In this document: positions 1 to 64,000 of the stretch, one piece after another
How the letters are laid out: each line of letters begins with the position of its first letter
Position numbering within the stretch: the first letter of the stretch is position 1
Made by a program: the position numbers and the translations under genes
DNA from: Polaromonas sp. A23
GTDB lineage: Bacteria > Pseudomonadota > Gammaproteobacteria > Burkholderiales > Burkholderiaceae_C
DNA: 64,000 nt
Assembly: GCF_002001015.1 (NCBI RefSeq)
Contig: NZ_MUNO01000008.1
Coordinates: 1-64,000 of the forward strand
Direction of reading: 5' to 3'
The notes under the pieces: generated by a model
Seen by the model: only the letters and a program-made list of their open reading frames with translations
Told to the model about the DNA's origin: nothing
The model's database searches: none

Positions 1-284
1 AACAGCATCATCAGGCAACCCGCCACCTTGATGGCATTGCTGATGAACATCACCTTGCCCTTGGGCTGCGCGTCGGCAAAGGCACCGACGAACGGCGCCA
101 GCACCACATAGAACAACGCAAACATGGAGAACAACGCAAACATGGGCACCAGCGCTGCCGGCTGCCACTTGGGAGCCCCGCTGCTGCGAAGCAGTTCCAC
201 GGCAGCCACGAACAGCGCGTTGTCAGCCAACGAGCTGAAAAACTGGGCTGCCATGATGGTGTAAAAACCGCGCTTCAGCTTCAT
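1..284 (-). CDS. lplT: Lysophospholipid transporter LplT, N-terminal part (runs off the window)
   Basis: This is the first 94 codons of a major-facilitator protein whose remainder lies outside the window. The N-terminus (MKLKRGFYTIMAAQF, then FSSLADNALFVAAVELL) matches what I know of LplT, the inner-membrane flippase that imports lysophospholipids for re-acylation. Two hydrophobic segments are visible. Residues encoded at 110-145 come from a perfect 18-bp tandem duplication that repeats the hexapeptide MFALF(S/Y). The start is the ATG at 284; no convincing Shine-Dalgarno precedes it. The gene is divergent from alr. The family call is fairly secure; the symbol is from recalled similarity. Confidence 0.75.
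   Translation of the reverse strand, partial: MKLKRGFYTIMAAQFFSSLADNALFVAAVELLRSSGAPKWQPAALVPMFALFSMFALFYVVLAPFVGAFADAQPKGKVMFISNAIKVAGCLMML
110..145. repeat. Perfect 18-bp tandem duplication inside lplT
   Basis: Two adjacent identical 18-nt units (110-127 and 128-145) lie in the lplT coding region. The length is a multiple of three, so the frame is kept and a six-residue hydrophobic segment is doubled. It looks like a recent slippage event within a transmembrane helix or loop. Confidence 0.85.
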
Positions 285-475
285 TGAACTGTTTTGGTCA
301 CTGTGGCGAATGCATCAGGCACTCTGATGCAGCACGATATATGTGAATGTCTCCTGACGATCAAGGTTTATAGCACGCTGCAAGCTGGCAGAATCCGGAA
401 ATAGGCCTTGACAAGGTCTTCTCACGCAGGGGCGCTTCGCCCCATCCCCTGTTACAACCAGCGCACGATCGACCC

Positions 476-1570
476 ATGCCCCGTCCCATTCTTGCCACCG
501 TTCATTCCGCGGCCCTGAGCCATAACCTGGCGCGTGTCCGCGCTGCCGTGCCGGATGCGCGGGTCTGGGCTGTCGTTAAAGCCAACGCCTACGGCCACGG
601 CATCGAGCGTGTTTTTGACGCGTTGCGCAGTGCCGACGGCTTTGCCCTGCTGGATCTGGCGGAAGCCCAGCGCCTGCGCGCATTGGACTGGCGCGGACCG
701 ATCCTGCTGCTCGAAGGCTGCTTTGAATTGCGCGATCTGGAGTTGTGCTCGCGTCTGGGCTTGTGGCACACCATCCACTGCGACGAGCAGATCGACATGC
801 TGGCCACGCACAAGACCCAGGTGCCGCATCGCGTCTTCCTCAAAATGAACTCGGGCATGAACCGCTTGGGCTTTGCGCCCGAACGCTACCGGGCTGCCTG
901 GACGCGCCTGAACGCCTTGCCCCAAGTTGAAGAAATTTCATTGATGACCCACTTCAGCGATGCCGACGGACCCAAGGGCATTGCGGCACAGCTTCGGGCT
1001 TTTGAGGCTGTCACGCACGACCTGCCTGGCGAGCGCACGCTCAGCAACAGCGCAGCGGTGTTGCGGCATGGCGCTGCCGTCGGCGAAAAGTCCGACTGGG
1101 TGAGGCCGGGCATTGTTGTGTACGGCAGCGCGCCCGATTTTCCCGAGCACAGCGCCGCCGACTGGGGCTTGCAGCCGACCATGACCCTGGCGGCAAAGAT
1201 CATCGGCGTGCAACACCTCGTCGCGGGTGATACCGTGGGTTACGGCTCCAGCTTCACGGCGGACGGCCCTTTGCGTATTGGCGTGGTTGCCTGCGGTTAT
1301 GCCGACGGCTACCCCCGACACTGCACAACGGGCACACCTCTCCTGGTCAATGGCGCGCGCACACGCATGGTCGGCCGGGTCAGCATGGACATGCTCACGG
1401 TGGACCTGACGCCGGTGCCCGAAGTCGGCATGGGCGCCGAGGTGACTTTGTGGGGCCGGTCTTCGGGCGGCGCGGTGCTGCCGATTGACGAGGTTGCCCA
1501 GGCAGCAGGCACGGTGGGTTATGAGTTGATGTGCGCAGTGGCGCCGCGCGTGCCTTTTCAGGTGGAATGA
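476..1570 (+). CDS. alr: Alanine racemase
   Basis: This 364-residue PLP enzyme interconverts L- and D-alanine to supply D-Ala for peptidoglycan. The PLP lysine is K35 in the signature [11 protein letters not shown]. The second catalytic base, a tyrosine, sits in [10 protein letters not shown] near residue 256, followed by the conserved CGYADGYPR. Length and domain order (TIM barrel, then C-terminal beta domain) are normal. The start at 476 gives the expected [11 protein letters not shown]-terminus. It is divergent from lplT and overlaps the next gene by 4 nt (ATGA at 1567-1570), so the two are translationally coupled. In related genomes I recall alr lying next to radA; here about 10.9 kb separates them. 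Confidence 0.95.
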
Positions 1571-2376
1571 AAAACCTTTCGAACTGGCGCTCGGTCCGGG
1601 TGCTTGAAAGCCGGCTGGAGCGCGAACTCCGCCAGCGGCACAGCCTGGCCTTCCATGGTGTGTGCATAGGCGTTTTCACCCTGGCCATGATGTGGCTGGT
1701 CTCGCATCTTCAGATGATGCTCGGTGTGGATTCGCTGGCCCTGCGTTATCTCGTCACGCTGGGCGCTGGTTATCTTTCCTATCTGCTGGTATTGCGTTGG
1801 TGGGCGGCCGTGCTGGTTGGGCGCTCCAGCGACCCCGGCTCGATGGACGGCTTGGGCGATGTGGCTGATGTTCTCGGCGACTTTCCGGTGGGGCGGGATG
1901 GCGTTAACCTGCCCACATTGCAGTCCGGCCAGGGCGGTGATTTCGGTGGAGGTGGCGCTACGGGTGACTTCGGCGGAGGAACGGAGGCGAGCAACGGTCT
2001 GGGCGACGCAGCAAGCGGTGCGCTGGACGTGCTGGGTGGTGCCGATGAAGGCGCCGTGGTGGTGATTCCGGTGGTGGCCATTTTCCTGATCGGCGCTGCA
2101 GTTTTCCTCGGTGCCGGTTCCCTGCTGCTGCTTTTCTTTGGTTGGGAAGTGCTGCTGACCGTGGCGGTCGAACTGGCTTTTTCCTACGTCTCGGCACGCG
2201 CGGCCGTGCGCATGGTGCGGGAGGGCTGGATGTCGGCCGCGGTGCGCCTGACGTGGAAGCCCTTGCTGGGCGCCCTCGCCTGCGCGGTGGCGCTGGGCGC
2301 CACGATAGACCACTTCATCCCTGCGGCAAACTCCTTGCCGCAGGCGGTCAAGCTGATCAGGGCGCAAACGCGTTAG
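1567..2376 (+). CDS. Membrane protein of unknown function coupled to alr
   Basis: This is a 269-residue protein whose ATG overlaps the alr stop codon. It has a basic N-terminus, hydrophobic segments at about 30-55 and 58-85, a soluble Gly/Asp-rich central linker at about 95-160 (stretches such as [16 protein letters not shown]), and two or three more hydrophobic segments at about 160-265. No catalytic motif is visible and I do not recognise a named family. The Gly-rich insert suggests a flexible cytoplasmic or periplasmic loop. Translational coupling to alr hints at, but does not prove, a cell-envelope role. A longer reading from 1531 is possible but would sit deep inside alr. Confidence 0.75.
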
Positions 2377-2391
2377 TCAGACGGGACCGGT

Positions 2392-3285
2392 TTACTGCGG
2401 CGCAATTTTTGCGCCCGTGAGTTTTTCCTGCGCCGTCACCAGGGCGGGGACGAACTTCTTGCCCTGGCCCAGGGCGCTGGCCATGGCGAGGCTCTGGTGC
2501 ACGGCTTCGCCGACGAGTGAGGGTACGTTCACCATTTCGGCCAGATGGGTGTAGTAGCGCAGGTCCTTGCGTGCGTTGTCCAGCTCGAACTTCAGACCCG
2601 CAAAGTCGCCGTTCAGGGTTTTGGCCATGGCCTGGAACAGGCCGGAATTGACAGCGCCTGCCGAGACCACGTCAACCAGCTTCTGCGGCTGGATGCCGGC
2701 CAGGGCGCCGACCGCAAAGGCTTCGGCGGTGGCCGTGCAAATCGCCTGGGCGATAAAGTTGTTCAGCAGTTTGATGACATGGCCGGCGCTCGGGCCGCCG
2801 ACGTGGAAGATGTTTTCGCAATAAGCCGCCAGCACCGGCCGGATCTGGTCGAACACCGCCTGCTCCGCACCGACCATGGTGTTGAGCTTGCCGAGCTCGG
2901 CTTCCACCGGTGTGCGTGCCAGCGGGGCGTCCACCAGGGTGGCGCCGCGTTCGGCGCACAGGGCGGCCAGGCGGCGCGTGGACTCGGGTTCGCTGGTGGA
3001 GGTGTCGATCACGACCAGCCCCTTGCGCGCTGCGGACAGTACGCCCTGCGGGCCGGTCAGCGTTTGCTCGACCTGGGGGGAACCGGTCACGCAGATGATG
3101 ACCGCGTCGCAGGCGGCCAGGGCTGCGGGCGTGGCGACCTGCTTTGCGCCCGCGGCCAGCAGGTCGGCCACGCGCTCGGTGTTGCGGTGCACCGTCAGGC
3201 TGACTTCAAATCCTTTGGCTTGCAGGTTGCGTGCGATGCCGTGGCCCATCAGGCCGGAAGCGCCTATGACGCCGATGTGTTTCAT
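2392..3285 (-). CDS. NAD(P)-dependent oxidoreductase, 3-hydroxyisobutyrate dehydrogenase family
   Basis: This 297-residue beta-hydroxyacid dehydrogenase has a Rossmann fold at the N-terminus (GVIGASGLMGHGIARNL) and the family catalytic-lysine region in GHVIKLLNNFIAQA. Such enzymes oxidise or reduce 3-hydroxyacids (3-hydroxyisobutyrate, tartronate semialdehyde, L-threonate); the substrate cannot be read from sequence. A good Shine-Dalgarno (GGAG, 7 nt spacing) precedes the ATG. It is the last gene of the long hpa-led minus-strand run, 61 nt after the exporter gene, and is tail-to-tail with the alr-linked membrane protein (15 nt apart). It may process an aldolase product from upstream in the operon. 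Confidence 0.8.
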   Translation of the reverse strand: MKHIGVIGASGLMGHGIARNLQAKGFEVSLTVHRNTERVADLLAAGAKQVATPAALAACDAVIICVTGSPQVEQTLTGPQGVLSAARKGLVVIDTSTSEPESTRRLAALCAERGATLVDAPLARTPVEAELGKLNTMVGAEQAVFDQIRPVLAAYCENIFHVGGPSAGHVIKLLNNFIAQAICTATAEAFAVGALAGIQPQKLVDVVSAGAVNSGLFQAMAKTLNGDFAGLKFELDNARKDLRYYTHLAEMVNVPSLVGEAVHQSLAMASALGQGKKFVPALVTAQEKLTGAKIAPQ

Positions 3286-3346
3286 GTTGTGTCTCCTGGG
3301 GGGTGAGCGAATGCCGGGAAAAATGCACTTTACCCGGATAGAACCC

Positions 3347-4249
3347 TTAGCGCTTGCGCAGGCCCAGCACCATCACCGCGCCCACCACCAGCAGGGCGCC
3401 TGCCACCTGAACAGGTGCAATCGCCTGGTCCAGAATCAGCCAGGCCAGCACCAAGGCAAAGACGGGCTCCACGTTCATGATGGCCGAATTGCCGGCCACG
3501 CCCAGCTTGGGCAACACGGTGAACATGATGGTGAAAGCCGTGCCATACAGGAATGTGAGCGCCGCCAGGCCCCACCAGCCGATGGCCGCTTGCGGCAGAT
3601 GAAAGCCGCCCTGCACGGCCACGCCCGCCAGTGCAAACAGGCCGACGGTGGCCATGGTTGTCAGCGTGCGCACGCGACCGTCCACATCGCCGGCTTCGTG
3701 CTGGGTCAGCACCAGCGCCACGCCGAAGGTGGCGGCGGCAGCCAGCGCAAAAGCCACGCCGGTACCGATGCGGCCCCACTGCCCGGCCGCGCCCAGGCCC
3801 GAAGCCGCGCCAAAGACGTCGAGTGCGAGCGCCAGCCCGATCAGGATCACCGGCATGGCCAGCAACATCGCGCGCTCGGGCGAGCGGCGGTACAGCAGCC
3901 GGTCCCAAAGCGCCGTCCAGATCGGATAGGTGTTGAAGGCCAGCAGGGCCAGCGCCACCGGCAGCCGCGCGACCGCTGAATACAGGCACAGGCTCTGCAC
4001 CGCAATCAGCAGGCCGATGACCGGCAGGATGCGCTTGTTGCGTGCAGTGAAGCGCAGGGGCACGCGCTGGATGGCAAGAAGCGCCGCCACCACCAGTGCC
4101 GTGACCACGCTGCGGAAAGCCACCGCCGTGGCCACGTCCACGCCGTCGTTGAAGGCCAGGCGCGCGGCCACATGGTTGGCGCCCATCATCAGGGCGATCA
4201 GCAGCAGCGTGGCAAACGCCGTGCCGCTGAGGGCTTTGCCTGTGGTCAT
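3347..4249 (-). CDS. DMT-superfamily (EamA) permease
   Basis: This 300-residue protein is made almost entirely of hydrophobic helices, in the ten-helix, two-repeat pattern of EamA transporters (for example LLLIALMMGANHVAARLAF near the start). EamA proteins usually export metabolites or amino acids. It overlaps the preceding PanE-like gene by 4 nt (4246-4249), indicating co-translation. In this operon it may export or import an aromatic-acid-derived metabolite, but nothing in the sequence names the substrate. Confidence 0.8.
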   Translation of the reverse strand: MTTGKALSGTAFATLLLIALMMGANHVAARLAFNDGVDVATAVAFRSVVTALVVAALLAIQRVPLRFTARNKRILPVIGLLIAVQSLCLYSAVARLPVALALLAFNTYPIWTALWDRLLYRRSPERAMLLAMPVILIGLALALDVFGAASGLGAAGQWGRIGTGVAFALAAAATFGVALVLTQHEAGDVDGRVRTLTTMATVGLFALAGVAVQGGFHLPQAAIGWWGLAALTFLYGTAFTIMFTVLPKLGVAGNSAIMNVEPVFALVLAWLILDQAIAPVQVAGALLVVGAVMVLGLRKR

Positions 4250-5241
4250 GGGTAAAGACGGTGGACGCGGGCGTGCAGGCGGGAAAGACCCAGCAGTGCA
4301 TCGGTAAACGGCGTCGGAACCTGCGTCAGCTGGCCCAGTTCCCGCACCACGCTCACCAGCGCATCGAGCTCGACCGCCTTGCCGGCTTCCACGTCCTGCA
4401 ACATGGAGGTTTTGAAAGCGCCTAGCTTGAGCGTGACGGCGTGCCGGTCTTCGGGCTGTTGCTCAATCGGGAGGCCGATGCGAGCGCCTATCTCCTTGGC
4501 TTCGAGCATGATTTTCGAGATGAAGTCACGCACCAGCGTATCGCCGAGGATCAAATCGGTGGTGGCCCCGGTGAAGGCGCTGATCGGGTTGACCGTCATG
4601 TTGCCCCAGAGCTTGTACCAGGCGTCTTTCTGGATCTGCGCCGACACGCTGGCTGCAAAGCCGGCGCGCACCAACAGGTCTGCCAGCGCCTGCACGCGTG
4701 GGCTTGTCTGGCCCGAAGGCTCACCGATGATGAGGCCGTTGCCGAAATGGTTGCGAATCAAACCGGGCGCATCGACCGAGCAACTGGCATGCACCACGCA
4801 GCCGATGACGTTTGCCGCCGGGATGGCCGCGGCAATCTCGCCGGTGGCATCCACCGCCTTCAGTTGCGTGCCGGCGTAAGGGCCGCCAAAACCCTGGAAG
4901 AACCACCAGGGCACGCCGTTCATCGCCGTCAGGACGAGGGTGTCGGGGCCGATCAGTGGCGCGATGTGGCGTGCCACGTCGAGCAGCGCCGGTGCTTTCA
5001 CCGCGATGACCACGAGGTCTTGCACGCCGAGCGTCGACGGGTCGGCGCTGGTTTGCACGGCGGCGGATCGTGTGTCTGTTCCACTCGCCACACGCAAGCC
5101 GTGACTGTTCAGCGCTTCAAGCGTTGCACCCCGCGCGACCACACTGACACTGCAGCCCGCGGCAGCCAGCCCGGCGCCTATCCAGCCGCCAATGGCGCCG
5201 GCACCGTAAATACATGATTTTTGGATGTTTTTATAAGTCAT
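4246..5241 (-). CDS. 2-dehydropantoate 2-reductase family protein (PanE/ApbA-like)
   Basis: This 331-residue NADPH-dependent ketoreductase has the nucleotide-binding loop GAGAIGGWIG at about 13-22 and a conserved AWYKLWGNMTVNP segment carrying the catalytic lysine of the ketopantoate reductase family. Family members also reduce other 2-oxo acids. Its place in a catabolic operon behind a class II aldolase argues for such a role rather than pantothenate synthesis. The ATG at 5241 lies at the edge of a family A repeat (5241-5294) that fills the gap to the preceding aldolase gene. It overlaps the EamA gene downstream. Confidence 0.75.
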   Translation of the reverse strand: MTYKNIQKSCIYGAGAIGGWIGAGLAAAGCSVSVVARGATLEALNSHGLRVASGTDTRSAAVQTSADPSTLGVQDLVVIAVKAPALLDVARHIAPLIGPDTLVLTAMNGVPWWFFQGFGGPYAGTQLKAVDATGEIAAAIPAANVIGCVVHASCSVDAPGLIRNHFGNGLIIGEPSGQTSPRVQALADLLVRAGFAASVSAQIQKDAWYKLWGNMTVNPISAFTGATTDLILGDTLVRDFISKIMLEAKEIGARIGLPIEQQPEDRHAVTLKLGAFKTSMLQDVEAGKAVELDALVSVVRELGQLTQVPTPFTDALLGLSRLHARVHRLYP

Positions 5242-5294
5242 TTTGGCCTCTGGCCCTTTAGATTCGGGCGTGAGTAGCTCTAATTTTGATAGCT
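5241..5294. repeat. Family A dispersed repeat, copy 1
   Basis: This is a roughly 54-bp copy starting TTTTGGCCTCTGGCCCTTTA and ending in a stem AGCTCTAATTTTGATAGCT. It spans the gap between the class II aldolase and panE-like genes and forms the last codons and TAG stop of the aldolase (SYQN at its C-terminus). It is similar in layout to the copies near 13.8, 19.9, 25.3, 38.1, 43.5, 45.8 and 63.3 kb. Confidence 0.7.
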
Positions 5295-6050
5295 GATGTC
5301 CATCTTGTCGACCTGCCGCACCAGTGCGTCGAACACGTCCTGCCCTGCGCCGAACTGGGCGTCGAACTGGAAGGAGTCATGGGTGGTTTTCCTGGCGACA
5401 GCTTCAGGCACCGTGATCGCCGGCCCCATCGCTGCCTGCGCCATCTGGATGTCGCAGGCGCGTTGCAGGGTCCACAGCCGCACAAAGGCCAGCGGTAGCG
5501 TTTTGGCCCAGGCCAGCAGGCCGTGGTTGCGCAGGATCACCACCGGCTTGTCGCCGATGTTTTTAAGAAGGCGCGGCGCCTCGTCGGCGTGGATGGTGAT
5601 GCCTTCGAAGTCGTGATAGGCCACCAGGTCATGCAGCTGCGCAGAGTAAAAATTGTTCTGCGCCAGCCCGCACTGCGTGCAGGCCACCGCGATGCCGGCC
5701 GTGGTGTGGGTGTGCATCACGCAGTGCGCATCGGGCAGGCCATCGTGGATGGCTGCATGCACTGTGAAGCCGGCAGGGTTGACCGGATAGCGCGAGCCGT
5801 CAAGCACCTTGCCCTGCAGGTCGATCTTCACCAGGTTCGACGCGGTGACTTCGCTGTAGTGCAGGCCGAAGGGGTTGATCAGAAACTGCTTTTGTCCGCC
5901 GCTGGCGCTGTCCGGCAGCCGCACCGTGATGTGGTTGTAGATCATCTCGGTCCAGCCGAGCATGGCAAACACGCGGTAGCAGGCGGCCAGCTCGATGCGG
6001 GCTTTCCACTCGTCGGGGTGCATTCCGGGTTTTTGGAGGATGGCGTTCAT
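5280..6050 (-). CDS. Class II aldolase/adducin family protein
   Basis: This 256-residue protein has the class II aldolase/adducin fold. The metal-ligand motif MHTHTTAG lies near residues 135-142, and a third His is likely in HDLVAYHDFEG. Relatives include fuculose-phosphate aldolase, ribulose-5-phosphate epimerase and decarboxylases, so the reaction is not fixed. The start at 6050 has a clear GGAG six bases upstream. The gene sits 12 nt after hpaI. Its last residues and stop codon are encoded by a family A repeat. The C-terminus (DKMDISYQN) is therefore probably not ancestral. Confidence 0.8.
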   Translation of the reverse strand: MNAILQKPGMHPDEWKARIELAACYRVFAMLGWTEMIYNHITVRLPDSASGGQKQFLINPFGLHYSEVTASNLVKIDLQGKVLDGSRYPVNPAGFTVHAAIHDGLPDAHCVMHTHTTAGIAVACTQCGLAQNNFYSAQLHDLVAYHDFEGITIHADEAPRLLKNIGDKPVVILRNHGLLAWAKTLPLAFVRLWTLQRACDIQMAQAAMGPAITVPEAVARKTTHDSFQFDAQFGAGQDVFDALVRQVDKMDISYQN

Positions 6051-6062
6051 GGATGTCTCCGG

Positions 6063-6893
6063 TCAATAGGTTTTGCTGGCGGGCACGGCTGCGACACTGG
6101 TCTTGAAGCGTGCAGCCAGCGCGCTGGTGTGGCGTACCAGCAGGTTGGTGTCCAGGCCGACGGCGACAAAGGTGGCGCCCATGTCCAGGTAGTGGCGCGC
6201 CAGTGTTTCATCGGTGCTCAGGATGCCGGCGGCCTTGCCGGCCTTGAGGATGTGCACTATCGCTTTTTCAATGGCGGCCTGCACGTCCGGGTGGCCCGGG
6301 TTGGCGACGTGGCCCAGGGAGGCTGACAGGTCGGCCGGACCGATGAACACGCCGTCCACGCCTTCGGTGGCGGCAATCGCATCGAGATTGTCCAGTGCGG
6401 TTTGTGTCTCGGCTTGCACCAGCAGGCAGATTTGCGCATTCGCCTCGTGCGCATAGGCCGGGTAGCGCCCCCAGCGCGAGGCGCGCGCGCCGGCCATGCC
6501 GCGTATGCCGCCGATGTCTTTGCCCTCTGCGTCGTATTGCGGATAACGGGTGGCGCGCACCAGCGCAGCGGCCTGCGCAGGTGTGTCGACCATGGGCACC
6601 AGCAGGGTTTGCACGCCGATGTCGAGGTACTGCTTGATCAGCATCTCCCCCACATGGCCGTGGCCCATGGGCACGCGTGCCACCGGGTGCGACGGGTAGG
6701 CCGCGACAGCCTGCAGCTGCGCCAGGATGCTGCGCACATCGTTGGGCGCATGTTCGCCGTCGATCAGCAGCCAGTCGAAACCGGCGCTGGCGCAAATCTC
6801 GGTGCTGTAGGCATCGGACAGGCTCAGCCACAGGCCGATTTGCGCCTGCTTGTTGCGTAGGGCTTGCTTGAAGGTGTTGACGGGGGTTTGCAT
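6063..6893 (-). CDS. hpaI: 4-hydroxy-2-oxo-heptane-1,7-dioate aldolase
   Basis: This 276-residue class II pyruvate aldolase of the HpaI/HpcH family cleaves 4-hydroxy-2-oxoheptanedioate to pyruvate and succinate semialdehyde, the last step of homoprotocatechuate degradation. Family marks seen are [15 protein letters not shown] (metal and pyruvate site), [14 protein letters not shown] and [12 protein letters not shown]. The ATG at 6893 gives the usual [12 protein letters not shown] start; a longer reading to 6977 would run into hpaH and is less likely. It lies 13 nt after hpaH. Confidence 0.92.
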
Positions 6894-6906
6894 GGGTATG
6901 GTTTTT

Positions 6907-7707
6907 TCAGGTGAACTTGAATTCAAAGCGACCGAGTGGGCCGTAGTCGGTGTCGAAGACGTCGCCGGTCTTTGCAACGACCGGCCGGGTGAAGGAGCCC
7001 GCCAGCACCACTTCGCCGGCTTCCAGGCATTCGCCCCAGGCGCTGAGTTTCATGGCCAGCCAGGCGACGCCGATGGCCGGGTGGCCCTGCACGCCGGCCG
7101 CCAGGCCGGTTTCCTCGACCGCGCCGTTCTGGCGCAGGATGGCACCGACCCAGGGCAGGTCGACTTCGCGAGGTGACATTTGTTTTCCACCCAGTACGAT
7201 GCCTGCGTTGGCGGCGTTGTCGCTGATGGTGTCTTGCACCTTGCGCATGGCCTTGCTGTGGCGGTCGAACTGTTCGATGCGCGCGTCGATGATTTCGATC
7301 GCAGGTTGCACGTAGTCGGTGGCATTCAGCACATCGTCCACAGTGATGTTTCGGCCTTCCAGCTTTTTCTTCAGCACAAAGGCCAGCTCGACTTCGACGC
7401 GTGGCGCGATGAAGCGGGCCGCCGGAATGTTGCCGGGTTCAAAAAACATGTCGTCCAACAGCGTGCCGTAGTCGGGTGAGTCGATCTGGCTGGAGATCTG
7501 CATCGCGCGCGAGGTCAGGCCGATCTTGTGGCCTCTGGCCACACGCCCTTCAGCGAACTTCATCTTCACCCACGCGCGTGAAATGGCATAGCCGTCTTCC
7601 ACGGTCATGCCGGGGTAACGTTTTGAAAAATGCTCGACCTGCACACGGGTCTGCTCGCTGTGGTTCAGCTCGGTGGCCAGCTGGGCAATGAGTTCGGGGC
7701 TGAACAT
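6907..7707 (-). CDS. hpaH: 2-oxo-hept-3-ene-1,7-dioate hydratase
   Basis: This 266-residue member of the hydratase/decarboxylase branch of the FAH fold hydrates 2-oxohept-3-enedioate to the HpaI substrate. It carries the family pattern [12 protein letters not shown], then [14 protein letters not shown] with the acidic metal ligands, then [13 protein letters not shown]. Length is as in HpaH of E. coli. It lies 2 nt after hpaF and 13 nt before hpaI. Confidence 0.93.
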
Positions 7708-7709
7708 GG

Positions 7710-8117
7710 TCAGGTTTTCTGGAAGAGGGGATGGAGATTGCTGTGTTTGCCGTCGTAGACCTGGCCGGGGCTTTCGTCCATCTGCATCGTGATGCCGATC
7801 AACCGTTCCTTCATCAGGGGATCAAAATGGGCTGTAGCCGCCGCCAGCAATGCATCACCAGCTCTCTTTTTGGTAGCGTCCGAGCGGCCCGCGGCCATGC
7901 GCAGGTTCAGATAGACAAAGGCGTAGTTTTGCTTACCGTCCGCCACCGCGTAGTGCGCGGCCGGGTAGGCCAGCACCCTTGTACCGCCGGTGGGGAAGAC
8001 CTGTTTGCCCTCCTCGTCTTGCACGGCCAGCATGGTGTCGGCCAGTGCACGGCACAGCGCCGTCATGTCGGTGGCAGCGTCGAGGTTGGGGGTGTAGAGG
8101 ATGACGAGGTGTGGCAT
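7710..8117 (-). CDS. hpaF: 5-carboxymethyl-2-hydroxymuconate delta-isomerase
   Basis: This 135-residue protein of the tautomerase superfamily isomerises 5-carboxymethyl-2-hydroxymuconate. The catalytic proline is residue 2 ([11 protein letters not shown]) and becomes the N-terminus after Met removal. The conserved [16 protein letters not shown] aligns with the E. coli enzyme as I recall it (DYAFVHMTLKIGAGRS). It lies between hpaD and hpaH with short gaps. Part of its DNA (7825-7885) resembles the family A repeat, but the protein has no extra length there. Confidence 0.9.
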
Positions 8118-8130
8118 GTGGTTCTGTGGG

Positions 8131-9054
8131 TCAGAGTCGGCTTACGGCCTGGTAGCCCCGCGCGGACGAAGCCTGCGCAGCGGGGATGGCCGCGCCGGTT
8201 TGTGGCGTGACCGGAAACACGGCATTGATCTGTCCCGTGCCCGAGGCGCCGAAGTAGGGCGTCACCACCTCCGCCTGGCCATCGTAGCCGGACCAGCCCA
8301 GCGCGCCCAGCAGCATGGCGGTGTCGTGCATGAAGCCTTCGCCATGGCCCTTGGCCGCGTACTCGGGCAGCATGGCGCAGAACGCAGTCCAGTCGCCGCG
8401 CTGCCACATGCGCACCACTTCCTGGTCCAGCGTTTCGAGGAAGGGGCTCCAGATTTTGAACGCGTATTCGGGTGCCAGTCCGTTTTGTGCAAAGCGGTGC
8501 GAGAGAGAGCCACTCGCAAAAATCGCCACGGTGCCGTCATACTCGTCTTCAATCGCGCGGCGTATGGCCCAGCCCAGGCGTGCGCTGTCGTTCAGGTAAT
8601 GCGCCTGGCACAGGGCCGAGACCGACACCACCTTGTAGTGCTGGTCGGCGTTCATGTAGCGCATGGGCACCAGCGTGCCGTATTCGGGGTTCAGCGTGGT
8701 GGCGTCGTGCGCCAGGGTTTCCACACTGTGCGCATTGCAGATCTTGGCCAGCAGCTGGCCCAGCGCCGGGTTGCCCGGGAACTCAAAGCCCATGTTGCTG
8801 ATGAAGTGCGGCAGTTCGTTGCTGGTATACAGGCCTTTGAAGTGCGGCGCGCAATTGATGTGGTAGTTCGCGTTGACCAGCCAGTGCGTGTCGAACACCA
8901 CGATGGTGTCCACGCCCAGGGCGCGGCAACGCCGGTCGATTTCCAGGTGGCCGTCGATTGCATCCTGGCGTGTGCCCTTGCGCGGGCCGTCCAGCTCGCT
9001 GAGGTACATCGAAGGCACGTGTGTGATCTTGGCGGCGAGGGCGAGTGTTCCCAT
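8131..9054 (-). CDS. hpaD: 3,4-dihydroxyphenylacetate 2,3-dioxygenase (homoprotocatechuate dioxygenase)
   Basis: This 307-residue class III (LigB-type) extradiol dioxygenase opens the homoprotocatechuate ring to 5-carboxymethyl-2-hydroxymuconate semialdehyde. It starts MGTLALAAKITHVPSMYLSE, closely resembling E. coli HpaD. The likely iron ligands are H12 and H57 (VVFDTHWLVN), and a glutamate lies further on. The ATG at 9054 is supported by that alignment, with hpaE ending 2 nt before it. The C-terminus has about 25 extra residues after the usual GTGQINAVFPV end, of unknown purpose. Confidence 0.94.
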   Translation of the reverse strand: MGTLALAAKITHVPSMYLSELDGPRKGTRQDAIDGHLEIDRRCRALGVDTIVVFDTHWLVNANYHINCAPHFKGLYTSNELPHFISNMGFEFPGNPALGQLLAKICNAHSVETLAHDATTLNPEYGTLVPMRYMNADQHYKVVSVSALCQAHYLNDSARLGWAIRRAIEDEYDGTVAIFASGSLSHRFAQNGLAPEYAFKIWSPFLETLDQEVVRMWQRGDWTAFCAMLPEYAAKGHGEGFMHDTAMLLGALGWSGYDGQAEVVTPYFGASGTGQINAVFPVTPQTGAAIPAAQASSARGYQAVSRL

Positions 9055-9056
9055 CT

Positions 9057-10520
9057 TCAGACTCCCCAATGTGGAATGTGATGGCTGCCCAAGGACACCG
9101 CGACGTTCTTGGGTTCGCAAAACACTTCGTAGCTCCAGGTGCCGCCTTCGCGGCCGGTGCCTGATGCCTTGGTGCCGCCGAAAGGCTGGCGAAGGTCGCG
9201 CACGTTCTGGCTGTTCACGAAACACATGCCGGCTTCGACGGCGGCGGCGACACGATGCGCGCGGCCGAGGTTTTCGGTCCAGACATAACTCGATAGCCCG
9301 TACTGCGTGTCGTTGGCCAGGCGGATCGCGTCGGCCTCATCCTTGAACGGGATCAGGCAGGCGACGGGACCGAAAATTTCTTCCTGCGCGATGCGCATGC
9401 GGTTGTCGACATCGGCAAACACCGTGGGAAGCACGTAATTGCCCTTGCTGACGCGGCCCGGCAGGTCCGGTGTGCCGAGCCCGCCGCACAGCAGGGTGGC
9501 GCCTTCCTTCGGGCCGAGCTCGATGTAGCTGCGCACCTTGGCCAGGTGCCCTTGCGAAATCATGGGGCCTATGGTGGTGGCTTCATCGAGCGGGTCACCA
9601 ACCTTGATGCGTTTGGCGCGCTCCACGAACTTCGCAGCGAAGTCGGCGTAGATCGATTGCTGCACCAGAATGCGGCTGCCTGCGGTGCAGCGCTCGCCGT
9701 TGTTGGAAAAGATCATGAAGACGGCGGCGTCGAGGGCGCGCTCAAGATTGGCGTCCTCAAAAATCACGAACGGTGATTTGCCGCCCAGTTCCATGCTGAA
9801 TTTTTTCAGACCGGCAGCCTGCACGATGCGGTTGCCGGTGGCGGTGGAACCGGTGAAAGAGATGGCGCGCACGTCGGGGTGGCGGCACAGCGGCTCACCG
9901 GCGTCTTTGCCGTAGCCGTGCACGATGTTGAGCACGCCGGGCGGAATGCCGGCTTCGAGTGCGAGTTCACCCAGGCGCGCCGCTGTCATCGGCGACAGCT
10001 CGCTCATCTTCAGCACCGCGGTGTTGCCGAAAGCCAGGCAAGGTGCGACCTTCCAGGTGGCCGTCATGAAAGGCACGTTCCATGGCGAGATCAGCGCGCA
10101 GACGCCGGTCGGGTGGTACAGCGTGTAGTTGAGGTGCGTCTCGGTCGGGTAGGTGTGGCCGTCGACACGTGTGCACATTTCTGCAAAGTAATAAAAATTG
10201 TCGGCCGCGCGCGGAATCAGCTGCTTGCCGGTCTGCGCAATTACCTGGCCGCAATCATCGGTCTCCATGCGGGCGATCTCGGGCACGTGGGCGGCGATCA
10301 GGTCGCCCAGCTTGCGGATGAGTTTGGCGCGCTGCGGCGCGGGCATGCCTGCCCACTTCGGGAAAGCTTCTTTCGCCGCGGCGACGGCGGCGTTGACTTC
10401 GGCTTCGCCGCCCGCGGCTACTTCGGCCAGCAGGTCCTGTGTGGCGGGGTTGACGGTCTCGAAGTAGCTGCTGCCCGGAACGGGCTTGCCGTTGATGAGG
10501 TGATCTATTTTCATATTCAT
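9057..10520 (-). CDS. hpaE: 5-carboxymethyl-2-hydroxymuconate semialdehyde dehydrogenase
   Basis: This 487-residue aldehyde dehydrogenase oxidises the ring-cleavage semialdehyde to 5-carboxymethyl-2-hydroxymuconate with NAD. It shows the ALDH catalytic set: N148 in SPWNVPF, E244 in FSMELGGKSP and the nucleophile C278 in NNGERCTAGSR. Its ATG overlaps the hpaG2 stop by 4 nt, so the two are coupled. The dehydrogenase class is certain; the substrate comes from its position in the hpa gene order. Confidence 0.93.
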   Translation of the reverse strand: MNMKIDHLINGKPVPGSSYFETVNPATQDLLAEVAAGGEAEVNAAVAAAKEAFPKWAGMPAPQRAKLIRKLGDLIAAHVPEIARMETDDCGQVIAQTGKQLIPRAADNFYYFAEMCTRVDGHTYPTETHLNYTLYHPTGVCALISPWNVPFMTATWKVAPCLAFGNTAVLKMSELSPMTAARLGELALEAGIPPGVLNIVHGYGKDAGEPLCRHPDVRAISFTGSTATGNRIVQAAGLKKFSMELGGKSPFVIFEDANLERALDAAVFMIFSNNGERCTAGSRILVQQSIYADFAAKFVERAKRIKVGDPLDEATTIGPMISQGHLAKVRSYIELGPKEGATLLCGGLGTPDLPGRVSKGNYVLPTVFADVDNRMRIAQEEIFGPVACLIPFKDEADAIRLANDTQYGLSSYVWTENLGRAHRVAAAVEAGMCFVNSQNVRDLRQPFGGTKASGTGREGGTWSYEVFCEPKNVAVSLGSHHIPHWGV

Positions 10521-11281
10521 TCAATCGTGTTGATGAGTTCGCCCAGCCCCTCGATGCTGGTGACAATCACGTCGCCAGGTTGGCAATCAACCACCCCGTC
10601 GGGTGTGCCGGTCAGGATCAGGTCGCCGGGTTGCAGGGTCATGAAGCTGCTGAAATATTCGATCAAAAACGGCACGTCGAAAATCATGTCGCGCGTGTTG
10701 CCCGTTTGCGTGACCTTGCCATTGACGGTGGTCTGCAGCGCCAGCGCCATAGGGTCCGGCACATCGGCCGCGTCCACCAGCCAGGGGCCCAGCGGTGTGC
10801 AGGTGTCGCGGTTCTTCACGCGCAGGTTGGGGCGGTACCAGTTTTCCAGGTAGTCGCGGATCGCGTAGTCGTTGGCGACCGTATAGCCCGCGATGAAGTC
10901 ATAGGCATCGTCGCGCTTTACCCTTTCGGCCGTCTTGCCGATGACTACTGTGAGTTCACATTCGTAGTGCATGAACCGCACGCCGGCCGGGCGGCGCGTG
11001 AGCTGCCGGTGGCCGGTCAGCGTGCCTTCGCCCTTGACAAAAACCAGTGGTTCTTCGGGCGCCTTGAATTCAAGTTCCTTCGCGTGGTCGGCGTAGTTCA
11101 GGCCAAGGGCGAGGATGCTTCGCGGGCGCGGCGTGGGTGCCAGTGGCGGCAGCCAGGTGAGCAGGTCCTGAGAAATAACGCGGCCGTCGCTCAGGCGTAC
11201 AGCCGCTTCCGGATGACCGCCGAACTCATGGCTGGTGCCCGTATATTCACGCCCTTCATACATGACTCGGGCGTGTTTCAT
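10517..11281 (-). CDS. hpaG2: Homoprotocatechuate degradation decarboxylase/isomerase, subunit 2
   Basis: This 254-residue FAH-fold protein corresponds to the C-terminal half of the two-domain E. coli HpaG. It has the same order of motifs: GLNYADHAKELEFK, EEPLVFVKG, then the metal site in FMHYECELTVVIGK, and DYAIRDYLENWYRPNLR. It should act on 5-carboxymethyl-2-oxo-hex-3-ene-1,6-dioate. Here the two halves are separate genes overlapping by 4 nt (11278-11281). The upstream neighbour encodes the N-terminal half. Confidence 0.9.
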   Translation of the reverse strand: MKHARVMYEGREYTGTSHEFGGHPEAAVRLSDGRVISQDLLTWLPPLAPTPRPRSILALGLNYADHAKELEFKAPEEPLVFVKGEGTLTGHRQLTRRPAGVRFMHYECELTVVIGKTAERVKRDDAYDFIAGYTVANDYAIRDYLENWYRPNLRVKNRDTCTPLGPWLVDAADVPDPMALALQTTVNGKVTQTGNTRDMIFDVPFLIEYFSSFMTLQPGDLILTGTPDGVVDCQPGDVIVTSIEGLGELINTIE

Positions 11282-11901
11282 GCGGGCTCCTCAATAAGCG
11301 TGTTGCTCAATGTGCCGAAGCCCGGCGCCGTGATGTCAATGCGGTCACCCACTTTGGCCAGCGGCCGGCCTGCATCGCAGCCCAGCATCAACACATCGCC
11401 GGGATGCAGCGTCATGAATTCACCGACATCGGTCAACAGCCGGGCGGCATCGCGAATTAGGTGGTTGAAGTTCATGGTTTGTTTGAGCTCGCCGTTGATG
11501 CGCACTTCCAGCATGAAACCCGACGGATCGCCGGCTTCGTTGGCAGGCACCAGGCGCTCGCCGATACCCAGAAAGCCGTCCAGGCATTTGAACTTGACGG
11601 GCGGCCGGAAAAAGCTGGCGTGCGGAACGGACAGGTCGTTCATCAGCACATAGCCGGCAGCCGTGCCGGCCACGCCCATCACCATCGCGATGGTCGCGCC
11701 GATCTCGACCTCGGAAACGCGGGCCGGCACGGTGATGGCCGCACCATGCGCGCTCCAGGTGTTGGCCGTTTTCACGTAGAGCACAGGCGCTTTCGGGGGC
11801 GTCTTGTAAGGCGGCTGATTCATCTGCGGCGCCAGCGCTTCGACTTCCGCGCGAAAGTTCAGCAGCGTGCCGTAAACGGTCCCTTGCGGCATCCAGCTCA
11901 T
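11278..11901 (-). CDS. hpaG1: Homoprotocatechuate degradation decarboxylase/isomerase, subunit 1
   Basis: This 207-residue FAH-fold domain matches the N-terminal half of E. coli HpaG (PPYKTPPKAPVLYVKTANTW, then NDLSVPHASFFRPPVKFK and GERLVPANEAGD). In E. coli, HpaG catalyses decarboxylation and isomerisation in the middle of the pathway; here hpaG1 and hpaG2 presumably form a hetero-complex. It overlaps hpaR by 4 nt upstream and hpaG2 by 4 nt downstream, a chain of ATGA couplings. Confidence 0.88.
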   Translation of the reverse strand: MSWMPQGTVYGTLLNFRAEVEALAPQMNQPPYKTPPKAPVLYVKTANTWSAHGAAITVPARVSEVEIGATIAMVMGVAGTAAGYVLMNDLSVPHASFFRPPVKFKCLDGFLGIGERLVPANEAGDPSGFMLEVRINGELKQTMNFNHLIRDAARLLTDVGEFMTLHPGDVLMLGCDAGRPLAKVGDRIDITAPGFGTLSNTLIEEPA

Positions 11902-12329
11902 GGCTGCTCCAGTTCAATCAATTTATCGAGCAGTTCATAAAGCTGTGCCAGGCTCTGTTTGCCCAGGGTTGTTTCCATCCAGGCGTAGTGCGCCTCGATC
12001 GTCTGCGACAGGGTTTCGACGAGCTGCATGCCTTTGTCCGTGGCTTCGACCACGGTGCGGCGCTGGTCGGCCGGATCGCGCGCGCGGCGGATCAGGCCGT
12101 CGCGTTCCATGCGGGTCAGCACACCGGTCAGGCTGGGCCCGAGGATGAAGGCTTCGCGTGCGACCTTGCCGGTCTCCACCACGCCGTGTTCGCCCAGCAC
12201 CCGCAACACACGCCATTGCTGGTCGCTCAGGGCGTGCTCACGCAGGCGCGGCCGCGTGTGCGCCATCACGGATTCGCGCGCCTGCAGCAGCAGGCGGGGC
12301 AGGTTGCGGTGGGTAAAAGGGGTGGTCAT
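11898..12329 (-). CDS. hpaR: MarR-family repressor of the homoprotocatechuate operon
   Basis: This is a 143-residue winged-helix MarR protein from the ATG at 12329 (a TTG start at 12341 would add four residues). The recognition region includes GPSLTGVLTRMERDGLI and the wing RRARDPADQRRTVVEAT. In E. coli HpaR represses hpaGEDFHI and is released by hydroxyphenylacetates. Here it is the first gene of the operon, on the same strand and overlapping hpaG1, so it would repress its own transcript. A perfect 16-bp palindrome lies just upstream. Confidence 0.88.
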   Translation of the reverse strand: MTTPFTHRNLPRLLLQARESVMAHTRPRLREHALSDQQWRVLRVLGEHGVVETGKVAREAFILGPSLTGVLTRMERDGLIRRARDPADQRRTVVEATDKGMQLVETLSQTIEAHYAWMETTLGKQSLAQLYELLDKLIELEQP

Positions 12330-12345
12330 GCAGGGTGTCAAAATT

Positions 12346-12361
12346 ATTTAACATGTTAAAT
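12346..12361. promoter_or_regulatory. Probable HpaR operator, 16-bp perfect palindrome
   Basis: The perfect dyad ATTTAACATGTTAAAT lies 17 nt upstream of the hpaR ATG in an AT-rich pocket of otherwise GC-rich DNA. Its size and symmetry fit a MarR-type dimer site, so autorepression of the hpa operon is the simplest reading. Binding is inferred, not shown. Confidence 0.65.
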
Positions 12362-12407
12362 GAAATGACGCTTTCCTGCCCAGCCCCTGCCTGCCGGGAT
12401 TTACCCG

Positions 12408-12427
12408 TACTGTGATTAATTACAGTA
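12408..12427. promoter_or_regulatory. 20-bp near-perfect palindrome in the hpaR-radA divergent region
   Basis: The arms TACTGT...ACAGTA surround an ATTAAT core with a single mismatched pair. It ends 10 nt before the radA start. It could be an operator for radA or for the opposite hpa promoter. It differs in sequence from the ATTTAACATGTTAAAT site 46 bp away, so a second regulator is possible. Confidence 0.5.
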
Positions 12428-12437
12428 ATATCGCCGC

Positions 12438-13805
12438 ATGGCCAAAGACAAGACGATTTACACCTGCACCGAATGCGGCGGCATCAACCCGAAATGGCTG
12501 GGCAAATGCCCGCATTGCGGCGCCTGGAACACGCTGATCGAATCGGTCGCGGAAAGTCAGTCGCCGGTGAAAAACCGCTTTGCCTCACTGGCCAAACCGT
12601 CGGAAGTGGCGACCCTGGCCGACATCGAGGCGACCGACATGGCGCGCACGCCCACCGGGCACGAGGAGCTGGACCGCGTCCTCGGGGGCGGCATCGTCGA
12701 AGGCGGTGTGGTGCTGATAGGCGGCGATCCCGGCATCGGAAAATCAACCCTGCTGCTGCAGGCGCTGGACTCGCTGCAGCGCGCCGGACTCGATACCTTG
12801 TACGTCACCGGCGAGGAAAGTGGCGCCCAGGTGGCGCTACGTTCACGGCGGCTCGGGCTGGACGGTTCCCAGGTCAAGGTGCTGGCGGAGATCCAGCTCG
12901 AGAAAATCCTCGCCACGCTGGAAGCCACGCGGCCGGCCGTGGCGGTGATCGATTCGATCCAGACTGTTTATTCAGACCAATTGACCTCGGCGCCGGGCTC
13001 GGTGGCGCAGGTACGCGAATGTGCGGCCCACCTCACGCGCGCGGCCAAGGCCAGTGGAGTCTGCATCGTGCTGGTCGGCCATGTCACCAAGGAGGGCGCC
13101 CTGGCCGGACCGCGCGTGCTGGAGCACATGGTGGACACCGTGCTTTATTTCGAGGGCGACACCCATTCGAGCTTTCGCCTGGTGCGGGCCATCAAGAACC
13201 GCTTCGGCGCGGTCAACGAGATCGGCGTGTTTGCCATGACCGAAAAAGGCCTGAAGGGGGTGAGCAATCCGAGCGCGATTTTCCTGAGCCAGCATGCCGA
13301 ACCGGTGCCGGGCAGCTGTGTGATGGTGACGCTGGAAGGCACGCGCCCGCTGCTGGTCGAAATCCAGGCGCTGGTCGACAGCGGTGGCCCCAGCCCGCGG
13401 CGCCTGTCGGTGGGCCTGGACCGTGACCGCCTGGCCATGCTGCTGGCGGTGCTGCACCGCCACGCCGGTGTTGCCTGCATGGACCAGGACGTGTTCGTCA
13501 ACGCTGTTGGCGGTGTGCGCATCAGCGAGCCGGCGGCCGACTTGGCCGTGATGCTGTCCATCACCTCCAGCCTGCGGGGCAAGCCGCTGCCCAAGGGATT
13601 CATCGCCTTCGGTGAGGTCGGACTGGCCGGCGAAGTCCGCCCCGCGCCGCGCGGACAGGAACGCCTGAAAGAAGCGGCCAAGCTGGGTTTCAGCGTGGCG
13701 GTGGTGCCCAAGGCGAATGCGCCCAAAAAGCCCATCGAAGGCCTGACTATCCATGCTGTCGAGCGTGTGGAAGAGGCCATGGAAGTTGTGCGTAGCCTCG
13801 CGTAA
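12438..13805 (+). CDS. radA: DNA repair protein RadA
   Basis: This 455-residue RecA-like ATPase promotes branch migration in recombinational repair. In order it has a C4 zinc finger (C10, C13, C24, C27), Walker A GGDPGIGKST at 95-104, the RadA-specific KNRFG at 253-257, and a Lon-type C-terminal domain without the protease dyad being evident. Length is normal. It is divergent from hpaR, with about 108 bp between starts carrying two palindromes. Confidence 0.96.
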   Translation: MAKDKTIYTCTECGGINPKWLGKCPHCGAWNTLIESVAESQSPVKNRFASLAKPSEVATLADIEATDMARTPTGHEELDRVLGGGIVEGGVVLIGGDPGIGKSTLLLQALDSLQRAGLDTLYVTGEESGAQVALRSRRLGLDGSQVKVLAEIQLEKILATLEATRPAVAVIDSIQTVYSDQLTSAPGSVAQVRECAAHLTRAAKASGVCIVLVGHVTKEGALAGPRVLEHMVDTVLYFEGDTHSSFRLVRAIKNRFGAVNEIGVFAMTEKGLKGVSNPSAIFLSQHAEPVPGSCVMVTLEGTRPLLVEIQALVDSGGPSPRRLSVGLDRDRLAMLLAVLHRHAGVACMDQDVFVNAVGGVRISEPAADLAVMLSITSSLRGKPLPKGFIAFGEVGLAGEVRPAPRGQERLKEAAKLGFSVAVVPKANAPKKPIEGLTIHAVERVEEAMEVVRSLA

Positions 13806-13822
13806 ACAAGGCTCCAGTCAGA

Positions 13823-13880
13823 TTTTGCTATTAAAAATGTAGCTACTTACGCCCGTAACACCTGGGCAAAGCGCCGATTT
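13823..13880. repeat. Family A dispersed repeat, copy 2
   Basis: This copy lies 17 nt after radA, in the opposite orientation to copy 1: it starts TTTTGCTATTAAAAATGTAG and continues with CTACTTACGCCCGTAAC. The small stem GCTA...TAGC is the marker of the family. It may act as a weak hairpin between radA and the next gene. Confidence 0.65.
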
Positions 13881-13968
13881 CACTTGCAAAACATGGCTGA
13901 ACGGTCCGCCGGACCGCCTACGCACTCCCCGCAGGAAAGAGTTTGGTCAGGGCTGCGAAAATAGCGTC

Positions 13969-14403
13969 ATGAACTTCCAGAAAATCCTTGTTCCGATCGC
14001 CGGTGTCGCTTTGGTGGCGTTGGCGTACCGCGGCTTCGGCTGGGCCGGCGTGGCGGCTGCCGTTGGCGGCCTGATGATGTGGCTGCTGCTGCATTTCACC
14101 CGCATGATGCAGGTGCTCAGGCGCACCGCCAACCGGCCCATCGGTTACCTCGACAGCGCCGTCATGCTCAATGCCAAACTCAAGCCGGGCATGACGCTGC
14201 TGCACGTGGTGGCCATGACCCGAAGCCTGGGTGCACTGCAATCTGAAAAGGATGCACAGCCGGAGGTGTTTCGCTGGACCGACGGCGGGCAGTCGCACGT
14301 TACCTGCACTTTTGTCGGCGGCAAGCTGACGCACCATGTGATGGTCAGGCCGGAGGAACCCGATTCCCCGCCCGCCACGGGTGAGCTGCCGCCGGCCCCG
14401 TAA
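13969..14403 (+). CDS. Small membrane protein of unknown function
   Basis: This 144-residue protein has two adjacent hydrophobic segments at about 5-22 and 25-44 (GVAALAYRG-like, then GVAAAVGGLMMWLLLHF). A soluble C-terminal part with GKLTHHVMVRPEE and a Pro-rich tail follows. I do not recognise a characterised family. It lies between radA and ilvE on the same strand, and the start at 13969 is the only good ATG. No function is assigned. Confidence 0.7.
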   Translation: MNFQKILVPIAGVALVALAYRGFGWAGVAAAVGGLMMWLLLHFTRMMQVLRRTANRPIGYLDSAVMLNAKLKPGMTLLHVVAMTRSLGALQSEKDAQPEVFRWTDGGQSHVTCTFVGGKLTHHVMVRPEEPDSPPATGELPPAP

Positions 14404-14484
14404 AATCAGCGTTTCGGGTTTTCGCGGGGCCTCCGCCCTGCCGGCCAAAGAATCACTCCCACGACATTACACAGGATCAGCACC

Positions 14485-15423
14485 ATGCCCCCAGTAGCAC
14501 CCTCCATGGCAGACCGCGACGGCAAAATCTGGATGGACGGCCAGATGGTCGAATGGCGCGACGCCAAAATTCACGTGCTGAGCCACACGCTGCATTACGG
14601 TTGCGGTGCCTTCGAGGGCGTGCGTGCCTACAACGCCCAGGGCGGCACGGCCATCTTCCGGCTGGAAGAACACACCGAGCGTCTCTTCAACAGCGCCAAG
14701 ATCCTGCGCATGAAGATTCCCTTTACCCAGGACGAAGTCAACGCAGCCACGAAAGCTGTCGTGCGTGAGAACAAACTGGAGTCCTGCTACATCCGGCCGC
14801 TGACCTGGATCGGCTCACAAAAACTCGGCGTCAGCCCAAAGGGCAACCAGATCCACCTGATGGTGGCGGCCTGGGCCTGGGGTGCCTATCTGGGTGAAGA
14901 GGGCATGAAGCGCGGCATCCGCGTGAAGACTTCCAGCTACACCCGCCACCACGTCAACATCACCATGACGCAGGCCAAGGCGGTCAGCAACTACACCAAC
15001 TCCATCCTTGCCAACATGGAAGCGCTGGACGACGGTTACGACGAAGCGCTGTTGCTCGACGCCTCAGGTTTTGTCAGCGAAGGCGCCGGTGAAAACATTT
15101 TTGTCATCAAGGGCGGCGTGGTCTACACGCCCGATTTGTCGGCCGGTGCACTCAACGGCATCACACGCAACACCATCCTGCACATCTGCAAGGACCTGGG
15201 GCTGGAGCTGGTGCAAAAGCGCATCACACGCGACGAGGTGTACATCTCCGACGAGGCCTTCTTCACCGGTACCGCCGCGGAAGTCACGCCGATCCGCGAA
15301 CTCGACCGCATCGAAATCGGCGCCGGCTCGCGCGGGCCCATCACCGAAAAAATCCAGAGCGCGTTTTTTGACATCGTCAACGGACGCAACCCGAAGTACG
15401 CCCATTGGCTCGCGAAAGTCTGA
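14485..15423 (+). CDS. ilvE: Branched-chain amino acid aminotransferase
   Basis: This 312-residue fold-type IV PLP aminotransferase performs the last step of Leu, Ile and Val synthesis. It shows HTLHYGCGAFEGVRAY near residue 35, the PLP lysine K165 in MTQAKAVSNY, and the phosphate-binding SEGAGENIFVIK and EVYISDEAFFTGTAAEVTP. The ATG at 14485 follows an AGGA at suitable distance. The run ilvE, zf-CHCC, waaF is one I associate with Burkholderiales. Confidence 0.95.
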   Translation: MPPVAPSMADRDGKIWMDGQMVEWRDAKIHVLSHTLHYGCGAFEGVRAYNAQGGTAIFRLEEHTERLFNSAKILRMKIPFTQDEVNAATKAVVRENKLESCYIRPLTWIGSQKLGVSPKGNQIHLMVAAWAWGAYLGEEGMKRGIRVKTSSYTRHHVNITMTQAKAVSNYTNSILANMEALDDGYDEALLLDASGFVSEGAGENIFVIKGGVVYTPDLSAGALNGITRNTILHICKDLGLELVQKRITRDEVYISDEAFFTGTAAEVTPIRELDRIEIGAGSRGPITEKIQSAFFDIVNGRNPKYAHWLAKV

Positions 15424-15425
15424 TC

Positions 15426-15635
15426 ATGAGTACCTCCTCTACTGTTGAACTGCTGGCCAAAGACCTGAATTCGCAGGGCGGCGTGTTCTGCCCGAGTCCC
15501 AAGGCAGATATGGCGATTTGGAACAGCCATCCCAAGGTCTACCTGGATGTGGTGCGCACCGGTCAGGCCAAGTGCCCCTACTGCGGCACGCTCTACAAGC
15601 TCAAGGACGGCGAGCACGTCGGTGCCCACCACTAG
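15426..15635 (+). CDS. Small zinc-finger protein (zf-CHCC type)
   Basis: This 69-residue protein has C22, H35, C50 and C53 in the CHCC arrangement (FCPSP, SHPKVYLDV, AKCPYCGTLYKL). The fold is that of the NDUFS6/YheA-like zinc-binding domain; a specific role in bacteria is not established to my knowledge. It starts 2 nt after the ilvE stop and its end overlaps the probable waaF start by 14 nt. Confidence 0.85.
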   Translation: MSTSSTVELLAKDLNSQGGVFCPSPKADMAIWNSHPKVYLDVVRTGQAKCPYCGTLYKLKDGEHVGAHH

Positions 15636-16641
15636 CAGGTCGCTGATCGTCGCCCCTCAGTGGATAGGCGACGCAGTCATGACCGAGCCGCTGCTGCGGC
15701 GCCTGCATGCGCGGGGTGAACAACTCACCGTTGGGGCTCTGCCTTGGGTGGCGCCGGTGTACCGCGCGATGCCGCAGGTGCACGAGGTCATCGAGTTTCC
15801 ATTTGCGCACGGCGGCCTGCAGCTGAAGGCGCGCCGCGCACTGGCGAAACGCATCGCCGGGCAGTTCGATAGCGCCTATATCCTGCCCAACTCCCTCAAA
15901 AGTGCGCTGCTGCCATTGCTGGCCGGTATCCCGAAACGCATCGGTTATCTGGGCGAGGCGCGCATCGGCCTGCTGACCCACCGCCTGAAAAATCCCGCCA
16001 AGGGGCAGCGTCCGCCCATGGTGGCGTTTTATTCGGCACTCAGTGGCGAGACGGACCTGGACGCGGACCGGCCGCAACTGCAGATGCCGGCTGATGTGGT
16101 GGCGCAGGCGCTCACCGAACTCGGCCTGCAGCGCGGCGCTTATCACGTGTTTGCGCCGGGGGCCGAATATGGGCCGGCCAAGCGCTGGCCTGCGCGGCAT
16201 TTTTCCGAGCTGGCCCAGAAACTGGCGCTGCCCGTTCTTTTGCTGGGGTCGGGCAAGGAAGCCGCGCTGTGCGAAGAAATTGCCGTAGCCGCCAACGCCG
16301 GGCGCCCTGGCGCCTGCGTCAATCTGGCAGGCAAGACCAGCTTGATTCAGGCACTGTGCGCCATCGCTGCGGCCAGGAGTGTCGTGAGCAACGACTCCGG
16401 GCTCATGCATGTGGCCGCGGCCTTTGGCGTGCCGCAGGTGGCAATTTTCGGTTCGTCCAGTCCCCTGCATACGCCGCCGCTAAGTGCCGAGGCCAGCGTG
16501 CTGTGGCTGAAGAACGATCCGGCCTACCAGCCACCGCTTGATTGCGCGCCGTGTTTTGAGCGCGAGTGCCCCCTGGGCCACACGCGCTGCCTGAATGACA
16601 TCAACCCTGCGCGCGTGCTGCAGGCCTTGCAGGTCGGCTGA
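15622..16641 (+). CDS. waaF: ADP-heptose:LPS heptosyltransferase II
   Basis: This is a 339-residue GT9 glycosyltransferase that adds the second heptose to the LPS inner core at the cytoplasmic face of the inner membrane. Motifs are LIVAPQWIGDAVMTEPLL (family N-terminus), GAEYGPAKRWPARHF, and SVVSNDSGLMHVAAAFGVP with IFGSSSPLHTPPL in the C-terminal nucleotide-sugar domain. I chose the GTG at 15622 because it gives the normal short N-terminus; the ATG at 15547 would add 25 unrelated residues and lie within the zinc-finger gene. Confidence 0.92.
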   Translation: MPTTSRSLIVAPQWIGDAVMTEPLLRRLHARGEQLTVGALPWVAPVYRAMPQVHEVIEFPFAHGGLQLKARRALAKRIAGQFDSAYILPNSLKSALLPLLAGIPKRIGYLGEARIGLLTHRLKNPAKGQRPPMVAFYSALSGETDLDADRPQLQMPADVVAQALTELGLQRGAYHVFAPGAEYGPAKRWPARHFSELAQKLALPVLLLGSGKEAALCEEIAVAANAGRPGACVNLAGKTSLIQALCAIAAARSVVSNDSGLMHVAAAFGVPQVAIFGSSSPLHTPPLSAEASVLWLKNDPAYQPPLDCAPCFERECPLGHTRCLNDINPARVLQALQVG

Positions 16642-17259
16642 TCAGGCGGGAAACGCCGCCAGCGGCGCGAAGCCCGGCTTGTTGTCTGTGGGCGTGCGTG
16701 CCACATTCATGACCCAGCAGACCATCGCAAAATAGCCGACCAGCGTCGACAACTCGACCACACCCTGCTCGCCGAACACACCCAGTGCGGCGGCATAGCT
16801 GCTGTCGCTGACACCGTGGTGTTGAAGCAGCTCGGTGACCAGATCGACGGCCGCCGCCTCGTCCGGGGCCGTGCTGTGCGGGTACCGGCCTTCGGCAATG
16901 GCATCCAGGCTGGCCTGCGGAACGCCGGCCTTGAGCGCCAGCGGAGCATGCATCAGCCATTCAAACTGGTTGGACACATGGCGCGCGACCAGGCACATGA
17001 CAAGTTCACGGATGCGGACTTCCAGCACGCTGTCAAAACGCAGGTATTCGCCAACCTTGCCGACACGCGACATCAACTCGGGGCTGCGTAGCAGGGGAAT
17101 GAAGGGGCCGAACACGGCCTTGCGCGGCCCGGCAATCAGGGCGTCGGCCGCCTCGCGCTGCGCGGCAGACATGGCGTCTGTGGCCAGCATCGGCAGCCGT
17201 TCATGGGTCGGCACGGCAAAGCCCTGGATGACAGGGGCGGTTGGATGGGTCGAAGGCAC
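16642..17259 (-). CDS. Carboxymuconolactone decarboxylase family protein
   Basis: This 205-residue AhpD/CMD-fold protein has the helical core RIRELVMCLVARHVSNQFEW followed by a conserved His (LMHAPLALKAGVP). Members act as decarboxylases or peroxidase-like reductases; this one has a single Cys in the motif, so no CxxC peroxidase site is apparent. The start is the GTG at 17259, which has a strong GGAG seven bases upstream; there is no comparable site for longer readings. It ends directly against waaF (convergent). Confidence 0.8.
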   Translation of the reverse strand: MPSTHPTAPVIQGFAVPTHERLPMLATDAMSAAQREAADALIAGPRKAVFGPFIPLLRSPELMSRVGKVGEYLRFDSVLEVRIRELVMCLVARHVSNQFEWLMHAPLALKAGVPQASLDAIAEGRYPHSTAPDEAAAVDLVTELLQHHGVSDSSYAAALGVFGEQGVVELSTLVGYFAMVCWVMNVARTPTDNKPGFAPLAAFPA

Positions 17260-17383
17260 GGCAAAACTCCTGAGATCAAGCGGGTTCACGGAGGCGGCGC
17301 GCTGTAAAAAAGCTGCCGCCCGGCGGCTCTGCAATGGTACGCGCCCGCATGGGGTGGCTGTTGATTGTGAACGGGCAAAAAAA

Positions 17384-17405
17384 AAGGCCACCTTGCGGTG
17401 GCCTT
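17384..17405 (-). terminator. Rho-independent terminator, minus strand
   Basis: A 9-bp stem (AAGGCCACC/GGTGGCCTT) with a TTGC loop is followed on the minus strand by a run of nine T. It lies about 230 nt beyond the end of the histidine-kinase gene. It would end that two-component transcript or a separate small RNA from the 17410-17630 gap, which otherwise holds no gene I can support. Confidence 0.85.
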
Positions 17406-17631
17406 GCCAAATCCCTTGCGGGACGTCGTTGAGACTGAGAATCTGTTGGCCGATTTTGTCTTCTGCCTTTTCAATTTTTCCGTGTTGTCACAGCAACCGG
17501 TGAACTGTAAAAGTTCGGGGGCGGGCCGGCATCCCCTATTTGAGGGAGAGCTGTGGTTTTTATGCGTGAATAGGCCAAATATTGCGATTTATTTCACGCT
17601 GCGAACGCCCCCACGAGTGTCATGACCAGGG

Positions 17632-18837
17632 TCATGCCGTGGCCGGCATGGGCAGCTCAACCACAAAAGAGGCGCCCCCGCCCGGCCTGTCTTCGCAGCG
17701 GACGATGCCGCTGTGACGCTCGGTGATGGATTTGACAAGCGCCAGGCCCAGGCCAACGCCGCCTTCGTGCTCGCTGGCACCCGGCAAGCGGTAAAAGGGT
17801 TCAAAAATGCGCTCCCGCTGGTCGGGCGGTACGCCCGGCCCATGGTCATTGACGCGGATGACGGCGCGCCGCTGCGCGCCTGTGTCGGTTTCGCTGAGCT
17901 CCAGGCTCACTTCACCGGTGCTGTAGCGTCTGGCGTTTTCCAGCAGGTTGCGGATCAGCCGGCGCAGCAGGCGCGCGGAGCCTTGCAGCGTGAGGCTTTG
18001 CGTCTGAAGCGCTGTACCCAGCTGGGCTTGCACACGGGCGCATTCCTCGGCGGCCAGGCCGGTCAGGTCCAGCGTCTCAAACGGCTCTGCGTCCGCTTGC
18101 TTCGTATCAAGTCGGCTGGCCAGCAGAATTTCGTCGATCAACTGGTCCAGCTCATTGATGCTGCGCGAGATCTCTGCGCGCTGCGTGGAGCCAGGCGCGG
18201 CATCCATCAGTTCCAGGCCCATGCGTATCCGTGCCAGCGGTGAACGCAGTTCATGCGAGGCATTGGCCAGCAATGACTTGTGCGAGGCGAGCAGCGACTT
18301 CTGCGATTCCATCAGGGTTTCGATGCGTTCTGCGGCATGGTTGAAACGCTCGGCCAGAAAGGCCACTTCGTCTTCTCCCTGCACGACCATGCGCGCCGAC
18401 AGGTCGCCGCTGCCCCAGCGCTCAACCCCGCGCTGCAGGCCTTCCAGCCGCTGCGTGAGCCGGCGGATGATCGGATAGGCGCCCATTGCCACCGCCAGCG
18501 CCACCACGCCCAGCATCCAGCCGAAGCCGAACGGCGGCCGGCTCCAGGCGTTTCGGGGAGGGCGTTTGGGCCGGGGCAGCTCAAGATTGAGCACCTGGCC
18601 GTCCGTGGTCACCAGGTCAAACTCCAGGCCGTCGCCCGGTTTCCGGTCGGCTTTGGTTTGCGCCCTGCCGATGACTTCACCCGCCTGGTTGTGCACCAGT
18701 ACTTCACGTATTGGCAGTTGGGGCGGGTCCGTGCTCAGTTGCCACGCGGCGCCCACCAAAAAAGCGAGCACGACCACGGTTGCCACCACGGCAAGCCAGA
18801 TGCGCACATAGAGATGCGATGTAAAGCGGGACCACAT
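17632..18837 (-). CDS. Sensor histidine kinase (EnvZ/RstB type)
   Basis: This 401-residue inner-membrane kinase has TM1 at about 12-32, a short periplasmic loop, TM2 at about 104-122 and a HAMP at 122-175. The HisKA has the phospho-His H195 in NASHELRSPLARIRMG, and the HATPase has VNDHGPGVPPDQRERIFEP and GGVGLGLALVKS. A short duplication (KSLLASHKSLLA) lies just before the phospho-His. The ribosome-binding site (GGAG, 6 nt from the ATG) belongs to the end of a palindromic element that separates this gene from the response-regulator gene. The signal sensed is unknown. Confidence 0.9.
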   Translation of the reverse strand: MWSRFTSHLYVRIWLAVVATVVVLAFLVGAAWQLSTDPPQLPIREVLVHNQAGEVIGRAQTKADRKPGDGLEFDLVTTDGQVLNLELPRPKRPPRNAWSRPPFGFGWMLGVVALAVAMGAYPIIRRLTQRLEGLQRGVERWGSGDLSARMVVQGEDEVAFLAERFNHAAERIETLMESQKSLLASHKSLLANASHELRSPLARIRMGLELMDAAPGSTQRAEISRSINELDQLIDEILLASRLDTKQADAEPFETLDLTGLAAEECARVQAQLGTALQTQSLTLQGSARLLRRLIRNLLENARRYSTGEVSLELSETDTGAQRRAVIRVNDHGPGVPPDQRERIFEPFYRLPGASEHEGGVGLGLALVKSITERHSGIVRCEDRPGGGASFVVELPMPATA

Positions 18838-18839
18838 GG

Positions 18840-18979
18840 GAGACTCCTACAAATCCGATTTTCGGGCGCATGACTGCGTTGCGCGGTGCTCGGAATCCTC
18901 ATGCACCCCAGTGCATTCCGGTGTCCTGCGCTCCGTGCGCCTTGCCCTGCATCCCGACAATCGAATTTTTAGAAGTCTC
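18840..18979. repeat. 140-bp imperfect palindrome (family D) between regulator and kinase genes
   Basis: The two ends are inverted copies (GAGACTCCTACAAATCCGAT versus GAGACTTCTAAAAATTCGAT), and the similarity continues inward through GGGCGCATGACTGCG-like and GCGCTCCGTGCGCC-like segments to a short centre. Its right-hand edge on the minus strand carries the kinase Shine-Dalgarno. It has the form of a non-coding mobile palindrome (REP/MITE-like). Confidence 0.75.
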
Positions 18980-18990
18980 ATAAGACCGGT

Positions 18991-19815
18991 TCAATCCTGC
19001 TGCTTGGCAAAAACGTAGCCGACACCGCGCACGGTGAGAATGCGTTTGGGGTCTTTGGCATCGAGCTCTATGGCGCTGCGGATGCGGCCCATGTGCACGT
19101 CAATCGAACGGTCGAAGGCTTCAAGTTCCCGGCCGCGCACTGCCTCCATGATCTGGTCCCTGGAGAGTACCCGGCCTGCGCGTTCGGCGAGGGCCACCAG
19201 CAGGTCGAACTGGTAGGAGGTCAATTCGCAAATCTTGCCGGCGACGGAAACCGTCCGCGCGTCACGGTCGATTTCCAGCGAGCCGAAACGCATGGTCTGC
19301 TGCGTGCCTGCCGTGCTGCCACCTTCACCGCCGCGGCGTAACACGGCGCGGATACGCGCCAGCAGTTCACGTGGCTCGAAAGGTTTGGGCAGGTAGTCGT
19401 CAGCGCCGATTTCCAGCCCGACGATCCTGTCCATGGGATCCCCTTTGGCCGTAAGCATCAGAACCGCTGTGCGGGAAAACTCCCCGCCCAGGCCCTTGAT
19501 GCGACGGCACACCTCCAGGCCATCCATGTCGGGCAGCATCAGGTCAAGAATGACCAAGTCGGGCTTGCAGCTCTGCAGGGCTTCCAGGCCCTTGGCGCCG
19601 TCAACCGCATGGGTGACGCCGTAGCCTGACTGACGCAGGTACTCGATCACCATGGTCGCCAGGCGGGTGTCGTCTTCGATCATCAGAAGTTGCTGTGTCA
19701 TGGGCTGGCTCGCTGGACGGGTGCTGGTCGGCTGTTCAGTGTAGCCACTGGCGCCCGTTTGTGGCGAGGCGCCGAGGACGTCGGTGGTGAAAGGGCTGGG
19801 GTTGCGGTCGCTCAT
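18991..19815 (-). CDS. OmpR-family response regulator
   Basis: This is a 274-residue DNA-binding regulator. The receiver domain begins at about residue 42 (LLMIEDDTRLATM), with phospho-acceptor D91 in LVILDLMLPDMDG and the conserved KPFEPRELLARI. A winged-helix domain follows (LTSYQFDLLVALAERAGRVLS, then RSIDVHMGRIR). The ATG at 19815 has a strong AAGGAG six bases upstream. It gives a 38-residue Ser/Thr/Pro-rich leader before the receiver, unusual for the family. The internal ATG at 19701 would give the standard length. It forms a pair with the kinase downstream. Confidence 0.9.
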   Translation of the reverse strand: MSDRNPSPFTTDVLGASPQTGASGYTEQPTSTRPASQPMTQQLLMIEDDTRLATMVIEYLRQSGYGVTHAVDGAKGLEALQSCKPDLVILDLMLPDMDGLEVCRRIKGLGGEFSRTAVLMLTAKGDPMDRIVGLEIGADDYLPKPFEPRELLARIRAVLRRGGEGGSTAGTQQTMRFGSLEIDRDARTVSVAGKICELTSYQFDLLVALAERAGRVLSRDQIMEAVRGRELEAFDRSIDVHMGRIRSAIELDAKDPKRILTVRGVGYVFAKQQD

Positions 19816-19929
19816 GAGGGACTCCTTCTTCAATGACGGTCCATCGTGCGCGCCCAGGGAGAAGTCGCGTTAAAGCGGCTGTAAAGTTAGGTAAACCGCT
19901 GCAGCGATTTGCACCGACAAGCCTGTCGG

Positions 19930-19987
19930 TTTTGCTATTAATTAAATAGCTATATGTGCCCGTCAATCAAGGACGATCTGGCATTTT
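19930..19987. repeat. Family A dispersed repeat, copy 3
   Basis: It starts TTTTGCTATTAATTAAATAG and ends GGCATTTT. It covers the stop codon and the last few codons of the AmpG-like permease gene (KMPDRP) and the gap to the response-regulator promoter region. Confidence 0.7.
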
Positions 19988-21373
19988 CATGCGAGAAGCC
20001 AGCCAAACCAACACCAGTACAGGCACCCCCAACAAGGCCGTACTCGTGAAAAAACTGCTGTAACCGAAGGTATCCACGTAGGACCCCGAATACCCCGCCA
20101 GAAACTTCGGCAGCAGCAGCATCATGGAGCTGAACAGGGCGTACTGCGTGGCGGAGTAATTGACGTTGGTCAGGCTGGACAGGTAGGCAATGAAAGCGGC
20201 CGACGCAATGCCGCTGGACAGGTTGTCGGCCGAGATCACGAAGATCAGCGCGTGGACGTCGTGCCCGCGCGAACCCAACCAGGCAAACAGCAGGTTGCTT
20301 GCGGCACTGAGCACCGCGCCCAGCATCAGAACGCGCATCACCCCGAAGCGCATCGCCAACGCGCCACCAGCAAACGCACCGACCAGCGTCATGATGACCC
20401 CGTAAATCTTGGTGACGGCCGCTACCTCGTCTTTGGTGTAGCCCATGTCCACGTAGAACGGGTTGGCCATGATGCCCATCACTACGTCACTGATCCTGTA
20501 AACGGCAATCAGAGCCAGGATCAGCAGCGCGTGTTTGCCGTAGCGGCGCAGAAAGTCAGCAAAGGGCTCGACCAGCGCACTTTTGAGCCACTCAGCCGCA
20601 TTGCGCGCAGGCGGAATTTCGCGCGGCACCGGCTCGGGCGAAAACAGCACAGTGACCACGCCCAGCAGCATGGAGGCCGCCATCACCAGGTAAGCGGTTT
20701 GCCAGGCACCGTGCTGGTAGGCAATCACGCCGCCTGCACCGGCCACTTCGGCGCGTGCGGCAATCCACAACACGCCGGCGCCGGCCCAGATCATGGCCAT
20801 GCGATAGCCTGTCTGGTAGGCCGCTGCCAATGCGGCCTGACGTTGCATGTCGGCCGATTCGATGCGAAAAGCGTCCAGGGCGATGTCTTGCGTGGCCGAG
20901 GCAAAAGCCACTGCCAGCGCACACCACACCACCGGCAGCAGCGCGAGTTTGGGGTCGGTCAGCGCCATGCCGGTCAGCGCTGCCATGATGACGGTTTGCG
21001 ACAGCAGCAGCCAGCTGCGCCTGCGGCCGAGCAGCCGCGTCAGCAAGGGAATGGGCAGGCGGTCAACCAACGGAGCCCAAACCCATTTGAAGCCATAGGC
21101 CAGCCCGACCCAGCTCAGGTAACCAATGGTGGTGCGGTCGATGCCGGCTTCGCGCAGCCAGAAGCTCAAGGTGCCAAACACCAGCAACAAGGGCAGGCCG
21201 GCCGAGAACCCTAGAAGCAGCATGCGAAGGGTGGGTGCCTCCAGATAAACCCGCAGGGTGTCGGCCCAGCTTGGCCGGGAAGCGGGGGAGGGACCGGCGG
21301 TGGAGGCTGGAGCGTCAGAATGGGGTGTCGGCTGACGCGATGCAGCCGGTTTGTCAGATAAGGTCTCGCTCAT
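19967..21373 (-). CDS. AmpG-like MFS permease
   Basis: This is a roughly 468-residue twelve-helix major-facilitator protein. The sequence LLLGFSAGLPLLLVFGTLSF, then WVGLAYGFKWVWAPLVDRLP and SATQDIALDAFRIE is characteristic of AmpG, which imports GlcNAc-anhydro-muropeptides for cell-wall recycling. A polar, Ser/Pro-rich N-terminal 35 residues precede the first helix. The start is the ATG at 21373, divergent from the M48 peptidase gene 39 bp away. The last residues lie in a family A repeat. Confidence 0.8.
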   Translation of the reverse strand: MSETLSDKPAASRQPTPHSDAPASTAGPSPASRPSWADTLRVYLEAPTLRMLLLGFSAGLPLLLVFGTLSFWLREAGIDRTTIGYLSWVGLAYGFKWVWAPLVDRLPIPLLTRLLGRRRSWLLLSQTVIMAALTGMALTDPKLALLPVVWCALAVAFASATQDIALDAFRIESADMQRQAALAAAYQTGYRMAMIWAGAGVLWIAARAEVAGAGGVIAYQHGAWQTAYLVMAASMLLGVVTVLFSPEPVPREIPPARNAAEWLKSALVEPFADFLRRYGKHALLILALIAVYRISDVVMGIMANPFYVDMGYTKDEVAAVTKIYGVIMTLVGAFAGGALAMRFGVMRVLMLGAVLSAASNLLFAWLGSRGHDVHALIFVISADNLSSGIASAAFIAYLSSLTNVNYSATQYALFSSMMLLLPKFLAGYSGSYVDTFGYSSFFTSTALLGVPVLVLVWLASRMKMPDRP

Positions 21374-21411
21374 GCGGGAATAATACGCTGTACCCTTACT
21401 TTGGAGACATG

Positions 21412-22230
21412 ATGAAATTTTCCCTGAGTGTGACCTGCGCTGCGCTGTCTGCCTTGATGCTGCTGGGCGCACCGCCTGCCATGGCCCAGAACGAAGGTGT
21501 GGACGTGGGCAAGAACTCCGGGTTCACCCAGCTGGTTCCTGCGGGAGAGATCGAGCAGGCCTCCAAGCAGCAATACGGCAAGATGATGCAGGAGGCGGCC
21601 AGTAAAAATGCGCTCGCGCCGGCCAGCCATCCGCAGCTTCAGCGCCTGCGACGGATTGCCCAGCGTGTTATTCCTCACGCGGTGGCCTGGAACCCGCGTG
21701 CGAAGGATTGGCAATGGGAGGTCAACCTCATTGCGAGCAAGCAGGTCAATGCGTTTTGCATGCCGGGCGGGAAGATCGCTTTTTACACCGGCATTCTTGA
21801 CCAGCTGCAGCTCACGGATGACGAAATCGCCATGATCATGGGCCATGAAATGGCGCATGCCCTGCGCGAGCATGCGCGCGAGCGTATGGGTAAGTCGGCG
21901 GCCACCAACATCGGCGCCAGTTTGCTGTCGCAATTGTTCGGGTTGGGCGATCTGGGCCAGACCGTTGCGGGCATCGGGGTGCAACTGATCAACCTGCGTT
22001 TTGGCCGTGAAGACGAGTCGGAAGCTGATCTGGTCGGGATGGAGCTGGGCGCGCGTGCCGGGTTCAACCCGCGCGCCGGCATCACGCTCTGGCAAAAAAT
22101 GGCTGCGGCCAACAAAGGCGCACCACCAGAATGGCTCAGCACCCACCCGGCCGGAGCGACCCGGATTGCCGACATGGAGCGCAACCTGCCCCGGGTGATG
22201 CCTTTGTATGAAAGGGCCCGCAAAGGCTGA
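21412..22230 (+). CDS. Periplasmic M48-family metallopeptidase
   Basis: This 272-residue secreted zinc protease has a signal peptide at 1-25 (cleavage after PPAMAQ). The zinc site is HEMAH at 145-149, with the third ligand E204 in ESEADLVGMELG. The order is that of Oma1/BepA-like M48 proteins, which degrade misfolded outer-membrane proteins. No TPR domain follows, so it is a short-form member. The ATG at 21412 has GGAG five bases upstream. An in-frame ATG directly before it (21409) is equally readable. Confidence 0.9.
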   Translation: MKFSLSVTCAALSALMLLGAPPAMAQNEGVDVGKNSGFTQLVPAGEIEQASKQQYGKMMQEAASKNALAPASHPQLQRLRRIAQRVIPHAVAWNPRAKDWQWEVNLIASKQVNAFCMPGGKIAFYTGILDQLQLTDDEIAMIMGHEMAHALREHARERMGKSAATNIGASLLSQLFGLGDLGQTVAGIGVQLINLRFGREDESEADLVGMELGARAGFNPRAGITLWQKMAAANKGAPPEWLSTHPAGATRIADMERNLPRVMPLYERARKG

Positions 22231-22363
22231 TGGTTCCCTGGCCGGTCATGATGCTTGCGTCAGGCCTGTAGCCGGACATGGTGGCGACGTTGTTCGAGTC
22301 GCCGGTGCAGTCGCTCTGGGCCAGTTCCCCTATGCCGGCAGCCGTGGTTTAATAAAAAGCAGC

Positions 22364-22444
22364 ATGAAAAATCGTCCTGACCCTGCCCGTCCAGCCGTCC
22401 CCGGGGCGGTCATCGCGATGATCGCCGTGGAGGATCTGGCATGA
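22364..22444 (+). CDS. Possible 26-residue leader peptide before the Hpt gene
   Basis: This short reading frame (MKNRPDPARP then a small hydrophobic stretch VIAMIAVEDLA) ends in an ATGA overlap with the Hpt gene start at 22441. The coupling and lack of a stop suggest it could be translated, but there is no obvious Shine-Dalgarno and no homologue known to me. The rest of the 22231-22440 gap shows nothing further. Confidence 0.25.
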   Translation: MKNRPDPARPAVPGAVIAMIAVEDLA

Positions 22445-22779
22445 GCACGCCGCAAGAGGAGTTCCAGCGATTCCTTGCCGAGCAGCGGGTCGAGTATCAG
22501 CGCAGCCTGCCCGGAAAAATAGCGGAGATACGCGCGCTGTGGCTGGTGGTCAACGCAGACGCAGACGCACCCAAACCGATGAAAGATCTGGAGCGCATGG
22601 CCCATACCCTGGCCGGTACCGCCGGGACACTGGGTTATCGGGAAATAGGCACTGCAGCCAAGGCACTGGAGCTGCTGGTGGAGCACGCGGTGGTGGCCGG
22701 GCCGGACCTGACCCTGACCCAGCGCTCCGAGATTGCCCAGGCCATCGACACGCTGCAGGGCGCCCTGCCCGCCGGATGA
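22441..22779 (+). CDS. Histidine phosphotransfer (Hpt) domain protein
   Basis: This is a 112-residue stand-alone Hpt domain, a four-helix phospho-relay protein with the phospho-His H55 in MAHTLAGTAGTLGY. A GGAGG lies 7-8 nt before the ATG. It is followed 101 nt later by a CheY-like receiver gene. Its N-terminal pattern (YQRSLPGKIAEI) resembles that of the Hpt domain of the hybrid kinase at 55-57 kb (YAQALPDKIAAL), suggesting paralogues. It may accept phosphate from that orphan kinase. Confidence 0.85.
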   Translation: MSTPQEEFQRFLAEQRVEYQRSLPGKIAEIRALWLVVNADADAPKPMKDLERMAHTLAGTAGTLGYREIGTAAKALELLVEHAVVAGPDLTLTQRSEIAQAIDTLQGALPAG

Positions 22780-22880
22780 TGGTTGCCCGTCCGTGTTTTC
22801 CACTTCATACTTGCGCATCCGAAGCTGGCCGTTCTCCGCTGCGCGCCTGAGCCACCTGTTATTGACCACAAGGACCCCGA

Positions 22881-23270
22881 ATGCCCAAACCCCTCGCCCG
22901 AATCCTGTATGTGGAAGACGAGCCTGATATCCGTGCTGTTGCGCAAATGGCGCTCGAGGCCGTTGGCGGTTTCACTGTAATTGCCTGTTCTTCTGGCAGT
23001 GAGGCGCTCGCGGCGGCGCCGACTGCGCAGGCTGACCTGCTGCTGCTTGACGTGATGATGCCCGGCATGGATGGGCCCAGCACGCTCAAGGCATTGCGCT
23101 TGCTGCCCGAGACAGCGGCGACGCCAGTCATTTTCATGACCGCCAAGGTGCAGGCCGCCGAAGTGGCGCAATACCGTGAACTGGGCGCGATCGACGTGAT
23201 CCACAAACCGTTTGATCCTATGGAGCTCTCGGCGCAGCTCGGCCGCATCTGGGCGGTGCAGGGGCAATAA
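22881..23270 (+). CDS. CheY-like single-domain response regulator
   Basis: This 129-residue receiver has acidic residues in YVEDEPDIR, phospho-acceptor D57 in [13 protein letters not shown], the conserved Thr in IFMTAKVQ and Lys in [11 protein letters not shown]. No output domain is attached. Together with the adjacent Hpt gene it forms a minimal phospho-relay module with no cognate kinase alongside. Confidence 0.9.
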
Positions 23271-23366
23271 GGCTTGCAATTCCTGCACGACGCGCAGAAA
23301 CCCAGGCGCGCAGGGCCTTTGTTCTCGGAATGCATCGGCCGCCCGGGGTCCAAGGGACAATAACCC

Positions 23367-24986
23367 ATGCCCCACCCCGATCCATCTGCTGAGCCTGTCC
23401 TGACCCCTCACGATCCCGCGTCGCTGTCAGCGTGGGCGCCTATGGGCTCACCGGTTTTCCGGATGTTGTGGGGCACCTGGATGGCCGCCAATATCTGCAT
23501 GTGGATGAATGATGTCGCTGCTGCCTGGCTGATGACTTCACTGACCACTTCGCCGATCTGGGTGGCGCTGGTGCAATCGGCCTCGACCCTTCCGGTGTTT
23601 CTACTTGGCTTGCCGAGCGGTGCGCTGGCCGACATCCTGGACCGGCGCCGGTATTTCATCATCACGCAGTTCTGGGTGGCCGCAGTGGCGCTGGTGCTGT
23701 GCCTGACGATTGTCATGGACGTCATGACGGCGCCGCTGCTGCTGGCGCTGACCTTTGCCAACGGTGTCGGGCTGGCGATGCGCTGGCCGGTGTTCTCGGC
23801 CATTGTTCCGGAGCTGGTGCCGCGGGCCCAGTTGCCCGCCGCGCTGGCACTGAATGGCGTGGCCATGAACGCTTCGCGCATCATCGGCCCTCTGGTGGCT
23901 GGTGCGCTGATCGCGAGCGCCGGCAGTGAGTATGTTTTTATTCTCAATGCCGTGTTGTCGCTGCTTGCCGGTTTTGTGATCATGCGCTGGCGCCGGGAGC
24001 ACGTGCCCAGCCCGCTGGGGCGCGAGCGACTGATCAGCGCCATGCGTGTCGGCGTGCAGTTCGTGCGCCAGTCGGCACGCCTGCGCGCCGTGCTTTTGCG
24101 CGTAGCGCTGTTTTTCTTTCATTCCACTGCCTTGCTGGCGCTGTTGCCCTTGGTCGCGCGCGGTCTGAACAGCGGCGGTGCCGGCACGTTCACCCTGCTT
24201 TTGGCATCCATGGGTTTTGGCGCCATCTTTGTGGTTGCCTTCCTGCTGCCGCGCTTGCGCCGCACTTTCTCGCGCGATGCGCTGGTGCTCTGCGGCATGG
24301 TGTTGCAATCTGTGGCCACGGCTGTGGTGGCCTTCGCGCCCAATGTGTACATCGCCTCACCGGCGATGTTTCTGGCCGGTATGGCCTGGATCACCACGGC
24401 CAACAGCCTCAGCGTATCGGCGCAACTTGCCCTGCCCGATTGGGTACGCGCGCGTGGCATGTCGATGTTCCAGATGGCCATCATGGGCGCGAGCGCGTTG
24501 GGCGCAGCGGTGTGGGGGCAGATAGCCACGGTGACCAGTGTTCCTGTCAGCATGCTGATTGCCGCCTCGACGGCGGTACTGGCCATTGGCGCCACGCAGT
24601 TGTTGCTGCGCGACCGCAGCATCGAGGAAGACCTGACACCTTCGCGCGTGTTCAAGGTGCCCAGCGCCGAGGCACCGCCACTGACGGGCCAGATTCGCAT
24701 CACGATTGAATACCGCATTGATCCGGCCCGGGGCGAGGAGTTTCGCGCCCTGATGCAGGAAAGCCGCCGCAGCCGCCTGCGCCAGGGCGCACTGGCCTGG
24801 GAGCTGCTGCGCGACATCTCGGAACCCGGGCGCTATATCGAGCAAATCAGCGACGAGTCGTGGACCGAGCATCTGCGCCGCTTTGACCGTGTCACGGCGG
24901 GCGACGTGGCACTGCGTGATCGCAAGCTGGCTTTCCATCTGGGTGAAAGCCCTCCGGTTGTGACGCGTTTCGTGCTCGAGGCTTAG
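23367..24986 (+). CDS. MFS exporter (EntS-like) with C-terminal dimeric-barrel domain
   Basis: This 539-residue protein has twelve predicted helices over about 20-410 of the MFS_3/EntS type ([20 protein letters not shown] near the start, [16 protein letters not shown] after helix 2). It has an added soluble domain at about 445-535 ([19 protein letters not shown], then [20 protein letters not shown]) that looks like an antibiotic-biosynthesis-monooxygenase-like ferredoxin barrel. Substrate is unknown. Its TAG stop is part of the target duplication of the MITE-like element directly downstream. Confidence 0.85.
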
Positions 24987-25148
24987 GGAAGCGCTGAACA
25001 AGTCCCCTGCGGCGCGCGATCAGACGGGCTCGGGCGGTCTGCTGCGTTGAATTTCTTGCCAATAGCCAGCTATTGATTGCGAAATCCGCCTTGGCAATCC
25101 CATCCCGATCCGGCTGCCGCACATCCGCAAGGACTTATTCAGCGCTTC
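24987..25148. mobile_element. 162-bp MITE-like element with 19-bp terminal inverted repeats
   Basis: The ends GGAAGCGCTGAACAAGTCC and GGACTTATTCAGCGCTTCC are inverted copies with one mismatch in 19. They are flanked by TTAG on both sides (24983-24986 and 25149-25152), which I read as a target-site duplication. There is no coding capacity. The inside holds a stem CAATAGC-CA-GCTATTG. The left TTAG contains the stop codon of the MFS gene. Confidence 0.8.
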
Positions 25149-25288
25149 CTTAGGACTCGGGGCTGCTCACAGGCCGGCGTTGTGTATGCCTGCGTATGGG
25201 CCGTGCGTCCCGGCGGGCCGCACCGGGCCTTCCCTCGCACGGCAAGTCGGTAGATGCCAAAATTCGGCCCACCTTGCTCAATTTGAAG

Positions 25289-25344
25289 AAAATCTGCCTG
25301 TGGCCCTTATTGCACGGGCATCAGCAGCTACGCTTTTAATAGCG
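25289..25344. repeat. Family A dispersed repeat, copy 4
   Basis: This copy has a GGCCCTTATTGCACGGGC stem-like part followed by AGCAGCTACGCTTTTAATAG. It lies in the 25153-25420 gap between the MITE-like element and the allophanate hydrolase gene. The gap otherwise shows no gene; the island promoter must lie here or just after. Confidence 0.7.
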
Positions 25345-25420
25345 GATACCGATCGGCGAGTAATTTCCGACCAGAAGCCAGGCAGAAGTACACGTCACGC
25401 AGGCCTCTGCGTTACTTGGC

Positions 25421-27337
25421 ATGCACCTTGCATCTCATCTTGTACACAAGTATGGATGCTTTAAATTGGTGCAAGTTTCATTAACCCCTGATGTGACCGG
25501 CAAACCGTCCTTACCGGAGCACGCGTCCGCACCCGCAGGCGGCAGTCCGCTTGCGCCGCAGGCCTGGATCCACCGTCCTGCGCCACCGGCAGCGGGCACG
25601 CAGGCGGCTTCATCCGGGGCGCTCGCAGGCTTGACTTTCGCGGCCAAGGACAACATCGACGCTGCAGGTCTGCCGACCACGGCCGGCTGCCCGGCCTTTG
25701 CCTACACGCCCCCGGTCAGCGCTTTTGTTGTGCAGAAACTGCTCGATGCTGGTGCGCAGCTGGCAGGAAAAACCAATCTCGACCAGTTCGCCTGCGGCCT
25801 GAACGGTACCCGTTCGCCGTTTGGGGCGGTGCCCAATGCGTTTAATCCCGCCTATGTATCAGGCGGCTCCAGCTCCGGTTCGGCCTATGTGGTGGCCACC
25901 GGGCAGGTGGACTTTGCGCTGGGCACGGACACGGCAGGCTCCGGCCGTGTGCCGGCCGGCCTCAACAACATCGTCGGCCTCAAGCCTTCGCGCGGACTGA
26001 TCAGCGCCCGCGGTGTTGTGCCTGCGGCGCAAAGCGTGGACTGCGTGTCCATCTTTGCGCGAACCGTGGCCACAGCGGTGCAGGTGCTGGAAGCTGCGAT
26101 GGGCCATGACGCACTCGACCCCTATTCGCGAAAGCTGGTGCTGGCCAGTGCACCGTTTGCAGCAGCTTTCCGTTTTGGTGTTCCAGCCAGCCTGGAGTTT
26201 TATGGCGATCGCGCCGCCGAAGCCGCGTTTGCAGAGGCTGTGATGCGGTTGCAGTCCCTGGGCGGCACGCCGGTGCCCATCGACTTCGCGCCGCTGGCCC
26301 AGGTGGCGGCCCTGCTCTATGAAAGCGCGCTCGTGGCCGAGCGCTACACCGCCATCCGCAGCTTCTTCGATACCCATGAGGACGAGGTGATTGAGCCGGT
26401 GCGCAGCATCATCGCCGCAGGCCGCGCCTACAGCGCGGCGGATCTTTACGCGGTGCAGACCGAGCTGAAACGCCTGGGCCAGCAGGCCGACGCGATGTGG
26501 TCTTGTTCCGCCAACGGCCGCAGCGAAGGGCCGCCCCAAGCAAGGCCAGCCCCTTGCACCCATGAAAGGGGCAGCGAGTACCCGGATCCACACGCAGTTG
26601 GGAGCGTGGGGGCCAACATAGACCTGCTGGTGGTGCCGACAGCTCCCACGCATTACACGATTGCCCAGATGAAGCAGGACCCCGTGGCACTGAACCGCAA
26701 GCTCGGTGCCTACACCAACTTTGTGAACCTGCTCGACTACGCAGCGCTGTCAGTGCCCAGTGCCATGCGCCCCGACGGCCTGCCCTTTGGCATCACGCTG
26801 ATCGCACCGTGCGGCAGCGACTGGCAGCTGGCGGACCTAGGTCAGAGGTACCACCATGCCACCGGCCTGAGGCAAGGCGCCACCGATGCATCCCTGCCAG
26901 CCATGCGGTCCATTGCCGGCATTTGCAAGCCGGCCACAGTGAAAGTGGCCGTTGTCGGCGCACACCTTTCCGGCATGCCCCTGAATACCCAATTGACCGA
27001 ACGCGGCGCCGCTCTGGCCGGCCCCGCGGAAACCGCACCGCATTACAAGCTGTTTGCCCTGCCGGGTACCACACCGCCCAAGCCTGGGCTGCTGCGTGTT
27101 GCTGCCGGGCGGGGTGCGCGTATTGCCCTTGAGGTCTGGGAGATGCCACTCAGCGCCTATGGTTCCTTTGTGGCGCTGGTTCCCACACCCTTGGGCATAG
27201 GCACCCTGGAGCTGGGCGACGGCAGCACGGTCCAGGGCTTTTTATGCGAACCCGAAGCCCTGCACGGTGCGCAGGACATCTCGCATCTGGGCGGATGGCG
27301 CGCCTACATTGCTTCCTTGAAAGTTGCCAACCTTTGA
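25421..27337 (+). CDS. atzF: Allophanate hydrolase (AtzF type)
   Basis: This amidase-signature enzyme hydrolyses allophanate to ammonia and CO2. The catalytic triad is K76 (TFAAKDNID), S150 (VSGGSSSGSA) and S174 (DTAGSGRVPAG), with the same 74- and 24-residue spacing as I recall for AtzF. A C-terminal domain at about 505-638 (VAVVGAHLSGMPLNTQL, then YKLFALPGTTPPKPGLLR) is the AtzF-specific one. Residues about 361-398 are an in-frame insertion encoded by a family B repeat. The N-terminus is shorter than usual and the true start is uncertain; the ATG at 25421 and a GTG near 25470 are options. It heads the nitrogen island. Confidence 0.88.
   Translation: MHLASHLVHKYGCFKLVQVSLTPDVTGKPSLPEHASAPAGGSPLAPQAWIHRPAPPAAGTQAASSGALAGLTFAAKDNIDAAGLPTTAGCPAFAYTPPVSAFVVQKLLDAGAQLAGKTNLDQFACGLNGTRSPFGAVPNAFNPAYVSGGSSSGSAYVVATGQVDFALGTDTAGSGRVPAGLNNIVGLKPSRGLISARGVVPAAQSVDCVSIFARTVATAVQVLEAAMGHDALDPYSRKLVLASAPFAAAFRFGVPASLEFYGDRAAEAAFAEAVMRLQSLGGTPVPIDFAPLAQVAALLYESALVAERYTAIRSFFDTHEDEVIEPVRSIIAAGRAYSAADLYAVQTELKRLGQQADAMWSCSANGRSEGPPQARPAPCTHERGSEYPDPHAVGSVGANIDLLVVPTAPTHYTIAQMKQDPVALNRKLGAYTNFVNLLDYAALSVPSAMRPDGLPFGITLIAPCGSDWQLADLGQRYHHATGLRQGATDASLPAMRSIAGICKPATVKVAVVGAHLSGMPLNTQLTERGAALAGPAETAPHYKLFALPGTTPPKPGLLRVAAGRGARIALEVWEMPLSAYGSFVALVPTPLGIGTLELGDGSTVQGFLCEPEALHGAQDISHLGGWRAYIASLKVANL
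26501..26615. repeat. Family B repeat inserted in frame in the allophanate hydrolase gene
   Basis: About 110 bp shares blocks with the family B copy at 59034-59130 (GGGGCAGCG, AGTAC, GAGCGTGGGGG in the same order). It encodes low-complexity residues (SCSANGRSEGPPQARPAPCT) between DAMW and IDLLVVPTAPTHY, which are contiguous in the family. Confidence 0.65.
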
Positions 27338-27371
27338 CCCGTTTTCATCCATTACCTACCAGGAGAGACTC

Positions 27372-28370
27372 ATGAGCCAAGCCAACCATTCCACCCGCCG
27401 CACCCTGTTGAAGGCCGGCGCAACCAGCGCAGCGTTGGGCGTGCTGGGCGCGCCTGCTATCGTGCGTGCGCAGTCAGGCCCCAAGATCCGCATCGGCTAC
27501 TGGCCCATCGCCGCCGGCCTGCCGTTCTATTCGGCCATCGAGCTGGGCTACTTCAAGGAAGCCGGGCTTGACGTCGAGGCGCTCAAGTTTGCGGGCGCCC
27601 AGCAGGTGATGGAGGCAGTGCTCTCGGGCCGTGCCGACGGCACCTCTAACGGAACCGGCTCGGCCAACATCGCCATTGGCGAAATCGCCCAGCCCGGTAC
27701 CTTCAAGATTTTCTGCTCCAACCCCAGCAATGCAAAGAACGTACTGGACGAAGTGATCGTGCCTGTCAACAGCCCGGCCAAGACCATGGCCGACCTGAAA
27801 GGCAAACGTGTCGCGTCCGGCCCGGGCATCCAGAATGTGACGCTGGCCAAGACCGTGCTTGAACGCGGCGGCGCCACCGGCGCCACCGTGGTGGAACTGC
27901 CCATCGGCCAGCATGTGGCCGCGCTCGCCGCCGGCCAGGTCGATGGTGCCTACACGTTGGAGCCCACCGGGACCATAGGTCGCATGAACGGCACCACGCG
28001 CGTGCTGGAGCCCGGCGTGATTGCCCGCTACGTGCTTGGCGACCCGATGGCACCCTGGTTCGGCGGTTCGGCTTCGTTGTCTTCGGAATTCATCAAGAAG
28101 AACCCGGACGCGGCAAAGAAGTTCATCGCCGCCTACGGCAAGGGCGTGAACTATGTTCGCACCAAGTCCGTCGAGGCAAGGAAATACCTCAAGGGCTACA
28201 CCGCCATCGAAGGTGCACTGACCGGCGAGGTGCCACTCGCGGCCTACACCATGTACAACGAGTTCACGCCCGCCGACGTGGCGCACTTCCAGAAGTTCTT
28301 CGACCTGTTCTCGGAAAAAGGCATCTTCACGTCGCGCCTCATGGTGGATTCGATGCTCTACAAGGGCTGA
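27372..28370 (+). CDS. ABC transporter substrate-binding protein (SsuA/NrtA-like)
   Basis: This 332-residue periplasmic binding protein has a twin-arginine-like export signal (STRRTLLKAGATSAALG, cleavage near IVRAQ). The NMT1/THI5-like fold follows, with IRIGYWPIAAGLPFYSAI, GYFKEAGLDVE and the hinge KTMADLKGKRVASGPG. An AGGAGA lies just before the ATG at 27372, which settles the start. With the permease and ATPase genes that follow it makes one importer. Position suggests a urea-like or amide ligand. Confidence 0.88.
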   Translation: MSQANHSTRRTLLKAGATSAALGVLGAPAIVRAQSGPKIRIGYWPIAAGLPFYSAIELGYFKEAGLDVEALKFAGAQQVMEAVLSGRADGTSNGTGSANIAIGEIAQPGTFKIFCSNPSNAKNVLDEVIVPVNSPAKTMADLKGKRVASGPGIQNVTLAKTVLERGGATGATVVELPIGQHVAALAAGQVDGAYTLEPTGTIGRMNGTTRVLEPGVIARYVLGDPMAPWFGGSASLSSEFIKKNPDAAKKFIAAYGKGVNYVRTKSVEARKYLKGYTAIEGALTGEVPLAAYTMYNEFTPADVAHFQKFFDLFSEKGIFTSRLMVDSMLYKG

Positions 28371-28375
28371 ACAAG

Positions 28376-29224
28376 ATGACCACCACCCCTTCCGCAACGG
28401 CGGTGCCGGAAGCGACCGCCAAGCCCTGGGCGCCACCGGCCAGCAGACTGGCGGCTGTTGTGCAGCGCACGCCGGCGCTCGACAGGGTCCTGCCCTTCAT
28501 CGGCCCGGTGGTGCTCTTCATCGTCTGGGACCTGGTGGTGCGTCTGGGCTTCATCAAGGCCATTTTGCTGCCACCCCCGCTGGACGCGTTGGGGGCATTG
28601 GTCAGTGGGCTTGCCGGCGGGCCGCTGCTCAAGGACTTTGCGGTCACTGTGTGGCGCACGGTGCAGGCCTTCATGATTGCCGCCGCGGTCGGCATGCCAC
28701 TGGGTGTGCTGCTTGGCAGCAACGAGAAGGCCTACCGCAGCGTCGAGTTCCTGATCGATTTCTTCCGCTCCACACCTTCCTCGGCGCTGATTCCTTTGTT
28801 TCTGATGATCTTTGGCGTGTCCGACATCAACAAGGTGGCGATTGCTGCTTTCGGTGCGCTGCTGATTGTGGTTTTCAACAGTGCCTACGGCGTGATCAAC
28901 GCACGCAAGCAGCGCGTGATGGCGGCCAAGGTCATGGGGGCTTCCCGCTGGCAGGTGTTCAAGGACGTGCTGATTTGGGAAAGCCTGCAGCCGAGTTTTG
29001 TCGGCCTGCGTTCGGCCGTGTCCATGGCGCTGGTGATCGTGATCGTCGCGGAAATGTTCATCGGCGCTGACACCGGCCTGGGAAACCGCATCATCAACTC
29101 ACAGCAAGTGATGAATGTGAAGGACATGTACGCGTCGATCCTGGCCGCCGGTGCACTGGGTTACGCGCTCAACATCCTGTTCCTGGTTGTGGAGCGCCGG
29201 ATTGTTCACTGGAGTGGCAGGTAG
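28376..29224 (+). CDS. ABC transporter permease (SsuC-like)
   Basis: This 282-residue inner-membrane permease has about six helices. The EAA loop is recognisable in ARKQRVMAAKVMGASRWQVF. It begins 6 nt after the binding-protein gene. A 107-bp family B repeat separates it from the ATPase gene, which is unusual within an importer operon. Confidence 0.88.
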   Translation: MTTTPSATAVPEATAKPWAPPASRLAAVVQRTPALDRVLPFIGPVVLFIVWDLVVRLGFIKAILLPPPLDALGALVSGLAGGPLLKDFAVTVWRTVQAFMIAAAVGMPLGVLLGSNEKAYRSVEFLIDFFRSTPSSALIPLFLMIFGVSDINKVAIAAFGALLIVVFNSAYGVINARKQRVMAAKVMGASRWQVFKDVLIWESLQPSFVGLRSAVSMALVIVIVAEMFIGADTGLGNRIINSQQVMNVKDMYASILAAGALGYALNILFLVVERRIVHWSGR

Positions 29225-29229
29225 ATATG

Positions 29230-29336
29230 GCCCCCACGCTTGTCGCTTCGCGTACTGCGCTGCCCCCCGAGGGGGCCGCTGCGCCTGCGGCCCGGCGAAG
29301 CCGGTTCCGCGGCCCCTGCTGGTCTGAAGAAACCCC
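29230..29336. repeat. Family B repeat, plus orientation, between permease and ATPase genes
   Basis: It starts GCCCCCACGCTTGTCGCTTC and ends CCTGCTGGTCTG. Its reverse complement is nearly identical over about 97 bp to 59034-59130. The core GCCCCCCGAGGGGGC can form a strong hairpin. Confidence 0.85.
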
Positions 29337-29384
29337 TGAGTTACTTACTACCTCGCTTCCACAAGCACCCCGCCGGAGTTCAAT

Positions 29385-30206
29385 ATGTCCGCTGTAATCA
29401 ACGCCCCGGTGTTTGCCGATGTGCCTGTGCGCGAGTTCCAGCCGGGACCGGCCGGCACGCACATCACCATACGCGGCCTGACTAAATATTTCGCCGGGTG
29501 GCCGCTTTACGAGGACTTCAATCTCGATATCCCGAAACACAAGATCGTGTCGGTGTTTGGTCCCAACGGCTGCGGCAAGTCCACACTGATCAACATGATC
29601 GCCGGGCTGGTGCCTATCGACGCCGGTGAGATCCTGTTCGACGGCAAGTCGCTGAAAGACACCAAGATCGGTTACGTGTTCCAGAACTACCGCGAAGCGA
29701 TGTTCCCGTGGATGCGCACCATCGACAACATCGCCTACCCGCTCAAACTCGAAGGCAAGTCCAAGGCCGAGGTGGACAGGCGCATGGCTGAGTTGGTGGC
29801 GTCGTTTGATGTGAAGTTTGATCTCAAGCGCTACCCCTATGAACTCTCGGGAGGACAGCAGCAGACCGCTTCCATCATGCGGGCGCTGGCCAACAACCCC
29901 GAAGTGCTGTTCCTGGACGAGCCTTTCTCGGCCCTCGACTTCGAGATGACGCTGTTCATCCGCGAGAAGCTGCAGGAGGTGTTCATGCAGACCGGCACCA
30001 CCATGCTGCTGGTGTCGCACGACCTCGAGGAGGCCGTCTACCTGGCCGATCAGGTGCTGCTGCTGACCAAGCGGCCCACCCGTGTGGCAGAAATCCTGCC
30101 CTACAACGATGCCCGGCCACGCACGGTGGAGACACTTTCCGAAGCAGGCTTCATCAGCACCAAGAAGCGCAGCCTGGAAATCTTCCAGCGCGAGGTCCGG
30201 CGCTGA
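29385..30206 (+). CDS. ABC transporter ATP-binding protein (SsuB-like)
   Basis: This 273-residue ATPase has Walker A GPNGCGKST at about 63-71, Q-loop VFQNYREAMFPW, signature LSGGQQQT, Walker B VLFLDEPF and the H-loop in LVSHDLEEA. It powers the SsuABC-like importer. A roughly 30-residue N-terminal extension precedes the first strand (THITIRGLTKYF). Confidence 0.9.
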   Translation: MSAVINAPVFADVPVREFQPGPAGTHITIRGLTKYFAGWPLYEDFNLDIPKHKIVSVFGPNGCGKSTLINMIAGLVPIDAGEILFDGKSLKDTKIGYVFQNYREAMFPWMRTIDNIAYPLKLEGKSKAEVDRRMAELVASFDVKFDLKRYPYELSGGQQQTASIMRALANNPEVLFLDEPFSALDFEMTLFIREKLQEVFMQTGTTMLLVSHDLEEAVYLADQVLLLTKRPTRVAEILPYNDARPRTVETLSEAGFISTKKRSLEIFQREVRR

Positions 30207-30227
30207 ACGGCAGTAGCTCAGACAACC

Positions 30228-30449
30228 ATGAATGACACCCGCATGCTTGCTTATGTTGAAAGCACGGCTGCATTGCTGAAGCTGCCGCTTGACGCGGCGC
30301 GCACCCAGCGTGTGGCCGCGAACCTGCAGCGCACGGCCGCCATGGCGGCGCTGCTGGAAGCCGTGCCACTGACGGCGCACGACGAGCTTGCGGAAATATA
30401 CAGGCCGGCAGCCTTCCCGCCCAATGACGACGGTCATAAACAGCTATGA
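30228..30449 (+). CDS. atzG: AtzG-like small subunit (DUF4089)
   Basis: This 73-residue helical protein begins DTRMLAYVESTAALLKLPLD and ends in an acidic, proline-containing tail (AEIYRPAAFPPND). AtzG is the stabilising partner of the amidase AtzE. The ATGA overlap with the next gene (30446-30449) and the pairing with an AtzE homologue support the call. HpxX of oxalurate clusters is the other relative to consider. Confidence 0.8.
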   Translation: MNDTRMLAYVESTAALLKLPLDAARTQRVAANLQRTAAMAALLEAVPLTAHDELAEIYRPAAFPPNDDGHKQL

Positions 30450-30460
30450 AAACAATAGCA
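30441..30460. repeat. Possible family A fragment at the atzG/atzE junction
   Basis: Only the terminal stem of the repeat (CTAT...ATAG) is present, containing the ATG of the amidase gene. It may be chance; it is listed because family A ends coincide with other gene boundaries in this window. Confidence 0.3.
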
Positions 30461-31843
30461 TCTGACGCTGCTGCGATGGCCCGAGCGGTTGCTTCCGGCA
30501 AGGTCAGCGCGCGTGAACTGCTGGACGCCAGCCTGGCGCGGATTGAATCCACCGACGGCCGGGTCAACGCTTTCACGGAAAAAACGCAGGCGCGTGCCCG
30601 GGCAGAAGCCGACGCCGTCGATGCGCGGCGGGCCGCTTCGCAGCCCCTGGGGCCTTTGGCCGGTGTGCCTTATGCGGTGAAGAACCTGTTCGACATTGAA
30701 GGTGTCGTGACACTGGCCGGCTCCATCGTCAACCGCGGCGATCCGGCCGCGGCATCCGACGCCTTTCTGGTGCAGCAGATGAAGGCCGCTGGCGCCGTGC
30801 TGGTGGGCGGGCTGAACATGGATGAATACGCCTACGGTTTCACCACTGAGAACACGCATTACGGCCCCTGCCGCAACCCGCACGATCTCACGCGCATCGC
30901 CGGTGGTTCGTCGGGCGGCTCCGGCGCCGCGGTGGCCGCCGGGCAGGTGCCGGTTTCGCTCGGGTCGGACACCAACGGTTCCATCCGCGTTCCGGCCTCG
31001 CTGTGCGGTGTCTGGGGCCTCAAGCCGACCTTCGGTCGGCTGTCGCGCCGAGGGTCTTACCCGTTTGTGCACAGCATTGATCACCTGGGGCCGCTGGCGG
31101 ACAGTCTTGCCGGACTGGCGCTGGCCTACGACGCGCTTCAAAGCCCCGACGCGCTGGACCCCGGCTGCCAGGCCCTGCGCGTGCAGCCAGTCATGCCGCT
31201 GCTTGGCCGCGGGACGGCGGGCCTGCGCATCGGCGTGCTGGGCGGCTATTTTCACGACAACGCCACGCCAGCGGCGCGCGAGGTGGTCGCGCTGGCGGCC
31301 AGCACTCTGGGAGCGCAAGCCGAGGTGACCTGGCCCGACGCCGCCCTGGCGCGCGCCGCCGCCTTCATCATCACGGCGAGCGAAGGCGGTAGCCTGCACC
31401 TGAATGAACTGCGCACCCGTGCCGACGACTTCGAGCCGCTTTCGGTGGACCGCTTTATCGCCGGCGCCCTGCAGCCGGTGGACTGGTATCTCCGTGCGCA
31501 ACGTTTTCGCCGGGCCTACCGCGACAAGGTCAACGCGCTGTTTCGCGACTGGGATGTACTGCTCACCGCCGCCACATCGGTCAGTGCGCCGGTCATCGGC
31601 ACCGAGTGGCTGGACATCAACGGTACGCAGCAGCCCTGCCGGCCCTCCCTGGGTCTGTTGACCCAACCGGTGTCTTTTGCCGGCTGTCCCGTTGTTACCG
31701 CGCCGCTGTGGCCTACCGGCACCGGCGGTTTGCCGGTCGGTGTGCAGCTGATCGCCGCGCCGTGGCGCGAAGACCTCGCTTTTCGTGCAGCAAAAATTCT
31801 CAGTGATGCCGGCGTAGCCCGTGTCCAGCCCGTTCAACTCTAA
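30446..31843 (+). CDS. atzE: AtzE-like amidase (1-carboxybiuret hydrolase family)
   Basis: This 465-residue amidase-signature hydrolase has the Lys-cisSer-Ser triad K79 ([10 protein letters not shown]), S155 (GGSSGGSGA) and S179 (DTNGSIRVP), at the spacing recalled for AtzE. AtzE deaminates 1-carboxybiuret to 1,3-dicarboxyurea; the close relative HpxY acts in oxalurate breakdown, so substrate is inferred from neighbours. Its start lies in a short AGCTATGAAAACAATAGC stem that resembles the family A repeat end. Confidence 0.82.
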
Positions 31844-31848
31844 GCCCC

Positions 31849-32226
31849 ATGCTCGCCATCAACCTTCCCGATGTCCTGGCCGAAGTCACGGCTCAGTTCG
31901 AGCGTTACGAAAAAGCCCTGACCGGCAATGACGTGGCCGTGCTCGATGAGCTGTTCTGGAACAGCCCGCACACGCTGCGTTACGGCACAACGGAAAACCT
32001 CTATGGCTACGCCGACATCCAGGCCTTCCGGGCGGGACGGCCTTCGCAGGGGCTGGAGCGCAGCCTGCTGAAAACCGTGATCACAACCTATGGCTCCGAC
32101 ATGGCGACAGCCAATGTCGAGTTCCAGCGTGCCGGCAGCGCCAAAACCGGCCGGCAGAGCCAGACCTGGCTGCGCACGCCCGACGGCTGGCGCGTGGTCG
32201 CCGCCCACGTGAGCCTTCTTTCCTGA
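31849..32226 (+). CDS. atzH: AtzH/HpxZ-like protein (DUF3225)
   Basis: This 125-residue protein of the SnoaL/NTF2-like DUF3225 family has [39 protein letters not shown] and [19 protein letters not shown]. AtzH converts 1,3-dicarboxyurea to allophanate; HpxZ is the oxalurate-cluster relative. It follows the amidase gene by 5 nt. With AtzE, AtzG and AtzF in the same operon the dicarboxyurea route is favoured. Confidence 0.8.
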
Positions 32227-32295
32227 GTTTCATTCCCTGACCTTTCGACTCCTTAACCCTCAACCTTTCAACTTTTAACCCCTGGAGCATTGACC

Positions 32296-33399
32296 ATGAG
32301 CAACTTCCTTAATCGCCGCGATTCGATCAAGACCCTGGCTGCGCTCGGCGCTGTTGCTGCCAGTCCGCTGTCGTTTGCGCAAAAGCCCATCACCGTCGGC
32401 GTGATCTACGTCGGACCGCGCGACGACTACGGCTACAACCAGGCCCAGGCCGAGGCCGCCGCTGCGCTCAAGAAAATGCCGGGCGTGAAAGTGGTTGAAG
32501 AAGAGAACGTGCCCGAGACCGCTGCCGTGCAGAAAAGCATGACCGGCATGATTGCGCAGGACGGCGCCAGCCTGGTGTTTCCGACCTCCTTCGGTTATTT
32601 CGATCCGCACATGCTGGCGGTGGCAGCCAAGTTTCCCGAGGCGCGTTTTGCCCATTGCGGCGGCATGTGGACGGAAGGCAAGCACCCCAAAAATACCGCC
32701 AGCTTTTTTGGTTATATCGATGAGTGTCAATACCTGAACGGTGTGATCGCCGGCCACATGAGCAAAAGCGGCAAGATCGGTTTCATCGCCGCCAAGCCGA
32801 TCCCGCAAGTGCTGCGCAACATCAATGCCTTCACCATGGGTGCGCGCTCCGTGAAGCCCGGCATCACCACCAGCGTGATCTTCACCGGCGACTGGTCGAT
32901 GCCCGTGAAGGAGGCCGAAGCCACCAACAGCCTGGCCGACCAGGGTGTGGACGTTTTCACCATGCACGTAGACGGTCCCAAGGTCATCGTGGAAACAGCC
33001 GCCAAGCGCGGCAAGATGGTCTGCGGCTACCACGCCAGCCAGGCCAAGCTGGCTCCGCAGGCCTACCTGACCGGTGCAGAGTGGAACTGGCTTACGGCCT
33101 ACACCACCTTCATCGAGGCGGCACGCAGCGGCAAGCCGCATCCCAACTTCATCCGCGGTGGCCTGAAAGATGGTTACGTGAAGGCATCGGCCTACGGCTC
33201 CATGGTGACCGATGCCGCAAAGAAGCAGGCCGACGGCATCAAGGCGCAGATGATGGCCGGCAGCTTCGACATCTTCAAGGGTCCGCTCAAGGACAACAAG
33301 GGCGGCACCATCGTTCCGGCCGGCAAGGTCTTCAAGCAGACCGATCTTGAACTGGAGAAGATGAACTACCTGGTTGAAGGCGTCGTCGGCAGTGTTTGA
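32296..33399 (+). CDS. BMP-family ABC transporter substrate-binding protein
   Basis: This 367-residue periplasmic binding protein has a Tat-like or Sec signal (NRRDSIKTLAALGAVAAS) and the BMP/PnrA fold (ITVGVIYVGPRDDYGYNQAQ, FPTSFGYFDPHML, FFGYIDECQYLNGVIAGHMS). There is no lipobox cysteine, unlike PnrA lipoproteins. BMP proteins usually bind purine nucleosides; here the island context suggests a ureide or amide ligand. The ATG at 32296 has GGAG eight bases upstream. Confidence 0.88.
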   Translation: MSNFLNRRDSIKTLAALGAVAASPLSFAQKPITVGVIYVGPRDDYGYNQAQAEAAAALKKMPGVKVVEEENVPETAAVQKSMTGMIAQDGASLVFPTSFGYFDPHMLAVAAKFPEARFAHCGGMWTEGKHPKNTASFFGYIDECQYLNGVIAGHMSKSGKIGFIAAKPIPQVLRNINAFTMGARSVKPGITTSVIFTGDWSMPVKEAEATNSLADQGVDVFTMHVDGPKVIVETAAKRGKMVCGYHASQAKLAPQAYLTGAEWNWLTAYTTFIEAARSGKPHPNFIRGGLKDGYVKASAYGSMVTDAAKKQADGIKAQMMAGSFDIFKGPLKDNKGGTIVPAGKVFKQTDLELEKMNYLVEGVVGSV

Positions 33400-33400
33400 C

Positions 33401-33487
33401 GAACACCCCCGAAGCGCCTTCGGCACTTCCCCCTCAAGGGGGCGCCACCAGCGGCCCGGCAAAGCCGGTTCCGCGATGGCCCTGAAC
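33401..33487. repeat. Family B-related repeat after the BMP gene
   Basis: It shares CCCCCTCAAGGGGGCG and GGCCCGGCAAAGCCGGTTCC with the other copies but is shorter and more diverged. The hairpin could reduce read-through from the highly needed binding-protein gene to the permeases. Confidence 0.7.
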
Positions 33488-33515
33488 AGGCACGTCGGTC
33501 GCTGACGCCAAGCTC

Positions 33516-34646
33516 ATGCGCAATTCCCTCGCCAACTTCCTGCTGCCCACAGCTGCCATCGCAGCAGCGCTGCTGCTGTTCGGCCTGTTCGTCTGGTTCG
33601 CGGGTGTCAATCCGCTGGAGGTCTGGCTGCTGCTGTTCAAGGGTGCCTTCGGTGACTGGTACTCGTGGCAGAACACGCTGCAGCGCGCCGCACCCCTGAT
33701 GCTCACGGCGCTGTGCGTGGCCATTCCTGCACGCGCCGGGCTGGTGGTGATTGGCGGCGAGGGCGCGTTGGTGCTGGGCGGGCTGGCCTGCGCGGGGCTG
33801 GCCCAGGCGTTGCCGCTGCCGGCCAACCTTGCGGGCACCGTGCTGGTGTGCCTTGCGGCCGCGGCCGCAGGCGCATTGTGGATTGCACTGGCGGGCTGGC
33901 TGCGCCAGTACCGGGGCATCAACGAAACCATCAGCAGCCTGCTGCTGGCCTATGTAGCTATTGGCCTGTTCAAACACCTCGTGGAAGGGCCGCTGCGCGA
34001 CCCGTCCAGCCTGAACAAGCCTTCCACCTTTGCGCTGGCCGAGGGCTTGCGCATCAGCGGCATCGCCGGCTCCGACGTGCACTGGGGCCTGGTTATCGGT
34101 GTGCTGGCCTGCCTGGCGGCCGGCCTGTGGTTTCGCCTGACCCCGTCCGGCTTTGCCGTTCGTGTGGTGGGCGGCAACCCGCGCGCCGCGCAGCTGGTGG
34201 GTTTGCCCGCGTCCAGGCTGATCCTGCTGGCCTGCGCGCTCGGCGGTGCCGGCGCGGGGCTGGCCGGTGCCATCGAAGTTGCGGCGGTACACACCAATGC
34301 CAACGTGGCGCTGATTGCCGGTTATGGTTATGCGGGCATCCTGGTGTCTTTCATCGCGCGTCATCACCCGGTGGCGGTGATTCCGGTCGCCATCCTGTTC
34401 GGCGGCTTCGGTGCAGCGGGCAGCCTGCTGCAGCGGCGCCTGGGCTTGCCCGATGCGTCGGTGCTGCTGCTGCAGGGTATCGCCTTCGTGCTGATCTTGG
34501 CCAGCGAAGCGCTGCGCGATACGGACTGGAAAGCCCTGTTCTTGCGCCTTAGCCGCTTCGGCCCCTCCGAGCCCTCTCCCATCGTCATTCCCGGCTTGAC
34601 CCCGGCACCAGGCATGGCGGATCAAGCCCGCAACGACAAGTCATGA
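33516..34646 (+). CDS. ABC transporter permease 1 of the BMP system (YufP-like)
   Basis: This 376-residue permease has eight or more helices with the BPD_transp_2 pattern (AGLVVIGGEGALVLGGLACA, NETISSLLLAYVAIG, GNPRAAQLVGLPASR). The last roughly 20 residues (SPIVIPGLTPAPGMADQARN) are encoded by a 54-bp inverted repeat and look foreign to the family. It overlaps the second permease gene by 4 nt. Confidence 0.88.
   Translation: MRNSLANFLLPTAAIAAALLLFGLFVWFAGVNPLEVWLLLFKGAFGDWYSWQNTLQRAAPLMLTALCVAIPARAGLVVIGGEGALVLGGLACAGLAQALPLPANLAGTVLVCLAAAAAGALWIALAGWLRQYRGINETISSLLLAYVAIGLFKHLVEGPLRDPSSLNKPSTFALAEGLRISGIAGSDVHWGLVIGVLACLAAGLWFRLTPSGFAVRVVGGNPRAAQLVGLPASRLILLACALGGAGAGLAGAIEVAAVHTNANVALIAGYGYAGILVSFIARHHPVAVIPVAILFGGFGAAGSLLQRRLGLPDASVLLLQGIAFVLILASEALRDTDWKALFLRLSRFGPSEPSPIVIPGLTPAPGMADQARNDKS
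34584..34637. repeat. 54-bp inverted repeat forming the permease C-terminus
   Basis: The ends GTCATTCCCGGCTTGACCC and GTCGTTGCGGGCTTGATCC (as reverse complement) match at 15 of 19 positions. The type (GTCATTCCCGG...) is like the extragenic palindromes common in proteobacteria, but here it is translated. Confidence 0.7.
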
Positions 34647-35566
34647 CCGCCGACCAGCTCCTCATTTTCCTGGCCGGCATTGTCGGCGGTGCCCTGCGCG
34701 TGGGTGCGCCTTTCCTGTTTGTCAGCCTGGGCGAATGCATCACCGAAAAATCCGGCCGTATCAACCTCGGCCTGGAAGGTGTGCTGGTGCTTTCGGCCAT
34801 GTCGGCCTTCGGCGCTTCCCATCTCAGTGGCTCGCCGTGGATCGGCGTGCTGGCAGCGGCCGCCACCGGCGGGCTGCTGGCCACCTTGCACGGTGTGCTG
34901 TGTTCGCTGCCGCGGGTGAACGACATTGCCACTGGCATTGCGCTGATGTTGCTGGGCACCGGCCTGGCGTTTTACCTGGGCAAGCCGCTGATCCAGCCGC
35001 AGGCAGCGCAACTGCCTGCCATTGCGTTGGGCAACTGGAGCGATTCGGCTGCTGTGCGTTCAGCTCTACAGGTCAATGCGCTGGTGCCCATCGGGCTGGC
35101 CCTGGCGGTGGCGCTCTGGTGGGCATTTGCCAACACGCGTGCCGGCCTGCTGGTGCGCATGGCCGGCGACTCGGCCCTGGCCACGCGCGCGCTGGGTTAT
35201 TCCGTGGCGGGCATCCTCATTGCGGCCACGGCGGCCGGGGGCATGGTGGCGGGTCTGGGCGGGGCTTCGCTCACCCTGTTTTACCCCGGCAGCTGGAATG
35301 AAGGCATCTCCAGCGGCCAGGGCTTGATCGCGGTGGCGCTGGTGATTTTTGCGCGCTGGAGCCCGCTGCGCTGCGTGGGGGCGGCTTTGCTGTTCGGTGG
35401 CGCCGGTGCCATCGGGCCGGCCCTGCAGTCGGTCGGCATCAGCTGGGGCTATCACCTGTTCAACATCGTTCCCTATGTGCTCACCCTGCTGATCCTGGTC
35501 ATCACCTGCCGGCCCGGCACCACGGCGGCCGGCAGCCCGGGCGAGCTTTCTTCCACATCCAGATAA
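34643..35566 (+). CDS. ABC transporter permease 2 of the BMP system (YufQ-like)
   Basis: This 307-residue permease carries the paired-family signature FLFVSLGECITEKSGRINLG followed by LEGVLVLSAMSAF, and GYSVAGILIAATAAGGMVAG later. It forms the membrane channel with the preceding permease and is energised by the ATPase encoded at 37268-38893. Confidence 0.88.
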   Translation: MTADQLLIFLAGIVGGALRVGAPFLFVSLGECITEKSGRINLGLEGVLVLSAMSAFGASHLSGSPWIGVLAAAATGGLLATLHGVLCSLPRVNDIATGIALMLLGTGLAFYLGKPLIQPQAAQLPAIALGNWSDSAAVRSALQVNALVPIGLALAVALWWAFANTRAGLLVRMAGDSALATRALGYSVAGILIAATAAGGMVAGLGGASLTLFYPGSWNEGISSGQGLIAVALVIFARWSPLRCVGAALLFGGAGAIGPALQSVGISWGYHLFNIVPYVLTLLILVITCRPGTTAAGSPGELSSTSR

Positions 35567-35577
35567 GGAGTATTCCC

Positions 35578-36573
35578 ATGAGCGGCCTGGGCGGACTCAA
35601 CAAATCAAGGCACGGCGTGGTCATGGGGCTGGTGCAGCTGCAGCTACCGGTGGTCGAGACGCCGGAGCAGCTCGCTGCGCAGACGCAGCGCATCTGCGCC
35701 ATGGTCGCCAAGGCCAGGCGCAACCAGTCCACCATGGACCTGGTGGTGTTTCCGGAGTACGCGCTGCACGGCCTGTCGATGAGCATGGACCCGGCCCTGA
35801 TGTGCACGCTCGACGGACCTGAAGTCGCGGCTTTCAAGCAGGCCTGTGTGGACAACAGGATCTGGGGCTGCTTTTCCATCATGGAAGCCAACCCCGGCGG
35901 CAACCCCTACAACAGCGGGCTGATCATCGACGACCTGGGGGCCATCAAGCTCTATTACCGCAAGTTGCACCCCTGGGTGCCGGTTGAGCCCTGGGAGCCG
36001 GGCAACCTCGGCGTGCCGGTGTGCGACGGCCCCAACGGCAGCAAGCTGGCCCTCATCATCTGCCACGACGGCATGTTCCCCGAGATGGCCCGCGAGGCCG
36101 CGTACAGAGGCGCTGAAATCATCATTCGCACGGCCGGCTACACCGCGCCCATTCGCCACAGCTGGAAAGTCACGAACCAGGCCAATGCTTTTTCCAACCT
36201 GGCCGTGACGGCCAGTGTCTGCCTGTGCGGCAGCGACGGCACCTTCGACTCCATGGGCGAGGGCATGTTCTGCAACTTCGACGGCACGGTGCTGGCCGAA
36301 GGTGGTGACCGCCCCGACGAAATCATCACCGCCGAAGTGCGGCCCGACCTGGTGCGCGAGGCGCGCAGCGGCTGGGGTGTGGAAAACAACATCTACCAGC
36401 TTTACCACCGCGGTTATGTGGCGGTGAAGGGCGGCGCCCGGGACTGCCCCTACACCTACATGCGCGACATGCTGGCCGGCCGCTACCAGCTGCCGTGGAA
36501 GGTGGACGTGACCGACGGGTCCTCCTGCGGCTTTGCGCCGCCGACACGCAGCTACCAGGGACCGGAGGTCTGA
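35578..36573 (+). CDS. Formamidase/aliphatic amidase (AmiF-like, nitrilase superfamily)
   Basis: This 331-residue cytosolic amidohydrolase has the nitrilase triad E60 ([10 protein letters not shown]), K129 (YYRKLHPW) and C162 ([11 protein letters not shown]), plus the AmiF-like [24 protein letters not shown]. The layout resembles H. pylori AmiF as recalled. It should release ammonia from formamide or a small amide. It sits inside the BMP-transporter operon between the permease and biuret hydrolase genes. An AAGGAG precedes the ATG. Confidence 0.82.
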
Positions 36574-36575
36574 CC

Positions 36576-37271
36576 ATGGAACGTTTCGTCCAAGCCAACC
36601 CCTATCCCTGGCCCTGGAACGGCGACCTGCGGCCGGCCAACACCGCGCTGGTGGTGATCGACATGCAGACCGATTTCTGCGGCGCCGGCGGCTACGTGGA
36701 CAAGATGGGTTACGACATTTCGCTCACACGTGCGCCCATCGAACCCTTGAAGAAACTCATGGCCGCAATGCGCCGGGCAGGGTACCACCTCATCCACACC
36801 CGGGAAGGCCACAGGCCTGACCTGAGCGACCTGCCGGCCAACAAGCGCTGGCGCTCGCGGCAGATCGGTACCGCCGGCACGGGCATCGGCGACGCCGGGC
36901 CGATGGGGCGCATCCTGGTACGCGGCGAACCGGGCTGGGAGATCATTCCCGAGCTGGCACCGCTGCCGGGTGAAATCATCATCGACAAACCCGGCAAGGG
37001 CTCTTTCTGCGCCACCGACCTGGAGTTGATCCTGCACACCCGCGGCATCGCCAACCTGATCCTCACCGGCATCACCACCGACGTGTGTGTGCACACCACC
37101 ATGCGCGAAGCCAACGACCGCGGTTTCGAATGCCTGGTGCTCTCGGACTGCACCGCCGCCACTGACGTGGGCAACCATGAAGCCGCGCTGAAGATGATCA
37201 CCATGCAGGGCGGCGTGTTTGGCGCGCACGCGCCGTCGCAAGCGGTGCTGGATGCACTGGCCACGCCATGA
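36576..37271 (+). CDS. biuH: Biuret hydrolase (isochorismatase-like cysteine hydrolase)
   Basis: This 231-residue cysteine hydrolase has the triad D29 (VVIDMQTDF), K138 ([11 protein letters not shown]) and C171 ([11 protein letters not shown]). Allowing for a 3-residue insertion, these match the D36/K142/C175 set I recall for Rhizobium BiuH, and the flanking text ([19 protein letters not shown]) is very close to it. The product of biuret hydrolysis is allophanate, the AtzF substrate. A GGAGGT precedes the ATG. It overlaps the ATPase gene by 4 nt. Confidence 0.82.
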
Positions 37272-38893
37272 GCGCAACCGCAGCCATCGGCAGCCTGCCG
37301 CCGGTCACCGGGGCGTTGGCACTGGACACCTACCGGATGAGCATGCGCTTCGGCAGCTTCACGGCACTGGACAGCGTCAGCATGAAAGTGGCGCCGGGCA
37401 CGGTGCATGCGCTGCTCGGCGAAAACGGTGCCGGCAAAAGCACGCTGGTCAAATGTGTGGCGGGTTTCCAGCGGCCTTCGGAAGGCAGCATCCTGATCGA
37501 CGGCCGCGAGCAGGCGATTGACAACCCCGTGGTGGCGCGCGCGCTGGGCATCGGCATGGTCTACCAGCACTTCACCCTGGCGCCCGGTATGACCGTGGCC
37601 GAGAACCTGCTGCTGGCCGGCGGCAAAACGCCCGCCATCATCGACTGGAGGGAAAAACGCGCCGAACTCGAGGCCTTCCTGCAGACCACACCGTTCCGGC
37701 TAGCCCTCGACGCCCGCCCGCTGGACATGGCGGCCGGCGAGAAGCAGAAGCTGGAACTGCTCAAACAGCTGTATCTGCGGCCGCGCCTGCTGATCCTGGA
37801 CGAGCCGACTTCGGTGCTGACACCGCAGGAGGCCGACGAGGTGCTGGGCCATGTGCGCGCCTTCGCGCGCAGCGGACTGTGCACCGTGCTCATCATCACG
37901 CACAAGTTTCGCGAAGTCATGGCGTATGCCGACGATGTGACGGTGTTGCGCCGCGGCAAGGCGGTGCACCACTGTGCTGTCGCTTCCACCGACCCCGGCA
38001 TGCTTGCCCAGGCCATGGTCGGTGATGCGTCTGCTGCCCGGCCGGAAAGCCCCCATTCAGAAGAAAAAGTGCCTCCAGCCCTTATTTTGCGGGCGCAAAG
38101 TGCTACTGATTTCATAGCAATGCAGGCGTCACTGGAGGTCCGTGGCCTGCAGGTCATGGGTGACCGCGGCACGCTCGCGGTGCGTGACCTGAACTTGACC
38201 GTCGCGGCCGGCGAGATCCTCGGCGTTGCCGGCGTCTCCGGCAATGGCCAGCGTGAACTGGTCGAAGCCCTGGTCGGCCAGCGCGAGCGCGCAGCCGGCA
38301 TGGTGAGGGTGCAGGGCCAGCCTTATGCTGCACGGCGCGAGGAAAACCACCGCCTGAAGGTGCGCAGCCTGCCGGAGGAGCCGCTGCGCAATGCCTGCGT
38401 GGGCGAACTTTCCGTGGCCGAGAACATGGCGCTGCGTGATTTCGACCGCTCGCCGCTGTGCCAGGGAGGGCGCCTGCGTTTCGGCGCCTGGCGCAGCCGC
38501 GCACGCGAGTGGATTACCGCCTACGGCATCAAGACCCAGGGAGAAAATGCGCCCATTCGCAGTCTCTCGGGCGGCAATGTACAACGCGCCGTGCTGGCGC
38601 GCGAGCTCAACGGCGAGATCGATGTGCTCATTGCGGCCAACCCGGTCTTCGGCCTGGACTTCGCCGCCGTGAAGGAAATCCACACCCGCCTGCGGGGTGT
38701 GCGTGACCGCGGCGGCGCGGTGTTGCTGGTCAGCGAAGACCTGGACGAATTGCTGGAGCTGGCCGACCGCATCGTGGTGATGAGCGAAGGGCGGGTTGTT
38801 TTTGAAACTTCTGCTGCGGATGCCGAGCGGCAGGTTCTTGGGGCGCATATGGGTGGGGGGCATCATCAACCTTTGGCTGAGGTTGTGGTGTGA
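37268..38893 (+). CDS. ABC transporter ATP-binding protein of the BMP system, two ABC domains
   Basis: This 541-residue ATPase is of the YufO/RbsA-like double type. Domain 1 has [17 protein letters not shown] and [18 protein letters not shown]. Domain 2 has [16 protein letters not shown] and [17 protein letters not shown]. The second-domain Walker A lacks the usual GK(S/T), as is common in this group. The linker contains about 20 residues ([18 protein letters not shown]) encoded by a family A repeat (38065-38119). It should power the BMP-family importer. Confidence 0.9.
38065..38119. repeat. Family A repeat, in-frame copy in the ATPase linker
   Basis: The copy reads AAAGTGCCTCCAGCCCTTAT, then TTGCGGGCGCAAAGTGCTAC and TGATTTCATAGCA. 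It lies exactly between the two nucleotide-binding domains and keeps the frame open. Confidence 0.8.
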
Positions 38894-39019
38894 GCGGCTT
38901 TTTTGATTCTTCCTGCAAGTCGGGCTTCGCCCTGGTGCGGGAGTTGTTGCGGCTGTCGGTTCCCGTGCCCGCTCGGGGTGAGCATGTTGAAGTTTTCTCT
39001 AATCCTGCTTCCGTGGGTC

Positions 39020-39556
39020 GCCAGCAAGCCGGGGGTTGCCCGGCGGCAAGTAACTTTCTTTTGCTTCGCCAAAAGAAAGTCACCAAAGAAAAGGCGACCC
39101 GATGGTCTGGGTCCCTTCGCTTCGCTACGGGCAACCTGCGGTGCTCGGCAAAAGCGGGGTCTCGCTCGAACTCGGCTTCGCCTCAGACAATCGCGAGCCC
39201 TGATCCGCTTTTGCCTGCGCTCCTCGGCCCAGCCCGACGGGTGGGGGGGGAAAGACAAATTCGGGGAGACGAGGACGCGCAAAGCGCGTCCTCGTCGGTG
39301 CCCGGCTTCGGTATCCGTATTTATTCCCCCACCCCTTCTGCATGCGCCGAGGAGCGGAGGTCCAGACGGATCAGGGCGAGCGATTGTCTGAGCGTAGCGA
39401 GTTCGAGCTCGACCCCGGCTGGACCGAGCACCGCAGGTTGCCCCCGTAGCGTTAGCGAAGGGGGACGCAGTCAGCGGGGTCGCCTTTTCTTTGCTTACTT
39501 TCTTTTGGCGAAGCAAAAGAAAGTGAGTAGCCGCCGGGCTACCCCCGGCCAGCAGG
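39020..39556. repeat. Giant inverted repeat (about 540 bp) in the 38894-39599 gap
   Basis: Two arms of about 220-235 bp are inverted copies of each other. Both carry ACTTTCTTTTG...CAAAAGAAAGT, CAACCTGCGGTGCTCGG, TCAGACAATCGC, CCTGATCCG and GCTCCTCGGC in matching order. Between them lies a perfect 13-bp stem with an AAA loop (39268-39296). There is no credible gene in the gap. It separates the transporter ATPase gene from the second cysteine hydrolase and resembles a non-coding dispersed element. Confidence 0.85.
39268..39296. repeat. Perfect 13-bp hairpin at the centre of the giant inverted repeat
   Basis: GACGAGGACGCGC pairs completely with GCGCGTCCTCGTC around an AAA loop. It has no T-run on either strand, so it is not a standard intrinsic terminator. 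Confidence 0.8.
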
Positions 39557-39620
39557 AAGCATCTCAACAGCTCGCACTGGCAATGACTCCAGCGACAGCA
39601 TGAACCCAACTAAATCCATC

Positions 39621-40301
39621 ATGCAACTAGACCAGGCCCAACCCTTCCCCTACAACTTCGAGCTAAAGTCCACAGCCCTCGTCATCATCGACATGCAGCG
39701 CGACTTCATCGAACCCGGCGGCTTTGGTGAGAGCCTGGGTAATGACGTGTCGCTGCTGTCGGCCATCGTGCCGGCCTGCCAGGCGGTGCTGGCGGCCTGG
39801 CGCGACGCAGGCGGCCTGGTGGTGCACACGCGGGAGGCGCACCGGGCTGACCTGTCCGATTGCCCGCCCGCCAAACGCCACCGCGGCAACCCCTCGCTGC
39901 GCATTGGCGACGCCGGGCCGATGGGCCGCATCCTGGTGGCCGGCGAGCCGGGCAACCAGATCATCCCCGCGCTGGCTCCACTGCCCGGCGAAATCGCCAT
40001 CGACAAACCCGGAAAGGGCGCCTTTTACGCCACGCCGCTGCACGAGCTGCTGCAGCAGGAAGGCATCACACACCTGGTGTTCATGGGGGTGACCACCGAG
40101 GTCTGCGTGCAGACTTCCATGCGTGAAGCCAACGACCGCGGCTATGACTGCCTGTTGCTGGAGGACTGCACCGAGAGCTACTTTCCGGCATTCAAGACGG
40201 CGGCCGTCGAGATGCTGCGCGCCCAGGGCGCCATCGTCGGCTGGACGGCCACCAGCGATCACCTTCTGTCTCTGCTGGCGACCCCGCCGGCACGGCAATA
40301 A
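39621..40301 (+). CDS. Second BiuH-like cysteine hydrolase
   Basis: This 226-residue isochorismatase-like hydrolase is a paralogue of the neighbouring BiuH (shared [43 protein letters not shown]). The triad is D24, K129 and C162. Differences include NDVSLL for YDISLT and loss of the PWPWNG start. Triuret hydrolase (TrtA), which makes carboxybiuret from triuret, is also a BiuH relative and is my preferred guess; ureidoacrylate- or peroxyureidoacrylate-type activities are alternatives. An ATG at 39600 would add seven residues. Confidence 0.8.
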
Positions 40302-40319
40302 CACTGCTAGAGTTTCGCC

Positions 40320-41048
40320 ATGCACATTGCCGCCAGCCGCCTTCCTGCCCTTGCCGAGGCCTCCGCCCACCGTTCGCGTGCCGACGAGGTGTACGAGCAG
40401 CTCAAGCGCGACGTGTCTGAATTCAAGCTGGTGCCGGGTGACCGTTTTACCGAAACCGAAATCAGCGAACGCCTGGGTGTCTCACGTACCCCGGTGCGCC
40501 AGGCCCTCTTCAAGTTGCAGCAGGAGGGGTTTGTCGAGGTGCTGTTTCGCAGCGGCTGGCGCGTGCTGCCGTTCGACTTCAACCAGTTCGAGGAGCTCTA
40601 TGACCTGCGCATGGTGCTGGAGACCACGGCCGCGCACCGGCTGTGCGATGGCGCGCTCAAGATCGACAACAGCCTGCTTGATGCCTTGGCCGCCATTTGG
40701 CTGGTCAGCCCCGACCAACGCAGCAGCGACACCGTGCAGGTGGCGCAGTGGGACGAGGCCTTTCACTGCGCGCTGGTGGCGGCGGCAGGCAATGCAGAAA
40801 TGGCGCGCGTGCACCGCGACGTGACCGAACGCATACGCGTGATCCGACGGCTGGACTTCACCAAGCAACCGCGCATCGACGCCACCTACGACGAGCACGC
40901 CAAGATCCTCAAGGCGATCCAGCGCAAACGCGGCGACCAGGCCGCCTTGCTGCTACGCACCCACATCCAGACCAGCCAGGCCGAGGTGCGCAAGATCACG
41001 TTGCACCAGGTGCACCTGGCGCGCCAGCTGGGCGCGAAGGCGCGCTAA
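40320..41048 (+). CDS. GntR-family regulator (FadR/FCD type)
   Basis: This 242-residue repressor has an N-terminal winged helix (DEVYEQLKRDVSEFKLVPGD, then ERLGVSRTPVRQALFKLQQE) and a C-terminal all-helical FCD effector domain. It follows the second cysteine hydrolase by 18 nt and is the last gene of the island, so it probably controls that gene or the whole island in response to a ureide. Confidence 0.88.
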   Translation: MHIAASRLPALAEASAHRSRADEVYEQLKRDVSEFKLVPGDRFTETEISERLGVSRTPVRQALFKLQQEGFVEVLFRSGWRVLPFDFNQFEELYDLRMVLETTAAHRLCDGALKIDNSLLDALAAIWLVSPDQRSSDTVQVAQWDEAFHCALVAAAGNAEMARVHRDVTERIRVIRRLDFTKQPRIDATYDEHAKILKAIQRKRGDQAALLLRTHIQTSQAEVRKITLHQVHLARQLGAKAR

Positions 41049-41110
41049 CACGCTGGTCGCGGCGATTCCGCGTCAAAACCGCCGTTAGTTCATACCTGAT
41101 GCACGTGGAT

Positions 41111-41165
41111 GGCTATTGTTTTTGTAGCAAATGCATTGCAGAAATTGTGCCTACAGGCTCAGGTC
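41111..41165. repeat. Probable family A repeat at the 3' end of xth
   Basis: It contains GGCTATTGTTTTTGTAGCAA followed by a degenerate GTGCCTACAGGCTCAGG. It covers the xth stop codon (41151-41153) and the convergent gap to the GntR gene. Confidence 0.5.
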
Positions 41166-42035
41166 ATAGTCCACAGTGATGGGCGCATGATCCGAAAACC
41201 GCTGCGTCCTGTAGATGGTTTCGCTTTGCGCCAGGGCTGCAAATGCCGGTGTGGCCAGGTGGTAGTCCAGCCGCCAGCCGACGTTTTTGGCATAAGCCTG
41301 GCCGCGGTTGCTCCACCAGGTGTAGGCGTCGTCGGTGGTCGTGGGTTGCAACTTGCGGTAGACATCGACCATGCCGCCACCGCGTGTCGCTTTCATCGTG
41401 GGCTTACCGGTGCCGTCGGTCAGTTCCTCCACGGCTTCTTCGGCCATTTCCGCATCGCGCAGCAACTCGGTCATCCAGGCTCTTTCCTCGGGCAGGAAGC
41501 CGCTGTTTTTCCGGTTGCCCTTGAAATTCTTCAGATCGATTTCCTGATGGGCGATGTTGACGTCGCCGCACAGCACAAAGTCGCGCGTCTCCTTCAGCGC
41601 AGCGAGGTAGGGATAGAACTCCGCCAGGAAACGAAACTTGGCCGCTTGTCGCTCTTCGCCGGAGGATCCGCTGGGAAAGTAGCAACTGATGATGGACAGC
41701 TTGGGAACGCGTTTGCGGCCGGGTCGGTCAAATCGCAACTCAACGTAACGGCCTTCCGCATCAAATTCTGCCGAGCCGTAGCCGGTGATCACGTCCGTGG
41801 GCTCATGGCGGCTGTATACGGCCACGCCTGAATATCCCTTTTTCTCGGCAAAGTGAAAATGTCCCTTCAAACCGGCGATTTCCTCGAAGCGGCCGGCCAC
41901 GTCGGCCGCCTGGGCCTTGAGCTCCTGCACGCAAATACAATCCGGTTGGGTCTGGGCCACCCATTCCTGCAGTCCTTTGGTGGCAGCGGAACGGATGCCA
42001 TTGAGGTTCAGGCTGGTCAATTTAAACAAGGACAT
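41151..42035 (-). CDS. xth: Exodeoxyribonuclease III family DNA repair nuclease
   Basis: This 294-residue endonuclease/exonuclease/phosphatase-fold enzyme repairs abasic sites. Motifs are [18 protein letters not shown] (metal Glu), [21 protein letters not shown] and the catalytic [12 protein letters not shown] at the C-terminus. The ATG at 42035 has its GGAG directly adjacent. A TTG at 42029 with six-base spacing would give the usual [11 protein letters not shown] start and may be the true one. It is divergent from pyrE with only 5 nt between the annotated starts. Confidence 0.93.
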
Positions 42036-42040
42036 CTCCA

Positions 42041-42808
42041 ATGAGCACCCCAACGGTCACGCCAGGGCAAAAACAAAACAACAACAGCCAAACCGCCGAA
42101 GGTCAGGATCTGGCGCAGGAATTCGTACAGTTTGCCATCGAGTCAGGCGTGCTGCGTTTTGGTGAATTCAAGACCAAAGCCGGCCGCATGAGCCCGTACT
42201 TTTTCAATGCGGGCCTGTTTGACGACGGAGCCAAGCTGGGCCGGCTCGCGCAATTTTATGCGCGGGGGTTGCTGCTTGAGGAGAAGAGCCGCGGCCTGCA
42301 GTTCGACATGATTTTTGGGCCGGCCTACAAGGGTATTCCGTTGGCAGCGGCGGTTGCGGTGGAGCTGGCGCGGCTGGGGCGCAATGTGCCTTTTGCCTAC
42401 AACCGAAAGGAAGCCAAGGACCACGGCGAGGGCGGCACACTGGTCGGTGCGCCGGTCAAGGGCCGGGTGCTGATCATCGACGACGTGATTTCTGCCGGTA
42501 CCGCGACGCGCGAGTCGATCGCTATTATTCAGGCTGCCGGAGCTGTTCCGCATGCGGTGGCCATTGCGCTGGACCGCCAGGAAAAAGCCACGGAAAACGG
42601 GCAGGACGTGAACTACAGCGCCGTTCAATATGTTACCAATCAGCTGGGCCTGCACGTTTTCGCGATTGCCCGATTGACTGACTTGCTACAGTATCTGGCT
42701 GGCGTGCATCCCACTCCGCCGGGGGCTGGGGAACCAATGGCGGACGATTCGCTTCAGACTCACTACCAGCGTGTGCTGGCCTACAGGCAACGCTACGGCA
42801 TCGATTAA
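42041..42808 (+). CDS. pyrE: Orotate phosphoribosyltransferase
   Basis: This 255-residue enzyme of pyrimidine synthesis joins orotate and PRPP to give OMP. The PRPP motif is [13 protein letters not shown]; other marks are [13 protein letters not shown] and [15 protein letters not shown]. The N-terminus has about 25 extra Gln/Asn-rich residues ([14 protein letters not shown]). Its Shine-Dalgarno (AAGGA) lies inside the first codons of divergent xth. Confidence 0.95.
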
Positions 42809-42829
42809 GGGATTTTTTTGTTATTGCAA

Positions 42830-43501
42830 ATGCGTATTCGGATGGTGGCAGGGATGGGCTGGGTTGCCTTGGCAACCTGCCTGGGCACCGCCGTTCAGGC
42901 GCAGGGCATTTACACCTGTGTCGATGGCAAAGGCCGCAAGATCACAGCCGACCGGCCGATTGCTGAATGCAACGACCGCGCGCAGCGCGAAATCAATCCT
43001 TCAGGCACGGTTAAGCGGGTCGTTGGCCCTACGCTGACAGCGTCGGAGCGCAATGCGCTGGAGGAAAAGGAAAAGCTGGCTGCCGAGACGCGCGCCCGCG
43101 AGGCGGAAGAAAAGCGCCGCGACCGCGCCTTGCTGTCGCGTTATCCGAGTCGGACGGTGCATGACAAGGAGCGCGCTGAGGCGCTGGAGCAAATTGAGGT
43201 GGTGATCAAGGCGGCCAGCAAACGCTCGACCGAACTGGCCACGCAGCGCAAGGCCATTGATGCGGATCTGGAGTTTTACAAGACCGACCCGGCCAAGGCG
43301 CCGACGTCACTGAAGCGCCGGCTTGAAGAAAATGACAGCAGCGCTGCAGTACAAAAACGCTTTATTGCCGATCAGGACGCAGAGAAAAAGCGCGTCAATA
43401 TGCGCTTTGATGAAGAGCTGGTCAAACTCAACCAGCTTTGGCGCATGGCCGGCGGTGACGCCGGTGCCGAGGCTGCTGCTGCCACGTCCGTTAAAAAGTA
43501 G
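42830..43501 (+). CDS. Secreted DUF4124-type protein with coiled coil
   Basis: This 223-residue protein has a signal peptide (MVAGMGWVALATCLGTAVQA, cleaved before QGIYTC) and a DUF4124 start (IYTCVDGKGRKITADRPI). Charged helices rich in Glu, Lys and Arg at about 70-100 and 120-190 follow, likely a coiled coil. Function is unknown; such proteins are common in beta- and gammaproteobacterial envelopes. The ATG at 42830 is chosen over an upstream TTG. Confidence 0.8.
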   Translation: MRIRMVAGMGWVALATCLGTAVQAQGIYTCVDGKGRKITADRPIAECNDRAQREINPSGTVKRVVGPTLTASERNALEEKEKLAAETRAREAEEKRRDRALLSRYPSRTVHDKERAEALEQIEVVIKAASKRSTELATQRKAIDADLEFYKTDPAKAPTSLKRRLEENDSSAAVQKRFIADQDAEKKRVNMRFDEELVKLNQLWRMAGGDAGAEAAAATSVKK

Positions 43502-43504
43502 CAG

Positions 43505-43563
43505 CCCCAGAGGCTATGAGCCCTTGGCAGGGTAGCGCATGATGCTGCTATTTTGATAGCAAC
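43505..43563. repeat. Family A dispersed repeat, intergenic copy
   Basis: It lies between the convergent DUF4124 and gatB genes: CCCCAGAGGCTATGAGCCCT through GCTGCTATTTTGATAGCA. The end stem is well kept. Confidence 0.7.
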
Positions 43564-43584
43564 AAGCCATCGACCTGACCCCAG

Positions 43585-45084
43585 TTAACCAAGTTTTTTC
43601 TTCAGCAGCTCGTTGACCTGCGTCGGGTTGGCCTTGCCCTTGGTGGCCTTCATGGCTTGGCCCACCAGTGCGTTGAAGGCTTTTGCGTTACCGGCACGGA
43701 CTTCGTCGACGTTTTTGGTGTTCGCCGCGAGTACTTCGTCGATGATTTTTTCCAGCTCGCCGGTGTCGCTCATCTGCTTGAGGCCCTTGGCTTCGATCAC
43801 AGCGTCGACGTCTTGACCTTCGCCTGTCCACAAGGCGTCAAACACCTGTTTGGCGGCATTGTTCGAGATCGTGCCATCCGCAATGCGATCTACGAGTTTT
43901 GCGAGCTGGTCCGCGCCAACAGCTGAAGCTTCAATGGATTTTTCTTCGCTATTGAGGCGCCGGGACAACTCGCCCATTACCCAGTTGCTTGCCAGCTTGG
44001 CCTGTTTGCTGGCAGTGGCGACCGCCTCGAAGTAGGCGGCCGTGGCCTTGTTTTGCGTCAGCTGGCCGGCATCGTATTCCGGCAGGCCATAGTCAGCAAC
44101 GAAACGCGCAGCCATGACGCGCGGCAGCTCACTCATGTCGGCGCGTGTGCGCTCCACCCATTCGCGCGAAATCACCAATGGCGGCAGGTCCGGATCGGGG
44201 AAATAGCGGTAGTCTGCCGCGTCTTCCTTGGTACGCATGCTGCGTGTTTCTCCGGTGTCCGGGTCGAACAGTACGGTGGCCTGCTGAATCGCATGGCCGT
44301 CCTCGATCTGTTCAATCTGCCAGCGCACTTCGTAGTCGATGGCCTGCTGCATGAACTTGAAGCTGTTCAGGTTCTTGATCTCGCGGCGCGTGCCCAGCTC
44401 AGCGCCTGGCTTGCGCACTGAAACGTTGGCGTCGCAGCGGAAGCTGCCTTCCTGCATGTTGCCGTCGCAAATGCCTATCCAGGTGACGATCTTGTGCAGC
44501 TCTTTCGCGTAAGCCACGGCTTCAGCCGAGGAACGCATGTCGGGCTCGGTCACGATCTCGAGCAGCGGCGTGCCGGCGCGGTTCAGGTCAATGCCGCTTT
44601 GGCCAATGAAGTCTTCGTGCAGCGATTTGCCCGCGTCTTCCTCCAGGTGGGCGCGCACAAGGCGCACGGATTTTTTTTCGTCGCCCAGGAAAAACTCTAC
44701 GATGCCGCCCTGCACGACCGGAATCTCGAACTGGCTAATCTGGTAACCCTTGGGAAGATCGGGGTAAAAATAATTCTTGCGCGCAAACACGCTGCTTTCG
44801 GCAATGTGCGCATTGACGGCCAGGCCGAACTCAATCGCACGCTGGACGGCGCCCTTGTTCATGACCGGCAGCGCGCCGGGCAGGGCAAAGTCCACCGCAG
44901 ACGCCTGCGTGTTTGGCTCGGCACCAAACGCGGTGGAAGCGCGGCTGAAAATTTTCGACTGCGTGGTCAGTTGCGTGTGAGTCTCAAAGCCGATGATGAC
45001 TTCATAACCTTGCACCAATGGTCCGGTGGGCCGGCCGGCCTGCATCTGGGCGAAGGAGTTCACGGGGGGTGGGGTCTGACTCAT
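43585..45084 (-). CDS. gatB: Asp/Glu-tRNA(Asn/Gln) amidotransferase subunit B
   Basis: This 499-residue GatB binds the misacylated tRNA and activates it for amidation. It has [59 protein letters not shown] and a C-terminal tail domain ending ELLKKKLG. The start ATG is at 45084, 12 nt after the gatA stop. It is the last gene of the gatC-gatA-gatB operon. Confidence 0.96.
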
Positions 45085-45096
45085 TTTCAGGATCAC

Positions 45097-46605
45097 TCAA
45101 ATGCCTTGGGGCTGGCGCATGTGCCAATCGGTCGCCAGCTGGAACTGGTGGGCAGCACTCAGCAATTGCGCCTCTTTGAAGTAGTTGCCGATCAGTTGCA
45201 GGCCAACAGGCATGTGGTGCTCGCCAAAACCGGCCGGCGCGCTCATGCCGGGCAGGCCTGCCAGGCTGGACGATAGGGTGTAAATGTCGGCCAGGTAGTT
45301 GGCCACCGGGTCGTCCGATTTTTCGCCGATTTTCCAGGCCACAGTCGGTGACACCGGGCCGGCAATGATGTCGCACTGCGCAAAGGCCTTCTGGAAATCC
45401 TCGGCGATCAACCGGCGGATTTTTTGCGCTTTCAGGTAGTAAGCGTCGTAGTAGCCGTGCGACAGCACATAGGTGCCGATCATGATGCGGCGCGTCACTT
45501 CGTCGCCAAAACCTTCGGAACGAGACTTCTTGTACATGTCGGTGAGGTCGCCGTAGTGCGCCGCGCGGTGGCCATAACGCACCCCGTCAAAACGGCTCAG
45601 GTTGCTGCTGGCCTCGGCCGGCGCAATCACGTAATAGACCGGGATCGACAACTCGGTCAGCGGCAGACTCACGTCCACCAGCGTTGCGCCCAGTTTTTCG
45701 AACTCGGCCAGGGCGGCGCGCACAGCTTTGAGCACCTCGGCCGAGCAGCCAGTGCCGAAAAACTGGGTGGGGAGGCCAATTCTCAAGCCTTTTAGGGGCT
45801 CAGCCCTTTGTTCTCGGGTACTGGTAGCTATCAAATCAGTAGCATAGTCGAGGGCGGGCAGATCCAGCGAGGTGGAGTCCCGGTCCGGGTCGGGGCCGGC
45901 CATGCTGGACAGCAACAACGCGCAATCGAGTGCACTGCGCGCCATCGGCCCCGCCTGATCCAGGCTGGAGGCAAAAGCAACCATGCCGTAACGCGAGCAG
46001 CGGCCATAGGTCGGCTTGATGCCGGTGATGCCGGTCAGGGCTGCCGGCTGGCGAATCGAGCCGCCAGTGTCGGTGCCGGTCGCTGCCGGCACAAGCCGTG
46101 CGGCCACCGCGGCCGCCGAGCCGCCCGAGGAACCGCCGGGTATGCGGCTGGTGTCCCAGGGGTTTTGCACCGGTTTATAGGCGCTGTTGTCATTGCCCGA
46201 ACCCATGGCGAACTCGTCGCAGTTGAGCTTGCCCAGGGTAACCATGCCGGCGCCGTGCGTCACGCCCAGCTTGCTGACCACCGTGGCATCAAACGGGCTG
46301 CGGTAGTTGTCCAGCATCTTCGAGCCGGCGGTGGTCGGGAAGTCGCGCGTGACAAAAATGTCCTTGTGCGCCAGCGGCACGCCCAGCAGCGGGGTGCGTT
46401 CGCCAGCGGCCAGCCGCGCGTCGGCAGCGCGCGCCTGCGCGAGCGAAACTTCGGCATCGGTGGCCAGGAAGGCGCCCAGGCTGTCCTGCTGCCGGATGCG
46501 CTCGAGGAAATGTTGTGTCACCTCCACGCTGGAGACTTCACGCGCAGCGAGTTTTGCTGCCAGTTGGGCGACGCCGAGGTCGTGCAAATCTTTAGGGAGA
46601 CTCAT
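45097..46605 (-). CDS. gatA: Asp/Glu-tRNA(Asn/Gln) amidotransferase subunit A
   Basis: This 502-residue amidase-signature glutaminase of GatCAB has the catalytic Lys in [10 protein letters not shown], cis-Ser in [14 protein letters not shown] and Ser in [14 protein letters not shown]. About 16-20 residues before [12 protein letters not shown] ([14 protein letters not shown]) are encoded by a family A repeat and extend a surface loop compared with the family. It overlaps gatC by one nucleotide. Confidence 0.95.
45787..45846. repeat. Family A repeat, in-frame copy inside gatA
   Basis: The copy reads CCTTTTAGGGGCTCAGCCCT, then GTACTGGTAGCTATCAAATC and AGTAGCAT. It lies in an essential gene without disrupting the frame. 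Confidence 0.8.
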
Positions 46606-46904
46606 TATTCGATGACCCGGGGAACTAGGAACAGACCGCGCTCGACGGCGGGGGCGCTTTTCTGGCTTTCCTCGCGCTGGTTGGGCTCGGTCACGACATC
46701 CTCGCGAAGGCGCAGGGCGACCTGGCCCAATACGGCTGCCGGATGGGCAAGGGGCTCAACCCCTTCCGTATTGACCGCATCCATCTGTTCAACGAGGGCA
46801 AAAAAGCCGTTGAGTTGCTGGAGCGTGTGTTCGATTTCTTCGGGGCGCAGCTCCAGCCTTGCCAGGTTGGCAACGCGAGCGATGTCTTGAGATGTCAATG
46901 CCAT
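46605..46904 (-). CDS. gatC: Asp/Glu-tRNA(Asn/Gln) amidotransferase subunit C
   Basis: This 99-residue chaperone-like subunit has [20 protein letters not shown] and the conserved EGVEPLAHP. The ATG at 46904 gives the normal length; readings extended upstream have no family support. It is the first gene of gatCAB, divergent from mreB across a 240-bp region that must hold both promoters. Confidence 0.95.
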
Positions 46905-47081
46905 GGGTAAAAAGAGGGGCTGAAACCGGGTGTAAAGATGAAATAATGGGCAGGGTGCCGCCCGGTGATTTACAGGGGATGCGTTATTATCCCGCCTTTG
47001 ATGCGAAATCAGGGCTGGATGCACGCTTTAGGCGCTGGAATCAGGGTGTTACCCATCTCCTCGTTTATCGGCTCTCTTTGA

Positions 47082-48188
<1,107 letters not shown>

Positions 48189-48269
48189 GCCGGGGCGCCG
48201 GGTGCGCGTGACTGCCTGCACTGCTTCGCATTACAAGGCACGCACCCGCGGCCCGTTTGACAGCCCATC

Positions 48270-49187
48270 ATGCCTTTAGGAACCCTGGACCGCACGCCGC
48301 CCCCCTTCTTCAAACAGGGGCCGTCGGCGTTGTCCAAGTTGATGTTTTTCAGTGCGCTGGCCTTGTTCCTGATGGTCGCGGACCTGCGCTTCAAGATTAC
48401 CCAGCCGATTCGTGCCGCGGTGGCCACCGCGCTTTACCCGGTGCAGTGGCTGGCTCTCCAGCCGGTCCGGGCCGTGCAGCATGGCGGCGGTTATTTCACT
48501 GCGCTCAGTCAGGCACGGGCCAGCGAAGAAGAGGCCCATAAAAAACTGGCCTTCCAGTCCTTGCGCGCCAGCCAGGTCGAGCAGCTCGCACAGGAAAATT
48601 CACGCCTGAGAAAACTGCTGGGCTTGCGTGAGCAACTGGCTATCTCCGGTGTGGCGGCGCAGGTGCTGTACGACGCCCCGGATCCCTACACGCGCAAAGT
48701 CATCATTGACCGGGGACTGGTCCAAGGCGTGGAGTTGGGCTCGCCGGTGCTCGATGAATTCGGTGTGCTGGGGCAGGTGACCCGTGTCCATCCGTTGGTC
48801 AGCGAGGTTACCCTGGTGATCGATCGTGAGCTGGCTATTCCCGTGCTGAACACCCGAACAGGCGAGCGCAGCGTGGCCTTTGGCGAGCCTTCGGCCTATG
48901 GTGGGGGGCTGGAGCTGCGGTTCATGGGCAGCAACTCTGATGTGCAGAAGGACGACCTGCTGACGACCAGTGGCGTAGACGGTGTTTATCCTTCCGGTCT
49001 CCCGGTGGCCAAGGTCGACAGGATAGAGCGGCGAGCCGAGTCGGCGTTCGCCCGAATTTATTGCACGCCGCAGGCCAAGGTGAATGCGGCGGTCCATGTC
49101 ATGGTGGTCAAGCCGGTTTCGGGCGGGGAGTTGCCACCGCCGGCGGCGGAGCCTGTGGGCCCAATCACCAAAGGAGGCCGTAAATGA
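48270..49187 (+). CDS. mreC: Cell-shape protein MreC
   Basis: This is a 305-residue bitopic protein. One TM helix lies at about 20-40, a coiled coil at about 70-110 (QSLRASQVEQLAQENSRLRK), then the MreC beta domain (VIIDRGLVQGVELGSPVLDE, DLLTTSGVDGVYPSGLPVAK). It links cytoplasmic MreB to periplasmic PBP2. It overlaps mreD by 4 nt. Confidence 0.96.
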   Translation: MPLGTLDRTPPPFFKQGPSALSKLMFFSALALFLMVADLRFKITQPIRAAVATALYPVQWLALQPVRAVQHGGGYFTALSQARASEEEAHKKLAFQSLRASQVEQLAQENSRLRKLLGLREQLAISGVAAQVLYDAPDPYTRKVIIDRGLVQGVELGSPVLDEFGVLGQVTRVHPLVSEVTLVIDRELAIPVLNTRTGERSVAFGEPSAYGGGLELRFMGSNSDVQKDDLLTTSGVDGVYPSGLPVAKVDRIERRAESAFARIYCTPQAKVNAAVHVMVVKPVSGGELPPPAAEPVGPITKGGRK

Positions 49188-49702
49188 TCATGCCCTCGGG
49201 CCAGCAACTGCTGTTGCCGGCCAATCCGTTTTTCATCTGGACCAGCCTGATCGTCGCCCTGTTGCTGGACATGCTTCCGCTGGGGCGCGTGCCCTGGATG
49301 CCCGACTTCCTGGCGCTGGTGCTGGTGTTCTGGAACGTTCACCAGCCGCAGCGCGTCGGTATCGGCCTGGCCTTCATGTTTGGCTTGGGCATGGATGTGC
49401 ACCAGTCCGCGCTGCTTGGACAGCATGCGCTGGCGTACACAGCCTTGAGTTTTTTTGCCACCATGATTCATCGTCGCCTGCTGTGGTTCACGGTGCCTTC
49501 GCAGGCGCTGCAGATCTTGCCGCTGTTTGCGGTGGCGCACGGCGTGGAGATACTCATCCGACTGATCAGCGGCGGTACTTTTCCCGGCTGGGTGTTGCTG
49601 CTCGCGCCGGTCGGCGAATCCCTTCTGTGGCCGGTGGTCAGTGTGATGCTCTTGGCCCCGCAACGCCGGGCGCCCAATCCGGATGAGAATCGGCCCTTGT
49701 GA
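49184..49702 (+). CDS. mreD: Cell-shape protein MreD
   Basis: This 172-residue inner-membrane protein has about five helices, with FIWTSLIVALLLDMLPLGR and FMFGLGMDVHQSALLGQHAL typical of MreD. It is coupled to mreC by overlap. A family B repeat follows immediately after its stop. Confidence 0.93.
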   Translation: MIMPSGQQLLLPANPFFIWTSLIVALLLDMLPLGRVPWMPDFLALVLVFWNVHQPQRVGIGLAFMFGLGMDVHQSALLGQHALAYTALSFFATMIHRRLLWFTVPSQALQILPLFAVAHGVEILIRLISGGTFPGWVLLLAPVGESLLWPVVSVMLLAPQRRAPNPDENRPL

Positions 49703-49703
49703 T

Positions 49704-49800
49704 GCCCCCACGGTCGTTCACTTCGTGTAACTCCCTGCCCCCTGAGGGGGCCGCTGCGCCTGCGGACTGGCAAAGCCAGATCCGCGGCCCCTGCTTGATT
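49704..49800. repeat. Family B repeat between mreD and mrdA
   Basis: It is in the same orientation as the copy at 29230 (TGCCCCCACGGTCGTTCACT, CCTGCCCCCTGAGGGGGCCG, GGCCCCTGCTTGATTGAA), about 85% similar by eye. It is placed inside the cell-shape operon. Confidence 0.8.
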
Positions 49801-49868
49801 GAAGAGCAGCGCGGGCATTTGTTTCGCTTGTTGCGTGCACTTTCCGGCAGTTGTAGAGTTACACGGCC

Positions 49869-51938
49869 ATGACTGAACTGCGCAACGTCGAAGCCGACCT
49901 TTCCCGCTTTCGGACGCGGGTGCTTGTGGCGGGCCTGGTCATCCTGTTTGCCTTCATCCTGGTGGCGACGCGGCTGGTCTACCTTCAGGTGGTGCGGCAT
50001 GAGGAATTCAATGCGCAGGCCGAGAGCAACCGCACGGCCGTGGTTCCCATCGTGCCCAACCGGGGGCTGATTCTGGACCGCAACGGCATTGTGCTGGCCA
50101 CCAACTACTCGGCCTACACACTGGAAATTACGCCTTCGAAAGTGGCCGATCTGGAGCAAACCATTGAAGCACTCGGGCGTCTGGTGGATATCCAGCCTCG
50201 CGACAAACGCCGCTTCAAGAAGTTGCGCGAGGAGTCCAGGACCTTCGAGTCCCTGCCCATCCGCACCCGCTTGACGGACCAGGAGGTGGCACGTTTTGCG
50301 GCCCAGCGTTTCCGCTTTCCCGGTGTCGACATCAAGGCGCGGCTGTTTCGCAGCTACCCGCATGGCGAATTGGCCAGCCATGTGGTGGGGTATATCGGAC
50401 GCATCAACCGTGCTGAAAAGGAAAAAATCGAAGAGGGCGACGAAGACGGCAACTACCGCGGAACCGACTACATCGGAAAGCTGGGGGTGGAGCAGAGTTT
50501 TGAAACGCAGCTGCACGGCCATACCGGCGTTGAGCAGGTTGAAACTTCTGCAGGCGGCCGGGCAATTCGTAAACTCGCAAGCAGCCCGGCCACCCCGGGC
50601 GACACCGTCATGCTGTCGATTGACATCAAGCTCCAGAAGCTGGTGGAGGACTTGTTCGGCGAGCGGCGCGGTGCACTGGTGGCGCTGGATCCCGCAACCG
50701 GGGAAGTGTTGGCCTTTGTCAGCAAACCGACCTTCGACCCCAACCTGTTTGTCGACGGCATTGATGGCGAAAGCTGGCAGGCGCTCAACGAATCGATCGA
50801 CAAGCCGCTGCTCAATCGCGCGTTGCGCGGAACCTACCCGCCTGGCTCCACCTACAAGCCGTTCATGGCTCTGGCGGCGCTGGAGTCCGGAAAGCGCCAG
50901 CCTGGCAGCATCACCAACGACACCGGTTCCTGGATGTTTGGCGGCCACCAGTTCCGCAGCCACGGGGCCGGGCTCGGGCCGGTGGACATGTACCAGAGCA
51001 TTGTGAAGTCGAGCAACGTCTACTACTACTCGCTGGCCAACGACCTTGGCGTGGACGCCATGCACGATTTCATGAAGCCGCTGGGTTTCGGGCAGATCAC
51101 GGGTATCGATATCAACGGCGAGGTGCGCGGGGTGCTGCCCAGCCAGGAATGGAAGCGCAAGACCTACAAGCGGACCGACCAACAGAAATGGTACCCGGGC
51201 GAAACCATTTCGCTCGGCATCGGCCAGGGTTACAACGCGTTTACCATGCTGCAATTGGCGCAGGCCACAGCCACGCTGGCCAACAATGGCATGCAGCACA
51301 AGCCGCAGCTGGTGATCGCCACCCAGAACTCCATGACACGGGACATTGAGCCGATAGCGCCGAAGCCTGCGCAAGACCTGGGCTACAAGCCGGAAAACGT
51401 GGCCGTGATTCGCAAGGCCCTGGTGGGCGTGACCCAGGAGGGCACCTCGACCCGTGTGTTTGCCGGGGCGGCTTATCTCAGCGGAGGAAAGACGGGTACA
51501 GCCCAGGCTGTGGGTGTCGGGCAGAAAGACAAGTATGACGCCCGCAAGCTCGAAGAGCATCAACGCGATCATGCCCTCTATATAGCCTTTGCCCCCGCGG
51601 ACAAACCCAAAATCGCTTTGGCCGTGGTGGTGGAAAACGCCGGCTTTGGCGCCGCCCACGCAGCGCCCATCGCGCGGCGTGTTTTTGACTACGTGCTGTT
51701 GGGGCAATACCCCAGCGAAGTGGACATGGCTGCGGTTCAGAAAGGTCTGGCAGGCGCGCCGATCGGCAAGCCGCGGCAGGCATCCGAGATGACCGGGTTG
51801 CTGGCTGCAGGTGCCGGCGGTACCGCGCAGCAGACCGGGGCCTCTGCGGCAGCGAACGCCGCCAAGGCAGCGGCGATTGCCGAAGCCCTCAGCAAGCTCA
51901 CGCCGGCTGCGCCGCCCCAGGACGCCTACCCCGACTAA
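49869..51938 (+). CDS. mrdA: Penicillin-binding protein 2 (elongasome transpeptidase)
   Basis: This 689-residue class B PBP has a TM anchor at about 18-40, a dimerisation domain, then the transpeptidase with the nucleophile S327 in GSTYKPF, SSN at 381-383 and KTG at 540-542. The C-terminal 50 residues are Ala/Thr-rich. The usual partner rodA (mrdB) is not downstream; the next gene is on the other strand. Confidence 0.96.
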   Translation: MTELRNVEADLSRFRTRVLVAGLVILFAFILVATRLVYLQVVRHEEFNAQAESNRTAVVPIVPNRGLILDRNGIVLATNYSAYTLEITPSKVADLEQTIEALGRLVDIQPRDKRRFKKLREESRTFESLPIRTRLTDQEVARFAAQRFRFPGVDIKARLFRSYPHGELASHVVGYIGRINRAEKEKIEEGDEDGNYRGTDYIGKLGVEQSFETQLHGHTGVEQVETSAGGRAIRKLASSPATPGDTVMLSIDIKLQKLVEDLFGERRGALVALDPATGEVLAFVSKPTFDPNLFVDGIDGESWQALNESIDKPLLNRALRGTYPPGSTYKPFMALAALESGKRQPGSITNDTGSWMFGGHQFRSHGAGLGPVDMYQSIVKSSNVYYYSLANDLGVDAMHDFMKPLGFGQITGIDINGEVRGVLPSQEWKRKTYKRTDQQKWYPGETISLGIGQGYNAFTMLQLAQATATLANNGMQHKPQLVIATQNSMTRDIEPIAPKPAQDLGYKPENVAVIRKALVGVTQEGTSTRVFAGAAYLSGGKTGTAQAVGVGQKDKYDARKLEEHQRDHALYIAFAPADKPKIALAVVVENAGFGAAHAAPIARRVFDYVLLGQYPSEVDMAAVQKGLAGAPIGKPRQASEMTGLLAAGAGGTAQQTGASAAANAAKAAAIAEALSKLTPAAPPQDAYPD

Positions 51939-51965
51939 GTCTTCGGAGACGTCTCGTTACCGTAG

Positions 51966-52727
51966 CTATTTCAGGAAGGCGTCGAAGGCGGTTTTCAGGA
52001 TCAGCGCGCTGACCACGACGATAAACACCACGCGCACAAAACCAGCGCCGTGTTTAAGCGCCAGGCGTGTACCCAGCACGCTGCCCACCACATTGGCCAG
52101 GGCCATGGTCAGCGCGAAATGCCACCAGACGTGCCCCTTGTAGGCAAACAGGAGCAGTGCGGCGAGGTTGGTCGCGGTGTTGAGCAACTTGGCAGAAGCT
52201 GAGGCGGTCAAGAAGTCATAGCCCAGCCAGCGGACAAACAGGAAGACAAAAAAACTGCCGGTGCCCGGGCCAAAAAAACCGTCGTAAAAACCCAGCAGCA
52301 CACCGATGGTGCAGGCGGCCCAGGTTTCCGCACGGCCGGAAAAACGTGGCGCATGAGTGCGCCCCAGTTCCTTGCGGGCCAGGGTGTAGATCAGCACCGC
52401 CAGAAGTACAAAAGGCAAAACCTTGCGCAGAAAACCGGGGGAAATGACCGTGACCAGCCAGGCGCCCGCAAAAGAACCGGCAAAACCAGCCAGAGCGGCT
52501 GGCAGCAGGGCGGCCCAGCGCATGTCGACACGCCGGGCGTATTGCACTGTAGCCACCGCAGTGCCCCAGACTGAGGCGCCTTTATTGACGCCAAACAGCG
52601 TTGCCGGATGTGTTGTGGGGAAAACAGCGAACAGCGCTGGCACCAGCACCAACCCTCCGCCGCCCACGATGGAGTCCACGAAGCCTGCCAGCAGGGAGGC
52701 GAGCGAAACAATCACTAATTCCATCAA
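51966..52727 (-). CDS. TauE/SafE-family (YfcA-like) membrane permease
   Basis: This 253-residue protein has about seven helices. The family signatures are LLAGFVDSIVGGGGLVLVPAL near the N-terminus and GFYDGFFGPGTGSFFVFLFV in the middle repeat. Members export sulfite, sulfoacetate or related anions. It stands alone, convergent with mrdA. Confidence 0.88.
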   Translation of the reverse strand: MMELVIVSLASLLAGFVDSIVGGGGLVLVPALFAVFPTTHPATLFGVNKGASVWGTAVATVQYARRVDMRWAALLPAALAGFAGSFAGAWLVTVISPGFLRKVLPFVLLAVLIYTLARKELGRTHAPRFSGRAETWAACTIGVLLGFYDGFFGPGTGSFFVFLFVRWLGYDFLTASASAKLLNTATNLAALLLFAYKGHVWWHFALTMALANVVGSVLGTRLALKHGAGFVRVVFIVVVSALILKTAFDAFLK

Positions 52728-52786
52728 GGAATTGTCTCATTGGATGTGCGGCAGTCCGTCTGGAGGCTTGTAGCCAGCGCACAGGC

Positions 52787-52816
52787 AAAAAAAAGCACCG
52801 GACTTGCCGGTGCTTT
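52787..52816 (-). terminator. Orphan rho-independent terminator, minus strand
   Basis: The stem AGCACCGG/CCGGTGCT (extendable by A-T pairs) with an ACTTG loop is followed on the minus strand by eight T. No minus-strand gene precedes it up to the amt gene, so it should end an unannotated transcript from the 52830-53010 region. A second hairpin (GCAAGC-ACTTG-GCTTGC, 52879-52895) lies in that region. Confidence 0.8.
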
Positions 52817-53013
52817 GAAAAAACATTTCGTTGAATGTCAGTGTTGTTCTGATTGTGTGTTTGTCTCCTCGGCCCTCTGCAAGCACTTGGCTTGCATACA
52901 GACCATCCAATGTAATCCTCGCACCCGTCTAGTGCATCGGGATTTTCCCTTCCCCGGTGCCTCAATCGAGGCCTTCCTGTGGCTCCCCCGGGAGCGGGGC
53001 CTCAAAAACGGCT

Positions 53014-53029
53014 TGGCACGACTTATGCC
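53014..53029 (+). promoter_or_regulatory. Sigma-54-type promoter of the ammonium transporter gene
   Basis: TGGCACGACTTATGCC has the GG-N10-GC spacing of RpoN promoters (GG at 53015, GC at 53027) and lies about 52 nt before the amt start. Ammonium transporter genes are typically NtrC/RpoN-controlled. A clear NtrC palindrome is not evident; GTGCATC and GGTGCC halves at 52930-52960 are weak candidates. The -12 element is imperfect (ATGCC for TTGCA). Confidence 0.65.
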
Positions 53030-53080
53030 TGTTACGAATTGTTCAGCCGATGGGAACACAGCAGCAACAACGGGAATCAC

Positions 53081-54544
53081 ATGCACTACAAGCGGTTCGT
53101 CATACTGGGTTGGGGACTTTGCATTCTGTTGGCCGCTCCCCTGGCGGGGGCCCAGGTCGCGGCACCCGCCGATCCGGCCTCGGCGGTACCCGCCGTCAGT
53201 GCGCCTGCACCAACTCCTGCACCCGCCACACCGGTACTTGTCGCACCGCTTGCGGTAGCGGCTGCACCAGCACCGGTCCCAGCACCCCTGACCCGGCCCG
53301 GCCTGGTGCCCGCCGGCAGCCTCAACGGTGCCGACACGGCCTGGATGATGACGTCGACGGCCCTGGTTCTCCTCATGACCCTGCCGGGCATTGCCCTGTT
53401 CTATGGCGGCATGGTGCGCAAGAAAAACGTACTCAATACCATGGCTTGTGTGGTGGCGATCTGCGCCATCGTCAGCCTGCTATGGTTTGCCGTCGGGTAC
53501 TCGCTGGCCTTCACGCCGGGTAACGGCGCACTGGGTCGCTACATCGGCGGTGGCGAACGGCTGTGGTTTGCCGGGCTGGATTACGTCAAGGATACGCAGC
53601 AAGTGGCGGTCAGCCACCTTGCCCCGAATATTCCGGAGTCGGTGTACGCGATGTTCCAGCTGACCTTTGCCATCATCACGGCGGCGCTGGTGGTGGGCTC
53701 TTTTGTGGAGCGCATGCGGTTTTCCGCCGTGCTGTGCTTTATCAGCCTGTGGACCGTGATGGTCTATGCACCAGTTGCGCATTGGGTCTGGGAGCCCAGT
53801 GGCTGGCTGGCCCAATTGGGGGCGCTTGATTTTGCGGGTGGTTCGGTCGTCCATATCAATGCCGGCGTGGCCGGACTGGTTTGCGCCTATGTCCTCGGGC
53901 CGCGCCGCGGTTACGGCCGCGAGGCTTTTACTCCCTTCAATCTGGGGCTAACCATGGCCGGCGCTGGCATGCTCTGGGTCGGTTGGTTCGGCTTTAATGC
54001 GGGCTCGGCGGTTGCTTCCGACGGGCGGGCGGGCCTGGCGATGGCGGTGACGCACATCGCGGCAGCGGCTGGTGCCCTGTCGTGGATGGTGGCCGAATGG
54101 ATGGTGCGCGGACGCCCCACCTTGTTGGGCCTGTGCTCCGGGTTGGTGGCCGGGCTGGTGGCCATCACGCCGGCTGCCGGTTTTGTCTCGCCCCGCGCGG
54201 CTCTGGCCATCGGATTGATCGCTGGCGTGGCCTGCTACTGGGGGGCGACCGGGCTCAAACGCCTGCTCAATGCTGACGACTCCCTCGACGTGTTCGGTGT
54301 GCATGGTGTCGGCGGCATTGTCGGTTCGCTGCTGACCGGGGTGTTTGCCAGCAAAACCATCTCCGGCGTGGAAGGCAGCTTGCTGACCCAGGCCATCGGC
54401 GCGGGCGCGGTGCTGTGCTACAGCCTGGTCATGACAGCCATCGCACTCTGGATCACTTCCCTGTTTGTCAGCCTGCGGGTCGGCGACAGTCCCGAATCCG
54501 ACGGCCTGGACATTGCCCAGCATGCTGAGCGGATGGGCACCTGA
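53081..54544 (+). CDS. amt: Ammonium transporter
   Basis: This is a 487-residue channel with a signal peptide (WGLCILLAAPLAGAQ). It is followed by an unusual Ala/Pro-rich spacer at about 25-70, then eleven helices of the Amt core (TLPGIALFYGGMVRKKNVLN, GGSVVHINAGVAGLV with a pore His, VFGVHGVGGIVGSLLTGVF with the second pore His). It imports ammonium under nitrogen limitation. No glnK gene is adjacent. The ATG at 53081 fits the sigma-54 promoter 52 nt upstream. Confidence 0.95.
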   Translation: MHYKRFVILGWGLCILLAAPLAGAQVAAPADPASAVPAVSAPAPTPAPATPVLVAPLAVAAAPAPVPAPLTRPGLVPAGSLNGADTAWMMTSTALVLLMTLPGIALFYGGMVRKKNVLNTMACVVAICAIVSLLWFAVGYSLAFTPGNGALGRYIGGGERLWFAGLDYVKDTQQVAVSHLAPNIPESVYAMFQLTFAIITAALVVGSFVERMRFSAVLCFISLWTVMVYAPVAHWVWEPSGWLAQLGALDFAGGSVVHINAGVAGLVCAYVLGPRRGYGREAFTPFNLGLTMAGAGMLWVGWFGFNAGSAVASDGRAGLAMAVTHIAAAAGALSWMVAEWMVRGRPTLLGLCSGLVAGLVAITPAAGFVSPRAALAIGLIAGVACYWGATGLKRLLNADDSLDVFGVHGVGGIVGSLLTGVFASKTISGVEGSLLTQAIGAGAVLCYSLVMTAIALWITSLFVSLRVGDSPESDGLDIAQHAERMGT

Positions 54545-54558
54545 TGGAGGGCCACAAC

Positions 54559-55026
54559 ATGCCGACCAGCGAAAAAATCGCCATCGCCGCCCATCTGCAC
54601 GTGTTGCTGCGCAGAAAGACCGGGCGTGTGACGGACACCGAGTGGATGGCGACCAATGCGGAATACGCCGCCGAAATTGTCCGCTTCTCGCGCGAGAAGG
54701 CGGCAGAAGATGGCCACATCGACCTCGGCGTCTGGGCTGACCGGCTTGAAGAAATCATGGCGGCACCTGATGCCAAACAGCGGGTGCCGCTGGTCAAAAT
54801 GATGGCCGTCGCGGTCAAGGATCTCGGCGCGGTGCCGCCGGCTCCTGCGCCTGTGCCCGTGCCGGACCGGCACAGCGCCCGTTCGATCGACACGGAAGAA
54901 GAGGTTTACCCGGAATCCGGTTTTATCGAATCGACTTTCGGAAATCTGTTTGGTGACACCGAAAAACATCGTGAACGCAAGTCCCGGGATCCGGATGCGC
55001 CGCGTTATGTAAAAGGGCTGCGCTAA
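54559..55026 (+). CDS. Hypothetical protein co-transcribed with amt
   Basis: This 155-residue soluble protein has helical parts (SEKIAIAAHLHVLLRRKTGR, AEIVRFSREKAAEDG) and a Pro/Ala-rich stretch at about 90-105. An acidic segment TEEEVYPESGFIESTFGNLF leads to a basic end. The ATG at 54559 has a GGAGG eight bases upstream, next to the amt stop, so it is co-expressed. No known domain is recognised. Its last 4 nt overlap the convergent hybrid-kinase gene. Confidence 0.75.
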   Translation: MPTSEKIAIAAHLHVLLRRKTGRVTDTEWMATNAEYAAEIVRFSREKAAEDGHIDLGVWADRLEEIMAAPDAKQRVPLVKMMAVAVKDLGAVPPAPAPVPVPDRHSARSIDTEEEVYPESGFIESTFGNLFGDTEKHRERKSRDPDAPRYVKGLR

Positions 55027-57305
55027 CGCGAGCCACCCTCTGCCAGCGTGAAATAGAAACTTGCGCCCGCGCCGGGGGCTGAGGTCGCCCAGATACGTCC
55101 ACCATGGCGCATGACAATCCGCCGCGCTGTGGCCAGGCCGGTTCCGGCGCCGGCAAACTCACCGGCTGAGTGCAGGCGCTGGAAAGCTGTGAACAATTTG
55201 TCGACATAGGCCATGTCGAACCCCACACCGTTGTCCTTGACGAAGAAAACCAGGCCGCCGCCGGTGACCGGCTCCGCCCCCACGGTGATCTGGGCTTGCG
55301 ACTGCCTGGATGTGAACTTCCAGGCGTTGCTCAGCAAAATGTTCAGCAAATGCAGCACCAGGCCACGGTCGGCCTGCACCGTCGGAAATTCCAGGATGTG
55401 CGTCACGACGGCGCGTTCCGGGTTCTGTTGTTGTAGCGTCTTCAGCACCATGCCGGCCATGGTGCCCAGGTCCACCGGCTCACGGCGGGTTTGCATGCGC
55501 GACAGCTGCGCCAGTGCCAGCAGGCTGTCGGTCCGTTCGTTCATCTGGCTGACCCCGGCGCGGATTCGCAGGAGGTAATGACTTCCGCGTTCGCTGAGGC
55601 CCGTCCCGATTTCCTTTTCAAGAAGGCGGGTCATGCCGTTGATGGCGATATAGGGTTGTCGCAGGTCGTGGGCCAGTGCCTGCGAAAAGGTTTGCAGTTC
55701 CTGGTTGGCCGCGCTGAGCTCCGCGGTGCGTTTGTCCACGCGGCTTTCCAGCTCGGCATTGAGTTGCATGATCTGCTGCTCGGCCAGGTGTCGCTCGGTG
55801 ATGTCGCGCAGCACCACACTGATCTGCAGGTCGCCGCTGCGGCTCAGGTGCTGCGACGAGGAAATTTCCACAGGAAACCGCGTGCCGTCACCGCGCACGC
55901 ACTTGAGCTCGCCCCGGCCGCCGGTTTGCCGGAGCATGGCCACGGCGCGGGAGTCCGCCGGGTCCACCAGGCCGGCGATCCCGGCTTCCCTGATTTGCTG
56001 CTCGCTCATTCGGAGCATCGCACAGGCCGCCGGATTGGCCGAGAGCACCGTACCGTCAGCCAGCCCCTGGATGAATCCGTCCAGGCTGCTTTCGAAAACC
56101 AGGCGAAAACGCTCTTCGCTGATGCGTAAGTTGTCATCGGCCACCAGCAGGTCGCGGTAACGACGGGCCCGGCTTTGCGCCGCAGACACCAGGGCGGCAG
56201 GCGTGACCGGTTTGTTGATGAAGTCATCTCCTCCCTTGCTGAGCGCCTGGGCCTGTTTGTCGAGACTGGTTTCGCCTGACAGGAAAACAATCGGGATACG
56301 GACGAATTCAGGTTGCTGGCGTATCAAGGCGGCCAACTCGATCCCGTTGCATTGCGGCATGTGAATGTCGCAGGTGATGAGGTCCGGCTGAAATTCGATC
56401 AACGGCGCCATGATCTGGCTGGGCTCGGTGACAACGCAGGTTTGCATGCCCGCCGTTTGCAGAACGCCGGCATAAAACGCGGCCAGCGCTTCATCGTCCT
56501 CCACCAGCAACACGCGATAGGGCCGCGCCGGCTCTGGCGAGGTCACATGGTCCAGCAAGGCCGTCAGCGCATGCATGTCCACGGGTTGTGGAAAATATCC
56601 CGTCGCCCCGGCGCGCACTGTCTTCAGGCGGGTTTGGAAAGCGGTATCGCCGTTCACGAAAATCAGTGGAATGGCCCCGTCTTTGCCGGGGGCGGCCGTG
56701 GTGGTCAATTCTTGCAAAGTGTTCGTGGACAGGGCAATGGTCGCCAGAATCGCGGCCGGCGGATCCTGTGTCGCCGCCTGGGCTGCATCTGCAGGGCAGG
56801 AGAAAATCCGGCTTTCGTAGCCACCGCGCTTTAACATGTCGGCCAGCTGCCGGGCCGGCTGTGAGTCCGGATCCACAATGTGAAGCAGGCGCGTTGGCCG
56901 TGCCGGTTGGAGCTGTGAGTTGTCTGGGGCCACCAGGTCTGTGGTTTGGACAGAAGGAGGCATGACTGCGCTCCCTGCAAGCGCCGCCTTCAAGGCCTGG
57001 ATCCCTGCCTTTATCGCGGAGCGGTCGTTATTACCAAGGTGTCCGGTAATGGTAGGGCCTTGCAAAAGAATCCGCTCCATGCCGGCCGCCGCCTCGCTGA
57101 CATCGGGAAAACCAAAGGTTCCACCTGAACCTGCGAGCTTGTGGGCCAGCGCGAGGGCTGAAAGTGCAGCGTCTTTTCCCTGCGCATCTCTGACGCTGTC
57201 GAGCTGCTGCAAGGCCGATTCGAGGGCCGCTATCTTGTCCGGCAGTGCCTGCGCATACAGTGCCCGCTGGGTCTGCATGTACAGGGTCAGGCTGGTGGGC
57301 TGCAT
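55023..57305 (-). CDS. Hybrid sensor: Hpt, degenerate REC, REC, PAS and histidine kinase
   Basis: This is a 760-residue cytosolic phospho-relay protein. An Hpt domain has H55 (ALAHKLAGSGGTFGF). A REC-like domain at about 140-255 lacks the acceptor Asp (AILATIALST). A full REC at about 265-385 has VLLVEDDEALAAFYAG, LITCDIHMPQCNG and NKPVTPAAL. A PAS follows at about 395-520 (EERFRLVFESSLDGFIQGL), then a coiled coil. The HisKA has QALAHDLRQPYIAING and the HATPase has VKDNGVGFDMAYVDKLF and GTGLATARRIVMRHGG. Having the Hpt at the N-terminus is an uncommon order. The stop overlaps the amt-linked gene tail-to-tail. Confidence 0.9.
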   Translation of the reverse strand: MQPTSLTLYMQTQRALYAQALPDKIAALESALQQLDSVRDAQGKDAALSALALAHKLAGSGGTFGFPDVSEAAAGMERILLQGPTITGHLGNNDRSAIKAGIQALKAALAGSAVMPPSVQTTDLVAPDNSQLQPARPTRLLHIVDPDSQPARQLADMLKRGGYESRIFSCPADAAQAATQDPPAAILATIALSTNTLQELTTTAAPGKDGAIPLIFVNGDTAFQTRLKTVRAGATGYFPQPVDMHALTALLDHVTSPEPARPYRVLLVEDDEALAAFYAGVLQTAGMQTCVVTEPSQIMAPLIEFQPDLITCDIHMPQCNGIELAALIRQQPEFVRIPIVFLSGETSLDKQAQALSKGGDDFINKPVTPAALVSAAQSRARRYRDLLVADDNLRISEERFRLVFESSLDGFIQGLADGTVLSANPAACAMLRMSEQQIREAGIAGLVDPADSRAVAMLRQTGGRGELKCVRGDGTRFPVEISSSQHLSRSGDLQISVVLRDITERHLAEQQIMQLNAELESRVDKRTAELSAANQELQTFSQALAHDLRQPYIAINGMTRLLEKEIGTGLSERGSHYLLRIRAGVSQMNERTDSLLALAQLSRMQTRREPVDLGTMAGMVLKTLQQQNPERAVVTHILEFPTVQADRGLVLHLLNILLSNAWKFTSRQSQAQITVGAEPVTGGGLVFFVKDNGVGFDMAYVDKLFTAFQRLHSAGEFAGAGTGLATARRIVMRHGGRIWATSAPGAGASFYFTLAEGGSR

Positions 57306-57428
57306 CGGGGCAGTTTACTTGGGAGTTTGCCGGGTGGCACCCGGACTTGCCAACTCACCGCTCTGCCCCCACGGCGACGTATCATCTGAACCACTTCCGG
57401 TCCACGCCCTCAGCACCGGCAACTGACA

Positions 57429-57977
57429 GTGAGAACCGCCATTCCCAATATGCCGCCTCCGGGCCAAGACAAAGTGACGCAAGCAGCCCAAAGCAATGCA
57501 ACGCAACGCTGGGGTCCGCTGGCCATCCTGTTGTTCTGGCTGCTTGTCATCGGTGTTCTGTACGTTGTGATGATCCAGGTGTTGAAGCCGCCTGCGTTGA
57601 CGGTGTCTGCCACGGGTGAGCTGGTGATTCCGCGTGCCCGCGACGGGCACTTCTATGCGCAGGGAGAAATCCAGGGCCGGCCCGTCACCTTTCTTGTTGA
57701 CACTGGCGCATCGCTGGTTGTGGTCAGCCAGGAGTTTGCGCGTGCCGCTGGCATGGCGCAGGGTGAGCCGACCACGTTCAGGACGGCCAGTGGCGAGTTG
57801 CAGGGACGCATTGTTTCGGGCGTGACGGTCTCCGTCGGGCCGGCGCGTGTTGCAGGTACGCGTGTGGGTGTCGGGCTGGTGGGGCCTGACTCCGACGTGG
57901 CATTGCTGGGGCAAAGTTTTTTGTCGAAGTTCGAAATCGTCCTGTCCGGCGACAACATGGTCCTGCGCAGCAAATAG
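57429..57977 (+). CDS. Membrane-anchored retropepsin-like aspartic protease
   Basis: This is a 182-residue protein. A TM anchor lies at about 30-52 (LAILLFWLLVIGVLYVVMI). A clan AA protease domain follows, with the active-site D91 in VTFLVDTGASLVVVS and the later conserved hydrophobic GLVGPDSDVALLGQSFLSKF. It belongs to the TIGR02281-like family of periplasmic-facing single-domain proteases that work as dimers. The start is GTG 57429; an ATG at 57450 is an alternative. It is divergent from the hybrid kinase. Confidence 0.85.
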   Translation: MRTAIPNMPPPGQDKVTQAAQSNATQRWGPLAILLFWLLVIGVLYVVMIQVLKPPALTVSATGELVIPRARDGHFYAQGEIQGRPVTFLVDTGASLVVVSQEFARAAGMAQGEPTTFRTASGELQGRIVSGVTVSVGPARVAGTRVGVGLVGPDSDVALLGQSFLSKFEIVLSGDNMVLRSK

Positions 57978-58158
57978 TCTTCATTGCGCGAGGGGGCGAT
58001 ACAGGCGGTAAGTCAGAGGTTCTGCTTTTCCGCAATGCAGCAGAAAAGCGGGGTGAATAAGTTACCGCGGCCCCGGTAATTGATGACTGACGCGGTTGCG
58101 GTACCTGCCTACGATGGAGTTCTCTTCAGCCTTTGTGGCTGACGGCAGGAGTCCCATC

Positions 58159-58935
58159 ATGATGCGAGCCATCAGTGCCCTTTTTTTCAGCGTGTTTTGC
58201 GGTGCGTGCATTCCCGCTGGCGCCGCCGATATTTCCGCGCACCAGCGCGGGGTGCTGATCCAGGGGACCATCCAGAAGGGCGACTACGCCAGGATCATCC
58301 AGTTTGTCCGGCACCCCGACAATTACGGCCGCTTCGCGCGTACCGTTTACCTTGACTCCACCGGTGGTGATGTTGTCGAGGCCGTCAAGATTGCCAACCT
58401 GCTGGACAAGAGTTATGCGGCGACCCATGTGGCCGCCGGCGCACGATGCTACAGCGCCTGCTTCATTCTCTGGATGAGCGGCGTGACCCGCCATGTTTCC
58501 AGCGGCGCGACCCTCGGTGTGCACCGGATCAACGTGAAGCTGGGTGAGGCCAGCATCGACCAGCACTCCACTTATTTCACCCAAATCGCGCGCAGTGTTG
58601 AAAACTACATGTCGGGGCTGGGTACGCCACGGGCCATTCTCGACAAGATGAATGCCACTGCGTCGGGTGACCTTTTTGTGATCAGCCCAAACTGGCTGGC
58701 CGAGCAGCAGTTGTTGACGGCGGTGTCCTACCGCCTGGGTTTCATCGATGCAGCACAGGCCCGGTGTGGGCCTGAACCCCTGGCAGTCGGGTTGAAGACC
58801 CGGGGCGCACTGGGCGACGGCGACCAAGACCAATGGGTTTTGCGGATCAAAAACTGGATGACTTGTGCCGATGAATTGCGTGCCAGCAATCAGCGCGGCG
58901 ATGACATCACGATCGCTGCGCTGATTGCTGAATGA
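58159..58935 (+). CDS. Secreted ClpP/crotonase-fold protein
   Basis: This is a 258-residue protein. The signal peptide is MRAISALFFSVFCGACIPAG, cleaved near GAA-DIS. The body follows the ClpP-like pattern: oxyanion glycine pair in LDSTGGDVVEAVKIA, candidate nucleophile S99 in ARCYSACFILW and H122 in GATLGVHRINVK. Such periplasmic ClpP-like proteins are widespread but uncharacterised. Two cysteines near the active site (C97, C101) may form a disulfide. The start has AGGAG upstream. Confidence 0.8.
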   Translation: MMRAISALFFSVFCGACIPAGAADISAHQRGVLIQGTIQKGDYARIIQFVRHPDNYGRFARTVYLDSTGGDVVEAVKIANLLDKSYAATHVAAGARCYSACFILWMSGVTRHVSSGATLGVHRINVKLGEASIDQHSTYFTQIARSVENYMSGLGTPRAILDKMNATASGDLFVISPNWLAEQQLLTAVSYRLGFIDAAQARCGPEPLAVGLKTRGALGDGDQDQWVLRIKNWMTCADELRASNQRGDDITIAALIAE

Positions 58936-59033
58936 ATCGAGCCCCCGCGGCCCCTGCTTGTTTGAAACCTCGGTGGGTGGCCACTGACAGTTCAGAGCGA
59001 GCGGACTAACGCGATAGTGGGTGGGCTGCGCTC

Positions 59034-59130
59034 CAGACCAGCCAGGGCCGCGGAACCGGCTTCGCCGGGCCGCAGGCGCAGCGCCCCCTCGGGGGGCAGC
59101 GCAGTACGCGAAGCGACAAGCGTGGGGGCG
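59034..59130. repeat. Family B repeat, minus orientation
   Basis: It starts CAGACCAGCCAGGGCCGCGG and ends AGCGTGGGGGCG. As reverse complement it differs from 29230-29336 at only a few positions over about 97 bp. It lies in the convergent gap between the ClpP-like and GMC genes, directly against the GMC stop. The segment 58940-59033 carries a second, partial GCCCCCGCGGCCCCTGCTTG piece of the same family. Confidence 0.88.
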
Positions 59131-60891
59131 TTAATCCCCAGCCTGTATCCACTGCGCGGCTTTTTCCGCAATCATCAGCGTCGGTGAATTGGTATTTCCG
59201 CTGGTGATCAGCGGCATCACGCCGGCGTCGACCACGCGCAAACCCTTGATTCCGCGTACGCGCAGGTGTGAGTCCACCACCGCCATGGCATCGTCGTCAC
59301 GTCCCATTTTGGTGGTGCCCACCGGGTGGAAGATGGTGGTGGCGATGTCGCCGGCCAGGCGCGCCAGGTCTTCATCACTCTGGAACTGCACGCCGGGGCG
59401 GAACTCCTCGGGCTGGTAGCCGGCCAGCGCGCTCTGGCTCACGATGCGGCGTGTCACGCGCAGGGAGTCGGCCGCCACTTGCCGGTCTTCAGCGGTGCTG
59501 AGGTAGTTCGGCGTGATCGCCGGCGCATCTTCGAACCGGCCGCTCTTGATATTGACCGTTCCCCGGCTTGTGGGGTTGAGGTTGCAGACACTGGCCGTGA
59601 ACGCGTTGAAGTTGTGCAGCGGCTCGCCAAACGCGTCAAGCGACAGCGGTTGCACGTGGTACTCGATGTTGGGGTAAGGCTGGTCCGGCGAGCTGCGCGT
59701 GAAAGCGCCGAGCTGCGACGGCGCCATGCTCATCGGCCCGGTCTGTTTGAGCGCATATTCCAGACCTATCATCGCCTTGCCCCACAGCGAACTTCCCAGG
59801 GTGTTGAGCGTGAAGTTTTTAACCTTGCTGCCGGCGATGTTGCTGACCTTGTAGACCGAGCGAATCTGCAGGTGGTCCTGCAGGTTGGCGCCCACGCCGG
59901 GCAGGTCTGCCACGACCGGGATGCCATGCTGCTGCAGCAGGGCTGCCGGGCCTATGCCCGAGAGCTGCAGGATTTGTGGCGAGCCTATGCTGCCTGCGCT
60001 GAGGATGACTTCTCCCAACTTGCCTTGCGCCTTGCCGGAATCGCGCGTGGCAAAGGCCTGGACGCGTTCGTGACCGGTCCACACCTCGACGCCGGTGCAG
60101 CGCTGGCTGCCGTCGTCCTGGCGCTCGACAACGAGTTTGCAGACCTGTGCGCCGGTCCACATTTCAAAATTGGGGCGCGCAAAACAGGTCGGGCGCAAAA
60201 ACGCCTTGGCGGTATTCCAGCGCCAGCCGTTTTTCTGGTTCACCTCGAAATAACCCACGCCTTCGTTGTTGCCTGTGTTGAAGTCGTCGGTGGCCGGAAT
60301 GCCGGCCTGCTGCGCCGCTGCTGCAAACGCGTCAAGAATGCCCCAGCGAAGCCGCTGCTTTTCAACCCGCCACTCACCGCCCATCTTGCGGGCCAGGCCT
60401 TCGCTGGCGGCGTGCTGGCTCTTGTGGCCGTGCAGGCGCCGGAAGTTTTCATTCACGTCTGCCTTGGCCGCACCCTTGGGGACGTCGAGTTTGTAGTGGT
60501 TCTCGTGCATGCGAAAACCCGGCAGCACCTGATCCCAGCGCCAGCTGTCGTCGCCGGTGAGCTCGGCCCACTGGTCGTAGTCGCGTGCCTGGCCGCGCAT
60601 GTAAATCATGCCGTTGATGCTGGAGCAGCCGCCCAGTGTCTTGCCGCGCGGGTAACGCAGGCTGCGGCCATTCAGGCCCGCGTCGGGTTCGGTGTTGTAG
60701 AGCCAGTCGGTGCGCGGGTTGCCAATGCAGTACAGGTAACCGACCGGGATGTGGATCCAGTGATAGTCGTCCTTGCGGCCGGCCTCGATCAGCAGCACGC
60801 GTTTGGACGCGTCAGCACTCAGGCGGTTGGCCAGCAAGCAGCCGGCGGTGCCGCCCCCGACGATGATGTAGTCAAAGATGTTTTCGTTCAT
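59131..60891 (-). CDS. GMC-family FAD oxidoreductase (choline dehydrogenase-like)
   Basis: This 586-residue flavoenzyme has the FAD loop DYIIVGGGTAGCLLANRLS at the N-terminus, GMC motif 1 PRGKTLGGCSSINGMIY, motif 2 EVILSAGSIGSPQILQLSG and a C-terminal active site FHPVGTTKMG with VVDAGVMPLITSGNTN. It oxidises an alcohol to an aldehyde. Its position after mmsA suggests a catabolic alcohol substrate other than choline. It is the last gene of an mmsA-led operon. Confidence 0.9.
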   Translation of the reverse strand: MNENIFDYIIVGGGTAGCLLANRLSADASKRVLLIEAGRKDDYHWIHIPVGYLYCIGNPRTDWLYNTEPDAGLNGRSLRYPRGKTLGGCSSINGMIYMRGQARDYDQWAELTGDDSWRWDQVLPGFRMHENHYKLDVPKGAAKADVNENFRRLHGHKSQHAASEGLARKMGGEWRVEKQRLRWGILDAFAAAAQQAGIPATDDFNTGNNEGVGYFEVNQKNGWRWNTAKAFLRPTCFARPNFEMWTGAQVCKLVVERQDDGSQRCTGVEVWTGHERVQAFATRDSGKAQGKLGEVILSAGSIGSPQILQLSGIGPAALLQQHGIPVVADLPGVGANLQDHLQIRSVYKVSNIAGSKVKNFTLNTLGSSLWGKAMIGLEYALKQTGPMSMAPSQLGAFTRSSPDQPYPNIEYHVQPLSLDAFGEPLHNFNAFTASVCNLNPTSRGTVNIKSGRFEDAPAITPNYLSTAEDRQVAADSLRVTRRIVSQSALAGYQPEEFRPGVQFQSDEDLARLAGDIATTIFHPVGTTKMGRDDDAMAVVDSHLRVRGIKGLRVVDAGVMPLITSGNTNSPTLMIAEKAAQWIQAGD

Positions 60892-60928
60892 TTTTATTGT
60901 GTTGCTTTGCTTGTCGAAGAACGATTGG

Positions 60929-61204
60929 TCAGATGAAGTTCAAAGCACGGGCGATGAAGATGATGCCGACCAGGATACCCACGAGGCCCAAGAGAGGTGT
61001 TGCCGCGAACCAACCGCCATATCTAACCCGAGCCGACTCTTTGATCGCCCGGCTCACTTCTTCATTTTTCATGAGTGGCATGCCGATCAATTCGTCCTGT
61101 TGATCAGCACGCATGCGATTCCACCAGTCACCCGCGCGCACCATTTCCACACCGATCCAGACAAGGGCAATACCAAGCCCCGCCCAGAACAGGGTTTCGA
61201 CCAT
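60929..61204 (-). CDS. Small membrane protein of unknown function
   Basis: This 91-residue protein has helices at about 3-22 (FWAGLGIALVWIGVEMV) and 65-88 (TPLLGLVGILVGIIFIARAL) with a charged cytoplasmic middle. It starts 2 nt after the mmsA stop and precedes the GMC gene by 37 nt, so it is in the operon. No family is known to me. Confidence 0.7.
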   Translation of the reverse strand: MVETLFWAGLGIALVWIGVEMVRAGDWWNRMRADQQDELIGMPLMKNEEVSRAIKESARVRYGGWFAATPLLGLVGILVGIIFIARALNFI

Positions 61205-61206
61205 GC

Positions 61207-62748
61207 TTACTTGGCCGTTGGCATGACAAACTCTGCGCCCTTGCCAATGCTCTCAGGCCAGCGCTGCATGATGGACTTCTGCTTGGTGTAAAAACGCACG
61301 CCTTCCTCACCGTAGGCATGCATGTCCCCGAACAGGCTTTTCTTCCAGCCGCCAAAGCCGTGCCAAGCCATGGGCACCGGAATCGGCACATTGATGCCCA
61401 CCATGCCCACCTGGATGCGCCGGCTGAATTCGCGTGCCACATTACCGTCCCGCGTGAAACAGCTCACGCCATTGCCAAACTCATGCGCATTGATCAGCGC
61501 CACGGCTTCGGCCAGGTCTTTCACTCGCACACAGCCCAGCACCGGGCCGAAAATTTCTTCCTTGTAGATGCGCATTTCGGGCGTCACATGGTCAAACAGC
61601 GTGCCCCCCATCCAGAAGCCCTGCTCGCAGCCGGGGCCGGCACTCTTGCCTGTGAAGCTGCGGCCGTCGACCAGCAGCTTGGCGCCTTCCTTGACGCCGG
61701 TGTCGATATAGCCGGTGATGCGGCTGTGCGCTGCACCCGTGACGATAGGGCCCATCTCGGCATCGAGCTCGACGCCGTTCTTGACGACCAGGGTTTTGGC
61801 GCGCGCCGCCAGCATGGGAATGAGCTTGTCGGCCACGTTGCCGACCAGCACCGCCACCGAGATCGCCATGCAGCGCTCGCCTGCCGAGCCGTAGCCGGCG
61901 CCAATCAGCGCATCGACCGCCTGCTCCAGGTCGGCGTCGGGCATCACCACCATGTGGTTCTTGGCTCCGCCCAGCGCCTGCACGCGTTTGCCGTGGTGGG
62001 CGCCGGTTTCGTAGATGTAGTTGGCAATCGGTGTCGAGCCCACGAAAGACACGGCCTTGACGTCGGGATGCACCAGCAGCGCATCAACGGCCTCCTTGTC
62101 GCCCTGGACCACATTGAACACGCCGTCGGGCAGGCCGGCCTGTTTCAGCAATTCGGCGATGAACAGGCTGGGGCTGGGGTCGATGGGGCTGGGCTTGAGG
62201 ATGAAGCAGTTGCCGGCGGCAATCGCCACCGGGAACATCCACATCGGCACCATCACCGGGAAGTTGAAGGGCGTGATGCCGGCGACCACACCCAGCGGCT
62301 GGCGCAGGGTCCAGTTGTCGATGCCGGTGCTCACCTGGTCGGTGAAGTCGCCCTTGAGCAGCTGCGGGATGCCGCAGGCAAATTCCACAATGTCGATGCC
62401 GCGTGAGACTTCGCCCTGGGCGTCGGTAAACACCTTGCCGTGTTCGGCAGTGATCATGTGAGCGAGCTTGTCCTTGTGGACATTCAGCAGCTCGAGAAAC
62501 TTGAACATCACGCGGGCGCGGCGGATCGGCGGGGTGTCGGCCCAGGCGGGGAAGGCGGCTTGGCCCGCGGCGACTGCAGCGTCAACCTCAGAGGAACTGG
62601 CCAGGGCTACGCGGCCCGTCACCGCCCCGGTGGCTGGGTTGAAGACTTCCTGGCTGCGGTTTGATGTGCCGGGGACCACTTGGCCATTGATGGCGTGGCC
62701 GATGGCTGTGACAGACGAATTCATATTTGGGCGACTCATATCATTCAT
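61207..62748 (-). CDS. mmsA: CoA-acylating methylmalonate-semialdehyde dehydrogenase
   Basis: This 513-residue aldehyde dehydrogenase of the MmsA/IolA branch converts (methyl)malonate semialdehyde plus CoA to propionyl- or acetyl-CoA. The nucleophile is C293 in [10 protein letters not shown] and the oxyanion Asn is in [12 protein letters not shown]. The usual ALDH general-base Glu is replaced ([11 protein letters not shown]), as expected for this branch. Valine, inositol or beta-alanine catabolism are the usual settings. The start is uncertain between ATGs at 62748 and 62739. Confidence 0.92.
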
Positions 62749-62824
62749 TTTGGGAACTCCATTGGGCAATCCCCAAGATTAGCGGACGGTGGCGACTTAT
62801 GCCAGTTTGAATTTCTCAGTAGTG

Positions 62825-62843
62825 TTATTAAAATTACTAATAA
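62825..62843. promoter_or_regulatory. TTATTA-N7-TAATAA dyad at the LysR gene start
   Basis: This perfect inverted repeat of six bases on each side ends on the A of the LysR start codon, in the divergent mmsA/LysR gap. It contains the T-N11-A spacing of LysR-type sites. Autoregulation and control of mmsA are inferred. Confidence 0.5.
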
Positions 62844-63820
62844 TGGACATCCAGACACTACGGATTTTTGCGGCGGTGGCCCGGGAGGGCAACCTCTCGC
62901 GTGCCGCCGACAAACTGGCCCTGACGCAGCCCGCCGTCAGCCTGCAGATTAAAGGCCTGCAAGCTGCCACGGGGCTGACACTGTTTACGCGCAGCGCCCA
63001 GGGCATGAACCTCACCCGTGACGGCGCAGCGCTGCTGCCGCTGGCCGAAAAAGTGCTGGCCGCGCAGGGCGACTTCAAAAATGCCGCGGCCAGCCTGCAC
63101 ACGCAGGTGCGCGGCCGGCTGCGCATAGGCACCATCCTCGACCCCGAGTTCACCCGGCTCGGGGCTTTCCTGAAGGTGCTGGTGGAAATGGCGCCCCAGG
63201 TCGAGACAGAGCTGCGCCAGGCCATGAGCGGCGAGGTGTTGGCCCAGATAGAGCGTGGCGAGCTGGATGTGGGCTTTTACCTGGGTACGCCCGGCCAGCC
63301 TCTTGATACCAATGGCTTTGAGTCAAATCGGCCTTCAGCCCTTTCCGCACGGGCGCAAACAGCTATTAATTCAGTAGCAGATCGGCAGGACAGCCGGCCG
63401 GCGCTGTTTGCCGTGCGCGAGCTGACCCACTTCACCTACCGGGTGCTTGCGCCGGCCGGCTGGGGGCCGCAGGTGCGCGGCAAGGGCTGGAAGGCGCTGG
63501 CCGCCTTGCCGTGGATCGCCACGCCGCCGGCGTCGGCGCATCACCGCCTGCTGGCCAGCGTGTTCGGCCCGCTGGGTGTCGAGCCGAACCGGGTTGCGCT
63601 GGTGGACCAGGAGGCCTCCATGCTCGACCTGGTCAAGTCCGGCGTGGGCCTGAGCCTGGTGCGCGATTCGATCGCGATGCGCGAGTCTCATGCGGCTGGG
63701 CTGGTGATTGCCGACCAGGTCAGCTTGCAAAGCGTGCTGAGTTTTGTCAGCCTGAGTGCGCAACGCCAGGCGCCGGTGGTTGCAAGCGCCTGGCAGGCGC
63801 TGGAGGCCGTATGGTCCTGA
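62843..63820 (+). CDS. LysR-family transcriptional regulator
   Basis: This 325-residue regulator has an N-terminal winged helix (MDIQTLRIFAAVAREGNLSR, then ALTQPAVSLQIKGLQ) and a C-terminal periplasmic-binding-like effector domain. Residues about 160-188 (SNRPSALSARAQTAINSVAD) are encoded by a family A repeat, inserted between GTPGQPLD and PALFAVREL, which makes the protein longer than the usual 300. It probably regulates the divergent mmsA operon. Confidence 0.9.
   Translation: MDIQTLRIFAAVAREGNLSRAADKLALTQPAVSLQIKGLQAATGLTLFTRSAQGMNLTRDGAALLPLAEKVLAAQGDFKNAAASLHTQVRGRLRIGTILDPEFTRLGAFLKVLVEMAPQVETELRQAMSGEVLAQIERGELDVGFYLGTPGQPLDTNGFESNRPSALSARAQTAINSVADRQDSRPALFAVRELTHFTYRVLAPAGWGPQVRGKGWKALAALPWIATPPASAHHRLLASVFGPLGVEPNRVALVDQEASMLDLVKSGVGLSLVRDSIAMRESHAAGLVIADQVSLQSVLSFVSLSAQRQAPVVASAWQALEAVWS
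63323..63380. repeat. Family A repeat, in-frame copy inside the LysR gene
   Basis: The copy reads TCAAATCGGCCTTCAGCCCT, then CGCACGGGCGCAAACAGCTA and TTAATTCAGTAGCA; it is the best-preserved copy in the window. The frame stays open through it. Confidence 0.85.
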
Positions 63821-63902
63821 ACTTGCAGGCAGCGCTGTAGGACAGGATGGGTGGCCCGTTGGGGGCAAATGCTGTGGCCCGCTTGGCGGCCGCTGGATTA
63901 AC

Positions 63903-64000
63903 ATGCCTTTACAAGCGGCAGCGCGGCTCAGCGGCCCAGTGCCGGAGCGCCGCCCTGTCTTGTTCATCGTTCCCAAGCTGTTGCCCCTATCGAAAACATG
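63903..64000 (+). CDS. Start of an unidentified gene (runs off the window)
   Basis: An open frame from ATG 63903 (MPLQAAARLSGPVPERRPVL, then FIVPKLLPLSKT) reaches the window end with no stop. The hydrophobic VLFIVPKLLPL could begin a domain. Too little is visible to name it, and it could be spurious. Confidence 0.35.
   Translation, partial: MPLQAAARLSGPVPERRPVLFIVPKLLPLSKT

Follow-up and report, generated by a model that had tools for sequence, protein, structure and literature searches.

The element and its copies

The window, meaning the whole stretch of 64,000 nucleotides of Polaromonas sp. A23 analysed here, carries a short repeat both between and within genes, which raises the question of whether this is an insertion that spreads or a site that is kept where it stands. 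An earlier note listed ten places for it. The element is approximately 65 bp long and consists, in order, of an AAAT/TTTT-GGCC block, a GC-rich inverted repeat and, at one end, a two-fold-symmetric core, the 17-bp palindrome GCTAYnnWWWnnRTAGC. In a consensus of 128 copies, the half-sites of the core were almost invariant and columns 57–59 were nearly always A or T.

Exact matches to parts of the element were counted independently of the training of the sequence-only profile model R1. GCTA-N9-TAGC was found at eight places in the window, where 100 shuffles gave 0.22 on average and never more than 2; in the whole genome it occurred 432 times against 114 for the reversed control. The corresponding genome-wide values were 92 versus 1 for AGCCCTT-N6-CGGGC and 380 versus 2 for core matches to GCTAYNNWWWNNRTAGC. 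Together with the profile-model scan, these counts establish that the dispersed repeat is real; a frequency as expected from base composition, on which the earlier note would have given it up, was not what we found. Since exact cores are spaced on average approximately 12 kb apart in the genome, the window is richer in copies than the genome average.

Seven of the ten listed places were full-length copies by R1, each with E <= 7e-14 (Table 1), although these scores are not independent, as all seven were among the 15 copies on which the model was trained. Model-based copy numbers are lower bounds, at most 150 (or 116) candidates per genome having been scored, and the copy in the LysR-type gene was the second best among the 150 scored in this genome. 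The place at 30441 proved to be a degenerate copy, which lay outside the training set and whose core half-sites are retained in the relatives G026 and G004. The places at 41111 and 43505, the latter taken alone, were at chance level by R1 (E 0.27 and 0.4), and the flanks of the former agreed with the consensus at only 8 of 20 positions; in their favour, an exact core stands at 41111, and the spots orthologous to 43505 in Polaromonas L039, L040 and L041 have exact cores with the same flanks. Open reading frames contain three of the copies. The proposal of a single family that occurs both in and between genes holds.

Table 1. Copies of the element in the window, with their gene context and R1 scores.
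Positions	Strand	Type of copy	Location	R1 score	Common to; core
5229-5301	+	full-length	overlaps 3' end of aldolase-II-type gene 5280-6050 (-) and start of ORF 4246-5241 (-)	55 bits	G026, G004; core GCTC...TAGC alike in these and the window genome
13819-13891	-	full-length	intergenic, between 13805 and 13969	54.2 bits	G026, G004, G033
19926-19997	-	full-length	on 3' end of MFS transporter gene 19967-21223 (-)	47.5 bits	
25281-25351	+	full-length	intergenic	53.8 bits	G026, G004
30414-30464	+	degenerate	amidase gene start	22.3 bits, E 5e-6	intact core 30443-30459
38056-38126	+	full-length, in frame	within two-domain ABC transporter ATPase gene 37268-38893 (+)	53.1 bits	
41112-41128		exact core, degenerate flanks	near 3' end of Exo_endo_phos-type gene 41151-42053 (-)		
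43535-43566		degenerate	between DUF4124 gene and gatB	6.2-6.6 bits	core with one mismatch
45780-45851	+	full-length, in frame, antisense reading	within gatA 45097-46605 (-)	50 bits	
63317-63387	+	full-length, in frame	within LysR-type regulator gene 62789-63820 (+)	66.2 bits	

Conservation of the copies in place

The six comparable window copies, from 5229 to 38126, were all common to G026 and G004 (82–85% identical), and a profile search found no extra copies in the compared stretches of these two genomes. The active history that the earlier note suggested is, in the sense of mobility, not supported by these findings, nor by the in-gene copies tested, which showed no element-length insertion. 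Among the orthologous copies at six window places, the half-sites were identical in 157 of 160 cells (8 positions) and the centre in 112 of 180 (9 positions), counts that take the best 17-mer per orthologous stretch with a bonus for half-site matches, include one row (G028) out of register and come from rows that are not independent. In the ABC transporter gene, half-sites were 8/8 in G026 and G004 despite a changed centre. The copy on the MFS transporter gene had an orthologous counterpart in nine of the ten other aligned Polaromonas and was replaced in G025; genus g77 likewise has a site where the orthologous gene ends (L301, 82.5% identity, 246 aa). For the gatA copy, half-sites were 8/8 in L039–L042, 7/8 in L043 and 6/8 in L044.

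When four genes were followed in element-bearing relatives, half-sites were complete (8/8) in 14 of 17 genome–gene comparisons and scored 7, 7 and 6 in the others, with each genome taken once per gene and the distant amidase hits under gatA (L165, L175, L178, L191, L197 and L198) left out. Third-position identity elsewhere in these genes, taken from identical residues, was 0.51–0.73. Conservation of gene-end sites across genera was no more than suggestive, at 4 of 10 where background genes gave 80 of 480 (one-sided P 0.07), a count confined to coding frames; shadow reading frames and sites counted twice had raised a looser tally to 9/16.

Copies within genes and protein length

Within a protein the element would span 19–23 aa, and none of the length differences given below came near that value, the comparison for gatA being ambiguous. 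Genomes that have the element and genomes that lack it had purK genes of the same or almost the same length. Compared with solved homologues, the difference was 0 aa for the CitE-like protein, -2 and +7 aa for PutA, +7 aa for ThiL and +9 aa for AceE, while the copy-bearing stretch of the ABC gene was only 12 nt longer than in Variovorax L084. At one intergenic place, c11965 (L214), genomes carrying the element had a longer stretch than the rest. Elsewhere between genes the boundaries of the element were too eroded for a clean empty site with a target duplication to be judged. Rickettsia palindromic elements are also palindromic and in frame within proteins, being insertions that lengthen them; unlike these, the present copies in purK and the CitE-like gene add no length. 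An in-frame insertion of the Rickettsia type, considered for the gatA, ABC and LysR copies, was therefore rejected, given the equal or nearly equal length of purK and the solved homologues without a matching insertion.

In 24 genomes from 23 genera, selected for high copy number, the purK half-sites matched at 8/8 positions in 10, at 7/8 in 11 and at 6/8 in 3, and in most of the high-copy genera compared the copy lay at identical codons. The rare isoleucine codon ATA was found at the purK site in 20 of the 24, versus 15 of 272 other isoleucine codons in the same genes. Eight Polaromonas with few or no copies matched at 5 or 6 of the 8 half-site positions in purK, the element as such being absent from the copy-free ones.

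Distribution and dialects

Core matches ranged from 0 to 592 per genome among 41 Polaromonas, exact cores being absent from eight of these and also from many genera. Many genera of the window's GTDB family had hundreds of copies per genome, and counts were non-zero in 128–129 of 250 genomes of the family. In the samples searched, such numbers were confined to this family, each of 194 genomes from other families holding at most 9 core matches, which bears out the tie to a Comamonadaceae-type group drawn earlier. Around gatA, 19 exact cores were present in 10 of 80 named loci, belonging to six Polaromonas, two Variovorax, one Comamonas and one Rhodoferax. The block beside the core takes genus-specific forms (dialects); the constancy of the core across them is partly a selection effect, as these loci were picked by the core pattern.

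Gene context and a possible role as RNA

Among 112 exact sites, 11 overlapped a gene 3' end, one a 5' end and 21 lay inside genes, the intergenic ones being mostly less than 100 bases past a stop codon and few of them between divergent genes (3 of 71 classified intergenic sites versus approximately 19% of intergenic background positions), with gene context taken from a simple codon scorer and most own-genome stretches chosen around copies. The statement that the repeat is used to end genes is partly right, as regards position; a role in terminating transcription would be conjectural. The 3'-end preference, the two inverted repeats and a GC-rich potential stem in several genera would fit an RNA element of 3' regions, such as a terminator or a processing or stabilising hairpin, yet we regard this as very improbable. 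Both orientations relative to genes were found: in tandem gaps 27 copies ran with the genes and 20 against them, and inside genes 12 and 9, respectively. Inner core positions paired less than independence predicts (28 vs. 41.4 and 31 vs. 48.6). Mutual information detected no long-range covariation in the 128 copies, for which reason RNA structure was dropped; the consensus has no T-run after the stems, and Rfam gave no match at gathering scores, one unrelated miRNA falling far below the cut-off (E 0.66). A supposed upstream hairpin scored 4.86, no better than the 4.84 of swapped copies.

Plasmids, spacing and candidate partner genes

The Polaromonas plasmid pPNAP01 had no exact core in 350 kb, where approximately 29 would be expected at the density of the window genome; the reversed control likewise gave 0 there, and the plasmid does carry a weak element-like match (26.7 bits). 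A weak match (E 3e-3) was likewise detected on pADP-1 and two further plasmids. One full pattern, very strictly defined, had no exact match in viral contigs, and phage records gave eight short partial matches with E of 0.6 or more.

In the listed stretch of G037, the longest gap free of sites contained copper-resistance genes, with two looser cores within its first 10 kb, and a second long gap held ordinary core genes such as dnaX. Spacing was even in G024, with a CV of 0.65 against a null of 0.94, and not in G037, where the two values were 1.01 and 0.96; on this disagreement even spacing as a general property was discarded. Contigs showed no strand polarity: of 116 neighbouring pairs, 57 were on the same strand, with 58 expected.

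Two candidate partner genes were compared with copy number. ComEC (PF03772) did not track it, being present in 36 of 41 Polaromonas, including the copy-free G013 and G040. The Y1 transposase PF01797 showed no correlation either and was present in 40 of 41, copy-free ones included; no core was found in the 4 kb around the better-scoring PF01797 gene of the window genome. On this distribution and the core-free surroundings, mobilisation by a RAYT was rejected.

What may read the element

We consider it probable that the element is maintained in place and not by active insertion, and we read it as a putative chromosome-wide recognition signal. A dedicated sequence-specific factor would read it as double-stranded DNA, and selection or biased replacement would hold the copies where they are, with no ongoing spread. 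Among known kinds, it appears to work most like DNA uptake sequences, with a chromosome-binding protein as the main rival, and its reader would then be a protein acting in DNA uptake. That it serves as an uptake signal specifically is suggested by analogy and stands somewhat short of an even chance. A receptor would favour motif-carrying DNA, alleles closer to the motif would be taken up and recombined more often, and such biased uptake could give rise to hundreds of copies and keep them wherever the chromosome tolerates them, codons included; dialects would shift with the receptor and copies would be lost wholesale where the system was lost. We advance only tentatively the fuller proposal of a previously unrecognised Comamonadaceae self-recognition language that spreads by overwriting at codon level and not by insertion, marks chromosomal DNA for uptake and recombination and is independent of the systems of Neisseriaceae and Pasteurellaceae. 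Known uptake sequences measure 10–12 bp, or approximately 30 bp in the extended form of Pasteurellaceae, and are denser and not palindromic, which speaks against the uptake reading, as does the presence of ComEC irrespective of copy number. These assessments rest on purK and the within-genus comparisons and are therefore unchanged by the recount of gene-end sites.

A cytoplasmic protein acting as a dimer would suit the two-fold symmetric core no less well than an uptake receptor. It is possible, if rather doubtful, that a chromosome-associated protein of this kind (a nucleoid, segregation, repair or roadblock-termination factor) binds the sites, the palindrome being the dimer site and the GC-rich inverted repeat the target of another dimer or protein, the specificity of which drifted from genus to genus. 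The symmetric core, the near-invariant half-sites and a conservation pattern typical of a protein site agree with it, as do the preference for gene 3' ends, the few sites between divergent genes and the core-free pPNAP01; cores missing from 8 of 41 Polaromonas and many genera would be odd for a housekeeping factor, strand polarity is absent, and we know of no dimeric chromosome protein with approximately 400 long sites per genome. The full element carries more information than recognition needs, which could reflect copying from a common source. This excess, the high copy number with genus-specific sequence, the REP-like gene-end placement, the range from 0 to 592 copies within one genus and the longer c11965 place would all suit an ancient REP- or MITE-like mobile repeat surviving as remnants, its transposase lost or inactive and its core later domesticated. 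Such an origin seems unlikely, as purK and the CitE-like gene show no net insertion, the six comparable copies are fixed in relatives, 350 kb of plasmid have no exact core, PF01797 is present irrespective of copies with no core around the better-scoring gene, and the 128-copy consensus has two ends unlike each other with no terminal inverted repeats.

Comparison with known systems

REP elements, which are associated with RAYT transposases, are dispersed palindromic repeats with hundreds of copies at gene 3' ends. The present element resembles them in its palindromes, its copy number and its 3'-end placement, and differs in that 21 of 112 exact sites lie inside genes and copies do not correlate with a Y1 transposase; in the window genome the better-scoring gene for this transposase is not flanked by a core. 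With several hundred conserved, sequence-specific sites on each chromosome, many genera of a common environmental family must have some factor and process for which we found no name. Should the element be an uptake signal, it would add one more language of this kind, from which partners of DNA exchange could be predicted; if it is the site of a chromosome protein, it would be unusually long and numerous. The copy-free sister species offer ready controls in the search for the factor.

The excerpts of PMC3630211 describe the DUS of Neisseriaceae as having dialects that follow phylogeny, intragenic sites, an association with terminators and DUS-free genera. On that description, both have many chromosomal copies, a constant core with dialects, intragenic sites and copy-free relatives; DUS are 10–12 bp, non-palindromic and proven in uptake, whereas the present element is approximately 65 bp with a palindromic core and a putative role in uptake. 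Of the properties of DUS, chromosomal over-representation and dialects round a constant core were found here, and tracking of ComEC was not.

The Betaproteobacterial repeat element (BRE) is given in the excerpts of PMC3110155 as approximately 90 bp, 69% GC and often in tandem in Bordetella. It shares with the present element Comamonadaceae hosts and some copies in coding sequences, and the two are set apart here on that description of BRE; another GC-rich repeat in the window appears to fit BRE better.

The view that the element was undescribed is nearly right, apart from two likely pieces in Table 7 of PMC5217627 (2017). As far as the accessible part of that paper goes, its 'potential novel motifs' include ATAGCT(N)22CAAAAG in Polaromonas naphthalenivorans CJ2 (125 copies) and GCTTAT(N)5AAGCG in Acidovorax ebreus TPSY (114 copies), mostly intergenic near genes, some within genes, in A. 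ebreus rarely divergent, and judged not to be transcription-initiation signals. Both are probably fragments of the present element. The spaced motif pairs stand there unconnected, one in each of the two genomes; here there is one element of approximately 65 bp with a palindromic core in many genera, to which hundreds of copies, dialects and conservation in place are added. The A. ebreus motif seems to resemble the GCGCTT-type middle block of other genera, and ATAGCT(N)22CAAAAG occurred three times in the sampled stretches of the window's genome, each time within element-like sequence.

A dispersed element with a palindromic core

An earlier note had assigned ten places in the window to one repeat family, and the assignment held: a sequence-only profile built from 15 copies (seven from the window and eight from elsewhere in the genome) found seven strong copies, all among its training copies, and one degenerate copy outside the training set. 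The other two places, 41111 and 43505, lay at the noise level of the profile and were recognized by their core, exact in the former and with one mismatch in the latter. An excess over chance was likewise borne out, as GCTA-N9-TAGC was found eight times exactly in the window vs. 0.22 times on average in shuffles. In the whole genome, this pattern occurred 432 times, compared to 114 for the reversed control, and the tighter core pattern 380 times, compared to two. Among 42 tight cores in the window and in stretches sampled from contigs 1 and 2, 34 adjoined a block matched at 12 or more of 20 consensus positions; therefore, most cores are part of full, often degenerate, elements.

The consensus, derived from 128 gapless copies, all of the window's genome, was sharp over about 70 columns. 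It comprises, in order, a T-rich lead, AAAT or TTTT, GGCC, AGCCCTT, five variable bases, ACGGGCGCAAGCA, GCTA, nine A/T-rich bases, TAGC and A-rich bases. Columns 50, 51, 52, 64 and 65 showed no variation at printed precision, and columns 57-59 were A or T in practically all copies. No long-range covariation was detected in these copies, and pairing at inner core positions was rarer than predicted under independence. Within this genome, the dyads thus behave as a DNA sequence rather than as a hairpin that is maintained.

Positions of copies and other features of the region
Feature	Position	Observation
Element copies	window 5229, 13819, 19926, 25281, 30414-30464 (degenerate), 38056	identical places in G026 and G004
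purK copy	L214 (own-genome stretch) 7412-7465	23rd among 150 scored copies of the genome
AGCCCTT-N6-CGGGC block match	G000:C3:131671-131688	inside Competence-domain match of this genome's comEC, 131176-132087
Element match on pADP-1	NC_004956.1 33904-33963	77% match, between amidohydrolase gene and IS1071
Likely MITE	window 24977-25159	arms 24977-25005 and 25131-25159
GC-rich repeat	window 29216-29330	related: 33429-33475, 49718-49805, 59025-59129
Inverted-repeat family	L214 9826-10390 (G000:C50)	~550 bp
Direct repeats	window 36883-37155 and 39901-40173	77-79% identity, 3018 bp apart
Long inverted arms	window 39021-39556	

Placement and stability of copies

The 112 exact sites were distributed over tandem (47), convergent (21) and divergent (3) gaps, 3' gene ends (11), a 5' end (1), gene interiors (21) and stretch edges (8); random positions gave 1337 tandem, 471 convergent and 437 divergent. 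In tandem gaps, the site mostly lay at most 100 bases downstream of the upstream gene's stop.

Two Polaromonas relatives (G026 and G004) were 82-85% identical to the window over the stretch compared, and no extra copies were detected by the profile in their fetched stretches, with a contig break in that of G004. The copy at 19926 was present in nine of ten further Polaromonas, while the neighbouring intergenic sequence barely aligned. Across orthologous copies, 157 of 160 half-site cells were identical, compared to 112 of 180 for central positions. Gene-end sites may be kept between genera: a site was shared in four of ten clean comparisons, 19926 being one of the four, and among background genes the figure was 80 of 480 (P 0.07).

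In copy-free or copy-poor Polaromonas (loci L251, L253, L257, L258, L266 and L268), purK was of equal length at the site or differed by -3 to +9 nt, and a similar helix was encoded there by different codons. Across 24 genomes of other high-copy genera, the core lay at the same purK codons, with half-sites matching at 8/8 positions in ten genomes, 7/8 in 11 and 6/8 in three; the site codon was ATA in 20 of the 24, compared to 15 of 272 isoleucines elsewhere. The CitE-like gene showed no gap at the element against solved homologues, and ThiL, AceE and PutA differed there by -2 to +9 residues, where an insertion would give ~20. The lengths of these five argue against simple insertion as the origin of in-gene copies. 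GatA was as long as in Hydrogenophaga, yet longer than in many genera.

Taxonomic span and dialects

The window belongs to a Polaromonas, the closest named relatives of its GatA being members of that genus. Core counts ranged from 0 to 592 across 41 Polaromonas genomes, eight of which had none (two of these at least 99% complete), and from 0 to 604 across 250 genomes of the GTDB family, with at least one match in 129 and 100 or more in about 50. The highest count in other families of the order (194 genomes, 49 families) was nine. Other genera had the same architecture with a different middle block, namely GCGCTT...AAGCGC in genus g77, less clearly so in g4 and g5, and AGCCGGCGTATTTAYTGCC in g30.

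The 350 kb of plasmid pPNAP01 of P. naphthalenivorans CJ2 that were scanned contained a single weak match to the profile and not one exact core, and 50 kb of a JS666 plasmid had none. The match on pADP-1 could be a sign that the adjoining DNA came from Comamonadaceae.

Possible readers and relation to described repeats

Copies keep their positions within the genus and, in purK, the core is matched at codon level across genera; the element is dialectal, has no exact core on the tested plasmid and is absent altogether from some species. Among known kinds, DNA uptake sequences display this combination of features (PMC3630211). A cytoplasmic dimeric protein reading the element comes second to the uptake-sequence reading, and is kept close behind because the core is symmetric and copy number was uncorrelated with ComEC across the 41 Polaromonas. 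The search for a reader protein gave no candidate.

Two spaced motif pairs, one from P. naphthalenivorans and one from A. ebreus, are given in PMC5217627 as potential novel motifs; the 125 copies reported there for CJ2 are of a related pair, not of the core itself. We take both pairs to be pieces of the element family. Our literature search found no paper on uptake sequences with Comamonadaceae. No other description of the element was present among the matches listed for REP with Comamonadaceae and for Polaromonas intergenic repeats, or among the best 15 of 602 and of 26 for palindromic repeats. Chromosomal signals spread over a whole genome are already known as a kind; what appears to be new is the element as a unit, together with its span, its conservation and its dialects.

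Other repeats of the region

The likely MITE, ~170-180 bp long and with terminal inverted repeats that are imperfect, has counterparts of about 80-95% identity at many places in other Polaromonas. Copies of the GC-rich ~100 bp dispersed repeat are 91-99% identical across Polaromonas; it may be the published BRE. The L214 sequence has many matches in related genomes on both strands and is therefore itself an inverted-repeat family. The direct repeats and the set of inverted arms are perhaps duplicated transporter genes.
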